This document shows positions 1 through 45,542 of a stretch of DNA of 45,542 nucleotides, piece by piece. The notes beneath the pieces are model-generated. The model saw nothing but the letters and a program-made list of their open reading frames with translations, had not been told where the DNA came from and did no database searches. The stretch is from assembly GCA_035764005.1 (NCBI GenBank), contig DASTZZ010000062.1:1-45542 (forward strand), written 5' to 3'. The stretch comes from Terriglobales bacterium. GTDB taxonomy: Bacteria; Acidobacteriota; Terriglobia; Terriglobales; Acidobacteriaceae. Each line of letters begins with the position of its first letter. Positions within the stretch are counted from its first letter, which is position 1. Position numbers and translations under genes: made by a program.

Positions 1-75
1 GCTCTCGCCGGCATCCATCGCCCGCATCACCGATATCTTGAAATCACGACTGTAGCTGCCTCGGGCCAAGTCCAT
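1..75 (-). CDS. Transposase OrfA-like protein, N-terminus only (runs off window)
   Basis: Only the first 25 codons are present, reading leftward off the window. The peptide begins MDLARGSYSRDFK and continues with a stretch ending MDAGES, which resembles the start of helix-turn-helix transposase OrfA proteins (IS3-like or related), where a DNA-binding helix-turn-helix follows. A good ribosome binding site (GGAGAAAGG) lies just upstream of the ATG at 75, supporting a real start. The family cannot be fixed from 25 residues. The A+T-rich spacer and tandem repeats to its right (489-587) may belong to the same element. Confidence 0.5.
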   Translation of the reverse strand, partial: MDLARGSYSRDFKISVMRAMDAGES

Positions 76-753
76 TGCCTTTCTCCATTCAATGTACTCA
101 GTCCCTTATTTCCCTGTCTCATTTTTGGGGTTCACTCCAAGCTTCTATGCCCCTCCCCCCTCCCCCCTTTTTCGCAAAATACATCTTCCAAAGCACTTAG
201 CTTCTTTTTTCTCGCGTTTTTCCCAATTTAGTACACAATATGTTGTATTCCGAAAATGCGAAATACCGAGATCTTGTTTATTACTACTCAGTAATTACCC
301 TTTCTGCTTCGAGAAGCGCCGGAGGCGCGCCATATGAAAGCCCAGGACGAAGTCCCGCGGAAGGAAGCAAGCGGTTTGGGCCCGGTTAAGCAAACGCACG
401 TTTCCCCGGGATTTTGACCCACAAACTTCGTCGATAACCATTGTGCAGTGAAGTACATAGGCGAGAAGTCCGGCGAGAATGATCGGCTGGGGTAACGCCG
501 AGTTTTCCACGGGGTAACCCCGAAATTTCCACGGGGTAACGCCGAACTTTCCACACGGTAACCCCGAGCTTTCCGTGGGGTAACCCCAGCCCGCCGACAT
601 CCGCGCATTCATCAAGCGCGCTTGGCGCCCCATTTCGAAACTTTGTGCTGTCGGTCTCCACGCTCGAATCACACCCATACTTCTGTGCTATGACGAAACA
701 GGGCGAAAGTCAAGCGAATTTCTGGAACACGAATTTGAAGTTGCGCCATCCTG
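76..753. other. Gene-free spacer with pyrimidine-rich stretch and tandem repeats
   Basis: No convincing gene is seen. Bases 92-300 are pyrimidine-rich and A+T-richer than the rest of the window, with C and T runs near 150-175. Short open frames here have no recognisable protein and poor start signals. A 22-bp tandem repeat occupies 489-587. The stretch lies between the start of a transposase gene and the 3' end of tetR, so it may include the end of a mobile element. Confidence 0.5.
489..587. repeat. 22-bp tandem direct repeat, about 4.5 copies
   Basis: Units start at 489, 511, 533, 555 and 577 (the last is partial). The unit reads GGGGTAACCCCGAAATTTCC plus AC, with variation mainly at the GGGGTAAC(G/C)CC head and the middle A/T bases. 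The head GGGGT-A-ACCCC is itself a short palindrome, so the array looks like spaced protein-binding iterons. No spacer lies between units, so it is not a CRISPR array. Function unknown. Confidence 0.85.
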
Positions 754-1401
754 TTAGGTGATCCGGCTCCGTCGTTTGTGAGCGAGCAGCGAATCGACTA
801 GAGTATCGGCCAGCCAGTCCTGGTATTTCTGCGGAGACCAGCCGCGCTCGCTCACCAGCATCCTGTAGACGTCGCCACCGGTGAGCATCCAGAAAATATC
901 GCGTGCTGTCTGAAAGGTGAGTCCTGCTCGCAGCTCTCCAGAGTCGCGAAGGGAAGTGATCATGCTTTTCTCTCCGTCATAGCGCAGACGCTCGCGCTGC
1001 TGTTCCAGCTTCGCCAGCTCAGGCGCCACCACGCCGGCGCCTCGCAGCAAATCAAAACTTGCACTTTGCGTGGCGCGGATTTGCCGGGCGACACCGGCAG
1101 CGAGCCGCAAACGTTCTTCCGGATCCTTCGCACTTAACGCCTGCCGCACCATCTCCTCGTAATCCTGACCGAACATCGATTGATCAAGAAGCGCGATTAG
1201 AATTCCGGTCTTCGATTTGAAGATGGCATAGACGGTCGGGGCCGAAACCTGCGCTGCGCGCGCCACGGCCTCAATCGTCATCCCTGCATAGCCTTCCCGC
1301 TCCAATAGCTTTCGCGTGGCTTCGACGATTCGGCTGCGCGTGTCGTCCGCCTGGCGTTCGCGTAGCAACGATTTGTAGGAACGCTTTCCTGTTGTGGCCA
1401 A
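754..1401 (-). CDS. TetR/AcrR family transcriptional regulator
   Basis: Likely a ligand-responsive repressor. The N-terminal part carries a TetR helix-turn-helix: RSRIVEATRKLLEREGYAGM, then a helix with VARAAQVSAPTVYAIF, the usual TetR recognition region. The C-terminal ligand-binding half is not specific enough to name an effector. The start is uncertain. A frame open back to 1464 begins with an unsupported TTG, and a promoter (TTACAC, 17 bp, TATAAT) lies inside it at 1412-1440, so translation must begin downstream. TTG at 1401 is chosen; TTG at 1368, with AGGAAAG upstream, is an alternative. It is divergent from the NAD(P)-binding/DoxX pair, which it probably controls, a common arrangement for TetR repressors. 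Confidence 0.85.
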   Translation of the reverse strand: MATTGKRSYKSLLRERQADDTRSRIVEATRKLLEREGYAGMTIEAVARAAQVSAPTVYAIFKSKTGILIALLDQSMFGQDYEEMVRQALSAKDPEERLRLAAGVARQIRATQSASFDLLRGAGVVAPELAKLEQQRERLRYDGEKSMITSLRDSGELRAGLTFQTARDIFWMLTGGDVYRMLVSERGWSPQKYQDWLADTLVDSLLAHKRRSRIT

Positions 1402-1411
1402 ATCGCGATGA

Positions 1412-1447
1412 ATTATAGCATCATATATTAAGTAGTGTAATCTATAA
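1412..1447 (-). promoter_or_regulatory. tetR promoter with overlapping inverted repeat (candidate TetR operator)
   Basis: On the minus strand, TTACAC (1440-1435) and TATAAT (1417-1412) are separated by exactly 17 bp, close to a sigma-70 promoter. The same segment holds inverted arms TTATAG (1413-1418) and CTATAA (1442-1447), with inner ATTA/TAAT arms. This fits an operator lying between the divergent tetR and 1482-2123 genes. Binding by this TetR protein is inferred. Confidence 0.55.
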
Positions 1448-1481
1448 CCAATATGGAAGACCAAATCTGGAGAGGGTTTCC

Positions 1482-2123
1482 GTGACGGGGGCCAATATGC
1501 AAATCGTCGTCTTAGGGGCTACTGGCGGTACGGGACTTGAAAGTATCACGCGATCATTGCAGCAAGGTCACTCTGTAACGGCTTTGGTCCGTTCGCCGGA
1601 ACGGCTCAGGCCATTTCAGGATCGAATCACTGTCAGGCGCGGGGACCTGCTAAGCTCCGCAGATCTTCAGGCGGCTATTGAAGGTCACGACGCCGTTCTA
1701 TCGGCATTCGGCCCTCGTGTGCCCGTAAAGCAAAATGAAGCACATCTCTTAGAGCACTTCGCCGGCGCGCTCACAAAAGCAATGTTGCATGCGAGTGTTC
1801 GTCGCGTTGTTGTGGAGTCAGTTGCCTTCCTTTTCAAGGATTCCCTTTTGCCACCGGTGTATCTGCTCGGTCGATTGTTGTTTCCACGAACGGTTGCGGA
1901 CGCTTCGGCGATGGAGCAAGTCTTTGCCGAGAGTGAACTCGACTGGACGATGGTCCGATCACCGGAGCTCACCGACAAACCATTTACCGGAAAGTACCGA
2001 GTGTTGGAGGGCCATCTGCCGGGCTTCGGCTTCAAGATTTCGCGCGCAGATGTCGCCGATTTCATGATCAGCGTCGTTGCGAATCGCTCCACGATCCGCA
2101 AAGTCATCGGCTTGTCGAACTAA
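1482..2123 (+). CDS. NAD(P)-binding Rossmann protein (NmrA/atypical SDR family)
   Basis: Predicted cytosolic NAD(P)-binding protein of 213 residues. The N-terminal motif GATGGTG follows the first beta-strand (MQIVVLGATGGTG), the dinucleotide-binding glycine motif of atypical short-chain dehydrogenases, and VTALVRSPERL follows as in NmrA/YwnB-like proteins. The classical YxxxK catalytic pair is not evident, so it may be a redox sensor or reductase of unknown substrate. Start: GTG at 1482 has GGAGAGGG 6 nt upstream; the ATG at 1497 begins closer to the fold but lacks as good a site. The next gene starts 25 bp downstream on the same strand, so the two form a likely operon, divergent from tetR. 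Confidence 0.85.
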   Translation: MTGANMQIVVLGATGGTGLESITRSLQQGHSVTALVRSPERLRPFQDRITVRRGDLLSSADLQAAIEGHDAVLSAFGPRVPVKQNEAHLLEHFAGALTKAMLHASVRRVVVESVAFLFKDSLLPPVYLLGRLLFPRTVADASAMEQVFAESELDWTMVRSPELTDKPFTGKYRVLEGHLPGFGFKISRADVADFMISVVANRSTIRKVIGLSN

Positions 2124-2148
2124 CCACCGAAACAGAAACGAGGTCTTC

Positions 2149-2523
2149 ATGTTCGTTGCCTACGTTATTGTCACGATTGTGACAGCCGCAGCCAACATCT
2201 ATGCGGCAACAAATGACTTCATCCGCCCAGCATGGCTCATGAGCAGCATGAGCAAACTAGGAGTGCCAGAATCGCGGCTACCCACATTGGGCATGCTCAA
2301 AGCGACAGGAGCACTAGGATTGCTGATCGGACTTGCCGTGCCATTCATCGGAGCGGCTGCAGCAATTTCTCTGATCCTGTTCTTTGCTGCCGCCATCATT
2401 ACTCACCTGCGAGCAGGGGATCATGGGTTTGGCATCGCCGTGGTGTTCCTCCTGCTCGCGGTTGCCGCCTTGGTGCTCACTATCTATGTGAGAAAGCCGC
2501 CTATGTTGGCGTCAATCTCGTAA
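2149..2523 (+). CDS. DoxX-like small integral membrane protein
   Basis: A 124-residue protein made almost entirely of hydrophobic helices (about four membrane segments: residues 3-20, 47-66, 68-90 and 97-116), matching the size and layout of DoxX-like/DUF4267-type inner-membrane proteins. The segment LGMLKATGALGLLIGL is typical of DoxX-like proteins, where a K-x-x-G-A-L-G-L-L pattern starts the second helix. The ATG at 2149 follows ACGAGG. It is 25 bp behind the NAD(P)-binding gene, and TetR-SDR-DoxX sets are common in soil bacteria. A role in quinone or thiol stress is speculative. Confidence 0.75.
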   Translation: MFVAYVIVTIVTAAANIYAATNDFIRPAWLMSSMSKLGVPESRLPTLGMLKATGALGLLIGLAVPFIGAAAAISLILFFAAAIITHLRAGDHGFGIAVVFLLLAVAALVLTIYVRKPPMLASIS

Positions 2524-2618
2524 TCGGCAGTTCGCACAGTCCCAAAGGCTCGAGAAGCTATCGCTAGAAGGCGGAAAACCGGGCGATCACGCTGTCCCTG
2601 ATTTCCTTCGTCTTGTTG

Positions 2619-3173
2619 TCACTCGGCATTCAGAGAATCGGTATAGATCAGGTACTTCTGCCGGACACGCATGAGTTGTTGCAGCTTCGGCTGATAGTCC
2701 TGGGCAATACACCGTGGATCTTTGCCGGACTTAAGCTCCGCCACGGTCGACTGATTCCCCAGCAGTTCGATCAAGCGATCCAACTCCCAATTCGCGGGAT
2801 AGAGCTTCAACAGCGCGGAGCCAAGTTCCAATCCAAGTTCCGGCGCATCGAGAACAGATCGGTCAGTCACGATCATCTGTAATCCGCCCACGCGCTGTCC
2901 GCCTAACCTGGCTGCGATCGCAACGTGCGATTGCCAACCTCGCGGAACCCTGGGTAGACTTTGGGGATTCGCATCCCAGCGCTCCCCAACTGCAGTTCCG
3001 CCCTGGGCTAGTTTATTTCGTGCCTGCGGCAGCGGCTTTGTGGCTCTGTCTTTCCGAAGCTGGACTTCCCGAATCGGGAAATTGGAGCTCGAAATAACAT
3101 CCATCTTCCCATCTGAAATCGAAAAAAGAATTGCTTGACCCGCGATGTAGTTGGGTATAGAGTCCCTGCCCAA
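2619..3173 (-). pseudogene. Decayed C-terminal fragment of NamZ-like (DUF1343) exo-beta-N-acetylmuramidase
   Basis: The last ~95 residues match the end of DUF1343/NamZ proteins, which release N-acetylmuramic acid from peptidoglycan chains: GGLQMIVTDRSVLDAPELG, then LGSALLKLYP, ELLGN, and near the end a VRQKYLIY segment, corresponding to the family's GVQ-I-VTDR, LYP, LLGN and R-x-YLLY motifs. The family is about 400 residues; here the catalytic N-terminal part is missing, and the first ~85 residues of the open frame resemble nothing in the family. No good ribosome binding site precedes it. Best read as a gene remnant. The frame also contains a perfect TTCCC-N5-GGGAA palindrome at 3066-3080. 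Confidence 0.65.
3066..3080. repeat. 15-bp palindrome TTCCC-N5-GGGAA, perfect arms (copy 1)
   Basis: Reads TTCCCGAATCGGGAA, which is palindromic apart from the central base. It is one of four copies with perfect arms in this window (the others are at 6366, 29121 and 43485). Confidence 0.7.
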
Positions 3174-3238
3174 CCCTACACTGTCATCCCTCGACGTAAC
3201 GGCCCTCGAACGATCTCTTGCCTCGAAAGGAGAACACC

Positions 3239-4516
3239 ATGTCTCACTCCAGCACTCTCTTCCAGCGCTATTCGGTATTGATGCTCTCGATCTTCCTCTG
3301 CATCGCCGCCTTCGCTCGGGCGGACGCTGTGACTGATTGGAACGTGATTGCTGTCAATACTGCAATCGCGAACGGTCAAAGTCCATTTGCTCAAGCACGC
3401 TTTGCAGCAATCGCTCAACTTGCCGTCTTTGAAGCTGTCAACTCCATCCGCGGAGACTACCAGCCATATCTCGGCACCATCCAGGCTCCCGCGGGCGCTT
3501 CAGTCGACGCGGCGGCAATCCAAGCTGCGTATCGCGTGCTTAGGACGTACTTCCCTAACAGCGCAGCGACGCTCGACATGCAGCGCGCCAACTCACTGGC
3601 AGCAATCGCAGACGACCAAGCCAAGACCGACGGCATCGCCACTGGCGAAGCCACCGCTTTGGCGATGATTGCGCTGCGCGCTAACGACGGCTCGTCGCCT
3701 CCGCAATTCAAGATTCCCGGAGCGCCACTTCCGGGTGAGTGGCAGGCCACTCCGAGTTGTCCAATAGTCAACGGAGTTGCCGTCGGGCAGTTTCTTCACT
3801 GGCAGAATGTAACTCCATTCGGCGTCACCAGTGCTGGGGCATTTCTACTGGATCCGCCACCGGCTCTTACCAGCAACGAGTATGCAAAAGCCTATAACGA
3901 GGTGATGACGGTCGGAAACGCTACTAGCACTGAGCGCCCACAGGATCGGTCTAACGTCGCGATCTTCTACGCAGCCTCGTCACCAACCTATGTAATCAAC
4001 CAGGCTGCCCGGCAGGTTGCGCAGGAACAGGGGCGTTCGATGTCGGAAAATGCTCGGGCTCTGGCACTGATCAATATGGCGGTGAGCGATAGCCTGGTGG
4101 CATCCTTCCTCAACAAGTACCACTACAACTTCTGGCGTCCCGAAACGGCAATTCATCTCGGCGGCACAGACGACAATGCGAAAACCGATCCTGACACCAC
4201 ATATAAGCCGTTTATCCTCACGCCGTGCTTCCCCAGTTATCCCTCGAACCACGGCAGCGGCACTGGCGGAGGAGTCGAGGTCCTAAGACGTCTTTATGGT
4301 GAGGCAGGCCATTCGATCACGATCTCGAATCCCGCGGTCCCGAACATCGTCTTTCAATACACGACGTTCAAGCAGATCGCCGACGATATTTCCGACGCCC
4401 GTATTTATGGCGGAATTCATTTCCGATTCGACCAGGAGGCAGGCTCCGACCTTGGGCGCGCGATCGGCACCGCAGTATATAAAGACAACTTGCGTCGAGT
4501 GCACGATGACGAATGA
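3239..4516 (+). CDS. Exported vanadium-dependent haloperoxidase-like protein (PAP2 superfamily)
   Basis: A 425-residue protein with a signal peptide (hydrophobic 12-25, cleavage near ARA-DA). The vanadate/phosphate-binding residues of the haloperoxidase/PAP2 superfamily are visible: K293 and R300 in KYHYNFWRPETAI, the PSYPSNHGSGTGG segment with acid-base His338, and R388/H394 in SDARIYGGIHFRFD. Family members oxidise halides with peroxide, or act as acid phosphatases; halide specificity cannot be read from sequence. ATG 3239 follows AGGAGAACACC, so it is preferred to an upstream in-frame start at 3218. Flanking genes are unrelated, and it is probably transcribed alone. Export to periplasm or outside is inferred from the signal peptide. 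Confidence 0.88.
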   Translation: MSHSSTLFQRYSVLMLSIFLCIAAFARADAVTDWNVIAVNTAIANGQSPFAQARFAAIAQLAVFEAVNSIRGDYQPYLGTIQAPAGASVDAAAIQAAYRVLRTYFPNSAATLDMQRANSLAAIADDQAKTDGIATGEATALAMIALRANDGSSPPQFKIPGAPLPGEWQATPSCPIVNGVAVGQFLHWQNVTPFGVTSAGAFLLDPPPALTSNEYAKAYNEVMTVGNATSTERPQDRSNVAIFYAASSPTYVINQAARQVAQEQGRSMSENARALALINMAVSDSLVASFLNKYHYNFWRPETAIHLGGTDDNAKTDPDTTYKPFILTPCFPSYPSNHGSGTGGGVEVLRRLYGEAGHSITISNPAVPNIVFQYTTFKQIADDISDARIYGGIHFRFDQEAGSDLGRAIGTAVYKDNLRRVHDDE

Positions 4517-4750
4517 GTAGTCACCTCCTGAAACATCGGGACATCCATCATAAGTAGAAGTAAGGAGAGACGGGGGTCCCTTACACTTGGGAGTTCCCAA
4601 AGTGCTGGGATGGTCGTGAACGGTCTTTGATGTGTCCGCACGGCCAAAGCGGCCGGATGCGCCACTCTTGCGCGATGTTTGCGCGACGGTGGGATTCCAC
4701 GGACGTTTGAACAGTCTCTCTTTGACAGAGACACGCTGGAGGAACGCATC

Positions 4751-5275
4751 ATGACTCTGTTGAAACAAAAATCTCTATCCCAAACTGCTGAACGTCTTGT
4801 TCTTCTCGCTGCCTCTGCGTTCCTGATAGTGGCATCCAGTTTGACTACTGCATTCTCGCTGCAGGTTGCGCCGCCGAAGGTTGATGCAGCCGACGTTCGG
4901 GCTTTCGTTGGTACCTGGGAAGCAAAATTCAGGGGCAAGACCTTTCAAACCGTCAAACTCGAGAACACGGGTGGAAAGCTCTCCGGCACAGCCAACCACA
5001 TCGCGATCGCGCTGGACAGCGAGGGAAACTTGATTGACGCGCGGGCGCATGAGGGATCTGACGACATAACTTTTGCGAAAGTTGAAGGGAACATCCTTCA
5101 TTTCACGTGCACCGGCAAAGCGCATATGAATACGACTACCGGTATCAGCTATCCGGAAAAGACAGAATATGAAATGAAGTTAGCGGGCGAGGGTGAGGCC
5201 GAAATTCGTCCTGTTGGAGACGGCGTCGATGCGCCACAACTCAAGCCTTGGAAGCTGGAGCGCGTAAAAAAGTAG
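4751..5275 (+). CDS. Hypothetical exported protein, lipocalin-like beta-sheet fold
   Basis: Not recognised as a named family. It has 174 residues: a basic N-terminus, a hydrophobic segment (16-36) that looks like a signal peptide, then a beta-rich domain starting VRAFVGTWEAKFRGK, with alternating polar/hydrophobic strands and a 'GTW' start typical of lipocalin-like or small ligand-binding barrels. It ends WKLERVKK. ATG 4751 follows GGAGGAA at good spacing, so an in-frame start at 4679 is rejected. It lies downstream of the haloperoxidase-like gene with a 234-bp spacer, so it probably has its own promoter. Function unknown. Confidence 0.7.
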   Translation: MTLLKQKSLSQTAERLVLLAASAFLIVASSLTTAFSLQVAPPKVDAADVRAFVGTWEAKFRGKTFQTVKLENTGGKLSGTANHIAIALDSEGNLIDARAHEGSDDITFAKVEGNILHFTCTGKAHMNTTTGISYPEKTEYEMKLAGEGEAEIRPVGDGVDAPQLKPWKLERVKK

Positions 5276-5388
5276 ACGGCCGATGCCGACGCTCTCTTCC
5301 CATTATGGGTTACGGTTTTCTAGTCGGAATTTCCAGGAAACCGGTGCTCCACTTGGAAAGCCAACCTTGCAGTTCCTGCGCCCGCCGT

Positions 5389-5418
5389 TCTATACTGAAC
5401 CATATGGTTCAGTATAGA
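5389..5418. promoter_or_regulatory. 30-bp perfect palindrome at the arsR-type start codon; probable autoregulatory operator
   Basis: The left half TCTATACTGAACCAT (5389-5403) is the exact reverse complement of the right half (5404-5418), with no mismatch or spacer. The ATG of the ArsR gene is the first triplet of the right half. The left half holds TATACT (5391-5396), a -10-like hexamer 7 nt before the ATG; TTGCAG at 5367-5372 could be a weak -35 with an 18-bp gap. Binding here would cover -10, transcription start and start codon. Binding by the encoded ArsR protein is inferred. Confidence 0.85.
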
Positions 5419-5766
5419 GAACCCGTCCTCGACGCTTCGTTTGCCGCCATCTCAGATTCCACCCGACGCGGCGTTCTGGAACAGCTAGGACGCGCGGATG
5501 CTTCGATCACCGACCTGGCCGAGAAGTTTCACATGACGCTGACGGGCATGAAGAAGCACGTCGGCGTCCTGGAGCAGGCAGGGCTCGTCGTCACGGAAAA
5601 GGTCGGGCGTGTGCGCACCTGCAGGCTCGGCCGACGCGCACTCGAGAAAGAGGCGGCATGGATCGAGAGGTACCGCCAGCTCTGGGCCGCACGCTTCAAC
5701 GAACTGGACAAGCTGGTCGACGAATTGAAACAGAAGGAGAACGCCCATGAGCGAAAGAAAAGATAA
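5404..5766 (+). CDS. ArsR/SmtB family winged-helix regulator
   Basis: A 120-residue DNA-binding regulator. It has the ArsR fold: FAAISDSTRRGVLEQLG, then ITDLAEKFHMTLTGMKKHVGVLEQAGLV with the recognition helix, then the wing VVTEKVGRVRTCRLG. The C-terminal tail (WIERYRQLWAARFNELDKLV) is typical of the ArsR branch paired with SRPBCC proteins. No metal-binding Cys pair is seen, so the signal is probably not arsenic. The start at 5404 lies at the centre of a perfect 30-bp palindrome, has no ribosome binding site, and has a -10-like box 7 nt upstream, so the mRNA may be leaderless. The gene overlaps the next by 20 bp (translational coupling). Confidence 0.92.
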   Translation: MVQYREPVLDASFAAISDSTRRGVLEQLGRADASITDLAEKFHMTLTGMKKHVGVLEQAGLVVTEKVGRVRTCRLGRRALEKEAAWIERYRQLWAARFNELDKLVDELKQKENAHERKKR

Positions 5767-6274
5767 TGCAATCAACTCCACAAAGTACGGCACGACGGCA
5801 GAACGGAAATCCGATCGTGAGCTCGTCGTGACGCGAACCTTCAACGGCCCGGCGCATATCGTCTTCGATGCCTGGACCAAGCCGGAACTGCTCAAGCGGT
5901 GGTGGGCGCCGAAGTCGTTCGGAATATCCTTCGTTTCCTGCGAGGCCGACGCTCGTACCGGGGGCACATACCGTTTCGTCTTCAGTCATCCCGCCTCGGA
6001 TCAGCCAATGGCATTCTTCGGCAGGTACGTCGAAGTGACTCCGCCCTCGCGCCTCGTCTGGACGAATGACGAAGGCGATGAAGGCGGGGCCGTCACCACG
6101 GTAACCTTCGAAGAAAAAAGAGGCGGCGAGACCCTCGTCGTTCTGCACGACCTCTATCCCTCAAAACAAGCTCTCGACGATGCCATCGCCTCCGGAAGTA
6201 CAAGTGGCTGCAGCGAGCAGTTCGAGCAGTTGGACCAGCTTCTCGTCTCTGCGGAAACGGGCGTGGGACAGTGA
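5747..6274 (+). CDS. SRPBCC/AHSA1 domain protein
   Basis: A 175-residue protein with the AHSA1-type START-like ligand-binding fold: LVVTRTFNGPAHIVFDAWTKPELLKRWWAPKSF at residues 27-59, then the FRF-type strand in GGTYRFVFSHP, and the C-terminal helix SEQFEQLDQLL. Proteins of this type bind hydrophobic ligands in a deep cavity, and many are encoded next to ArsR repressors. The usual GM-x-x-GW segment before the last helix is altered to GSTSGCSEQF here. ATG 5747 lies in AGGAGAACGCCCATG, a good site. It overlaps arsR by 20 bp, and one operator at 5389-5418 probably controls both. Ligand unknown. Confidence 0.9.
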   Translation: MSERKDNAINSTKYGTTAERKSDRELVVTRTFNGPAHIVFDAWTKPELLKRWWAPKSFGISFVSCEADARTGGTYRFVFSHPASDQPMAFFGRYVEVTPPSRLVWTNDEGDEGGAVTTVTFEEKRGGETLVVLHDLYPSKQALDDAIASGSTSGCSEQFEQLDQLLVSAETGVGQ

Positions 6275-6335
6275 TGAACTCATCGAACGCGCGCGAGTGG
6301 AAAGGCATTTTGTTTCACCCCTAAAATTCAGAATG

Positions 6336-6421
6336 AATTTCTTCGCACGTTCCAGACGGAACGTCTTCCCGGTACGGGAATAAATTGAGAATACGTTCCG
6401 TCTGGAAGCTGTGAAGAAATT
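6336..6421. repeat. 86-bp imperfect inverted repeat (large hairpin) overlapping the left IS end
   Basis: Arms 6336-6364 and 6393-6421 (29 bp each) pair with three mismatches around a 28-nt loop. The loop contains a second palindrome, TTCCC-GGTAC-GGGAA (6366-6380). The outer 18 bp of the right arm are the IS1182 terminal repeat, and the outer 18 bp of the left arm are a degenerate copy of it in inverted orientation. The inner arms (AGACGGAACGT / ACGTTCCGTCT) are perfect. Confidence 0.85.
6366..6380. repeat. 15-bp palindrome TTCCC-N5-GGGAA, perfect arms (copy 2)
   Basis: Reads TTCCCGGTACGGGAA and forms the tip of the 6336-6421 hairpin. Same motif as at 3066, 29121 and 43485. Confidence 0.7.
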
Positions 6422-6422
6422 G
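6404..6422. repeat. IS1182 left terminal inverted repeat
   Basis: GGAAGCTGTGAAGAAATTG, the exact reverse complement of 8100-8118. Similarity stops outside GGAAG on both sides, which fixes the element ends. Confidence 0.85.
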
Positions 6423-6528
6423 TTTTCTGTTCATCGGGGCAAGAGTTTCTCCGCTCGCTTCGCTATTGGTACTGAGTCTCCTTAGTTAGAAGGGCTTTTG
6501 ACAGGTATTGTGGCATGAGGGGACAGCG

Positions 6529-8040
6529 TCAGGCATATGCTATTCCCAAAGTGGTCTTTCGTTTTATGTTGAACCATCTTGCCAGGTTGTAGCTGAGGCA
6601 GGCCCAAGTCACTTCCATCGTCACTTTCAAGCGACTTCGACAACGGAACTGGCGTAATCCGCAGCGCTCCTTCAGCCAAGCATGAGGAAACTCCGCGATT
6701 TGAGAACGTTGTGAGTAGATTTGTTGCGCCGGTTCGGTCGCCATCTTCGTCTTAAATGCGGTGGTCGCTGCCGGTTCGTCGATGCGCGTGATCGATCGCC
6801 ACCAGCCAGGGCGTGCACCGGCGGGAGCGCATTGGCCGCGCAGTGGGCACTTGCTACAAACCGTTTTTCCCGGACGGTACACGTGCCCGATCACGCCACT
6901 ACCACGGTTTATACGAGCCTGGTGCGTGAGCTTCTGTCCCGCGGGACAGGTAAAACAATCCCGTTTGGGATGGTATGGAAAAGCGCTGGCCAGGAAATTG
7001 CCGGTGCGACCGCAGGCGTCCCGCTCCACCGCTCTCCAGCTGTCTTGCCAAGACCCGTAGAAGTCCACGCCGCAATCAGCTGCCACTTGCACCGACGCAT
7101 GATTGGTGTAATCTCCGTCGGCCACGATTTGCTTTGGTGTCCGACCTAGCGTCGTCGCGCATCGTTCCAGAGCCGGTTTCAGCTGACGGTAATCGATGGC
7201 GTCGGTGGTGGCTTCCACATTCACCACCAGGCCGTGAGTTGTGTCCGTGACTAGTTGTACGTTATAGCTGGGTACCGTTCCACCCTCGCCGTTCCTCATC
7301 ACGTGCGCGTCCGAATCCGTACTCGAGGCGCGCGCCACGAACTCTTTGCGATCGTGTTTCTTCTCTTTCTGCAGACGCTCTACTTCGCGCACCGCCGCTT
7401 CCAACCGACTGACCCGCTGCCGCGCCGCTCGCCGTCGCGCGGCAGCTTGACGCTTACACGTGCTCTCCTCTTGCTCGCTTTCTGCATTGAGGATGCGTAC
7501 TTGCTCGCGCGCCAGTTCCAGATGCGCTTCCAGTTTTTCTTTGCGGCGGAAGCTGTTGCTGCCGGCGTTGGCTTTGATTTTTGTCCCGTCCAGCGTTACT
7601 CGTTCCAGTGTGATCAATCCCTCGGCGCTCATCATGCCCAGCACCTGTACGAACAGGTCGTCCAGCGCTGCCTTGTTCTCCGAGCGAAAGCCCGATAAGG
7701 TTCGATGGCTGATCGCTTCTAGGCCGCACAGCCATTGAAAGCCCGGCTCAAATTCGCACTGCCGTGCCACCTCGCGTGCCGAACTGATGCCACGGCTGTA
7801 CGCATACAGCCACAAACTGATCAATAACTGTGGATCGGTGTGATCGCGCCCGGCACGGCCCTCGACTGCTTCAATCTGTGCGTGATAAAGACTGAGATCC
7901 AACCGTTCAACCAGTTCCCAAATCGAACGTGCGCTGTGGTCCTCTTCGATAAGTCTTTCCACATCCACAGTGCGCAACACAAGCTGGCGACGGTCAATGG
8001 ACGCTAGTCGCGGAGGAGGAGCATTCCGATCATTCGTCAC
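6529..8040 (-). CDS. IS1182 family transposase
   Basis: A 503-residue DDE transposase. The N-terminal region holds the family motif around QLLISLWLYAYSRGISSARE (residues 71-90). The likely catalytic acids are D151 in TLDGTKIKAN, D308/D310 in VADGDYTNH, and E450 in SQIAEFPHAWLK near the C-terminus (Y-x2-R-x3-E arrangement). A basic, coiled segment lies at 165-232, and a Cys cluster (CFTC at 362-365, CSKC at 395-398) is typical of IS1182 proteins. Full family length, with no stops or frameshifts. The start is GTG at 8040; no strong ribosome binding site is seen. It lies inside inverted repeats at 6404 and 8118, transcribed away from sulP. Confidence 0.92.
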   Translation of the reverse strand: MTNDRNAPPPRLASIDRRQLVLRTVDVERLIEEDHSARSIWELVERLDLSLYHAQIEAVEGRAGRDHTDPQLLISLWLYAYSRGISSAREVARQCEFEPGFQWLCGLEAISHRTLSGFRSENKAALDDLFVQVLGMMSAEGLITLERVTLDGTKIKANAGSNSFRRKEKLEAHLELAREQVRILNAESEQEESTCKRQAAARRRAARQRVSRLEAAVREVERLQKEKKHDRKEFVARASSTDSDAHVMRNGEGGTVPSYNVQLVTDTTHGLVVNVEATTDAIDYRQLKPALERCATTLGRTPKQIVADGDYTNHASVQVAADCGVDFYGSWQDSWRAVERDACGRTGNFLASAFPYHPKRDCFTCPAGQKLTHQARINRGSGVIGHVYRPGKTVCSKCPLRGQCAPAGARPGWWRSITRIDEPAATTAFKTKMATEPAQQIYSQRSQIAEFPHAWLKERCGLRQFRCRSRLKVTMEVTWACLSYNLARWFNIKRKTTLGIAYA

Positions 8041-8099
8041 ACCTGCAGTGTACGAGCATCGATCTTTTCCGCAATAACTTTATCGGGTCGCTCACGTCC

Positions 8100-8118
8100 C
8101 AATTTCTTCACAGCTTCC
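8100..8118. repeat. IS1182 right terminal inverted repeat
   Basis: CAATTTCTTCACAGCTTCC, a perfect match in inverted orientation to 6404-6422. It marks the right boundary of the element, 111 bp before the sulP start. Confidence 0.85.
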
Positions 8119-8229
8119 TGGCACCGGTTTATTCTGCGTCTGCTGTTGTTTTGAAGGCGAACCGAGGCGTTTGCCTTATTTCGCCTCCATCGCCATGCGA
8201 GCAGGATATATCGTAGGCCGCTCATTTCC

Positions 8230-9966
8230 ATGTCAGCCCTAGCCGAATGGTCGCCGAAGTCTGTCCTTTTATTAAGGACGTACACGCTCCGCACCTTCCT
8301 TTCTGATCTCCTCGCCGGAATTACAGTTGGACTCGTTGCCTTGCCATTGGCAATGGCATTCGCGATTGCTTCAGGAATGTCGCCGCAGGCCGGTCTTTAC
8401 ACAGCTGTTTTTGCGGGGTTCCTGATTTCTGCGCTCGGCGGATCGAGCACCCAGATCGGCGGTCCGACCGGAGCCTTCGTCATCGTCGTTGCCGGAATTG
8501 TTGCAAATCACGGCGTCTCCGGCCTTTTCATCTGTACGCTGCTCGCCGGACTCATGCTCATCTTTATGGGAGCGACTGGGCTGGGATCTGCTGTTCGTTT
8601 CATCCCGCGGCCGGTTGTGGTGGGATTCACCAATGGCATTGCGATTCTGATCACGAGCACACAAATCAAAGACTTTTTTGGGTTGCGGATAGCCTCCGTT
8701 CCCGGCGACTTCCTGGGCCGCATGCATGCGATCGCGGTCAATTTCCGCTCGATTTCGCTCTCGGCGACGTTGTTGTCGCTCATTTCACTCGCGCTCATCA
8801 TCCTGACTGCCCAATATGTGAAGCGGATTCCAGGCTACATAGTCGCGCTTTTTGTCGGGACTGCGTTGGCGTTGATTTTTAGACTGCCGCTGGAGACGAT
8901 CGGCACCCGCTTTGGCGGCATCCCGTCTGGATTACCGCACTTGGCTATTCCACATCTCAAATTGAGCCTGGTTCGGCCTTTGATCTCGCCTGCAATTACG
9001 GTCGCTATGCTCGGCGCCATCGAATCGCTTATGTCAGCCGTGGTTTCCGACCGCATGAGCGGCGACCGGCACAATCCCAATGTGGAATTGATTGCGCAGG
9101 GAATTGCAAACCTGACCTCGCCACTCGTTGGAGGTCTGCCCGCAACCGGCGCGATTGCACGTACCGCAACCAACATTCGCTCTGGCGCAAAGACTCCTGT
9201 TTCGGGAATGGTGCATGCGCTCACATTGCTGAGCATTCTTCTGTTCGCCGCGCCGTTGGCGAAGTTCGTTCCGCTTTGTGTCCTTGGCGCCATCCTGATG
9301 GTCGTGTCGTACAACATGGGCGAGTGGCGCGAAATTCCGGAACTGCTGCGGTTGAGCAAGCTCGAGATTGCAGTCTGGCTCATTACTCTGCTGCTCACGG
9401 TATTCGCCGATCTAACTGTGGCCGTCGAAGCAGGCATGATGCTGGCAATCTTGATCTATTTGCGCAACGTCACGTCGACTACGACCGTCTCGGAAGTCAC
9501 GGCAGAGTATTTGGAAGATGGTCGCGTCCATATCCTGCAGGACAAGCAGATTCCTCCCTACGTGAGTATCTTCCGCATTCACGGTCCTTTTCTTTTTGGA
9601 GCCACTGACAAGATCAACGACGTAGTAGCACGGCTCGACCAGATGCCAGCAATCGTTGTCCTGCGTCTTCGCAATATGACTGCGCTCGACGCGACCGGGG
9701 TGCGCGCACTCGAGGAGTTTGCGGACGCGGTCCACGGTAGTGGTCGGCATTTGATCTTATGCGGTGCTTTGCCACAGCCGGCAAAACTCATGAAACAAGC
9801 AGAATTTGAGCAGCACGTGGGAGCACAGAATGTATGCGCAAATGTTACGGCGGCACTGGCGCGAGCGCAGGAATTATTCGCGAAGATGTCGCCGGAAGAT
9901 CAGTCGATGAATTTGCGCAGGCGTAAGACGGATCCTGTTGAAAGTGCCTCTGCAGCCACTGTCTAG
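8230..9966 (+). CDS. SulP family anion transporter with C-terminal STAS domain
   Basis: A 578-residue inner-membrane transporter. Residues ~20-420 form many hydrophobic helices. The SulP signature is visible: LAGITVGLVALPLAMAFAIASG with PQAGLYTAVFAGFL, then GPTGAFVIVVAG (anion-binding GPT region), and FTNGIAILI. The C-terminal STAS domain (about 430-555) includes VVLRLRNMTALDATGVRALEEF. Substrate (sulfate, bicarbonate or other anion) cannot be assigned, and no carbonic anhydrase gene is adjacent. The start is ATG 8230 with only a weak upstream site. The IS1182 right end lies 111 bp upstream, so the native promoter may have been displaced or replaced. Confidence 0.92.
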   Translation: MSALAEWSPKSVLLLRTYTLRTFLSDLLAGITVGLVALPLAMAFAIASGMSPQAGLYTAVFAGFLISALGGSSTQIGGPTGAFVIVVAGIVANHGVSGLFICTLLAGLMLIFMGATGLGSAVRFIPRPVVVGFTNGIAILITSTQIKDFFGLRIASVPGDFLGRMHAIAVNFRSISLSATLLSLISLALIILTAQYVKRIPGYIVALFVGTALALIFRLPLETIGTRFGGIPSGLPHLAIPHLKLSLVRPLISPAITVAMLGAIESLMSAVVSDRMSGDRHNPNVELIAQGIANLTSPLVGGLPATGAIARTATNIRSGAKTPVSGMVHALTLLSILLFAAPLAKFVPLCVLGAILMVVSYNMGEWREIPELLRLSKLEIAVWLITLLLTVFADLTVAVEAGMMLAILIYLRNVTSTTTVSEVTAEYLEDGRVHILQDKQIPPYVSIFRIHGPFLFGATDKINDVVARLDQMPAIVVLRLRNMTALDATGVRALEEFADAVHGSGRHLILCGALPQPAKLMKQAEFEQHVGAQNVCANVTAALARAQELFAKMSPEDQSMNLRRRKTDPVESASAATV

Positions 9967-10195
9967 CTTCACTCGAAGGCACTACCAAAGCCAGGCGGAA
10001 CTCGGCGGGATAGCCTGAGACTGTCTCCCATTTGCTTCTCCTCTCCATGGAAGGCGGCGTGGGACTGTCATGAAGTCGTCGAACCGTCCAGCCAGGTAAG
10101 AGCAACCGCAAACATCAAAAAGCAACACCAACCGCAAAACCCAAAGACAAAAGCGCCACCCGCTACCGCAGGAGTTTCTGTTAGACTGCTCGGCC

Positions 10196-10697
10196 GTGGC
10201 CGAGAGCGTGCCTTTGGCTTACCTGATCATCTTTCGTTCTTACGGGACATGGTTGCACGGCGATCCGCGCGGATCGGTCGATCGATTTCACAATCAGTAT
10301 GGCACGCCGGTCTTTCCCCCCAACGCTGCCCGCCTTGTTCAAACCGAGGTCCGGCTCAAGAGAGTCCCTGTTGTGCTCACGGCGGTGCAACGCCAGTCCG
10401 TCGAAGGGCGATTCGCGAAACGCGTGATATTCGGAACTGGCTTCTCCGGGCGCTGAACGTAAGGACGAACCACGTCCACGCCGTCATTTCTACCGCGGCA
10501 CATCCCGATTGGTCCTGAATGCGTTGAAAGCAAATGCAACCCGCCAACTGCGGCAAGACCGCTGCTGGGAAGATTCGAGCAGTCCGTGGTCCGGCGGAGG
10601 AAGCAGGCGTTATGTGTGGACCGAAGCGGGTCTGCAACGTGCCATCGACTACGTCATCAATGGGCAGGATGGCGAGGTACCAGACAACTTGCGTTAA
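10196..10697 (+). pseudogene. RAYT (REP-associated tyrosine transposase, IS200/IS605-like), two frameshifts
   Basis: Three reading frames together spell one RAYT protein. Frame 1 (10196 to ~10400) gives LAYLIIFRSYGTWLHGD and RGSVDRFHNQYGTP. Frame 2 (~10400-10505) gives AIRETRDIRNWLLRALNVRTNHVHAV, with the HVH metal-binding motif of HUH (Y1) transposases. Frame 3 (~10505-10697) gives VLNALKANATRQLRQD and RAIDYVINGQ, with the likely catalytic tyrosine. The motifs are conserved, but two frame changes interrupt them, so a functional protein is unlikely. Full-length relatives are about 170-180 residues, which matches 10196-10697. An inverted REP pair lies 90 bp downstream, the expected partner DNA of a RAYT. 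Confidence 0.85.
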
Positions 10698-10737
10698 TCA
10701 AGGGAGTCGACACTCGGCAATCGCTGTGAACAAACTT

Positions 10738-10764
10738 CTAAACTGCTGAGCTGCTAGCTGACTG
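10738..10764. repeat. AGCT-rich dispersed repeat, copy A
   Basis: CTAAACTGCTGAGCTGCTAG followed by CTGACTG. It shares the CTGCTGAGCTGCTAGC core with copies at 14591, 30458 and 40488, all intergenic. Confidence 0.6.
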
Positions 10765-10785
10765 CAAACAGCAGCGGCAAGCCTT

Positions 10786-10953
10786 TCATCCTGAGTCGCG
10801 TTTGCGCAAAGGATCTCCCGGGATGCTTATGCCTAACACGCGCTTACGAGGCTCTTTGGTCAATTGCCTGGGTTTTGGCGAAGGAGCCATACCGGCGGCA
10901 TTTCAGTCGGAAATATTGCGGGAGATCCTTCGCCAAAATGCGGCTCAGGATGA
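10786..10953. repeat. Inverted pair of REP-like units (REPIN-like)
   Basis: Unit 1 (10786-10820) and unit 2 (10919-10953, inverted) are 35 bp and match at 30 positions. Both begin TCATCCTGAG and end AAGGATCTCCCG, and each can fold (ATCCT pairs with AGGAT, with an inner CGC/GCG stem). A third partial copy (TTTTGGCGAAGGA, 10873-10885) lies in the 98-bp spacer. Two inverted REP units next to a RAYT gene is the classical REPIN arrangement. Confidence 0.8.
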
Positions 10954-11249
10954 CAAGTTATAGGAGGGGTAAAACCTGGTGACGACGGGACGTTCCCAAA
11001 AACTACGGCAAAGGCTTGGACTATTTTCGCCCGCGGAGGTTCAGGCACCCATAATCCAGCGAGAATGGCGGATCGTCTTCTGCAGCCTGCGCTGTAAGAA
11101 ATCCGGCGACGAAATCCGGTAACCAGTCTCTCCCGTTTTCCCAAATGCGGAATCAAAAACTTACAAATCGCGCTATGCCTGTTACTTGTTGATTCCTGAT
11201 TCGGGAATCATTTATCTCTGACAGGTCGCAGGCCGTTCCCCTTTCGCCA

Positions 11250-14207
11250 TCACCTGACGATCAACGTGACTGGCATACTTACCGGTTGTACGCTTGAATT
11301 GGAGCTGGTAGCGGTCATTGTGATCGTGTAGGTTCCGGGTGGCGTTCCGGGCGTTGCGGGTGGTGGTGGTGGCGGAGCAGAACCTCCGCCGCAGCTGATG
11401 CAGAGCAGCGCGGCGAATGCGCCAATCGCAAAGAACCTCCGTGGAATGTGCCTCCTGGCTCTGTTCCCGTGAGCAGGCAGAACCATTGCCAGCAGGCAGA
11501 CAGCCCACACCGGCCAAGCATGGCCGCCGAAGTTATCCAAGGGAGACCCGAGCGTCGGCCCAGGCGCCAATTGGGCACGAGCGGCGGTGGTAGTCACGGT
11601 CATCGTCGAAGAGTTGCCGGAACTCGGGTTCGGGCTGAAACTTGCCGTAGCCGATGCCGGCAATCCGGTAACACTAAAGGTCAAATTATCGACGAAACCT
11701 GCACTCCGCGAAATTGTTACGGTGTAAGTCGTGAGGGAGCCGGCGGAGACAATCTGAGAAGGAGGCGTGGCGGCCAGACTAAAAAGTGGGCCCCCGGGCG
11801 TAACCGTAAAGCTGGCAGCGCTGGTCGTGGTCCCATCCAGCGTTGTGACCGTGATGGGACCCGTGGTACTCCCGAAGGGAACTGTCGTCGTGACCGTCCC
11901 GGAGTTGCTCACCGTGAATGTAGCCACCCTTCCACCAAAAAAAACGCCTCTGGCCCCAGTTAAGTTCGTGCCGGTAATCGTGACACCCGTTCCAGCCGGA
12001 CCGTTGGCCGGTGTAAAGGACACGATGGCTGGCGTAACCGTAAAGCGCGTCGTGGTTTTCAAAGGCCCGCTGCCAGGCGTGGTGACCGTGATGGGGCCTG
12101 TGGTGGCCCCGCCGGGAACTGTCGTCGCGATTGTTCCGGAGGGGCTGACTGTGAACGTAGACGCCACTCCGTTAAACGAAACAGCTGTGGCTCCGGTGAA
12201 GGCCGTGCCGGTAATCGTCACACCCGTTCCAACGGGACCGAAAGTCGGGGTAAACGGGCTGAAGCTGATGCCTTCCAGGAAGGCGATGATGTCGTCGGTG
12301 GCGGTGGGCCCAATCGCCGCAGTATTGATCTGGCCGGAAAACGCCGCACCTGGCGAGGTGTTGAAGAAAGACGAGTTATAAAACGCGAGCACATCTTGCA
12401 ATGTGGCTGCGGAGCCGTCGTGGAAGAACGGACCCAGGTTGGCGATGTTGAAAAGCTGGCGGACGACGAACGCACGCGACCCGCAGGGTGTGCCCTCGCA
12501 GGGAAGGTTGTCGACTCCAGCCGAGTTGATGGTCTGGTTCACCACACCAGTGTCGAATAGCGCTCCATCGGTGAGAACCGTCCCGCTGTGGCAAAACGAG
12601 CACTCGGCCGCGCCGAAAAAATCATTAAAGCCTCGCTGTTGCGCGGCCGTGACCACGAACCGGCTTAAATTGAACTTGTTCGGATCGTTTCCTGCCGGGA
12701 ACTCCTGCGCACGCATGAACGCTTCCAGGGCGGCCAACTCATCAGATGTCGGCAGCCGGAAATCTGGGGCCGATCCACCGCTGTTCCGAGCCAGCGTCCG
12801 CGGGAAGTGCTGGATGATGGCTCCCGTCGCGAACGATTGCAGATCGCTGAAGTTGCCGCCGAGTCCAAACGGGCCAAATCTTTCGCTCAGGTTCAGTAGG
12901 TGGGGAGACTTGCGGAACACGGGCGCGGTCGTCGTTGGGGAAAAGCCATCGATGTTTTCCAGAATGAGGCCACGGCCTTGAGGGAAGTTCAGCGTATCCA
13001 GGCTCGTCCTCATCCGCTTCGGATCTTCCAGGCCGAGCACAGACGAACCTGAGATAGCGCCGAGACTTCCTGCGGTGATGCTCGCGACGGTTCCCGTACA
13101 CGAGTTGCTGTCGCTCACTGTGCCGGACAAGGCCGGGTTCATGCCGCCGTAGACAAGATAGGTGGTCGGTGAAACCTGCGTCAGCACCTTGGCTGTCGCT
13201 CCGCTTCCACTCGTTAGCATGCCCTGCAACGTTCCAATGCATGGCGCCGCGCTCGACACCGTGTCGCTCAGAACCAGCGTGTTGAGATTGAAGTCATAGC
13301 CGGCATCGAAGCTGGACGGCTTCATCTCGCCGACAAACAGCGGATCAAACGTCGTGGAGACGGTATTGAATCGCGACTGGATATTGCTCGGCGTCAGCGC
13401 GAAATTCAGGCTCGCTATGTGACAAGTTGCGCAGGTCCGCCCATTGCCCTGAAACGTCTCGAAGTTGAAAAGGTTCCCGCCCTGGTCGACTTGGGTTGCT
13501 ACCGGGATGGTGAGCGTCTGTCCCGCATCGTTCGTCGGTGTAGGTGTCGTATTGATGGCGAAATCGGAGTTAGGGACGGAACCGCAAGAGGTAGAGGTGC
13601 GTTTCAGGCTGACCGTATTCATGATGGGAAGGGCGGCCGCCGGAGGACCTGCTACAACAGCGCCGTTGCAGCCGCCGGAGTCAGTTCCCGTTTGGGCAGC
13701 AGGAAAGCTCCCGTAAGCAACGCAGTCGGTTCGAGAAGACGCGTTGGGGTTCAACGGATTGTTCGTGAAGCACACCATCCCACCAATCGGGTTGAGGAGC
13801 GGCGGCATAATGAAATCGGGAGTCGGTGCTCCAGTCAGGTTGGCAAAGTCCTGGGTCGCAATCAACTGCGGGTGAGTATCAGCGGGCACATCGTGCGGGA
13901 ATCTGAACTTGCCAGTTTCTCTTCCCGCAGCGTCGAAAAACTGTAGCATCACCCTCGATTGAGTCTCGGTAGCCTGCGGGCCCCATAAGTTGCCGCCCCC
14001 CTCCTGCTGGATAACGATAAATTGGACTTTGGAGTTGCCATTGACGCCGGCCATGATCTCCTGAATATGGTTCTGTTCATCGCTCGCAACAGCGCGACTC
14101 GGAGACAGCAGAAGAACCAAGCCGATCGCCAGGGTATAGGCGAATTGCAGATTCGTGTTCCGGTTAGTCAAGTCTTTGGCCTGCCATTTTCCGTGTTCGT
14201 CATACAT
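11250..14207 (-). CDS. Exported di-heme cytochrome c peroxidase-like (MauG-type) protein with TIG/Ig repeats and CGGG tail
   Basis: A 985-residue exported protein from ATG 14207 (AAGGA 7 nt upstream); frames open further (to 14342) would put ~45 extra residues before the signal peptide (21-42). Two heme c sites are seen: CATCH (259-263) and CSFCH (536-540). After the second, LFNIANLGPFFHDGSAATLQD is typical of MauG/cytochrome c peroxidases. Then come two TIG (IPT) repeats (about 650-723 and 728-803, each starting FTP-x-x-GP-x-GTGVTITG) and an Ig-like region (808-875). The tail is hydrophobic helix, RARRHIPRR, second hydrophobic helix, C939GGG, proline run, and a last Ig-like strand segment. 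Probable cell-surface oxidoreductase; substrate unknown. The gene stands alone on the minus strand. Confidence 0.85.
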   Translation of the reverse strand: MYDEHGKWQAKDLTNRNTNLQFAYTLAIGLVLLLSPSRAVASDEQNHIQEIMAGVNGNSKVQFIVIQQEGGGNLWGPQATETQSRVMLQFFDAAGRETGKFRFPHDVPADTHPQLIATQDFANLTGAPTPDFIMPPLLNPIGGMVCFTNNPLNPNASSRTDCVAYGSFPAAQTGTDSGGCNGAVVAGPPAAALPIMNTVSLKRTSTSCGSVPNSDFAINTTPTPTNDAGQTLTIPVATQVDQGGNLFNFETFQGNGRTCATCHIASLNFALTPSNIQSRFNTVSTTFDPLFVGEMKPSSFDAGYDFNLNTLVLSDTVSSAAPCIGTLQGMLTSGSGATAKVLTQVSPTTYLVYGGMNPALSGTVSDSNSCTGTVASITAGSLGAISGSSVLGLEDPKRMRTSLDTLNFPQGRGLILENIDGFSPTTTAPVFRKSPHLLNLSERFGPFGLGGNFSDLQSFATGAIIQHFPRTLARNSGGSAPDFRLPTSDELAALEAFMRAQEFPAGNDPNKFNLSRFVVTAAQQRGFNDFFGAAECSFCHSGTVLTDGALFDTGVVNQTINSAGVDNLPCEGTPCGSRAFVVRQLFNIANLGPFFHDGSAATLQDVLAFYNSSFFNTSPGAAFSGQINTAAIGPTATDDIIAFLEGISFSPFTPTFGPVGTGVTITGTAFTGATAVSFNGVASTFTVSPSGTIATTVPGGATTGPITVTTPGSGPLKTTTRFTVTPAIVSFTPANGPAGTGVTITGTNLTGARGVFFGGRVATFTVSNSGTVTTTVPFGSTTGPITVTTLDGTTTSAASFTVTPGGPLFSLAATPPSQIVSAGSLTTYTVTISRSAGFVDNLTFSVTGLPASATASFSPNPSSGNSSTMTVTTTAARAQLAPGPTLGSPLDNFGGHAWPVWAVCLLAMVLPAHGNRARRHIPRRFFAIGAFAALLCISCGGGSAPPPPPPATPGTPPGTYTITMTATSSNSSVQPVSMPVTLIVR

Positions 14208-14879
14208 GGCAGATCCTTGCAACCGGGACTTCCATTTGCTTGAGTGATCTTTAGCGTTAGGGGGAATGCTGCCGGAAGTCGAGCCGCTTATTTCCGTCGG
14301 CGTGAGTGTGAACATACTCGTCACTCCATCTTTATCCTCCAACGAGCGCGGTGACTGGCTTTAGCTTGTAGTTCATGGCAAGTTAAGTTTGCTTTCATGT
14401 CCTACTGAAAGCCCGGTTTCCGCAGACACGTTTGAGGACTTAGTCTTTCCCGAAGCAGTACGAGTCATATGCACTTGCGCGGAAGAGACAAGCGAGCGAC
14501 CTTTTACCATATTGGAAAGCGCTAGTCGATAACTAGAAAGTAATTAGCTGCGAGATCAATACGACAAATGCGGGACAGGGTGTGGCAAGAAGAAGCTGCT
14601 AAGCCTCTAGCTCCTGGCTATTAGCTAAACACAGATTTTTCGCAATCTATGCCTGCTCTTTGTAATGTCAACGGAAGTTAGCGTCGGTTACGCGTGGATC
14701 GACAGTGCGGGCGGCTGTCCGACTATTCCTAATTTGGAACCCGCGTGGGTGGCTCCGTTCATCGCGATTTTCCGTCACTGGGATGCTCTTCGTTGAGAGT
14801 TCCAAATTGTTGACGAGGACCCGTCTTCGTCTCGAATGGAACACAGTGAACCTGCCGGCGCTCGCCAATCAATCATTTC
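14208..14879. other. Gene-free spacer upstream of the cytochrome gene
   Basis: The first 135 bp (to 14342) stay open in the cytochrome frame and could be N-terminal coding if an upstream start is used. Beyond that no gene is supported. Open frames between 14668 and 14983 are Arg-rich and show no known fold. An AGCT-rich repeat sits at 14591-14628. The cytochrome promoter presumably lies here; no clear -35/-10 pair is seen. Confidence 0.5.
14591..14628. repeat. AGCT-rich dispersed repeat, copy B
   Basis: Contains AAGCTGCTAAGCCTCTAGCT, then CCTGGCTATTAGCT. In reverse complement, the copy at 40488-40524 matches it along most of its length, so the two are copies of one ~36-bp repeat rather than chance. 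Confidence 0.7.
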
Positions 14880-15416
14880 TCACGACGCACCATATCGTCT
14901 CAGTAAAGCATCGATATCGCGTCTTTCGGTCGGATAACCTGCCTCGTGCACGCGAGCACCGGCGGCCAGCAACTCCTCAATGATAGTGAGATGATCGGCT
15001 CGAGGTTCATTGACAGCCGACCATACTGCCGTACCCAGAACAGTACCGTCGTACATTGAGCGAGACTCAAGCGGCACTTTGTGGCGAATCAGCAAACGTA
15101 CGGCTTCCAGTTGGCCTCGATTAGCAGCCCAATGAATAGCGTCCAACCCGGTGCTTGCTCCGCCCGCAGGTGAAACTCCCCTATTCAGCAAGTACTCAGC
15201 AACTTCGGTTCGGCCATTGAAACATGCGCAGGTAAGCGCTTCTGCGAGTTCTTGGTCGTGACCGCGAAACAGCCCTTGTTCCACCCACTGTTCGATTTGT
15301 GGCCGCGAGCCCTTTACGCTTTGGAACAGGGGATCAAGATGTGAAAAATCACCTCGTTTGAGGCCGCGCAACGCATCATCCCACGCCGCATTGTTTTTGG
15401 AAGTCTGCATGAGCAT
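14880..15416 (-). CDS. Ankyrin-repeat protein
   Basis: A 178-residue cytosolic protein (no signal peptide) with at least three ankyrin repeats: ELAEALTCACFNGRTEVAEYLLNRGVSP (about 56-83), LDAIHWAANRGQLEAVRLLIRHKVPL (about 90-115), and a degenerate repeat LGTAVWSAVNEPRADHLTIIEELLAAGARV (about 126-155). Ankyrin repeats mediate protein-protein contacts; no catalytic domain is present. The end is EAGYPTERRDIDALLRRYGAS. Starts at 15416 or 15410 (MLM); neither has a strong ribosome binding site. Flanked by unrelated genes. Confidence 0.85.
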   Translation of the reverse strand: MLMQTSKNNAAWDDALRGLKRGDFSHLDPLFQSVKGSRPQIEQWVEQGLFRGHDQELAEALTCACFNGRTEVAEYLLNRGVSPAGGASTGLDAIHWAANRGQLEAVRLLIRHKVPLESRSMYDGTVLGTAVWSAVNEPRADHLTIIEELLAAGARVHEAGYPTERRDIDALLRRYGAS

Positions 15417-15583
15417 CGGCAGCCTAGCTCAACCCGCCGGACACATCAAGCACGGTTTACCGCCGACAGCTTAAAAGCCTACTTCCATGGGAATCACCCA
15501 AGCGAATCGCGTACCGGTCAAAATCATTGACACCGAGTCTCAACCCGCTTCGCAGACGTGACTCACTGCTAAACTATGCGCCC

Positions 15584-16459
15584 ATGAAACGATTCCTTCG
15601 AGTTCTTTGCCTGGTAGGGTTTCTGACCACTCTCGGCGCCGCTCAAGATGTGATTCCCCTTTATCCTGGCACGCCGCCTGGCTCCGTGCAGGAGAGTTAT
15701 CCCGAGAAAGAATACTTCTCGAAGCTTTGGAACACGGACGTCGTTGCCAACGTGACCAAGCCAAGCTTGATGGTTTTTAAACCTTCTCCAGAGTTGAGAA
15801 ACGGTACCGCGCTGGTGATTTGCCCTGGTGGCGGTTTCGTGGCATTGTCCATCAGCAGCGAGGGCACCGATGTGGCCAGGTACATGGCTGCGAGAGGCGT
15901 GACCGCTTTCGTGTTGAAGTATCGCCTCGCTCATACCGGCGAGGATGCCACACAGGAATTTGCCGCGATGATGGCCAACGGAAAGTTCCGGGAGACGACT
16001 TCAAAGGTGGTTCCGCTCGCCATGGCCGACGGATTAGCGGCGGTCACTTATGTTCGGCAACACGCGTCAGAATGGGGTGTTTCCCCGGATCGCGTGGGTA
16101 TCATTGGATTCTCCGCGGGTGGGGCGGTGACTGCGGGAGTTGCATTCCATTACTCGCCTGAAAGCCGGCCTGCCTTCGTCGCACCCATCTACGCGGGTGG
16201 GGAAAGATTTGACGATGCAGTCGTGCCGGCAGATGCGCCTCCCATGTTCGTCGCCGCTGCAACCGATGACAATCTCGGACTCGCTCCGCAGAGCGTTGCT
16301 TTGTACCAGAAGTGGCTGGCGGCTCACAAATCGGCTGAACTGCATATGTACGCTAAGGGCGGCCACGGCTTCGGAATGCACAAGCACAACTTGCCTACAG
16401 ATCATTGGATCGACCGGTTCGCCGAGTGGCTCGAGTTAGAAGGTTGGTTAAAGAAATAG
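15584..16459 (+). CDS. Exported alpha/beta hydrolase (BD-FAE/acetyl-esterase-like)
   Basis: A 291-residue secreted esterase-like protein. The signal peptide (MKRFLRVLCLVGFLTTLGAAQ) is cleaved near residue 20. The oxyanion-type loop CPGGGFVAL, the nucleophile elbow GFSAGG, and the C-terminal His segment KGGHGFGMHKH fit the BD-FAE/acetyl-xylan-esterase-like family, whose members often deacetylate plant polysaccharide or feruloyl-type esters. MKRF at 15584 is chosen because a signal peptide begins there. It has no ribosome binding site, but TAAACT lies 8 nt upstream, so the transcript may be leaderless. Exported esterase activity fits the GH9 and GH31 enzymes later in the window; substrate not assignable. 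Confidence 0.88.
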   Translation: MKRFLRVLCLVGFLTTLGAAQDVIPLYPGTPPGSVQESYPEKEYFSKLWNTDVVANVTKPSLMVFKPSPELRNGTALVICPGGGFVALSISSEGTDVARYMAARGVTAFVLKYRLAHTGEDATQEFAAMMANGKFRETTSKVVPLAMADGLAAVTYVRQHASEWGVSPDRVGIIGFSAGGAVTAGVAFHYSPESRPAFVAPIYAGGERFDDAVVPADAPPMFVAAATDDNLGLAPQSVALYQKWLAAHKSAELHMYAKGGHGFGMHKHNLPTDHWIDRFAEWLELEGWLKK

Positions 16460-16588
16460 CCTTCCGGCTGAACACTTTTTTGAACTCTCGTCGCAGAGAA
16501 GAACATGTTGGACGAGCTCAGATATCAGGGACCACGAATTGGCTGGCAGCCGGTAGCCTGTATCCGGTAGTCGAAATGTGAGCACCCG

Positions 16589-18169
16589 TCAGTGCGCCGC
16601 TCTCGCGACCGCGTACATCTCCTTTGCGATCTGCTTCATCAGTGCCATGCGGTCGCCGTTGGCTTCGTAGAGATCCCCGTGTGTCTTGCCGGGAAGATAA
16701 GTGAAGTGAGCGTCTGCGCCGACTTTCTCCAGCGCTTTCTGCAAGAGGCGAGCCGACTCGTCCAGATGGAAGGTGTCGGCCGTGCCTACGATCAGGTGGA
16801 TCTTTCCTTTTAGATCGCGGGCATTTTTGGGCCACTCGCGTTCCACTTTCTTGGCTATGTCGTAGTGTTCTGCCCAGTACTTGATTACTTCAAGATTTAC
16901 TTCGCCGGTGTCGCGGTCGAACATCTGCATCGGCGCTCCGCTTGCCGACTTCGGCGAGAAGACCCAGTCGAACGACGCCATCTGCCCTCCATAAGGACCG
17001 AGCACCGTTTCCTGCTCCGCGAAGCCTTCGAACGATGCCACGTCTTTGCCGCCCATGCGCACCAGCATGTACGGAGAGCCGTCGGTCTCGCGATAGACAT
17101 TCGCATGCGCCGCGTAGAGATCTGGGCCGGTAAAGTTGTGGAAGTCCGACGGATCGGGCGACGTGGACCAGGTGCCTCCGAAGATTTTTGGATATGCGAC
17201 CTGCAGCCACAGCGTTGCCCATCCTCCGCTGGAGTGGCCGTTGAGGAAGCGTCCGCTCGGTTTGGCGTCCATGCGGTACTTGTGTTCCAGCATGGGAATA
17301 AATTCCGCGGTGAGCGCGCGTCCCCAGGGACCGTTGTTGACCGAGTCGGCGAATTCGACGCATCCGGTGGGGAACGATTCGTCGAGCATGACGAAGATCA
17401 TCGGCGGAATCGAGCCCTCTTCCATCATCTTGCGTATCCCGGCGGCTCGCGATGCAATGTTCTCCGCGTTCCCGCCAAATCCATGCGTCCAGTAAACGGT
17501 GGGATAGGTCTCCTTCCCATTTCCGTACTTCGGCGGGAGCACAACATAAGCGGTGATGAACACCGGGCGCCCCCAGAACCGGGTGAGATCGGCGCTTTCA
17601 AAGTGCACGGGCTCGACGCCGGCCACGAGCGACGGCGGCTTCCATTGAGGATCGTCATTCGCAAATCGAGCCACGCCTTTGCGCTCGGATTCGAGCGTGA
17701 CACGAACCGGCGCGGTCATGTTCGCGGGATGGAAAGCGCTCAGCGTCGCGACTGCACTTTGAAGATCTCCGCCGGTGATCTCATAGTTGTAGGCGTGGTG
17801 GATGTCGAGCAGCGCCTGCACCTGGTAATCGCCGTCCGGCGCCTGGCTGAACGGCTTCGGATATGCAATGTCGTCGGCATCGACATCGATCGACGATCCG
17901 GGAGCGAGCGACTCAACCTCGCGCGCCGCGATCCACGTCTCTCCGGGGATAAAGCCGGGCCCGAGTTCCTTCTCGCCGCTGCCTTTGCGCAGGAAGATGA
18001 GCAGGCGTCCGGACTGACGCTCGTGAAAGCCGGAGCCAAGCGTCACACGAAAAAAGAGGTGGTGCGCCGGCGCAGAACTCTGCTCACTTTGGGGAGCAGC
18101 GGGTTGTTGTCCGGAAAGAATGAAGGCGAACAGAAGAACGGAAAGACCTAAGGCGCGCTTGCGTAGCAT
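16589..18169 (-). CDS. Exported esterase, Fes/esterase-D-like alpha/beta hydrolase
   Basis: About 526 residues from ATG 18169 (MLRKRALGLSVLLF, a signal peptide); a frame open to 18205 lacks support. An N-terminal beta-rich domain (about 30-190; FRVTLGSGFHERQSGRLLIFL) is followed by a hydrolase domain with the elbow GHSSGGW and the segment YPTVYWTHGFGGNAENIASRAAGI. HLIVGTADTFHLDESA and the C-terminal PGKTHGDLYEANGD carry the likely acid and His. Similar proteins are putative esterases of the Fes/EstA type; the target may be a polysaccharide or siderophore-type ester. TATCAT lies 6 nt before the ATG and there is no SD sequence, suggesting a leaderless mRNA. Next to the VWA gene but separated by 163 bp. 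Confidence 0.85.
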   Translation of the reverse strand: MLRKRALGLSVLLFAFILSGQQPAAPQSEQSSAPAHHLFFRVTLGSGFHERQSGRLLIFLRKGSGEKELGPGFIPGETWIAAREVESLAPGSSIDVDADDIAYPKPFSQAPDGDYQVQALLDIHHAYNYEITGGDLQSAVATLSAFHPANMTAPVRVTLESERKGVARFANDDPQWKPPSLVAGVEPVHFESADLTRFWGRPVFITAYVVLPPKYGNGKETYPTVYWTHGFGGNAENIASRAAGIRKMMEEGSIPPMIFVMLDESFPTGCVEFADSVNNGPWGRALTAEFIPMLEHKYRMDAKPSGRFLNGHSSGGWATLWLQVAYPKIFGGTWSTSPDPSDFHNFTGPDLYAAHANVYRETDGSPYMLVRMGGKDVASFEGFAEQETVLGPYGGQMASFDWVFSPKSASGAPMQMFDRDTGEVNLEVIKYWAEHYDIAKKVEREWPKNARDLKGKIHLIVGTADTFHLDESARLLQKALEKVGADAHFTYLPGKTHGDLYEANGDRMALMKQIAKEMYAVARAAH

Positions 18170-18332
18170 CGCGGAATGATAGCAGCGAGAGAAAAGAGGA
18201 GGCATAGGAAAAACAGCAAAGACTTCAGGAAGGCCTTCCGCCTGTCACCGTCTTTTTGTCACCATTTTTTTCTGGCCCACTGTTTCAAAGAAAAGCCGAC
18301 TGCCAATGCATGCTTAGAAGCGGGAGGTCGTC

Positions 18333-19487
18333 TTAGTCGTAGTATCCATCTCTGGTTTGGACGATGTCGTTCTTTTCTTTGGAGGCTAGATGGATCTTGT
18401 GATACGACTCTGTTCCATTATGGTCCGGAGTGTATCCCAGGCTGTATTGATTGCGCAGCTCCTGTTCAATTTGGGAATAGATTTGATCGATCGGCTGTTT
18501 TTTGGAGATCTCGAACATGCGTCCGCCGGTTTCTTTTGCCATGCGCTCCAGCACCTTCTTGCCGTCTTCATGCGATTCCTGCGGATAGCCGCCGCGACCT
18601 GCGCGGGGGCCGCCCATGCCGCCTAGGCCGCCCCATCCACCGTGTCCGCCGCGGCCGAATCCACCAAAGTTGCCCGGGTCCTCGCCTTTGAAGTAAATGC
18701 AATACACGATCGTGTCTGCGCGCTGCGCAGACTCGATTGCGCTGACGAGCGAGGTCTTGCTGCCGCGGTCGTCTCCATCGGTCAGCAGGATGAGCGCTTT
18801 GCGTCCTTTTTGTTTCTGCATTAGCTCATCGGAGGCAAGAAAGACGGCGTCATAGAGCAGCGTTCCACCACCGCCAAAATGATGATGACCGCCTCGGGCT
18901 CCGCCCGGATATCCGGTTGGTGATCCGCCCGAACTCTGGTTGTCATCGCGCGAACTGGGTTCAATCTGATCGGTAGCCGAAGCCAGCTTCTGCTTCGACG
19001 AAGTCAGATCCTGCAGCAGCTCGACCTGGCGATCAAAATGAATCACAAACGCCGCGTCTTTCTCTTCACGCACGAGCTGATCAAGAAAACTGACACTTGC
19101 GCTGCGCTCGTCGGGCAAATCCTTCAGCGTGCTCATGCTGGTATCGACGAGCAAACCCAGCTTCAACGGCATGTCGCTCTCGCGCGTGAAGTACTTGATC
19201 GTTTGCGGACGCCCGTCTTCCTCCAACGTGAAATCATCTTTAGAGAGATTGTTGATGATTTGTCCGTGCTTGTTGCGCACAGTCGCAAGCAGGTTCACGA
19301 CCTTCACTTCGGCCGAATACCTGGGAGTATCGGATTGCGCACCGGCCGAGGGCGATGCCGTATTGTCATCGGCGTCTTGGGCAAAGCCAACCGAGAGAAA
19401 AGCAGTAGAAATCACCAACACTAGCGCGAACCACCGCCGCCTCGCGCCGAGCGATACAGGGACAGAACAGCGAGTTGCTGAAAACAT
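18333..19487 (-). CDS. VWFA-related domain protein (acidobacterial family)
   Basis: A 384-residue exported protein with an N-terminal signal (RRWFALVLVISTAFLSVGFAQ). It has the acidobacterial VWFA arrangement: a beta-strand start VKVVNLLATVRNKHGQIINNLSKDDF, then LLVDTSMSTLKDLP with the MIDAS D115-x-S117-x-S119, T209 in GTLLYDAVF, and LLTDGDDRGSKTS with the second Asp (D237). The C-terminal region (QIYSQIEQELRNQYSLGYTPDH) matches the family's SLGY end. Two Gly-rich insertions (186-208 and 272-300) are unusual; the first carries HHH. VWA proteins bind metal and mediate adhesion. Shares the minus strand with the two upstream genes (58-bp gap), so a three-gene operon is likely. Confidence 0.9.
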   Translation of the reverse strand: MFSATRCSVPVSLGARRRWFALVLVISTAFLSVGFAQDADDNTASPSAGAQSDTPRYSAEVKVVNLLATVRNKHGQIINNLSKDDFTLEEDGRPQTIKYFTRESDMPLKLGLLVDTSMSTLKDLPDERSASVSFLDQLVREEKDAAFVIHFDRQVELLQDLTSSKQKLASATDQIEPSSRDDNQSSGGSPTGYPGGARGGHHHFGGGGTLLYDAVFLASDELMQKQKGRKALILLTDGDDRGSKTSLVSAIESAQRADTIVYCIYFKGEDPGNFGGFGRGGHGGWGGLGGMGGPRAGRGGYPQESHEDGKKVLERMAKETGGRMFEISKKQPIDQIYSQIEQELRNQYSLGYTPDHNGTESYHKIHLASKEKNDIVQTRDGYYD

Positions 19488-19545
19488 TGAGAGCTCTAAG
19501 TAGCTCTAACCGGAATTGGAAGAAAAAGTTGTGAGGCTTTCGGAG

Positions 19546-20373
19546 TCACTGGCCGGTCGCGGAACCTTGACGGGTTGCCGGCACCGGGACGTGAGATTTT
19601 GGTTTGGTCGTTTGAACCTGTGTCGTTGCGAGCTTCGGGGATTTTGCAAAGATCGGTGGCTTTGGCGTGTTCCTAACGGCGACAACGGTATTCGGCGTCC
19701 GCCGTCCCAGACAGCCGCCGCGGCAGGCTGCCAGCTTCGAGGCGCATGACCATGTACATCCGCGAACGACTACTTTGCCGTCCCGCAACATCCGGGGCTG
19801 GCAGCACGCCCAGGAGCCTGGGTGACAAGCGAGGGCGACGTATCCTCCAGAGATCGCCTGAAATTGCGTGATGACCGAGAGCATGCGCGTATTTACAAGC
19901 TGTTCCTCGCGGCTCCAGGCCGGAACGGTTGGCGCCTTTTGCGCATGAAGCAACGCTGTTTTCACTGAAGATACCTTTGCGTGAAGATCGCGGAAGAGAG
20001 TGGCTCCATAGGCTTGATGCCGGTTGCGATATCTCTGCTCGGCGCGCGACGAAATTGCGAGTAATTGGCGGACTCTTTGCAGACGGTCTCGCGATTGCTT
20101 CGAATGCTGAAGTTGTCGCAGCAATTGTTTCTGTCGCCCCACCTTGCGAACTCGATGAAACTTGTGTGCGGAAGCACTGAGCTTTTGATTCTCCTCGTCG
20201 ATCGATGTGAGGCGGTTGTCAATACTTTGAAAAAGGAGCAGTGGCACATCTGAGTTCGAGGCCTGTCGCATGCCGGCGCGTTTTGCATGAATCGCCCCGG
20301 CTGATGCCGCCACGGTCGCGAGCCACAGCAGTGTGAAGAGGAGGGCGCATATGCGAATCACGCTGGGCTTCAT
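19546..20373 (-). CDS. Exported Cys-rich protein with coiled-coil region
   Basis: Not a recognised family. Its 275 residues comprise a signal peptide (1-28), a long charged helical region (about 55-145; leucine/arginine-rich, likely coiled coil), then a Cys-rich module with seven cysteines at 183, 190, 191, 206, 210, 217 and 221 (spacing C-x6-CC-x14-C-x3-C-x6-C-x3-C), and a Pro/Thr-rich tail. The Cys cluster probably forms disulfides outside the cytoplasm. Its ATG overlaps the stop of the upstream SYLF-amidase gene (ATGA, 20370-20373), so the two are translationally coupled and their proteins may work together. The VWA gene lies 58 bp downstream. Confidence 0.75.
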   Translation of the reverse strand: MKPSVIRICALLFTLLWLATVAASAGAIHAKRAGMRQASNSDVPLLLFQSIDNRLTSIDEENQKLSASAHKFHRVRKVGRQKQLLRQLQHSKQSRDRLQRVRQLLAISSRAEQRYRNRHQAYGATLFRDLHAKVSSVKTALLHAQKAPTVPAWSREEQLVNTRMLSVITQFQAISGGYVALACHPGSWACCQPRMLRDGKVVVRGCTWSCASKLAACRGGCLGRRTPNTVVAVRNTPKPPIFAKSPKLATTQVQTTKPKSHVPVPATRQGSATGQ

Positions 20374-21593
20374 GATCCCGCTCCAGATTCACGGCTCACT
20401 GCCGCCAACACAGTATTGAATTCGAAGCCCTCTCCCGGGCACTCCGTTCGCGAGACGGCGTTATGAAGCATGATGCGCTGCAGTGGAATCGAATACTTTT
20501 GCCGCAAGTAGCAACACAATCGAATCAGCGCTGCCATTTGCGCCTTTGTCGGTCGCGCCGCTACGCGCGTGCCTGCGGAACTCGTGTGTGAACTGAAATC
20601 GCCTACCAGGGCGATGCCGAGATACGAGTTGTATCCTCGCGCGTGCGCGCCCTCGCAGCGCTCCGGACGACCGCTCACAACCCGCCCATCGGGCAAAATC
20701 AGATAGTGGTACGCGATGTGATAGACCTTCCCAAAACAGGAAATCTCGTACCCGCGCGCATAGTGAAACCGGTCGAGAGCGCGTTCGGCCTCCGGCAGAT
20801 CTCCGCCGGGGATCAGAACGGAATGGTGAATGATGATGCCGGCTGGAGTAATAGTGTTGAAAAACGACGCAACATCCACGCGGTAGAAACTGGTCACGGA
20901 CGATGACATAGTGCCGTCGCCGAGCAGTTGAGCGCTGTCGAGCGGATGTCCGTATAACTGCTGCGTCTCCCCCGCATTAAGTGAGATCTTTCCTTTGGGC
21001 GGAAGGGCGCTCCGCAGCTCGCCGTTCGCGATCGAGTAACCGAAGACATCGCGGCTGGCCGTCACCTGGTCCAGAATGGCGTGCTTCGAGCGCGTCGGCC
21101 CCGGCGAAATTCGCAGAGGAGAGCGAAGTTCCAGGTTGCCGGAAATGAGGCGCCGCCGAGCGCGATCACTCAGAACCAGGACGTAGAGGTCAGATTTGAG
21201 TGGCGCTGTCGAGGAGGAAAGCAGGTTCACAACTACCGGACTTGTCCACTGCCTTTCAGAATTTCGACACGACGCAAAACCTTGCAGGGCAGCTGTGTCG
21301 CGTTCCTGAAATGGGAATACTACCAGACAGGCGGTGCGATTCAAAATCGCGTCAGGTACGGCGAATGCAGGCTGCGAAATGAGCTTTTCCATCTCGTCGC
21401 CGATCCGATGCAGTCGCTCTTCTGTGGCGGAGAGTTTGGCCGGCTGTGCAACCGGTGGAGCACTTGAGCTGCGTGGCAGCTCTGGCGGCGGTGGCACTAT
21501 GACCTGGGATCTCTGCGGCTTGCCGCAAGCCATCAAAAGCGCGACAACTGCGAGAACTACGGCTTGAGCAGATCTGAAAAGAAAATCACGCAT
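20370..21593 (-). CDS. SYLF-like (Ysc84) and N-acetylmuramoyl-L-alanine amidase (Amidase_2) fusion lipoprotein
   Basis: A 407-residue protein. VVALLMAC at 16-23 is a lipobox, with lipidation at C23. Residues ~75-225 resemble SYLF/Ysc84 proteins, which bind lipids: LNRTACLVVFPF, WTSPVVVNLL, LYVLVLSDRARRRLISGN, and the family's ending pattern SIANGELRS...LYG. Residues ~250-395 are an Amidase_2/PGRP domain: H256/H257, Y295-H296, H317, H377 and C385; H256 or H257, H377 and C385 are the likely zinc ligands. Amidases of this fold cleave the sugar-peptide link of peptidoglycan. A SYLF-amidase lipoprotein is unusual; the SYLF call is the weaker of the two. Overlaps the Cys-rich gene by 4 nt. Confidence 0.85.
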   Translation of the reverse strand: MRDFLFRSAQAVVLAVVALLMACGKPQRSQVIVPPPPELPRSSSAPPVAQPAKLSATEERLHRIGDEMEKLISQPAFAVPDAILNRTACLVVFPFQERDTAALQGFASCRNSERQWTSPVVVNLLSSSTAPLKSDLYVLVLSDRARRRLISGNLELRSPLRISPGPTRSKHAILDQVTASRDVFGYSIANGELRSALPPKGKISLNAGETQQLYGHPLDSAQLLGDGTMSSSVTSFYRVDVASFFNTITPAGIIIHHSVLIPGGDLPEAERALDRFHYARGYEISCFGKVYHIAYHYLILPDGRVVSGRPERCEGAHARGYNSYLGIALVGDFSSHTSSAGTRVAARPTKAQMAALIRLCCYLRQKYSIPLQRIMLHNAVSRTECPGEGFEFNTVLAAVSRESGAGS

Positions 21594-21786
21594 GCTCGAC
21601 GAAACTTGTCACAGGTTGTGTTTGTAGAAGAAGCGGCAGAGTGGGGCGGGGATGCTCAGCGGCAACGAGAATCGCGAGCTACTGTTTCGACATCAGCAAG
21701 TTTTGAAAATTGTCCCGGAACTCGGGCCTCCATAAGAGCGAACGGCCAGTCATACTAATCGGGGCTCACGGCTGCTATAGATCGGC

Positions 21787-23109
21787 ATGGGAAATCTGGC
21801 AAGCAATTGGCGCGATCAGAGTTTGCAGGCGTTTTCTGCCGACGCGCCCTGGACGGCAGGCAATCTCGAAGGACTGGCTGAAGAGTTACTTGCAAATATT
21901 ACCGCCAGCGGAGTCGCGATCGTGCGCGAAGATCCTGAAACGGCGGGAAGTCTGGTCTGTGTAGTCAGTCTTGGCACGTGCGTACCGCCGCGTGCAGCGC
22001 GTGTAGATCCGAGTTCGGGAATTTCTGGGCGATGCATTCGCGAACGCCGCACCCAGCGCTGCTACGACAGCCGCATAGATCCGCGGGTGGAGCGGGCTGC
22101 CAGCGAGCGGCTCGGAATACGATCCCTGGTCGCCGTTCCACTGGTGGTTGACTCACGTTGCATTGGCCTTATCGAAGCTGTTTCCGATCGGCCTGGACAC
22201 TTCGATGAAGCGAGAGCAGCGGTCGTGGAGAGTGCGGCGAACCGGGCAACAGCACTCCTCGCTGCACAACAGAACTCTTCAGAGTTGCTCAGCGACCATC
22301 TTGCAGGATTAACGTACAGGCAAGCAGAGCACGCAATCGACGCTCCTGTTGCTATCCGGGAAGCTGAGGAAAGACCAGCAGAAAACATTCATGTGGATCG
22401 CTCCGTCGCGAATGGCCAGACACATTTGCAATCCGCCGACTGGGAGGGAAGTGCACGGAGGCGCTTTTTGCCATGGTCGGCGCTGATCGCGGCGGCATTG
22501 TTGGCGGCTTGGGTGAGTTTCTACCTGGTGCACCAACACACAGACCACCGCATCGCGAACTCTCAGCAGAGGACGCAGGCTTTGCCGTCTCGCATACCGG
22601 CGGTTCCAGCTATCAGTCCGAAGCAGGAGACGGCAACTCCTCTTACCGGCAAGGTCACTGGAAGTCAGGCGGTTCCGCATCTTGTCGTGGCCGACGGAGC
22701 CAAACGTGGCGTGATCTCCGACCAGATTCGTCTAGCTCAGGCATACATGAGTGGTGATGGCGTACCCAAAAGCCGGGAGAAAGCAGCCAGTTGGTACATC
22801 ATTGCCGGAGAAAAGGGAAGCGCCGGAGCGAAACGGCGGTCCATTGAAGTCACTCGCGGCATGGCGCCGGCCGAGATTGCGCGAATCCGGTTCGACGTCG
22901 CGAAGATGCATATGGATGGCATCGGAACTCGGAAAGATTACATCGCTGCCTACACGTGGTTCGAACTGTCGAAGGCCGCCGGTGACATCCGCGTAGAACA
23001 CGAGGAAGAAATCTTGCGGACCAGGATGCAACCGGATCAGGTGCAGGAAGGGAAGCAGCGCGCATCCATTTGGCTGCAATCCCATTTACGGAAAACACAT
23101 CGCCACTGA
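21787..23109 (+). CDS. GAF-TM-Sel1 repeat protein
   Basis: A 440-residue protein with a cytosolic GAF-like sensor domain (about 25-160, with LGIRSLVAVPLVVDSRCIGLIEA), a charged linker (165-225), one transmembrane helix (228-248, preceded by RRRF), and a C-terminal region with Sel1-like repeats: RLAQAYMSGDGVPKSREKAASWY (315-337) and VAKMHMDGIGTRKDYIAAYTWF (371-392). Topology by the positive-inside rule: GAF in cytosol, Sel1 outside. It would link a cytosolic signal to an exported binding platform. No enzymatic output domain is seen. The ATG at 21787 is preceded by TATAGA and TCGGC, with no SD sequence. Followed by a PAS-HisKA gene after 235 bp. Confidence 0.82.
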   Translation: MGNLASNWRDQSLQAFSADAPWTAGNLEGLAEELLANITASGVAIVREDPETAGSLVCVVSLGTCVPPRAARVDPSSGISGRCIRERRTQRCYDSRIDPRVERAASERLGIRSLVAVPLVVDSRCIGLIEAVSDRPGHFDEARAAVVESAANRATALLAAQQNSSELLSDHLAGLTYRQAEHAIDAPVAIREAEERPAENIHVDRSVANGQTHLQSADWEGSARRRFLPWSALIAAALLAAWVSFYLVHQHTDHRIANSQQRTQALPSRIPAVPAISPKQETATPLTGKVTGSQAVPHLVVADGAKRGVISDQIRLAQAYMSGDGVPKSREKAASWYIIAGEKGSAGAKRRSIEVTRGMAPAEIARIRFDVAKMHMDGIGTRKDYIAAYTWFELSKAAGDIRVEHEEEILRTRMQPDQVQEGKQRASIWLQSHLRKTHRH

Positions 23110-23344
23110 TCCACGTTTGTCTGCGGCGTCTTTGCCTAATGGCGAAAGCTAGTGACAGAAAACCTAGTAAACCAGCGAATCAGGCGAAGTATCCGTATCG
23201 CAAGGCGGCTCGGTTCTCTCGCAGGCGTTGTGGCATATCGCTGCTCTGCGGCCGCTCTGCGATCACAACCCCCACGGTTTCAGCATCTAAGACTGTCGTA
23301 TCGTCACCCAACCCGAGCTGCGGACCGGCGGGGCAGGAAAGTCT

Positions 23345-24325
23345 ATGCCGTTCAAAGAGCAGGAACTCATCTTGGCCCAGCAATTGGCTGGTCTCGCCAT
23401 ATGGGAATGGCATGTAGAAAGCGACGAGCTGAAATGGCTTCCTGGCAGCGTGCCTCTCTTTGGGCGTCCAATATGCGAGATCGCACATCGCAAGGATGCT
23501 CCGCAGCCTGTTTACGAAGAAGATCGCGTGCGCGTGCAGAATGCAGTTCGGAAGGCGGTGGACGAAGGCGGAGATTTTGATGTCGAGTACCGCGTTCAAT
23601 GGCCAAATAGAGAAGTTCATTGGATTCGCACACGCGGTCGCATGGTCCAACATCCCGAGCGCGGCAAACTTCTCATCGGAGTGACGCAGGACACAACAGA
23701 GACAAAAAATAGAGAGCAGGCACTGGAGGCTCAGGCTCGCCTGCTAGATCTCGCGTATGAGCCCATTCTGGTCCGCGATGCTCAGGACAGAATTACTTTC
23801 TGGAACAAAGGCGCCGAACGACTGTACGGCTACACATCCAAAGAAGCGCTCGGCGAAAGGAGCCACGACCTTCTTTGCACCAAATTTCCCGATTCCCTGG
23901 AGCAAATTGAAGCTCAGCTTGCCAAGCATACATCGTGGGAGGGCGAGCTCGTTCACCGCACCAAAGATCGGCGGCTCATTCACGTAGCCACTAGATGGCA
24001 GCGACTTTCCGACAAAGAAATGTGGACACTGGAAACTAACTTCGACCTTTCCCACCAGAAAGCATTGCAGGTCGCTAAAGTTTGGGAGGAGAAGGCGAAG
24101 TTGATCGGGGAACTGTCACACGAGATCAACAATCCCCTTGCTGCGGCTACCAATGCCACCTACATGCTAAGGAGTGGATCCGATCACCCTGTGCAGTACG
24201 TCGACATCCTTGAGGAGTCGATCAATAGAATCGCGCGGTTCATTCGCAAGTCGAACGAGCTGCACGAGAAAGCGAGAGCCCACGAGCACCGCCTGGTGCA
24301 AGAAAATGGCGATCAACTTCAGTAA
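23345..24325 (+). CDS. PAS-PAS-HisKA sensor protein lacking HATPase domain
   Basis: A 326-residue, apparently soluble sensor. A first PAS domain (about 12-118) is marked by LAGLAIWEWHVESDELKW and YRVQWPNREVHWIRTRGRMV with PAC-like VTQDTTETK. A second (about 128-240) is marked by ILVRDAQDRITFWNKGAERLYGYTSKEALG. A dimerisation/H-box helix follows: LIGELSHEINNPLAAATNATYML, with H259 as predicted phosphoacceptor. It then ends at 326 with no N, G1 or G2 box, so it cannot phosphorylate itself; no response regulator is adjacent. It may be an accessory or phosphotransfer protein, or C-terminally truncated. AGGAAAG precedes ATG 23345. Confidence 0.85.
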   Translation: MPFKEQELILAQQLAGLAIWEWHVESDELKWLPGSVPLFGRPICEIAHRKDAPQPVYEEDRVRVQNAVRKAVDEGGDFDVEYRVQWPNREVHWIRTRGRMVQHPERGKLLIGVTQDTTETKNREQALEAQARLLDLAYEPILVRDAQDRITFWNKGAERLYGYTSKEALGERSHDLLCTKFPDSLEQIEAQLAKHTSWEGELVHRTKDRRLIHVATRWQRLSDKEMWTLETNFDLSHQKALQVAKVWEEKAKLIGELSHEINNPLAAATNATYMLRSGSDHPVQYVDILEESINRIARFIRKSNELHEKARAHEHRLVQENGDQLQ

Positions 24326-24942
24326 TTCTGACGTATCTAAGAACTGCCTTAGAAAATGCGCGCTGACCTGCCGTGCCCAGTTTTTTCCGGAACGCCTGAA
24401 CAAACCTGGGGACATACTCTCGCCAGTTCCCAAGCAGGAATCGTTCTCTTAAGCCTTGGTAGCCCAGACGTAGAGGAACTGGGCGTCGGCCGCCGTGTGC
24501 CAGGGGGCGATCTAACTTGTGGCTTGCGCGGTCAGCGCCGAGCGAACGTTTTCCGTGGAATCGCTCAATTTGTCGAGTGGGACCTTGAGCGCTTCACCAT
24601 CTTTCAACTCGGCCAGTTCCCTCTAGTCCACTCGGTTCACTTTTACCAGCGCGACGAGGCCCTGATAGCGCGCCCGCACAAAATTGTCATACGGCGCTTG
24701 CGAGAGGCAATTCCGCGGTGATCGTTGCGACACAAGAACATCGCGCACAGCTCTCGTCCTCGCAAGCTCCTATTTCGGGATTCTCTGAATCGTTTACTCC
24801 GGATCGTCCTCCGTCCCGGCTAACAGATTTAGCTGTTTACTCGCGGTTCGCGAGAAAGCAGCTGCGAAGCCACGAAGGCTGAACACCCGTTCGCTACCGC
24901 GGACGGTGCCGATTACACCCGCTTCGTGGCTTCGCGGCTTGG
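24326..24942. other. Gene-free spacer with a possible gene fossil on the minus strand
   Basis: No intact gene. On the minus strand, 24512-24769 stays open except for one TAG (24625-24623) and shows protein-like sequence on both sides: SQAPYDNFVRARYQGLVALV before it, and REL then KDGEALKVPLDKLSDSTENV after it. This may be the end of a decayed gene; the family is not recognised. No HATPase motif that could continue the PAS-HisKA gene is seen in any frame. Confidence 0.4.
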
Positions 24943-26208
24943 TTATCCGGCAGCGGCTATCGCCTTTTCCTCCGGCTTGGGATCGCGCAGCCACAGGTAA
25001 CCGGCTGTCGTCAATACCGTTAGCAGAACGGCGCTATAGAAGAACAGGCGCCGGATGCCGATCATGTCGGCCAAGGATCCGGAGAGAACCAGGCCTAGCA
25101 GTTGTGAGAGCGAAAAGACGGCCATGAAGCTGCTGCTCACGCGTCCCAGCATATCTGGCGGGGTCTCCTGTTGCATTAACGTCTGGGCGGGCACAACGAT
25201 GAACGCGATCGCGAAGCCGATTCCGAACATGCTCGCGCCGGCCAGAAGAGATGTTTTGAACAGAGCCAGCACAAATGTTGCGAACGACAGGCCGAAGATT
25301 CCGGAAAGCGCTACGTATTTCTTGGAAAGCCCTTTCGCAACTGCATTGACGGTCTGCGTGCCTACGATGAGTCCGACTCCAATCATGGCGCTGATCAGTC
25401 CGAAGGCGCGCGTGCCGGCATGGAGCTGGTCGCGCACGTAAACGGAGATCAGAGGACTGAAGCAACTGAGGACGAACATCGCCGTCATCATGGCGATCAT
25501 GACAAACGAGATCGCCGGATGCGTGAGGATGAATCGAGATCCGGCGGTGTAGTCGCGCATGAGGCCGTGGACAGATTTTTCGCCTGCTCCACTTTTCTGG
25601 CTAACGATTCGCATCACGACGATGGTCGAGAGCATGGCGGCGGAGAAGATAAAACTTACAGTATCGAGGTAGAAGCAGGAGCTCTCGCCGAGCCAGTAGA
25701 CGAGCAGTCCGGCAGCAGCGGGCGCAATGATACGCATCGTGTAGAACGCTTGCGACATGAGCGCGTTGGCCGAAAGCAGTCCGTGAACGGGAACGAGCGT
25801 GCGCAGGGTTACGGACTGCGCTGGTCCGAAGAAGCTCGAGACCGTGCTTACGAGCAGGAAGATCACGTAGATGTGCTCGAGGCGCGTGACGAAGACCAGT
25901 CCCAAAATGAGAACGGCGCGGATCAGGTCGCTCGCGATCATGGTGCGCTTCACGTTCCAGCGATCGACGAAGACGCCGGCGAGCGGCGCGACGATGGTGA
26001 TCGGGATGATGTAGGCGATCATCACGTTCGTCACTTGCAGAGGCGTGCCATGCCAGCGAAACGTGATCAGGTTGATGACGCCGAAGATAGCGAGGAAGTC
26101 ACCGAGGATGCTGACCCCCTGTGCGAACCAAAGCCGTTTGAACCCTGAAATTTTCAGGGCATCGCGCATGGAAAGCGGTGCAGGCGAAGTTACAGTGTTA
26201 GCGGACAC
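24943..26208 (-). CDS. MFS transporter (MFS_3/enterobactin-exporter-like)
   Basis: A ~421-residue inner-membrane protein with about 12 transmembrane helices. The MFS motif A region is seen as GVFVDRWNVKRTMIASDLIRA (loop 2-3, D-R-x-x-x-R/K-type), and GFKRLWFAQGVSILGDFLAIF is typical of helix 1 in MFS_3 proteins (EntS-like exporters). The second-half loop SLADMIGIRRLFFY is a degenerate motif A. Substrate unknown: siderophore, drug or peptide. Start: GTG 26208 has GGGAGG 5 nt upstream, so it is preferred to ATG 26229. Convergent with no neighbour, and divergent from ccdA. A 17-bp palindrome CCCTGAAATTTTCAGGG lies inside the gene at 26143-26159. Confidence 0.88.
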   Translation of the reverse strand: MSANTVTSPAPLSMRDALKISGFKRLWFAQGVSILGDFLAIFGVINLITFRWHGTPLQVTNVMIAYIIPITIVAPLAGVFVDRWNVKRTMIASDLIRAVLILGLVFVTRLEHIYVIFLLVSTVSSFFGPAQSVTLRTLVPVHGLLSANALMSQAFYTMRIIAPAAAGLLVYWLGESSCFYLDTVSFIFSAAMLSTIVVMRIVSQKSGAGEKSVHGLMRDYTAGSRFILTHPAISFVMIAMMTAMFVLSCFSPLISVYVRDQLHAGTRAFGLISAMIGVGLIVGTQTVNAVAKGLSKKYVALSGIFGLSFATFVLALFKTSLLAGASMFGIGFAIAFIVVPAQTLMQQETPPDMLGRVSSSFMAVFSLSQLLGLVLSGSLADMIGIRRLFFYSAVLLTVLTTAGYLWLRDPKPEEKAIAAAG

Positions 26209-26349
26209 GATACCTCCCAGTCGCCTCATGGGGCGCTGTTGTGGTTTAGTCAGTTGATTTTGTGTTTTTGTGCCGAGCGGTTGGCGGTTGGGACATGATA
26301 GCCCACAAATGCCATGGGCGGTTCGCTGCGGCCTGTAAAATTGCGCTAT

Positions 26350-27075
26350 ATGCAGACTCTTCCACTGGCACTAACGGCGTTCTTGGCCGGGATCGTGTCG
26401 TTTCTTTCGCCGTGCGTCCTCCCACTCGTCCCAGGATATATTTCGCTCATTTCCGGCGCTTCGGTGGACGAGCTGCGCGACGAACAGGCGTCGAATCACA
26501 TGCGCGCGGTGATGGTGAACTCCATTACCTTCATTCTTGGGTTCACGGTCGTCTTTGTGGCTCTGGGAGCTACGGCCACTTCTGTCGGCAGGCTGCTACG
26601 TGAATATAAAGGTCTGCTCGGGCAGATCGCCGGGGCGATCATCATCATCTTTGGCCTGCACCTGACCGGCATCCTGAAGATCAGCGCGCTCTACGCTGAC
26701 AAGCGCATGCACACCGCAGGTACGGGCAAGACTGCATGGGGATCGTTCGTGGTGGGCTTCGCGTTTGCTTTTGGCTGGACTCCTTGCATTGGCCCAATTC
26801 TGGCCGCCATCCTGGCGATAGCAGCATCCCAACAAACAGTGTCGAAAGGCATTGTCCTGCTGGCCATCTACTCGCTCGGGCTGGCGGTGCCGTTTCTGCT
26901 GACATCTCTGGGGATCGACCGTTTTCTCGCTTTCTACGGACGATTCCGGCGGCATCTGCACGCAGTAGAAGTCGCCAGTGGAGTGCTGCTGATTGTCATC
27001 GGCGCGCTCTTTGTGACACGCCATTTCACAGTACTTTCCGGCTACTTGGGCTTTCTCAACCGCTTTGCACTGTGA
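26350..27075 (+). CDS. ccdA: CcdA-like thiol-disulfide membrane transporter
   Basis: A 241-residue protein of six transmembrane helices (DsbD-beta/CcdA family), which carries electrons from cytosolic thioredoxin to the outer side of the membrane. Its two redox cysteines sit in the family's paired motifs: C22 in FLSPCVLPLVPGY and C146 in GWTPCIGPIL. The Met at 26350 is taken as start because the first helix begins immediately. No SD sequence is seen, but TAAAAT lies 8 nt before ATG, a possible leaderless start. Downstream are a TlpA-like thioredoxin (35 bp) and a DsbD-alpha-like protein (18 bp), which together make an extracytoplasmic reducing chain. Confidence 0.93.
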   Translation: MQTLPLALTAFLAGIVSFLSPCVLPLVPGYISLISGASVDELRDEQASNHMRAVMVNSITFILGFTVVFVALGATATSVGRLLREYKGLLGQIAGAIIIIFGLHLTGILKISALYADKRMHTAGTGKTAWGSFVVGFAFAFGWTPCIGPILAAILAIAASQQTVSKGIVLLAIYSLGLAVPFLLTSLGIDRFLAFYGRFRRHLHAVEVASGVLLIVIGALFVTRHFTVLSGYLGFLNRFAL

Positions 27076-27110
27076 AACAGAAGTGAGATGATTTTATTAG
27101 GAGACCTTTT

Positions 27111-27710
27111 GTGAGACGTAACGCTGCCGCCATTGTGATCATTTCCCTTGTAGTCGTAGTCATGATTTATGCGGGCGTTAAGAACTCGCGGCCGAAGGCG
27201 TCGGCAATGATTGGCAATCCGCAGCCGCTGGTTTATGGCCAGAGCAACGGCAAAGAAGCTCCTGACTTCGTACTCAAAGATCTCGACGGCAAGCAGGTGA
27301 GGCTCTCAGATTTTCGTGGTAAAGCTGTTCTGTTGAATTTTTGGGCGACATGGTGTGGACCGTGCAAAGTAGAGATGCCCTGGTTCGTGGATTTCCAGAA
27401 GCAGTATGGGCCGCAGGGGCTGGAGATTGTAGGCGTAGCGCTCGACGATTCCGGCAAAGATGAAATCCAGAAATTCGCCAAAGAGATGGGCGTGAACTAC
27501 ACCGTACTGCAAGGACAGGACGATGTTGGCGATGCTTACGGCGCAGTCGGACTTCCCACCACTTTTTACATCGATCGCAGCGGCAAGATCGTGGATTCCG
27601 CCTCAGGCCTGGTGAGTCGCAGCGAGATTGAAGACAACATCAAGAAGGCGCTGGCGGAGGGAAAGTCTGAAGCAGCCACGGCCAACCCTCCGGCTAAGTC
27701 GGCTTCTTAG
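27111..27710 (+). CDS. TlpA/ResA-like thioredoxin, membrane-anchored
   Basis: A 199-residue protein: an N-terminal hydrophobic anchor (about 6-22), then a periplasmic thioredoxin fold (50-185) with the active site W-C82-G-P-C85 in LNFWATWCGPCKVEMPWF. The cis-Pro loop GLPTTFYIDRSGKIV is as expected. It reduces disulfides outside the cytoplasm, with electrons from CcdA. The start is GTG 27111 after GGAGACCTTTT. The gene follows ccdA by 35 bp and precedes the DsbD-alpha-like gene by 18 bp, forming an operon. Target proteins, such as cytochrome c apoproteins or exported Cys-rich proteins, cannot be told from sequence. Confidence 0.93.
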   Translation: MRRNAAAIVIISLVVVVMIYAGVKNSRPKASAMIGNPQPLVYGQSNGKEAPDFVLKDLDGKQVRLSDFRGKAVLLNFWATWCGPCKVEMPWFVDFQKQYGPQGLEIVGVALDDSGKDEIQKFAKEMGVNYTVLQGQDDVGDAYGAVGLPTTFYIDRSGKIVDSASGLVSRSEIEDNIKKALAEGKSEAATANPPAKSAS

Positions 27711-27728
27711 CATCGGCAGGTACCCACT

Positions 27729-28244
27729 TTGGAGTCACGCAAGCTCTTCTCGTTAACAACGCTGGCGGTACTGATTCTGGCGGTCTGCGCGATTGCGGCC
27801 GATCAACCGCGCTCCGCGCATGTTTACGTCAATTTCGAAGGCGCGTCTTCTGCAAGCGTTACACCCGGCAAGCCCGCCGACGTAGATCTGAAATTTCGGG
27901 TGAAAGATGGCTTCCACGTCAACTCCAACAAGCCCAATTCGGAACTGCTGATTCCAACCACGCTGAAGCTCTCGCCGCCGAGAGATCTTTCTGCGGCAGC
28001 CATCAGCTTCCCGCAGGGCAAAGACATTTCGTTTCCCTTCGACCCCAGCGAGAAACTCAACGTCTATTCCGAGGCATTCACGGTGAAAGCGAAGCTACTC
28101 GCCGCACGCGCAGCCCAGGCCGGAAACTTCACTGTCCACGGCGAGCTGCGCTATCAGGCTTGCAGCGACAATGCATGTTATCCGCCCAAGACTGTTCCGT
28201 TTCAATTTGATGTTCATGTGGTCGGCGCCTCGGCAAAACGGTAG
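27729..28244 (+). CDS. DsbD N-terminal (DsbD-alpha)-like periplasmic protein
   Basis: A 171-residue protein with a signal peptide (1-23) followed by an Ig-like DsbD-alpha domain. C145 and C150 lie in RYQACSDNACYPPKTV, the equivalent of the C-x5-C pair in E. coli DsbD-alpha (here C-x4-C). DsbD-alpha passes electrons from the membrane domain to DsbC/CcmG-type partners. Here it is a separate polypeptide rather than part of one DsbD protein. The start is TTG 27729, with GGCAGG about 10 nt upstream. The gene ends the ccdA-tlpA operon. Confidence 0.85.
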   Translation: MESRKLFSLTTLAVLILAVCAIAADQPRSAHVYVNFEGASSASVTPGKPADVDLKFRVKDGFHVNSNKPNSELLIPTTLKLSPPRDLSAAAISFPQGKDISFPFDPSEKLNVYSEAFTVKAKLLAARAAQAGNFTVHGELRYQACSDNACYPPKTVPFQFDVHVVGASAKR

Positions 28245-28366
28245 GACGGCTCTCCGCAAAGTCCGCACATCCGCTAACTAGATCGCCAGAGTCATAGCTT
28301 TTCCTCGCTTACGGCCGTGTGGGCCCACCTTTCGCAACTGATGAGCGGATGAAATAATTAGCAGTC

Positions 28367-29245
28367 ATGAACAGAAAGCAAGTGTCGGCAGCCTCGGCCG
28401 GACAGGTTTCGCTCGGACGCGAGCTGCGCGTCCATCGCCTCGGATACGGAGCCATGCGTCTCACCGGCGAGGGCATCTGGGGAGCTCCGCGCGACCGGAA
28501 TCAGGCTCTTGCGGTTTTGCGGCGCGCCATCGAGCTCGAAGTCAACTTTATCGATACTGCCGATTCGTATGGCCCGAACGTGAGCGAAGAGCTCATCGCG
28601 GAAGCGTTTTTCCCGTATCCCAAGGGGCTGGTCATCGCGACCAAGGGCGGCTGGCTGCGCCCTGGTCCGAATCAATGGACGCACAACGCTACTCCCACGC
28701 ACCTGCGCAAAGCCGTAGAAGGCAGTCTGAAACGATTGCGAGTCGAGCGTATCGATGTATACCAATTGCACATACCCGACCCAATCGTCTCGTTGGAAGC
28801 TTCGATGGCGACGCTCGCTGATCTGCGCGAGCAGGGGAAGATTCGTGAAGTGGCGCTATCAAACGTGACGCAAGAGCACATCGAGCGCGCACGCAAGATC
28901 GTGCCCATCGTCTCCGTCCAGAACCGCTATAGCTTTGCCGATCGCGAGTGGGACTACGTCGTCGATTATTGTGAGAAGAACGGCATCGCATTCATCCCGT
29001 GGTTCCCGCTGGGCGCGGGCAAGGTCGCCGGTGACGCGCTTAATAAAGTTGCAAAGCAGCACCAGGCAAGGCCGATGCAGATCGCCCTTGCGTGGCTTCT
29101 GCGGCGCTCTCCAGTGATGCTTCCCATTCCGGGAACAAGCTCGATTGAACATCTGGAAGAGAACGTGGCGGCAGCTTCCGTGCACCTGACCCAAGCAGAA
29201 TTCGAGAGCCTTGCAGGCGTACCGCAGTTGGTTGCGACAAGATAA
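28367..29245 (+). CDS. Aldo/keto reductase
   Basis: A 292-residue NADPH-dependent oxidoreductase of the (beta/alpha)8 type. The catalytic tetrad is present: D63 in FIDTADSYG, Y68, K93 in VIATKGGW, and H135 in YQLHIPDP. The C-terminal nucleotide-binding region includes PIPGTSSIEHLEENVAA. Family members reduce aldehydes and ketones, and the substrate is not predicted. The gene contains a perfect TTCCC-N5-GGGAA palindrome at 29121-29135, which encodes LPIPGT. Single gene, between the disulfide relay and a convergent phosphoesterase gene; no strong ribosome binding site. Confidence 0.93.
   Translation: MNRKQVSAASAGQVSLGRELRVHRLGYGAMRLTGEGIWGAPRDRNQALAVLRRAIELEVNFIDTADSYGPNVSEELIAEAFFPYPKGLVIATKGGWLRPGPNQWTHNATPTHLRKAVEGSLKRLRVERIDVYQLHIPDPIVSLEASMATLADLREQGKIREVALSNVTQEHIERARKIVPIVSVQNRYSFADREWDYVVDYCEKNGIAFIPWFPLGAGKVAGDALNKVAKQHQARPMQIALAWLLRRSPVMLPIPGTSSIEHLEENVAAASVHLTQAEFESLAGVPQLVATR
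29121..29135. repeat. 15-bp palindrome TTCCC-N5-GGGAA, perfect arms (copy 3)
   Basis: Reads TTCCCATTCCGGGAA, inside the aldo/keto reductase gene. Confidence 0.65.
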
Positions 29246-29292
29246 GGGATCTAGAAGAACAGGAGCAGCTCTGAGCTAACGTTGCCGAGGTC

Positions 29293-30399
29293 TCACTCGA
29301 ATTCGAGCATGACGATCTCGGGATTCGAGCCCAGGCGCAGCGGCGGTCCCCAGGTTCCCGCGCCGCTCGAAGTAAATACCTGCATTTTCCCGATTCGGGA
29401 TAACCCATAGACAAATTCGCGGTAAACGCGGCGCGCCATCCAGCTCCAGGGAATGAATTGGCCGAGATGGGTGTGGCCGGAGAGCTGCAGCGAGACGCCG
29501 GCAGCCTCAGCCACGTCAGGATGATCGGGGGCATGCGTCAAAAGAATGCTGGCGCGATCACGGTCGAGGCCAACCGTGTGCAGCACGGAAGCAAAGCGGC
29601 TGTGTTGCACGGCGTTTCGATATGGAACGCCGATAATCTGCAAGCCATCTACTTCCACCTTTTCATTGCTCAGCACGCGGACACCCGCCGCCGCAACGGC
29701 GTTCAGGAATTTACTGTCATCGCCGAACTGTTCGTGATTGCCTGCCACGAAATATACGCCTTGCGGAACTAGAAGTTTCTTCAACGGCTCTGCCGCTTGT
29801 TGAGCGTCAATGGCAGTGCCGTCGTACAGATCGCCGGCAATAAAGACCGCATCCGGCTCTTCCTTCAAAATCTTGGTAACCATGCGTCGCAGGAAGCTGC
29901 CGTTGCGGACGTGGCCAAGATGCACGTCGCTGATCAAGGCAGCCTTCCGTCCGCGCCACGCGTCCGGCAGATTCGCGAGACGGACAGTCGTGCGCGTGAT
30001 CCGCGTGAAGCTTGCGTTGAACATGCCGTAAATTCCCACGACGATCGCAGCCGCCAAAAGAACTTCTACAAGCTGATGAAAGTTGATACTCAATCCCGCC
30101 AGTCGCGTTATGCCCAAAATGAACCAAGACAGCAACGCTGCGATAAAGATAAAACTGAGCAAGCCCAGCCAGACTGCAGAAGCCCGATACAGGACGCGAA
30201 CAAACGCATTCGTATATCGAAACGCCAGCAACGAGCTGCCAATGAAGCTGACCGACAACACACCGAGAATGAGTTTCAATCCGGAGGTAGCGCTGTGCGG
30301 AGCCGTAAATGTCCAAGTTTCATACAGAAGGAAGTGCGCCAGGAACAGGATGGATTGAATGACTGCGATGAAACGAATCAACTCTTTTCTGGAATGCAT
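29293..30399 (-). CDS. Membrane-anchored metallophosphoesterase (YkuE-like)
   Basis: A 368-residue protein: four to five hydrophobic helices in the first ~130 residues, then a calcineurin-type metallophosphoesterase domain with all metal-binding motifs: ISDVHLGH, IAGDLYDG, AGNHEQF, LLTHAPDH and LSGHTHLGQF. Such proteins resemble YkuE/YaeI, which remove phosphate from lipids or nucleotides at the membrane. The domain presumably faces the periplasm or cytosol depending on helix count, which is unsettled. Convergent with the aldo/keto reductase gene, with 47 bp between stop codons. A palindrome with one arm mismatch (TTCCC-GATTC-GGGAT, 29387-29401) lies inside the gene. Confidence 0.9.
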   Translation of the reverse strand: MHSRKELIRFIAVIQSILFLAHFLLYETWTFTAPHSATSGLKLILGVLSVSFIGSSLLAFRYTNAFVRVLYRASAVWLGLLSFIFIAALLSWFILGITRLAGLSINFHQLVEVLLAAAIVVGIYGMFNASFTRITRTTVRLANLPDAWRGRKAALISDVHLGHVRNGSFLRRMVTKILKEEPDAVFIAGDLYDGTAIDAQQAAEPLKKLLVPQGVYFVAGNHEQFGDDSKFLNAVAAAGVRVLSNEKVEVDGLQIIGVPYRNAVQHSRFASVLHTVGLDRDRASILLTHAPDHPDVAEAAGVSLQLSGHTHLGQFIPWSWMARRVYREFVYGLSRIGKMQVFTSSGAGTWGPPLRLGSNPEIVMLEFE

Positions 30400-30457
30400 A
30401 CTGTTGATAAAAAGATGATTTCAGAGTAGCCGAAGATGCGAAAACAGGCTCCGAAAA

Positions 30458-30485
30458 CTCCTGAACGCTAAGCTGCTGAGCTAAG
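30458..30485. repeat. AGCT-rich dispersed repeat, copy C
   Basis: CTCCTGAACGCTAAGCTGCT followed by GAGCTAAG. Same AAGCTGCT-GAGCT core as copies at 10738, 14591 and 40488. Confidence 0.6.
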
Positions 30486-30633
30486 TTCAAGATCGACCGT
30501 ACCACATTCGCCACGTTTGAGCGTACACAGTGGATCACAGCGCATGGTGGCCATCGTGGCGGCCGTAGTCGCGGCTGCAATTTTCCGGAACACCCTTGCT
30601 TCATTCCGTCTCCCAGTCGCCCCGCCATCGTTT

Positions 30634-31641
30634 TCATTGCGCAAGAAAGTCGCGCGCACGCCGATCGATCTTCTGGGCTTCACAAGCACTCGTGAGATGT
30701 CCGCAAGGAGAATCAACCTGCATGAGTTCGGCGTGCAGCAGCTTGGCAAAATCAATCGCCGGCTGCGGCGTTACTGTGTGGTCCTCAGGAGAGACTATGA
30801 CCAGCACCTTGGCTTTCACAGTGGCTGCGGCGCGTTCCATCGATCCACCAAACGGCGCGGATACGTTGAGAGCCATCATGGCCTGGGCTTGGCGGATGTG
30901 ATTGTTCGCATCCTGTCCTGGCTCGCGGGTTTCTTTCTCAATGGATGGAAGCACGTCTTCGCGTTTGTGTTCGGAGTTGTAACGTTCGGGAGTGGAGAGC
31001 ACGAGGCCTCCGATTTCGAATTGCACGGCACGCGAGGGATTCTCTTTGTAGTTGCCGTGGTTCCATCCGGCATCGCTCTCAATGCCATCGATCTCGAGCT
31101 GCCATAAGAGTAGATCGTACGGTGCAAGTCTGGGTGAGCCCACAATGGGAATGGCAACATCCATGAAGTCGGGATACGCGACCATCCACTGGAACGTCTG
31201 CATGCCTCCCATCGAAATACCCATTACGGCGCGTAGATGCGGAATGTGCAGCACCTGTGTCAAAAGCTGATGCTGCGTGTTCACCATGTCGCGAATGGTA
31301 ATTTTGGGAAATTGCATTCGCGGCTGCAGCTGGCTGTTCGACGGCGACGATGAGACGCCATTCGAGAGTGCGTCCGCAAGAATGACGTAGTACTTCGCAG
31401 GATCGACCAGACCCTCAGGTCCTACAGACGACATGAGCTGTTCGGTCGTGCCACCTGCCCATGTGGGAATCAGTACAGCATTCGATTTCTCAGAATTCAG
31501 GGTGCCGAAGGTGCGATAGCCAATGCGGCAATCCCGGAGCGCTTCTCCGCTCTCGAGTTTGACGTCGCCGAGAGAAGCGAATTGGAGTTGTTGAGCGGCA
31601 GCCGAAGCAATGAGCATCAACGCGCACAGAATCAATTTCAT
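30634..31641 (-). CDS. Exported MetX-like alpha/beta hydrolase
   Basis: A 335-residue hydrolase of the homoserine O-acetyltransferase superfamily: S143 in GISMGGMQTF (nucleophile), VIVSPEDHTVTPQPA for the Asp, and SPCGHLTSACE for the His. Unlike cytosolic MetX, it has a signal peptide (MKLILCALMLIASAAAQ), so a methionine role is unlikely; it is probably a secreted acyltransferase or esterase. MKL at 31641 is chosen over the Met at 31650 because of the signal peptide. TATCAT lies 7 nt upstream and no SD sequence is seen, suggesting a leaderless mRNA. Stands alone on the minus strand downstream of malQ. Confidence 0.88.
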   Translation of the reverse strand: MKLILCALMLIASAAAQQLQFASLGDVKLESGEALRDCRIGYRTFGTLNSEKSNAVLIPTWAGGTTEQLMSSVGPEGLVDPAKYYVILADALSNGVSSSPSNSQLQPRMQFPKITIRDMVNTQHQLLTQVLHIPHLRAVMGISMGGMQTFQWMVAYPDFMDVAIPIVGSPRLAPYDLLLWQLEIDGIESDAGWNHGNYKENPSRAVQFEIGGLVLSTPERYNSEHKREDVLPSIEKETREPGQDANNHIRQAQAMMALNVSAPFGGSMERAAATVKAKVLVIVSPEDHTVTPQPAIDFAKLLHAELMQVDSPCGHLTSACEAQKIDRRARDFLAQ

Positions 31642-31691
31642 GCAGGGCATGATACGCGAGGAGTGATGTTTTGCTACCTTGGCGTTAGCTG

Positions 31692-33236
31692 CTATTGCTT
31701 TGTAAGGCTCTGCGGAAGACGATCGTAGACTAGCGCCAAGTCGCGCAGGCGCTCAGCAGTATTCTCGAGAGCCTCTCCGCGCAAACGCCAACGCCAATTG
31801 CCAGTCGCTGTCCCAGGAGTATTCATGCGTGCATCTGCGCCGGCGCCGATTACGTCCTGAACGGGGAAGATCACCGTATCCGCTACCGACGCCATCAGCG
31901 TGCGGATAAAGACCCAATTGATTTCTTCGCCGTTAAGGTGGAGGTATGCGCGCGTAAATTCGCGTTCTTTGCGAATGTCTTCCTCGGTACGGATGCTGCC
32001 CTCGCCGGGCCTGGAGGTCCACCAGCCGACGATGGTGTCGTTATCGTGCGTGCCCGTGTAAGCCACGATATTGCGAGGGTAGTTGTGAGGCCGGAAACTT
32101 GGTCCTTGTGGATCATTCCCAAAAGCGAATTGCAGAATCGCCATTCCCGGAAAGCCGAAGCGATGGCGTATGGCTTCGACCTCAGGCGTAATGACTCCAA
32201 GATTCTCGGCGAGGATCGGCAGCGGACCGAGCTTCGCCTCTACGGCAGCGAACAACTTCTCGCCGGGAGCTTTGATCCACTTCCCATTCCGGGCCGTTTT
32301 CTCGCCGCCGGGAACCTCCCAGTAGGCTTCGAAGCCGCGAAAGTGATCGACGCGCAGCATGTCGAAAATGCGGAATGCCGAACAAAAGCGTTCGATCCAC
32401 CACGAGTATCCGTCCGCGGCCATGCGGTCCCAGCGATAAATCGGATTTCCCCATAGCTGGCCGGTAGCGCTGAAGTAATCGGGAGGAACGCCGGCAATCT
32501 TTTCGGCATTCCCATTCTGGTCGAGGCAGAAATACTCAGGATGCGTCCAGACGTCAGCGCTATCGTGGGCGACGTAGATGGGTAAATCACCCATCACGCG
32601 AATATTTCTGTCGCGGCAATAGTTTTTCAGCGCACACCATTGATCAAAGAAGATGAACTGTAGAAACTCCTGCGCGCTGATCTCTCGCGAAAAATCTTTG
32701 CGAGCGCGCGCGAGCGCCGCTGGTTCGCGGCGGACAAACTCCCGGTCCCACTTCGGCCAGGCGACTCCTCCGAATTTCTCTTTGAGCACGCGGAATAGCG
32801 AGTAATCCGGCAGCCACGCCTGTTCGGCTTCCTTGAATTGATCAAACTTTCGTTTCGTGTCCTCTGGAGCTGAAGCGGCGAAATGCTGAAACGCAAGACA
32901 GAGCTTTTGCCGCTTAAATTCGTTTACACGCTCATATTCGACTTGATCAGTGGAGAAGTGAGGCAGATCGTCGATATCGCGGGCGCTGAGCAGGCCTTCG
33001 TCGACTAAGCGCGCCAGGCTGATCAGCACGGGATTGCCGGCGAAGGCGGAGAAGCACTGGTACGGCGAGTCTCCGTACCCTGTCGGACCGAGCGGCAGCA
33101 TCTGCCAGATCGATTGTCCGGCGCTGGCGAGGAAATCGACAAATTCGTAAGCTGCCGGCCCGAAGTCGCCAATGCCGAATGGTCCCGGCAACGACGTCGG
33201 GTGCAAGAGTAATCCGGACGATCGGGGAAAGCTCAC
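31692..33236 (-). CDS. malQ: 4-alpha-glucanotransferase (amylomaltase), GH77
   Basis: 514 residues. It transfers maltosyl and longer units between glucans in maltodextrin/glycogen metabolism (cytosol). GH77 features are a typical opening (RSSGLLLHPTSLPGPFGIGDFG), the nucleophile region MLRVDHFRGFEAYW, the acid/base region ILAENLGVI, and the third acid in TGTHDNDTIVGWW. The start is GTG 33236, which overlaps the TGA stop of treS (GTGA, 4 nt); a further upstream frame (to 33287) would lie inside treS. So the two are translationally coupled. The pair would process trehalose, maltose and glucan. Its stop lies 51 bp before the MetX-like gene. Confidence 0.96.
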   Translation of the reverse strand: MSFPRSSGLLLHPTSLPGPFGIGDFGPAAYEFVDFLASAGQSIWQMLPLGPTGYGDSPYQCFSAFAGNPVLISLARLVDEGLLSARDIDDLPHFSTDQVEYERVNEFKRQKLCLAFQHFAASAPEDTKRKFDQFKEAEQAWLPDYSLFRVLKEKFGGVAWPKWDREFVRREPAALARARKDFSREISAQEFLQFIFFDQWCALKNYCRDRNIRVMGDLPIYVAHDSADVWTHPEYFCLDQNGNAEKIAGVPPDYFSATGQLWGNPIYRWDRMAADGYSWWIERFCSAFRIFDMLRVDHFRGFEAYWEVPGGEKTARNGKWIKAPGEKLFAAVEAKLGPLPILAENLGVITPEVEAIRHRFGFPGMAILQFAFGNDPQGPSFRPHNYPRNIVAYTGTHDNDTIVGWWTSRPGEGSIRTEEDIRKEREFTRAYLHLNGEEINWVFIRTLMASVADTVIFPVQDVIGAGADARMNTPGTATGNWRWRLRGEALENTAERLRDLALVYDRLPQSLTKQ

Positions 33237-36200
33237 GGTTCTGGTCCGAGGATTTCCAGTATGCCCACAATGGGAATTCGCGCCCACTCCGGACGGTTTT
33301 GCAGATCGGAGAGCACTTCAATCATTCCACGCTCCAGCAGGTAGGCGTCGAGCAGGATGCGGAGTTCATCCCCGCCGATGTTCAGCAGTTGTGTTACTCC
33401 CTGCGTGCTCAGATAGCCGTGCAGATACGTGGCTCCGACCCAGCGATACCAGAATCCGGCCCAGCGATGCAGTTGCGCCGCCGATTCTTTTTGGGGAATG
33501 ATGCCCGGAACTTTTCCATAGAGCACTGCATGTGCGGCATAGTGGAACGAACGCAACATGCCGGCTACATCGCGCAACGGCGAGTACTTGATGCGGCGTT
33601 CTCCGATCGACCGCCGCGGATCCCCTTCAAAATCGATGAAGACAAAATCCTTGCCGGTGAAGAGCACCTGGCCGAGATGCATGTCGCCGTGAATGCGAGT
33701 GCGAATCGTGGGGATACGGTGATCGCGCAGCGGCTTGAGCCGGGCGCGCAATTCATTTTCTCGGTTGAGCAACTGCTCGGCGTCGCCGCGAATATCGTCT
33801 GGCAGATGACGGACGGTGCTGCGCAGTCGCGTGAAGCATCGCGTGGCATGTCCGAGCATGCCGTGGTAAAGACCCTGGCGATAGAAGTCGGTGAAGGGCT
33901 CGGGGGTGAAAGCCGCATCGTCATGATTGCGAGCAAGCGCAATGAGCAACTCGCCGGTGCGCTGTCCGAGCAAACGAGACATTTGCTGAAACGACCCGAC
34001 TAAGTCACACACGACCTGCGGTGCATTCTCTCGTTCCAGATCCATCGGCGTGCCCGACTTAACTTGTGCGAGTCGCGGATCATCCTGCGCGGCCAACGCT
34101 CGTTCGAGGAATAATCCAAGATTATCGAGTGCGTAGTTCCATCCGTTCGCCTGATGCGGGATGTAGGACTCGAGGATCGCCGCAGTCGTCACATCTCCCA
34201 GGCTATTGCGATATTCGATGTGTCCGGCAAGATGCGGAGCATTGTTGAAGCCTTCCGCCGTGAGCCATTGCAGAATCTCCTGCTCGGGATTCGGTCCCGA
34301 TTCGAGACGACGGTAGACCTTCATCATCAGACGATCACCGAAGAAGATTCCCGTATTGTTCTGCGGCGAAGGCCGCGGAACTGAGGCCTCGAGACTGGGT
34401 CGCTCCGTCCCGAGGATGCGACGCAGCGAGCGCGTGTGTGAACCGGCGAGTTCGCCGCGATGAGTACGTACACGACGACGCCGCGAGATCATGCCCAGCA
34501 AGGCATCAGGGAAGCGGCGATCGCGGAAGGCGCTATACAGCAGGCCCTTGGTGCCATCGGCAGATTCAAGGTGCGCGAGGATGAAATCGGCAAGATTCGC
34601 GGCAACCTGTTCCGTTTCGGTTCCGTGGGCAACCGAGAGGGGAAGCTGGTAGATCTCAGGCTCGCCTTCGTCGAACTCGACCCTGATCAGCACCAGATAA
34701 GAGTTCGTGTCGGGGACGTGCACCACATCGGCGAGCTCGGTAGTGCGGATGCGCCGATTGCGGCTCAGGAACCACGGACGGCCGCGTAGAAAAGATGGCA
34801 GTAAGCGTGAGAGCGCCGATTCAACTGGACCAGCGAACACCGATTCCCATGACCCGGCACGAATCGGGCGATCGCGATGCTCACCGAAGCGCGAGCCGGT
34901 CGCAGCTTCTCCGACATTCTGCTGCGGTTCCAAAATGAACCAGTAGAACGCATGTGGTCCCAGCGTTATGAGGTAGGGACGTTCGCCGATAGGAGGAAAC
35001 TCGGTGCCGCCAAACATCTCGACCAGCTTGAATCCCGAGAAGGTGTGCAGATCGAGTTCTGCAGCCTGCACAAAACGCGACAGGTTTGCCACGATCAAAA
35101 TTCGCTCATTCTCGTACTGACGAATGAAGGCAAGCACGCGGCGATTTTCCGGTGTGAAAAACTCCAGCGAGCCGCGTCCAAAGGCTTTCGAGCGCTTGCG
35201 CTGAGCAAGGATGCGGCGCGTCCACCAGAGCAGGGAATTGGCGTTGTTTTGCTGCGCCTCGACGTTCACCGACTCGTACTGATACTCGGGATCGATGATC
35301 ACAGGCAGATACAGCTTCTGCGGATTCGCGTGTGAGAAGCCCGCATTGCGATCCGAGCTCCACTGCATGGGAGTGCGGACGCCATTACGATCGCCAAGAT
35401 AGAAGTTATCGCCCATGCCGATTTCGTCGCCGTAGTAGATAACGGGCGTGCCGGGCAGCGAGAGCAGCAACGCATTCATCAGCTCGATCTTGCGGCGATC
35501 GTTGCCGAGCAGCGGGGCCAGCCGCCGCCGTATGCCGAGATTGATGCGCATGGGACGATCCTCGGCGTACATGCGATACATGTAATCGCGTTCTTCGTCC
35601 GTCACCATCTCCAGGGTGAGCTCGTCGTGGTTGCGCAGAAAGAGCGCCCACTGACAGTTCTCAGGAATGGCGGGCGTGAGTTGGAGAATGTCGGTGATCG
35701 GGTAACGATCTTCCATGCGCAGCGCCATGAACAGACGCGGCATGACAGGGAAGTGGAAGGCCATGTGGCATTCGTCGCCATTCCCAAAATAGGCAATCGC
35801 GTCCTCCGGCCACTGGTTAGCTTCGGCCAGGATCATTCGATCGTGGTACTTCTCATCGATGTGCTTGCGAATTTCTCTCAGGAACTCGTGCGTCTCGGGC
35901 AGGTTTTCGCAGTTTGTGCCTTCGCGTTCGTATAGATATGGGACAGCATCGAGACGCAGGCCATCGACTCCCATATCCAGCCAGAAGTCCATTGCCTGCA
36001 GCATGGCTTTTCGCACCGGTGGGTAGTCATAGTTCAGATCGGGCTGATGAGCGAAGAAGCGATGCCAGTAGTAACTCTTCGCGATCGGGTCGTACGTCCA
36101 GTTCGATGGCTCGAAATCTTTGAAGATGATGCGCGCTTCTTTGTACTTCTCCGGCGTGTCACTCCACACGTAGAAATTGCGCCAATGCGAGCCGGGCTTA

Positions 36201-36622
36201 GCGCGGCGCGAACGCTGGAACCATTGATGCTGGTCGGAGGTGTGGTTAAGAACCAGCTCGGTTATGACTCGGAGATCGCGGCGATGCGCCTCGCGCAGAA
36301 AGACTTCGAAGTCGCGCAGCGTTCCATACGCCGGGTGCACATCGGTGTAGTCGGCAATGTCGTATCCGTCGTCCTTCCAGGGAGATGGACAAAACGGCAG
36401 AACCCAAATCGCAGTGACGCCGAGATCTTGAATGTAGTCGAGTTTCTTGGTCAGGCCAGGGAAGTCGCCCATGCCGTCGTCGACCGAGTCGTAGAACGAG
36501 CGGACGTGCACTTCATAAATGATTGCGTCTTTGTACCAGAGCGGATCGTTGACGAGGACTGCAGTCTCGCGCTTTGGAGACGGCTCCGTCTTCAAAGCCG
36601 TGGTCTCGAGCTCTCCCGGCAT
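33233..36622 (-). CDS. treS: Trehalose synthase-maltokinase fusion protein
   Basis: 1,129 residues. The N-terminal TreS domain (GH13, about 25-560) interconverts maltose and trehalose; catalytic D225 (GVDGLRLDAVPYLYE), E267 (LAEANQW) and D333 (LRNHDELT) are present. The C-terminal maltokinase domain (about 680-1120) has the kinase signatures RIHGDMHLGQVLF and FIDFEGDPRRSIGERR, for ATP-dependent phosphorylation of maltose to maltose-1-phosphate, the GlgE substrate. The fusion is known in other bacteria. ATG 36622 with GGGGA upstream is chosen; an open frame to 36778 adds an unrelated N-terminus. Coupled to malQ by GTGA. GlgE, the partner expected to use maltose-1-phosphate, is not in this window. 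Confidence 0.95.
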   Translation of the reverse strand: MPGELETTALKTEPSPKRETAVLVNDPLWYKDAIIYEVHVRSFYDSVDDGMGDFPGLTKKLDYIQDLGVTAIWVLPFCPSPWKDDGYDIADYTDVHPAYGTLRDFEVFLREAHRRDLRVITELVLNHTSDQHQWFQRSRRAKPGSHWRNFYVWSDTPEKYKEARIIFKDFEPSNWTYDPIAKSYYWHRFFAHQPDLNYDYPPVRKAMLQAMDFWLDMGVDGLRLDAVPYLYEREGTNCENLPETHEFLREIRKHIDEKYHDRMILAEANQWPEDAIAYFGNGDECHMAFHFPVMPRLFMALRMEDRYPITDILQLTPAIPENCQWALFLRNHDELTLEMVTDEERDYMYRMYAEDRPMRINLGIRRRLAPLLGNDRRKIELMNALLLSLPGTPVIYYGDEIGMGDNFYLGDRNGVRTPMQWSSDRNAGFSHANPQKLYLPVIIDPEYQYESVNVEAQQNNANSLLWWTRRILAQRKRSKAFGRGSLEFFTPENRRVLAFIRQYENERILIVANLSRFVQAAELDLHTFSGFKLVEMFGGTEFPPIGERPYLITLGPHAFYWFILEPQQNVGEAATGSRFGEHRDRPIRAGSWESVFAGPVESALSRLLPSFLRGRPWFLSRNRRIRTTELADVVHVPDTNSYLVLIRVEFDEGEPEIYQLPLSVAHGTETEQVAANLADFILAHLESADGTKGLLYSAFRDRRFPDALLGMISRRRRVRTHRGELAGSHTRSLRRILGTERPSLEASVPRPSPQNNTGIFFGDRLMMKVYRRLESGPNPEQEILQWLTAEGFNNAPHLAGHIEYRNSLGDVTTAAILESYIPHQANGWNYALDNLGLFLERALAAQDDPRLAQVKSGTPMDLERENAPQVVCDLVGSFQQMSRLLGQRTGELLIALARNHDDAAFTPEPFTDFYRQGLYHGMLGHATRCFTRLRSTVRHLPDDIRGDAEQLLNRENELRARLKPLRDHRIPTIRTRIHGDMHLGQVLFTGKDFVFIDFEGDPRRSIGERRIKYSPLRDVAGMLRSFHYAAHAVLYGKVPGIIPQKESAAQLHRWAGFWYRWVGATYLHGYLSTQGVTQLLNIGGDELRILLDAYLLERGMIEVLSDLQNRPEWARIPIVGILEILGPEP

Positions 36623-36847
36623 TCCAAGTTCCCCGTGTGCAAACTTAATAGGATGCACCAACCAGCCCAGGTTCTGCATGGCCCAGGATGGCCACAAGAG
36701 GTTGGATAACGTATGGTTCCGAGATAGGCGAGGCTGCAACCGTATCTGCGCGTGCATGAGCGGAGCGTTCCCACGCAATGCGTAAGAGCCACGGCAGCTT
36801 TTGCTCGAATGATAAAATCTCCTGTTTCTCCCGCATTGGAGTGATTC

Positions 36848-38026
36848 ATGCCTGAAGCCGTCATCGACGCGAGCGCTCCACCAACTCCTCTCACCAGCCT
36901 CACTGAAGACGAAATTCTATTCCGCGATAACGTGCGCCAGTTTGCCGAAGAGAAGCTGCGTCCGCTGGTGCGCGAGATGGATGAGAAACAGGCCTTCGAT
37001 CACGGGTTGATCGAGCAGTTCTTCCAGCTTGGTTTGATGGGAATCGAGATTCCCGAGCAGTACGGCGGAGGAGCGGGCACTTTTTTCGAGGCGATTCTGG
37101 CGGTCGAAGAGATCTCGCGAATTGATCCTTCAGCAGGCGTTCTCGTCGACGTGCAGAACACGCTCGTGAACAATGCGCTGCTGCGCTGGGCGACGGAAGA
37201 GCAGAAACGGCGTTATCTGCCGCGCATGGCTGCAGATACCGTTGGCGCTTATGCGTTGAGCGAAGCTGGGTCAGGTTCCGACGCATTCGCAATGCAAACA
37301 CGCGCTGAGCTACGCGGCAACGAGTACGTGATCAATGGGCGTAAGCTGTGGATCACCAACGGCAAGGAAGCTGGAATCTTCATTCTGTTCGCGAATATCG
37401 ATCCTGCTGCTGGGTATCGTGGCATCACCGCGTTCATCGTAGAAAAGAACTTCCCGGGATTTTCCGTCGGCAAGAAAGAAGACAAGCTGGGTATTCGAGC
37501 TTCCAGCACGTGCGAGCTGTTGCTGGAAGATTTGCGCGTCCCGAAAGGGAACGTGCTGGGCGAGGTCGGAAAAGGCTACAAGATTGCTATCGAGACTCTC
37601 AATGAAGGACGCATCGGCATTGGGGCACAGATGCTTGGGCTAGCCCAAGGTGCCTGGGAAGCTGCGGCCAAGTACTCGCAGGAACGCAAGCAATTTGGGA
37701 AATCTATTTCGGAATTCCAAGGCGTTCAATTCCAGCTCGCGCAGATGGCGACGGATATCCAGGCGGCGCGCCTGATGGTGTACAACGCCTCTCGCATGAA
37801 AGATGCACGGCAGAACTTTGTAAAAGAAGCCGCTATGACGAAGCTTTTTGCTTCGCAGGTGGCCGAACGGGTAAGTTCTCTGGCGGTCGAAATCTTCGGC
37901 GGCAATGGCTTCGTGAAGGACTATCCAGTCGAGAAGTTTTTCCGTGATTCCAAGATCGGCAAGATCTACGAGGGCACATCGAACATGCAGCTTCAGACCA
38001 TCGCCAAGCTGGTGCTCGCCAAGTGA
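36848..38026 (+). CDS. Acyl-CoA dehydrogenase (short/branched-chain type)
   Basis: A 392-residue flavoenzyme that makes trans-2-enoyl-CoA in fatty or branched-chain acid breakdown. FAD/substrate signatures are AYALSEAGSGSDAFAMQTRA and LWITNGKEAGIFILFA; the C-terminal GGNGFVKDYPVEKFFRDSKI is followed by the catalytic E375 in KIYEGTSNMQLQ. Chain-length specificity is not certain; the overall pattern resembles the short/branched-chain enzyme. ATG 36848 has GGAGTG upstream. Divergent from treS with a 225-bp spacer. It overlaps the next gene by 4 nt (GTGA), so a PilZ protein is made from the same mRNA. Confidence 0.94.
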   Translation: MPEAVIDASAPPTPLTSLTEDEILFRDNVRQFAEEKLRPLVREMDEKQAFDHGLIEQFFQLGLMGIEIPEQYGGGAGTFFEAILAVEEISRIDPSAGVLVDVQNTLVNNALLRWATEEQKRRYLPRMAADTVGAYALSEAGSGSDAFAMQTRAELRGNEYVINGRKLWITNGKEAGIFILFANIDPAAGYRGITAFIVEKNFPGFSVGKKEDKLGIRASSTCELLLEDLRVPKGNVLGEVGKGYKIAIETLNEGRIGIGAQMLGLAQGAWEAAAKYSQERKQFGKSISEFQGVQFQLAQMATDIQAARLMVYNASRMKDARQNFVKEAAMTKLFASQVAERVSSLAVEIFGGNGFVKDYPVEKFFRDSKIGKIYEGTSNMQLQTIAKLVLAK

Positions 38027-38322
38027 GTTCGCTCAAGCACATCCGCAAGTTTCCTCGGCTGGGGTTCACTGAAGAGGCGCGCGTCTACGATCAGAACGGA
38101 CGCGAGCTCGGCGTTGTCTCTGAAGTAAGCGGCAGCGGGATGGGGCTCGAAGCTCCAAGCGCGTCGGCGATTGAGTCGCTGAGTGTCGGACAGCGACTGC
38201 GGTTGAGCATCGTTGAGCCGGGTTCGCGAGCCACAAACGTTGTTGAAGCCGTCGTGCGCTTTCGAGACGGCAATAAATTGGGCGTCGAGTTCGTTGAAGT
38301 CATTCCCGACAAGCCGCTCTAA
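38023..38322 (+). CDS. PilZ domain protein
   Basis: A 99-residue single-domain protein that may bind cyclic di-GMP. RxxxR is present as R-K-F-P-R at residues 8-12. The second motif ((D/N)xSxxG) is seen as EVSGSG, with E in place of D/N, so binding is likely but not certain. The rest (VGQRLRLSIVEPG, VVRFRDGNKLGVEFVEV) fits the PilZ barrel. The start is GTG 38023, overlapping the stop of the acyl-CoA dehydrogenase gene (GTGA). nuoI follows 35 bp downstream but has its own promoter-like box. A link between fatty acid oxidation and c-di-GMP sensing is speculative. Confidence 0.85.
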   Translation: MSSLKHIRKFPRLGFTEEARVYDQNGRELGVVSEVSGSGMGLEAPSASAIESLSVGQRLRLSIVEPGSRATNVVEAVVRFRDGNKLGVEFVEVIPDKPL

Positions 38323-38345
38323 TCGGGCACTAAATTACGCGCAGG

Positions 38346-38351
38346 TATAAT
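38346..38351 (+). promoter_or_regulatory. -10 box for nuoI (probable leaderless promoter)
   Basis: TATAAT is followed by exactly 6 nt (CGAAAC) and the ATG at 38358. Transcription would start at or within a base or two of the start codon. No clear -35 (TCGGGC at 38323-38328 for a 17-bp gap) and no SD sequence. Confidence 0.5.
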
Positions 38352-38357
38352 CGAAAC

Positions 38358-38861
38358 ATGTCCATCGTCAAGAACATTGCCGCTATCGCCAAGGGCATGT
38401 CCATCACCTTCAAGGAGATGTTTAAACCGACCGTCGTGGAGAATTATCCCGATGGACCGGGCCCGCTGCGTGGGGCAAAGTTCCAGGAGCGATTTCGCGG
38501 ACTTCACGTGCTGCAGCGCGACGAGAATGGACTGGAAAAATGCGTCGCCTGCTTTCTTTGCGCAGCGGCGTGCCCATCGAACTGCATTTACATCGAGGCC
38601 GCCGAGAACACTGAAGAGAATCGCATTAGCGGCGCTGAACGTTACGCGGCCGTCTATAACATCGATTACAACCGCTGCATCTTCTGCGGTTACTGTGTAG
38701 AAGCCTGCCCCACTGACGCGATCACGCACGGGCATGGGTTTGAGTTAGCCACCTTCAACGCCACCAATCTGGTCTATCGAAAAGAGCAGCTCCTCGCGCC
38801 AATTCCGGGCGGCAAGCTGCGTTCCGTAAAGCCGGAGCATGAACTCCAGAGCGCGCATTAG
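38358..38861 (+). CDS. nuoI: NADH-quinone oxidoreductase subunit I (2[4Fe-4S])
   Basis: 167 residues. NuoI carries iron-sulfur clusters N6a and N6b in the hydrophilic arm of complex I. Both sets of ligands are present: C62-x2-C65-x2-C68-x3-C72 and C107-x2-C110-x2-C113-x3-C117, each followed by Pro. The flanking sequence (FRGLHVLQRDENGLEKCVAC, FCGYCVEACPTDAI) is as usual. It is not inside a nuo operon here: neighbours are PilZ and STAS genes. It is either an orphan copy or a displaced subunit. TATAAT lies 6 nt upstream of ATG and there is no SD sequence, so it is probably leaderless. Confidence 0.95.
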   Translation: MSIVKNIAAIAKGMSITFKEMFKPTVVENYPDGPGPLRGAKFQERFRGLHVLQRDENGLEKCVACFLCAAACPSNCIYIEAAENTEENRISGAERYAAVYNIDYNRCIFCGYCVEACPTDAITHGHGFELATFNATNLVYRKEQLLAPIPGGKLRSVKPEHELQSAH

Positions 38862-38951
38862 GCGCGTCAGGGCTGCTCATCGTCGCACTCTGCCCCTTGC
38901 AATGCCCTCCCGCAGGTAGTAGGCTTTCGGCCAACTTCGGTGGGGGCTCCC

Positions 38952-39335
38952 ATGTCGCTAAAACTTTCAGCGCGCATGATTAACGGCGTGAAGATCATCG
39001 ACTGCAACGGACGCATCGTCTTCGGCGAAGAGGCCAGCCAGTTGCGGGACACTATCAAGAAAGATCTCGCTGAGAACAATCGCATCGTCTTGAATCTCGC
39101 GAACGTCAACTACATCGACAGCGGCGGCATCGGCACCATGGTCAGCCTGTTTACCAGCGCGCGCAACGCCGGTGGGGACATCAAACTCCTCCACCTCACC
39201 AAGCGGGTTGGCGATCTGCTCCAGATCACGAAGCTGATCACTGTATTCGAGAGCTACGACGATGAACAAAAGGCTGTGAACGCCTTTACCTCTACCGCGA
39301 AGGCTTCTGGCGCTTCACATCGCGAAAGCGCTTGA
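38952..39335 (+). CDS. STAS domain protein (anti-sigma factor antagonist-like)
   Basis: A 127-residue single-domain protein of the SpoIIAA/RsbV type. The phosphorylated-Ser region is seen: NLANVNYIDSGGIGTMVSLFTSARN, with S in DSGG as the likely phosphorylation site. Such proteins release sigma factors from anti-sigma kinases. ATG 38952 has GGTGGGGG upstream, and a GTG at 38940 is less likely. No kinase or phosphatase partner is nearby. The extension after the STAS fold (NAFTSTAKASGASHRESA) is short and probably flexible. Stands between nuoI and the beta-lactamase-like gene. Confidence 0.9.
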   Translation: MSLKLSARMINGVKIIDCNGRIVFGEEASQLRDTIKKDLAENNRIVLNLANVNYIDSGGIGTMVSLFTSARNAGGDIKLLHLTKRVGDLLQITKLITVFESYDDEQKAVNAFTSTAKASGASHRESA

Positions 39336-39369
39336 TTCAGGTTCAGATCTCAAATCAACCCTGCTCGGA

Positions 39370-40329
39370 ATGAAACTCTCGACCGGTGTACTCTCACTCG
39401 CCCTCTGTTTCGTAACGTCACTGACTTGGGGACAAGCTGCTTCATCCTGTTGCCCGCAGACTCCGACCAAAGAAAAACAGCAAGCGCTCTGGCAGAAAGT
39501 TCAGGATCGCATCGCTGAAGTGGATCGCCGTCTCGATGGCGCGATGGGCGTGGCCATCCGCGACCTGACCAGCGGAGAGACGTACTTGCTGCACGCAGAT
39601 GACGTCTTCGCGCAAGCAAGCTCGATCAAAATCACTGTCCTCGCGCAGCTTTATCAGCAGGAGCAGCGCGGCCGAAATGGCGCGAAGAATGTCGGACGTC
39701 TCAATGACCTCTACACCGTCCGCTCGGAAGACATGGTGCCGGACAGCTACATCATGCTGGGCCTTAGTCCGGGAGTCACACGCGTCACCAATCGTGACTT
39801 GGCGACCATGATGGTTGCTGTGAGCGACAACTCAGCAACCAACGTGCTGATCGACCATGTCGGAATGAGTAATGTGGAGCAGATGCTGGCAAGCCTCGGC
39901 CTGAAGAACACTCATCTGCGCCGCAAGATGATGGATCTGGAGGCTGCGCGGCAAGGGCGCGAGAACGTATCCACGCCGCGCGAGATGATGACGTTGCTGG
40001 AAGACATCTACCAGAGCAAACTGTTCGACAAAGAGCTCACAGCCGACTTCTTCAAAGTGCTCTCCACGCCAAAGGACAGCAGCATTCCGAAATTGCTTCC
40101 ACCTGACGTGGTAATAGCAAACAAACCCGGCGAACTCGAAGCCGTACGCAACGATTCTGGAATCGTCTTCGTTCCCAATCGTCCATTCGTCATCTGCGTG
40201 ATGACAACTTACCTGCACGACGAACGCGCCGGCCAGCAGGCCATCAGCGAAATTGCGTTAGCGGCGTATGACTATTTCGATCGGCTGGGAAAATCGTCCG
40301 AATATGGGCGGGCGGTACCCTCGAAGTGA
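39370..40329 (+). CDS. Class A beta-lactamase-like serine hydrolase
   Basis: 319 residues with a signal peptide (1-24, ends WGQAAS). Beta-lactamase motifs: S84-x-x-K87 (SSIK), S152-D153-N154 (VSDNSATN), and K252-P253-G254 in place of the usual K-T/S-G. The Glu166 equivalent is probably E191 or E198 (DLEAARQGREN). The fold and these residues support a class A beta-lactamase or PBP-like hydrolase; the KPG change and unknown omega-loop leave antibiotic hydrolysis unproved. Chromosomal, so it may be an intrinsic soil enzyme. It follows the STAS gene by 34 bp. A tRNA gene lies just downstream on the opposite strand. Confidence 0.9.
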   Translation: MKLSTGVLSLALCFVTSLTWGQAASSCCPQTPTKEKQQALWQKVQDRIAEVDRRLDGAMGVAIRDLTSGETYLLHADDVFAQASSIKITVLAQLYQQEQRGRNGAKNVGRLNDLYTVRSEDMVPDSYIMLGLSPGVTRVTNRDLATMMVAVSDNSATNVLIDHVGMSNVEQMLASLGLKNTHLRRKMMDLEAARQGRENVSTPREMMTLLEDIYQSKLFDKELTADFFKVLSTPKDSSIPKLLPPDVVIANKPGELEAVRNDSGIVFVPNRPFVICVMTTYLHDERAGQQAISEIALAAYDYFDRLGKSSEYGRAVPSK

Positions 40330-40352
40330 GGACCGGTCGATTAAGGAAGGTC

Positions 40353-40428
40353 TGGAGCCGACGATCGGACTTGAACCGATGACCTGTCGATTACGAATCG
40401 ACTGCTCTACCAACTGAGCTACGTCGGC
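40353..40428 (-). tRNA. tRNA-Thr (anticodon CGU)
   Basis: On the minus strand the cloverleaf begins GCCGACG (5' end at 40428) and pairs with CGTCGGC at the 3' end. The D-arm is GCTCAGTTGGTAGAGC, the anticodon stem/loop is GTCGATTCGTAATCGAC (anticodon CGT), and the TΨC arm is ATCGGTTCAAGTCCGAT. The discriminator is U, and CCA is encoded at 40355-40353. All stems pair. Confidence 0.96.
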
Positions 40429-40487
40429 TTCTCCTCTGCGATTTTACTGGGTGATTTGCTGATCGGGCAAACGTTGATGTTGCCTTT

Positions 40488-40524
40488 GGCTAGCAGCTTA
40501 GGAGCTCAGAAGCTTAGCAGCTTG
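40488..40524. repeat. AGCT-rich dispersed repeat, copy D
   Basis: GGCTAGCAGCTTAGGAGCTC, then AGAAGCTTAGCAGCTTG. Its reverse complement aligns with copy B (14591) over ~36 bp. It sits between the tRNA and GH9 genes. Confidence 0.7.
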
Positions 40525-40564
40525 ATTTATGGTTACTTTCGAAGGAGCAGTTTCCTCCCGAACT

Positions 40565-43264
40565 ATGCTCAAACGAATCGGATTGTATTTTCTCCTGGTC
40601 CTTGCCTCCGTCCTACGCTTCTTCGGCGCCGATTTTGCCATGAAGGTGACCGACAAGAATTATCTCGACACCCAAGGTTTCAGCGTCTTTCTCTACGACA
40701 GCACGTACCATCCAGTTTTCGTAGACCAAAAGAACACGGCGATGGAGATGATTCTCCACGGCCAGCGCATCGCTACTAACGGGGACGTGCGCCTGATGCC
40801 AACGCCCGAGCAGTGGGACCTCGTGGCAACGCTCAAAGGACGCCACGCCGACAAGGAGAACAACCGGCTCACCGCCGACCTCGCGTTCCCGACCTTCGAT
40901 TTGAGCTACACGCTGGAAGTTGCAGCGGAACCAGGCGGGGTGAAGGTCAGCATCAATCTCGACAAACCGCTACCGCAGAAGCTCGCCGGACGAGCGGGCT
41001 TCAATTTGGAATTCCTCCCCTCGATCTACATGGGCAAGGCTTACCTGGTGGACGGAACAAAGGCCGGCATCTTCCCGCGAACCCCCAACGATCCGATGGT
41101 CAAGGTATTGCCGCTAGCTGATGAACCGAAGAAGGCGTACTACCTGGAGGATTGGGACAAAGCCAAGGGATACATGCAGCCTTTGCCGTTCGCCGAGGGC
41201 AAAAGTATCACGCTGGGAGTCGACGACGCGCTAGCTCGGGTGAACGTTACGTCGGAGACGGCCGATCTCATGCTGTTCGATGGGCGCGACCGTGCGCAGA
41301 ACGGATGGTTTGTGCTGCGCTCGCTGATTCCTACTGGCAAGACCACCGACGCGATCGTGTGGCACATCCGGCCGGACGTGATTCCGAACTGGACGCGGCC
41401 TCCGATGATCGCGCACAGCCAGGTCGGATATGCGCCGGGTTTCTCCAAGGTGGCGATCCTCGAACTCGACCCCAAGTACAACGCGCCGAAAACGGCAAAA
41501 GTGCTGCGCCTGATGGAAGACGGATCGTACAAGCAGGTGTTTGAAGGTCCGATCACGCCGTCAACGCCGTGGCTGCGCTACGTGTATTCGAAGTTCGATT
41601 TCACTCCGGTCAACGACCCGGGCCTGTATGTAATTGAGTACGCCGACCAGCGCACCGCGCCGTTTCCGATCTCCAGAGATGCCTACGCGAATATTTGGCA
41701 GGACAGCCTCGACCATCACCTTGCCGAGCAGATGGATCACGTCTCCGTCCGCGAAGGCTATCGCATGTGGCACGGCAAGTCGCACCTCGACGATGGCCGC
41801 ATGGCGCCCGTGGTCGGTGAACAATTCGACGGCTGGAATCAAGCCACGGCAACGGACGGGAAATATAAAGGCGGCGATCACATTCCTGGAATGAACGTGG
41901 GCGGCTGGTACGACGCCGGCGACTTCGACCTCGAAGAGCCTGCAGAGCTAAGCGTGATTCAGAATCTGGCTCTCGCGTATCGCGAATTCAATCTCAAGTA
42001 CGACGAGCTTACGGTGGACGAAACCGCGCGTGAGGTTGAGATGCACCGTCCCGACGGCGTTCCCGATACGGTACAGCAAGTCAAGCACGGCGCATTGCTC
42101 ATTCTGGCGCAGTTCCACAACATAGGCCACGCGATCCGTGGCACGCACGAACCCGATCTGCGCCAGTACACGCAGGTGGGTGACGGAGCGTCGAAGACCG
42201 ACGGCCGCATCTACGACCCGAAGCTCGGTCCCAACGAAGTGAAGGGCGACTACTCCGGCAAGCCCGATGACCGCTGGATATTCACTTCGAACAATCCGTT
42301 CTTCCAGTGGAATGCCATCGCCGCACTGGCTGCGGCAGCGGACACGCTGAAAGGATGGGACGATGCGATGGCGAAAGACTGCCTCGATACCGCGATCAAA
42401 GCATGGAACGACGAGAAGGCTCACCCGACGCAGAATCCTGCGAGAGGCGGCTTAGGCGGAGCGTCTCCAGCCGGCGCTCCCGGAGGCGGCGTGCTCGCTG
42501 CCTCGCAGGGAGTGGTGTCTGGCGCACAAGGCGGTCGTAACACACGCGGCACCTCGGGCGCTCCCACAACTTCGAATAGCGCACAGCCATCCCCTCCCGC
42601 CGGCTTCCGCCGTGGCGGCTTCGGCCCACTGGATTGGGCCGCGGCTTTGGAGCTGACCATTGCCACCAATGGCGCGGAGCCCTACAAATCCCGCCTGAAG
42701 GAATTGTTCCCTCAAATGATCACCCCCGAGCAGATCGGTATCCGCGGTTGGACGGCCGTTCGAGCATTGCCTTATCTGGACGCGAGCGAAAAAGATCAAC
42801 TGCGCGAAGCGGTCAAGACATATATGGCGGGTCTAGATAAGGAGTTGGAGGCCACCCCGTTCGGCGTGCCTCCAAGCCTGGGCACTTGGGGGGGATCCGG
42901 CGCCGTGGTTGACATGGCCATCCGCATGTACTTCCTGAACAAGACGTTTCCCGATCTTGTGGGCTCTGAATACACACTTCGCGCCGTCAATTACATTCTC
43001 GGCACGCACCCGGTATCCAGCACGTCATATGTCGCCGGCGTCGGTACAGTCTCGAAAACGAAGACGTACAGCAACAACCGCGCCGACAACTCTTACATTC
43101 CGGGCGCCGTAATCCCTGGATACATCATCATCAAACCGGATTTCCCCGAGTGCATCGACGACTTCGGATTCCTCTGGTTCGAAGACGAAGCCGTCGTAGC
43201 CGGCTCGGCGAACTGGGTGGTAGCCGGCAACGCCGCGGACGCGATTATCAACGAGGCGAAGTAG
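40565..43264 (+). CDS. Exported GH9-family glycoside hydrolase (cellulase-type)
   Basis: About 899 residues. A signal-like N-terminus (MLKRIGLYFLLVLASVLRFFG) is followed by a ~250-residue beta-rich region, a cellulase N-terminal Ig-like domain (IAHSQVGYAPGFSKVAILELD) and a GH9 (alpha/alpha)6 barrel. The catalytic Asp pair is D450/D453 in GGWYDAGDFD, and the general acid is probably E873 or E875 in WFEDEAVVAG. A 60-residue Gly/Pro/Ser-rich insert (about 623-686) interrupts the barrel. GH9 enzymes cut beta-1,4-glucans or act on glucosamine/cellobiose ends; substrate unproved. MLKR at 40565 is preferred because it starts the signal peptide. Convergent with the GH31 gene, 66 bp apart. Confidence 0.9.
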   Translation: MLKRIGLYFLLVLASVLRFFGADFAMKVTDKNYLDTQGFSVFLYDSTYHPVFVDQKNTAMEMILHGQRIATNGDVRLMPTPEQWDLVATLKGRHADKENNRLTADLAFPTFDLSYTLEVAAEPGGVKVSINLDKPLPQKLAGRAGFNLEFLPSIYMGKAYLVDGTKAGIFPRTPNDPMVKVLPLADEPKKAYYLEDWDKAKGYMQPLPFAEGKSITLGVDDALARVNVTSETADLMLFDGRDRAQNGWFVLRSLIPTGKTTDAIVWHIRPDVIPNWTRPPMIAHSQVGYAPGFSKVAILELDPKYNAPKTAKVLRLMEDGSYKQVFEGPITPSTPWLRYVYSKFDFTPVNDPGLYVIEYADQRTAPFPISRDAYANIWQDSLDHHLAEQMDHVSVREGYRMWHGKSHLDDGRMAPVVGEQFDGWNQATATDGKYKGGDHIPGMNVGGWYDAGDFDLEEPAELSVIQNLALAYREFNLKYDELTVDETAREVEMHRPDGVPDTVQQVKHGALLILAQFHNIGHAIRGTHEPDLRQYTQVGDGASKTDGRIYDPKLGPNEVKGDYSGKPDDRWIFTSNNPFFQWNAIAALAAAADTLKGWDDAMAKDCLDTAIKAWNDEKAHPTQNPARGGLGGASPAGAPGGGVLAASQGVVSGAQGGRNTRGTSGAPTTSNSAQPSPPAGFRRGGFGPLDWAAALELTIATNGAEPYKSRLKELFPQMITPEQIGIRGWTAVRALPYLDASEKDQLREAVKTYMAGLDKELEATPFGVPPSLGTWGGSGAVVDMAIRMYFLNKTFPDLVGSEYTLRAVNYILGTHPVSSTSYVAGVGTVSKTKTYSNNRADNSYIPGAVIPGYIIIKPDFPECIDDFGFLWFEDEAVVAGSANWVVAGNAADAIINEAK

Positions 43265-43330
43265 GCATTCCTTCCTCTGTGTCCTGTTGTTGTCGGTATT
43301 GCTTTTCTGCTGCCGCGGAGCGCTTCGCTT

Positions 43331-45542
43331 TTACGGTGCGGGCGTTTGCGAGACGGCGAAGCACGTTTCCTGCTTACCTCCCGGCGCTCCGCAGGTAAGC
43401 CTCAGTTCCGCTCCCTGTGCGGGGTTGCGAAATTGCAGTGTAAGCGTCTGGGCTGATGCATTGAAGGTCGTCCCGGAAACAGGCTTCCCGTTTAGGGAAA
43501 TACTTTTCGGCTGCTGCTTGACGCCGTAGATGACAGCTTGTATTTGCGTGAACCAGGGCACGAATGTGCCTTTTTGCGGAGAGATCTTGACTCGCAAAGC
43601 GTCTTGGTAGCCCTCGCAGGAATAGTCCACTCGCAGGTATTTGCCTTTGGTGTAGTCGAAGCTGAGGCCGTCGTCCAGGTACAGCGAGCCCTGGCAGGTG
43701 CGGTCGGGATAGACCCGGAGTTCGAGCGGTCCTCGCGGTTTCTCGGCGGTGTCCTGCACTAAAGGCTGGCGGGGAATGATTGCTCCGCCGCGCACATAGA
43801 CGTGCAGCGTATCGAGCGCGGGCTGCACTTTGATTTCTCCTGGACGAAGCTGCTTGCCTGTCCAGTAGTCGTACCAGAGATTTCCGCCAGGCAACATGAT
43901 GCGGTACTTCTGGACGAACTCGTAGGGCTCAGGAGCGACTAGCAGATCATGTCCGAAAAGATACTGACTGTTGGCCCAGTCACCTTCTATGACTAGTGGT
44001 TCCTGGTCGGGATATTCGAGGAACATTGGACGCATGAGTGGGATGCCGTCGCGTGTGGCTTCTTCGATGCTGGTGTAAATGTATGGCAGCAAGCGATAGC
44101 GCTCTTCGATGTAGCGCTTACGGATCGCCTCGTGTTGCGGCCCATGCACCCAGGGCTCCTGATCGGCGCTGCCTTTTTCTGTGTGATCGCGGTCGATGGG
44201 ATTGAATGCTCCCAGCTCGAGCCACTTGGTTAAAAGATCCGGCTGAGGGCTGCCTTTGTAGCCGCCGATGTCGGCTCCCACAATGGGAAATCCGCTGATT
44301 CCCAGGTTTTGCAGCATGGGAACGGAGATGCGCATGTGGTTCCATGTGCTCGAATTGTCGCCGGTCCAGGTGGCGGCGTAGCGCTGGCCGCCGACGTAAG
44401 TTGCGCGTGTTAGCACAAACGGACGCTCGTTGGGGCGGAGCTTCAGCAACCCGTCGTGCGTGGCCTCGGAGTTCAGCATGCCGAGCACGTTATGGATTTC
44501 GCGCTGTGTTGTTGTGCGTGGGGGCTGGCCGGGCTCTTCGATGCGATCGATGGCGTCGATGCGAATGGTTTTGCTTGGTACTTCGAAGACGGCGGGCTCG
44601 TTCATGTCGTTCCAGAATCCGGAGACGCCGTCTTTGACGAACTCGGCGTAAAGATTGCCCCACCAGTCGCGTACGGCTTTGCGTGTGAAATCAGGAAAGA
44701 CGCTTTCGCCGGGCCACACTTTGCCGACGTAGTCTGTGCCATCAGGGTTCTTGATGAAGGCGTCGATGGCTTTGCCGGAATCGTACGGTGCGTATCCGGG
44801 TTCCTGCTTGATGTGGAGGTCGGTGATGGCGATGGTGTGCACGCCTTCTTTCAGAAAGTCCTGAACCATGCCGGCGAAATTTGGGAATCTCTGCGGATCG
44901 ACGGTGAAAACGCGGTTCCCGCGTTGATAGTCGATGTCGGTGTAAATCACGTCGAGCGGGATCTTCTTCTGTTTGAACGTCTGCACGATCTCGCGCACTC
45001 TCGATTCGGGAAAGTAGCTGTAGCGGCACTGCTGGAAGCCGAGGCTCCAGAGTGGAGGCAGTGGGGCGCGTCCGACGAGCGCGGTGAAGGTGCTGACTAC
45101 TTGCTTGGGACGCGGTCCGTAGATGAAGTAGTAATCGACTTCGCCGCCGGCGGCTCCGAACGAATATTCGTCGGGCGATTCTTTGCCGAGGTCCCAGTGC
45201 TGGCGGAAGGTGCTGTCGAGAAAGATGCCGTAGCTCGTCCCTTTGCGCAGCGTGAGCAGGAAGCCGAGCGTCTTATACAGAGGGTCAGTGGATTCCTGCC
45301 AGCCGTAGGCGTCGGTGTTCCACATCGTGAACGCCTGATTGCGATGGTCGAGCGGGCCGGCTTTGTCGCCGAGGCCGAAATAATGCTCGTCTTGGGGCAT
45401 CATGCGATGGACGGTGAACTCGTCGCCTCGCCATGTGATGGACGCGGAGTCGCCGGCGATGAATGCGCCGTCTGCTCCTAGAAAACTCACCGTGGAACTG
45501 CGGCGATCAACGCGGATGTGGAGCGCTGCGGTGTCGAGTTCG
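43331..45542 (-). CDS. GH31 alpha-glucosidase, N-terminus beyond window
   Basis: At least 736 residues; the frame stays open to the window edge (ELDTAALHIRVDRRSSTVSF), so the start lies outside. GH31 features: the catalytic nucleophile Asp in GFWNDMNEP (codon 44608-44606) and the acid/base Asp in ATWTGDNSSTW (44360-44358). TreS/MalQ elsewhere handle alpha-glucans, and this enzyme would release glucose or xylose from alpha-linked oligosaccharides; the branch is not resolved. The C-terminal beta-domain ends near 43331. It holds a perfect TTCCC-N5-GGGAA palindrome (43485-43499) and a related CCC-ACAAT-GGG motif (44277-44287). Confidence 0.93.
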   Translation of the reverse strand, partial: ELDTAALHIRVDRRSSTVSFLGADGAFIAGDSASITWRGDEFTVHRMMPQDEHYFGLGDKAGPLDHRNQAFTMWNTDAYGWQESTDPLYKTLGFLLTLRKGTSYGIFLDSTFRQHWDLGKESPDEYSFGAAGGEVDYYFIYGPRPKQVVSTFTALVGRAPLPPLWSLGFQQCRYSYFPESRVREIVQTFKQKKIPLDVIYTDIDYQRGNRVFTVDPQRFPNFAGMVQDFLKEGVHTIAITDLHIKQEPGYAPYDSGKAIDAFIKNPDGTDYVGKVWPGESVFPDFTRKAVRDWWGNLYAEFVKDGVSGFWNDMNEPAVFEVPSKTIRIDAIDRIEEPGQPPRTTTQREIHNVLGMLNSEATHDGLLKLRPNERPFVLTRATYVGGQRYAATWTGDNSSTWNHMRISVPMLQNLGISGFPIVGADIGGYKGSPQPDLLTKWLELGAFNPIDRDHTEKGSADQEPWVHGPQHEAIRKRYIEERYRLLPYIYTSIEEATRDGIPLMRPMFLEYPDQEPLVIEGDWANSQYLFGHDLLVAPEPYEFVQKYRIMLPGGNLWYDYWTGKQLRPGEIKVQPALDTLHVYVRGGAIIPRQPLVQDTAEKPRGPLELRVYPDRTCQGSLYLDDGLSFDYTKGKYLRVDYSCEGYQDALRVKISPQKGTFVPWFTQIQAVIYGVKQQPKSISLNGKPVSGTTFNASAQTLTLQFRNPAQGAELRLTCGAPGGKQETCFAVSQTPAP
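43485..43499. repeat. 15-bp palindrome TTCCC-N5-GGGAA, perfect arms (copy 4)
   Basis: Reads TTCCCGTTTAGGGAA, inside the GH31 gene. Confidence 0.65.

Follow-up and report, generated by a model that had tools for sequence, protein, structure and literature searches.

Cyanobacteria provide the best-known examples of iterated palindromes without a known use, and one published model for them invokes DNA methylases. As described by Elhai (2015, PMC4390886), HIP1 (GCGATCGC) and the alternate Highly Iterated Palindromes (HIPs) are cyanobacterial words that are short, palindromic, greatly overrepresented, genome-wide and lineage-specific, and that occur at about 1 per kb. In the present study, we analyzed a short two-sided word that occurs hundreds of times, in genes and between them, in the genome of an uncultured soil bacterium. 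In the parts of this genome that were read, the word is sparser than HIP1 (strict form, approximately 1 per 11–13 kb; relaxed form, approximately 1 per 3 kb). The word resembles HIPs without having all of their features. It is strongly overrepresented throughout the genome in genes and spacers; however, it is not a contiguous short GC-rich palindrome. Unlike HIP1, its arms are split by five bases, three of which are constrained (R, W, and Y), and its letters are graded and degenerate.

Other site sets also invite comparison. The matS/MatP, SlmA, and Noc sets likewise consist of short symmetric sites that lie both within and between genes; a dimer acting on the chromosome recognizes them, and matS has an R..Y center like that of the present palindrome. 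However, these sets number tens of sites, not hundreds, which counts against an architectural reading of the present word; here the sites are far more numerous, and the stretches read, that of parS among them, gave no sign that they cluster or are excluded. The DNA uptake sequences of Neisseria and Pasteurellaceae likewise reach hundreds of copies or more in coding and intergenic DNA and are commoner in native genes; in contrast, the present word is symmetric and interrupted. REP/BIME elements share palindromic arms with it and are found in the same genome, but REPs have long conserved bodies, whereas the flanks of the present word are unrelated. A PMC search with several spellings and broader terms found no paper on a TTCCC-N5-GGGAA-type motif, which does not prove its absence from print, and a PMC search for nucleoid-associated protein binding motifs in Acidobacteria yielded a paper on BarA-UvrY, which, judging from its title and opening lines, does not concern the palindrome.

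The palindrome in the window

The window, namely, the whole stretch of 45,542 nt analyzed, contains 12 sites with no more than one arm mismatch, whereas shuffled sequences averaged 1.36 and never exceeded 5. The initial annotation had proposed TTCCC-N5-GGGAA as a recurrent palindrome. Its four perfect sites (3066, 6366, 29121, and 43485) and four one-mismatch sites (11138, 11193, 21303, and 29387) were all recovered, and every other site that it named is present; however, 12491 and 20728, both within one mismatch, were missing from its list. Among its ACAAT variants, 33262 and 44275 are one-mismatch sites, whereas 31137 (AGCCC-ACAAT-GGGAA) has two arm mismatches, as does 5297 (TTCCC-ATTAT-GGGTT), for which two had been given. 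Its chance value of 0.04 perfect sites rests on equal base frequencies, and the dinucleotide shuffle covered only the search with up to one mismatch. There are five strict cores (TCCC-RNWNY-GGGA; at 3067, 6367, 29122, 29388, and 44276) among the ten relaxed cores (TNCC-RNWNY-GGNA) of the window. The sites, to which no strand is assigned, are as follows:

3066..3080: perfect TTCCC-GAATC-GGGAA; strict core TCCCGAATCGGGA at 3067-3079; between divergent genes
6366..6380: perfect TTCCC-GGTAC-GGGAA; strict core at 6367-6379; between convergent genes
29121..29135: perfect TTCCC-ATTCC-GGGAA; strict core at 29122-29134; within an aldo/keto reductase gene (28382-29245, + strand)
43485..43499: perfect arms, TTCCC-GTTTA-GGGAA; center lacks the Y, so that the core is missed; within a GH31 gene (43331-45490, - strand)
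29387..29401: TTCCC-GATTC-GGGAT; strict core at 29388-29400; within a metallophosphoesterase gene
44275..44289: CTCCC-ACAAT-GGGAA; strict core at 44276-44288; within the GH31 gene
4138..4150: relaxed core TCCCGAAACGGCA; PAP2 gene
9075..9087: relaxed core TCCCAATGTGGAA; sulfate permease gene
12581..12593: relaxed core TCCCGCTGTGGCA; gene for a 985-aa protein with no Pfam match
14505..14517: relaxed core TACCATATTGGAA; intergenic according to our home-made gene calls
42061..42073: relaxed core TCCCGATACGGTA; GH9-like gene
11138..11152: one-mismatch arms TTCCCAAATGCGGAA; no relaxed core
11193..11207: one-mismatch arms TTCCTGATTCGGGAA; no relaxed core
12491..12505: one-mismatch arms TGCCCTCGCAGGGAA; no relaxed core; may be a chance match
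20728..20742: one-mismatch arms TTCCCAAAACAGGAA; no relaxed core
21303..21317: one-mismatch arms TTCCTGAAATGGGAA; no relaxed core
33262..33276: one-mismatch arms TGCCCACAATGGGAA; lacks the leading T and has no relaxed core; gene with alpha-amylase and maltokinase-cap domains

Number, spacing, and letter profile

The 5.1-Mb genome contains 104 copies of TTCCC-N5-GGGAA and none of the reversed control; a count at the level expected from composition, which the initial annotation had named as its refutation, was not found. The proposed pattern is enriched, but differs slightly from the real one: the refined core, TCCC-RNWNY-GGGA, has 396 copies genome-wide versus 4 for the control, and the best form of the palindrome is TTCCC-RNWNY-GGGAA. 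By extrapolation, relaxed sites number more than a thousand in the genome. In the count in other Acidobacteriota that had been suggested, the host ranks highest of 297 genomes of the phylum for the strict core, and the runner-up has 54.

The spacing is strongly preferred. Among spacers 0 to 15, spacer 5 had 21 perfect sites and each other spacer 0–3, in 445 kb partly chosen because perfect sites lay there. With the shorter arms (TCCC-Nn-GGGA, n=0 to 13), 105 sites were found at n=5, and the 13 remaining lengths had 3 to 14 each. The base at the dyad is nearly always A or T, and those beside the arms are R and Y. Enrichment is graded over the central W, the flanking R and Y, and every arm letter, as in a protein site.

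Base-by-base reading covered 846 kb of 5.10 Mb, about 16–17% of the genome. Some stretches were non-random: C65:60001-100000 and C75:40001-60000 were chosen for their perfect sites and the window for the finding itself, and contigs C25 and C55 were likewise known beforehand to contain several sites. The 846-kb sample therefore has 34 perfect sites per Mb versus 20 genome-wide. When both picked stretches and the window were left out, the remaining 740 kb (five contigs taken as unbroken runs) had 23 perfect and 85 strict sites per Mb (genome-wide, 20 and 78), and the results were alike.

Genes, spacers, and sister species

In the 740 kb, genes contained 54 strict and 209 relaxed sites, compared with 1.6 and 28.9 after synonymous shuffles; synonymous codon choice keeps the palindrome, as the initial annotation had asked. 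Intergenic DNA contained 9 strict and 30 relaxed sites versus 0.30 and 4.3, a null based on base composition only, and a few of these stretches may contain genes because genes were called by a home-made caller. Over all 846 kb, the corresponding numbers were 67 versus 1.9 and 239 versus 33.7 in genes (synonymous shuffles), and 12 versus 0.4 and 35 versus 4.9 between genes (base composition). Relative to the corresponding null, genes and intergenic DNA are enriched to a similar degree. The binding or DNA-handling site proposed in the initial annotation is supported: the signal is a symmetric, graded one that acts at the level of DNA, extends genome-wide, and persists against synonymous-codon shuffles.

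The earlier claim that the copies cannot share a protein motif was not supported, since a preferred context exists: 53 of 75 genic copies lie in one codon phase. This phase is favored because the word can be accommodated at the lowest cost in [FILV]-P-x-x-G. The context is permissive and is not the cause of the palindrome; a protein motif or codon bias as the cause was rejected by the synonymous shuffles, despite the favored phase.

The sites are spread evenly over the 846 kb, including 120 kb of the parS contig; the assemblies of the genus are drafts. In 42 bins of 20 kb, counts were near Poisson (mean 6.5, variance 7.7). A search for dif gave one off-consensus match, which was not accepted. 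One ParB-like protein adjoins parS (by eye); the parS here (TTCCACGTGGAA) has TTCC in common with the palindrome, but its half-site spacing differs, and a ParB/Noc-type explanation, which this overlap had suggested, was provisionally set aside.

The palindrome is present across the genus. The letter profile in the sister species G001 has the same shape as in the host, and the R-W-Y center is also preferred in G002 and G005, so that three sister species have the same center preference. In 200-kb samples, G034 had only 5 strict sites (0.5 expected), while G033 and G055 had none, which is little informative since only 0.5 and 0.6 were expected by chance. In 150 kb of G002, TCCC-N3-GGGA was also raised (10, versus 16 at spacer 5), which counts against our best reading.

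Most sites are not at positions common to sister species. A first small comparison found 4 common sites (18 own, 15 in relatives), and one of two controls was common 5 times (5 own, 6 in relatives). With G001 alone and 14 controls, position sharing was 0.17 versus 0.16. With G001, G002, and G005 and 63 controls, it was 0.24 versus 0.09 (8 common, 40 own, 27 in relatives; strict core, 5, 13, and 7), although an own site aligned to two relatives may count twice.

Proposed docking sites and other candidate causes

We tentatively favor, at rather less than an even chance, weakly selected genome-wide docking sites for a symmetric DNA-binding protein, most likely a putative nucleoid-associated one. 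In this reading, TCCC-RNWNY-GGGA would be recognized by a symmetric DNA-binding dimer, which probably bends the site at its A/T-rich center. Weak diffuse selection, or transmission bias, may maintain the sites along the chromosome, rather than the needs of individual genes, and the likeliest user would be an abundant architectural protein. We consider it only slightly short of an even chance that a putative dimeric protein of this Acidobacteria genus uses spaced palindromes, numbering from hundreds to more than a thousand, to organize or mark the chromosome. Each palindrome would be close to neutral by itself but selected as part of the set, with density and specificity kept while most sites turn over between species. 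The comparable enrichment of the word in genes and spacers permits an estimate of the selection acting on each site, and provides a defined probe (TTCCCGAATCGGGAA) with which to isolate the binder. Should this prove to be a new nucleoid protein, its footprint would be readable directly from the genome.

Biased transmission, in which the word would tag the cell's own DNA for uptake or recombination and accumulate where proteins allow, is unlikely, but it explains several results. Sites occur in genes and spacers alike, most are not position-shared between species, and the perfect word is present in 14 of the 72 protein windows able to encode it (740 kb; an earlier value of 17 of 52 came from the biased 445 kb, of which this is the repeat). 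Moreover, site density climbs with gene typicality: genes with typical codon usage are richer in strict (1.77-fold, p=0.013) and relaxed sites (1.24-fold, p=0.050). This weighs against the architectural reading because a drive through uptake or gene conversion would give the same pattern. However, the graded dyad-symmetric profile with its degenerate center resembles a dimer site, and the uptake words known so far are contiguous and non-palindromic.

Somewhat less likely still, in our view, is that the many sites belong to the regulon of a global transcription factor, most of them being decoys inside genes. The profile resembles a transcription-factor logo, and some sites precede genes; 3066, for example, lies between divergent genes. 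However, the sites did not favor upstream positions in the 846 kb read, and a promoter regulon is not supported. Density was 0.26 per kb in divergent (11 sites in 42.3 kb), 0.19 in co-directional, and 0.25 in convergent spacers (7 in 28.2 kb), and the more than 30-fold enrichment at synonymous positions is unexpected for decoys. Close neighbors were no commoner than Poisson among sites from a fitted weight matrix that had drifted to a broad motif (803 sites, approximately 20% false positives) and was used for neighbor distances only. The 13 neighboring pairs within 200 bp, 12 of them genic, gave no lead to the gene of an autoregulated binder.

A methylase-linked HIP, arising by methylation-directed mismatch repair under the model that Elhai put forward for HIP1, is improbable. 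The word is palindromic, dispersed in genes and spacers, and lineage-specific, but it is degenerate, and unlike for HIP1, the three families searched yielded no candidate solitary methylase. PF01555 and PF00145 had no match at E<=0.001 in the genome (97.5% complete), and the sole match to PF02384, located close to a terminase gene, is a type ISP enzyme; the methylase that the initial annotation had suggested looking for did not emerge from these families. Among five other genomes of the genus, PF02384 matched in G004 only, and none of the three families matched in G003 or in G122 of the genus g30 (both less than 90% complete). A palindrome with protein-like, graded specificity and no likely methylase in the three families searched suggests that another cause of such words may exist.

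An RNA hairpin element in transcripts, with a 5-bp stem and 5-base loop, is very improbable. The arms are able to pair in RNA, but the evidence is against covariation that keeps pairing: two-arm changes that keep it numbered 44 versus 34.1 expected and those that do not 335 versus 214.4, and C>U changes, which retain a G-U pair, were not preferred over G>A changes, which do not (49 and 56). Divergent spacers are of similar density, and the loop letters R, W, and Y are constrained.

Dispersed copies of a small mobile repeat of the REP/BIME type have a negligible chance and are refuted for the sites read: the same genome carries at least two REP-like families, but no relationship is seen among the sequences that flank 79 strict sites (over 60 bases, 53% for the best pair and 26% on average), and the center differs from copy to copy. 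The strong dyads TAGGG/ATTCC, TGTCA/TTCCG, and TACCG/CGGTA represent REP-like families that are separate from the palindrome. In G288, which has 115 matches, the five sites listed (TTCCCCTNAGGGGAA) resemble a different repeat.

Form and placement of the palindrome

The initial annotation described a recurrent palindrome, TTCCC-N5-GGGAA, in the window. The four perfect sites are present, and 12 sites carry at most one arm mismatch, compared with a mean of 1.36 and a maximum of 5 in 100 shuffles. The following features lie beside the sites or in the same window:

Window 6529-7980, minus strand: DDE transposase gene adjoining the palindrome at 6366
Window 31692-45490: carbohydrate genes, namely 4-alpha-glucanotransferase (GH77), alpha-amylase with a maltokinase-cap domain, GH9-like and GH31
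Window 40353-40428: tRNA-Thr, among the carbohydrate genes

Perfect sites number 104 in the whole genome (5,101,813 bases, 131 contigs), and the reversed control is absent, which places the count above the level of composition. When spacers of 0 to 15 were pooled, the genome contained 204 palindromes and 20 controls. In the first 445 kb read, a spacer of 5 gave 21 perfect and 70 one-mismatch sites, whereas every other spacer from 0 to 15 gave 0 to 3 and 6 to 40, respectively. Spacer 4 ranked second because, on our reading of the list, the 14-bp form TTCC-N5-GGGAA also matches the true core.

The word was resolved further in 845,542 bases of this genome. Its arms are separated by five bases, three of which are constrained (R, W and Y), and it is thus not a contiguous word. 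The strict core, TCCC-RNWNY-GGGA, occurred 80 times against 2.2 expected from base composition. Only one copy was left when the flanking R/Y were swapped to Y/R, and C or G at the dyad gave 8 copies against 2.8 expected. With n=5, TCCC-Nn-GGGA had 105 copies, compared with 3 to 14 for every other n from 0 to 13. One-letter changes in the core reduced enrichment to a degree that depended on the letter, and an additional outer T per side increased it (TTCCC-RNWNY-GGGAA, 14 vs. 0.10). The relaxed core, TNCC-RNWNY-GGNA, had 275 copies against 27.7 expected in the own-genome sample. Dimeric DNA-binding proteins that recognise the centre of their site by indirect readout typically leave a profile of this sort, graded, two-fold symmetric and with A/T at the dyad. 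We infer from its profile that the word may be the mark of such a putative protein.

Synonymous codon choice preserves the word. In 346 genes, 17 perfect sites were observed against 0.7 after synonymous shuffles that kept the next base (maximum 3 in 100). Across all stretches, genes (649 genes, 678 kb; 15 shuffles) contained 67 strict and 239 relaxed sites against 1.9 and 33.7, and intergenic DNA (153.7 kb; base-composition null) contained 12 and 35 against 0.4 and 4.9. Some stretches were chosen for their perfect sites, and the counts were redone on five contigs as unbroken runs (740 kb). Genes (570; 30 shuffles) then had 54 strict sites against 1.6 (maximum 6) and 209 relaxed sites against 28.9 (maximum 37), or 34- and 7-fold; intergenic DNA had 9 against 0.30 and 30 against 4.3, or 30- and 7-fold. 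Enrichment over each region's null is much the same within and outside genes. The signal is one of DNA, and neither of protein nor of RNA.

It had also been claimed that the copies cannot share a protein motif. This is not supported, as the copies in genes share a preferred context: 53 of 75 sites fell in one codon phase because [FILV]-P-x-x-G hosts the word in that phase. The context is permissive and does not account for the enrichment, which survived the synonymous shuffles. The unbroken runs contained 72 protein windows that could encode the perfect word, and 14 of these carried it (1/1, 10/44 and 3/27 by phase). In the half of the genes with the more typical codon usage, strict sites were 1.77-fold (p=0.013) and relaxed sites 1.24-fold (p=0.050) commoner.

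Relaxed sites per kb of spacer were 0.26 in divergent, 0.19 in co-directional and 0.25 in convergent spacers. Site counts per 20-kb bin (42 bins) had a mean of 6.5 and a variance of 7.7, and distances between neighbouring fitted sites were near Poisson. One segment is probably the origin region, judging from its sequence:

G000:C31:113530-116680: three parS-like TTCCACGTGGAA words beside RsmG-, ParA- and ParB-like genes (identified by eye)
C31:114155: perfect palindrome at the end of the rsmG-like gene

The 120 kb of this contig that was read had 15 sites with at most one mismatch per 100 kb, compared with 14 to 28 in other stretches. The terminus was searched for in this genome and not located.

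Distribution and turnover among related genomes

In the family (398 genomes), perfect sites numbered 42 to 104 in the six genomes of the window's genus, and 51 and 37 in the two genomes of a second genus, g30. The remaining 390 had 0 to 28, except for G288 with 115. These 115 matches to the 15-bp pattern are probably a different repeat, since the five sites listed were TTCCCCTNAGGGGAA, another type. In a draw of 297 genomes of the phylum, with ours as the sole genus member, strict cores numbered 396 in our genome (control 4) and 54 in the next highest (control 20). Strict-core enrichment in samples was 27-fold in G002 and 28-fold in G005 (11 sites each), 11-fold in G001 (16 sites), all of the same genus, and 10-fold in G034 of g30 (5 sites). 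G033 and G055 had no strict sites in 200 kb each, with approximately 0.5 expected by chance. The full letter profiles of G001 and our genome are alike in shape, and the centre agreed in both G002 and G005, in which centre and spacer were examined. TCCC-N3-GGGA was also raised in G002 (10 vs. 3.8 expected, 150 kb). The nearest relative of one window protein in the scan, on record L097, showed 84% identity.

We aligned 126.9 kb at approximately 73% identity (94.5 kb of G001, 22.0 kb of G002 and 10.3 kb of G005). Eight relaxed sites were at shared positions (40 in our genome, 27 in the relatives), a fraction of 0.24, against 0.09 for 63 control palindromes of like build. With G001 only and 14 controls, the fractions were 0.17 and 0.16. 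Most sites therefore do not stay in position, although retention may be somewhat above that of the controls. The set keeps its density and specificity as its positions change, a pattern that favours diffuse selection or drive over sites that function individually.

Candidate explanations

As the likeliest of the explanations considered, we propose that the sites may form a docking set for a putative abundant architectural protein under very weak selection per site; this mechanism is plausible. By a hand-made estimate from the ratios, a site enriched approximately 35-fold at mutation equilibrium would need a 2Ns of only ~3.5 to 4.5, and a large soil population would thus need only very weak selection per site. 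Biased transmission, as with uptake sequences, would produce traces very similar to those of docking-site selection and is a less likely alternative.

A methylase-linked word is less likely still. Elhai's model of HIP1, the Highly Iterated Palindrome of cyanobacteria, requires a cognate methylase (PMC4390886). Three methyltransferase families (PF01555, PF00145 and PF02384) were searched in 19 genomes (E<=0.001), several of which are incomplete. The profile search gave no PF01555 or PF00145 match in our genome at this threshold, and the sole PF02384 match was an enzyme of 1,098 aa carrying type ISP specificity and coupler domains, with a terminase gene ~0.4 kb away:

G000:C17:81058-84354: type ISP restriction-modification enzyme
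G000:C17:84732-86408, opposite strand: phage terminase large subunit gene

No likely methylase for the word was thus found within these families. In the genus, both PF01555 and PF00145 were matched in G001. G002 had one PF00145 match that exceeded the family cut-off (G002:C323, E 5.1e-48) and spanned profile positions 2-165 of 324. One match to PF02384 was obtained in G004 and one to PF01555, below the cut-off, in G005; G003 had no match in the three families. In g30, G034 matched PF00145 and, weakly, PF02384, and none of the three families was matched in G122. As none of the three families searched is present in all carriers, several of these genomes being incomplete, the model is not supported here.

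An RNA hairpin was rejected, as pairing-keeping double changes (44 vs. 34.1 predicted) were not preferred over other two-arm changes (335 vs. 214.4) and C>U changes retaining a G-U pair (49) were not in excess of G>A changes without a pair (56), and so was a dispersed repeat, as the flanks of 79 strict sites showed no kinship.

Other repeats

A REP-like family, TGTCATTCCGA...hairpin...TGAGGAATCCCTA, was present on contigs C25, C55, C65, C31 and C69 of our genome; in the 845 kb sampled, one end had 45 matches and the other 33. Among the 30 matches listed per end, the ends often formed facing pairs ~100 bp apart. A second REP-like family around CACCCATYCGCTACCGCGRACGGTACTGAC was represented by TACCG-N4-CGGTA, which occurred 19 times in 845 kb (C25, C31, C69, C19 and others). 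In G055, from a different family of the class, the interrupted palindrome TGACCGC-N3-GCGGTCA (overlapping dyads) may be a REP; its dyad TGACC-N7-GGTCA occurred 15 times against 0.25 in G055:C1:1-200000.
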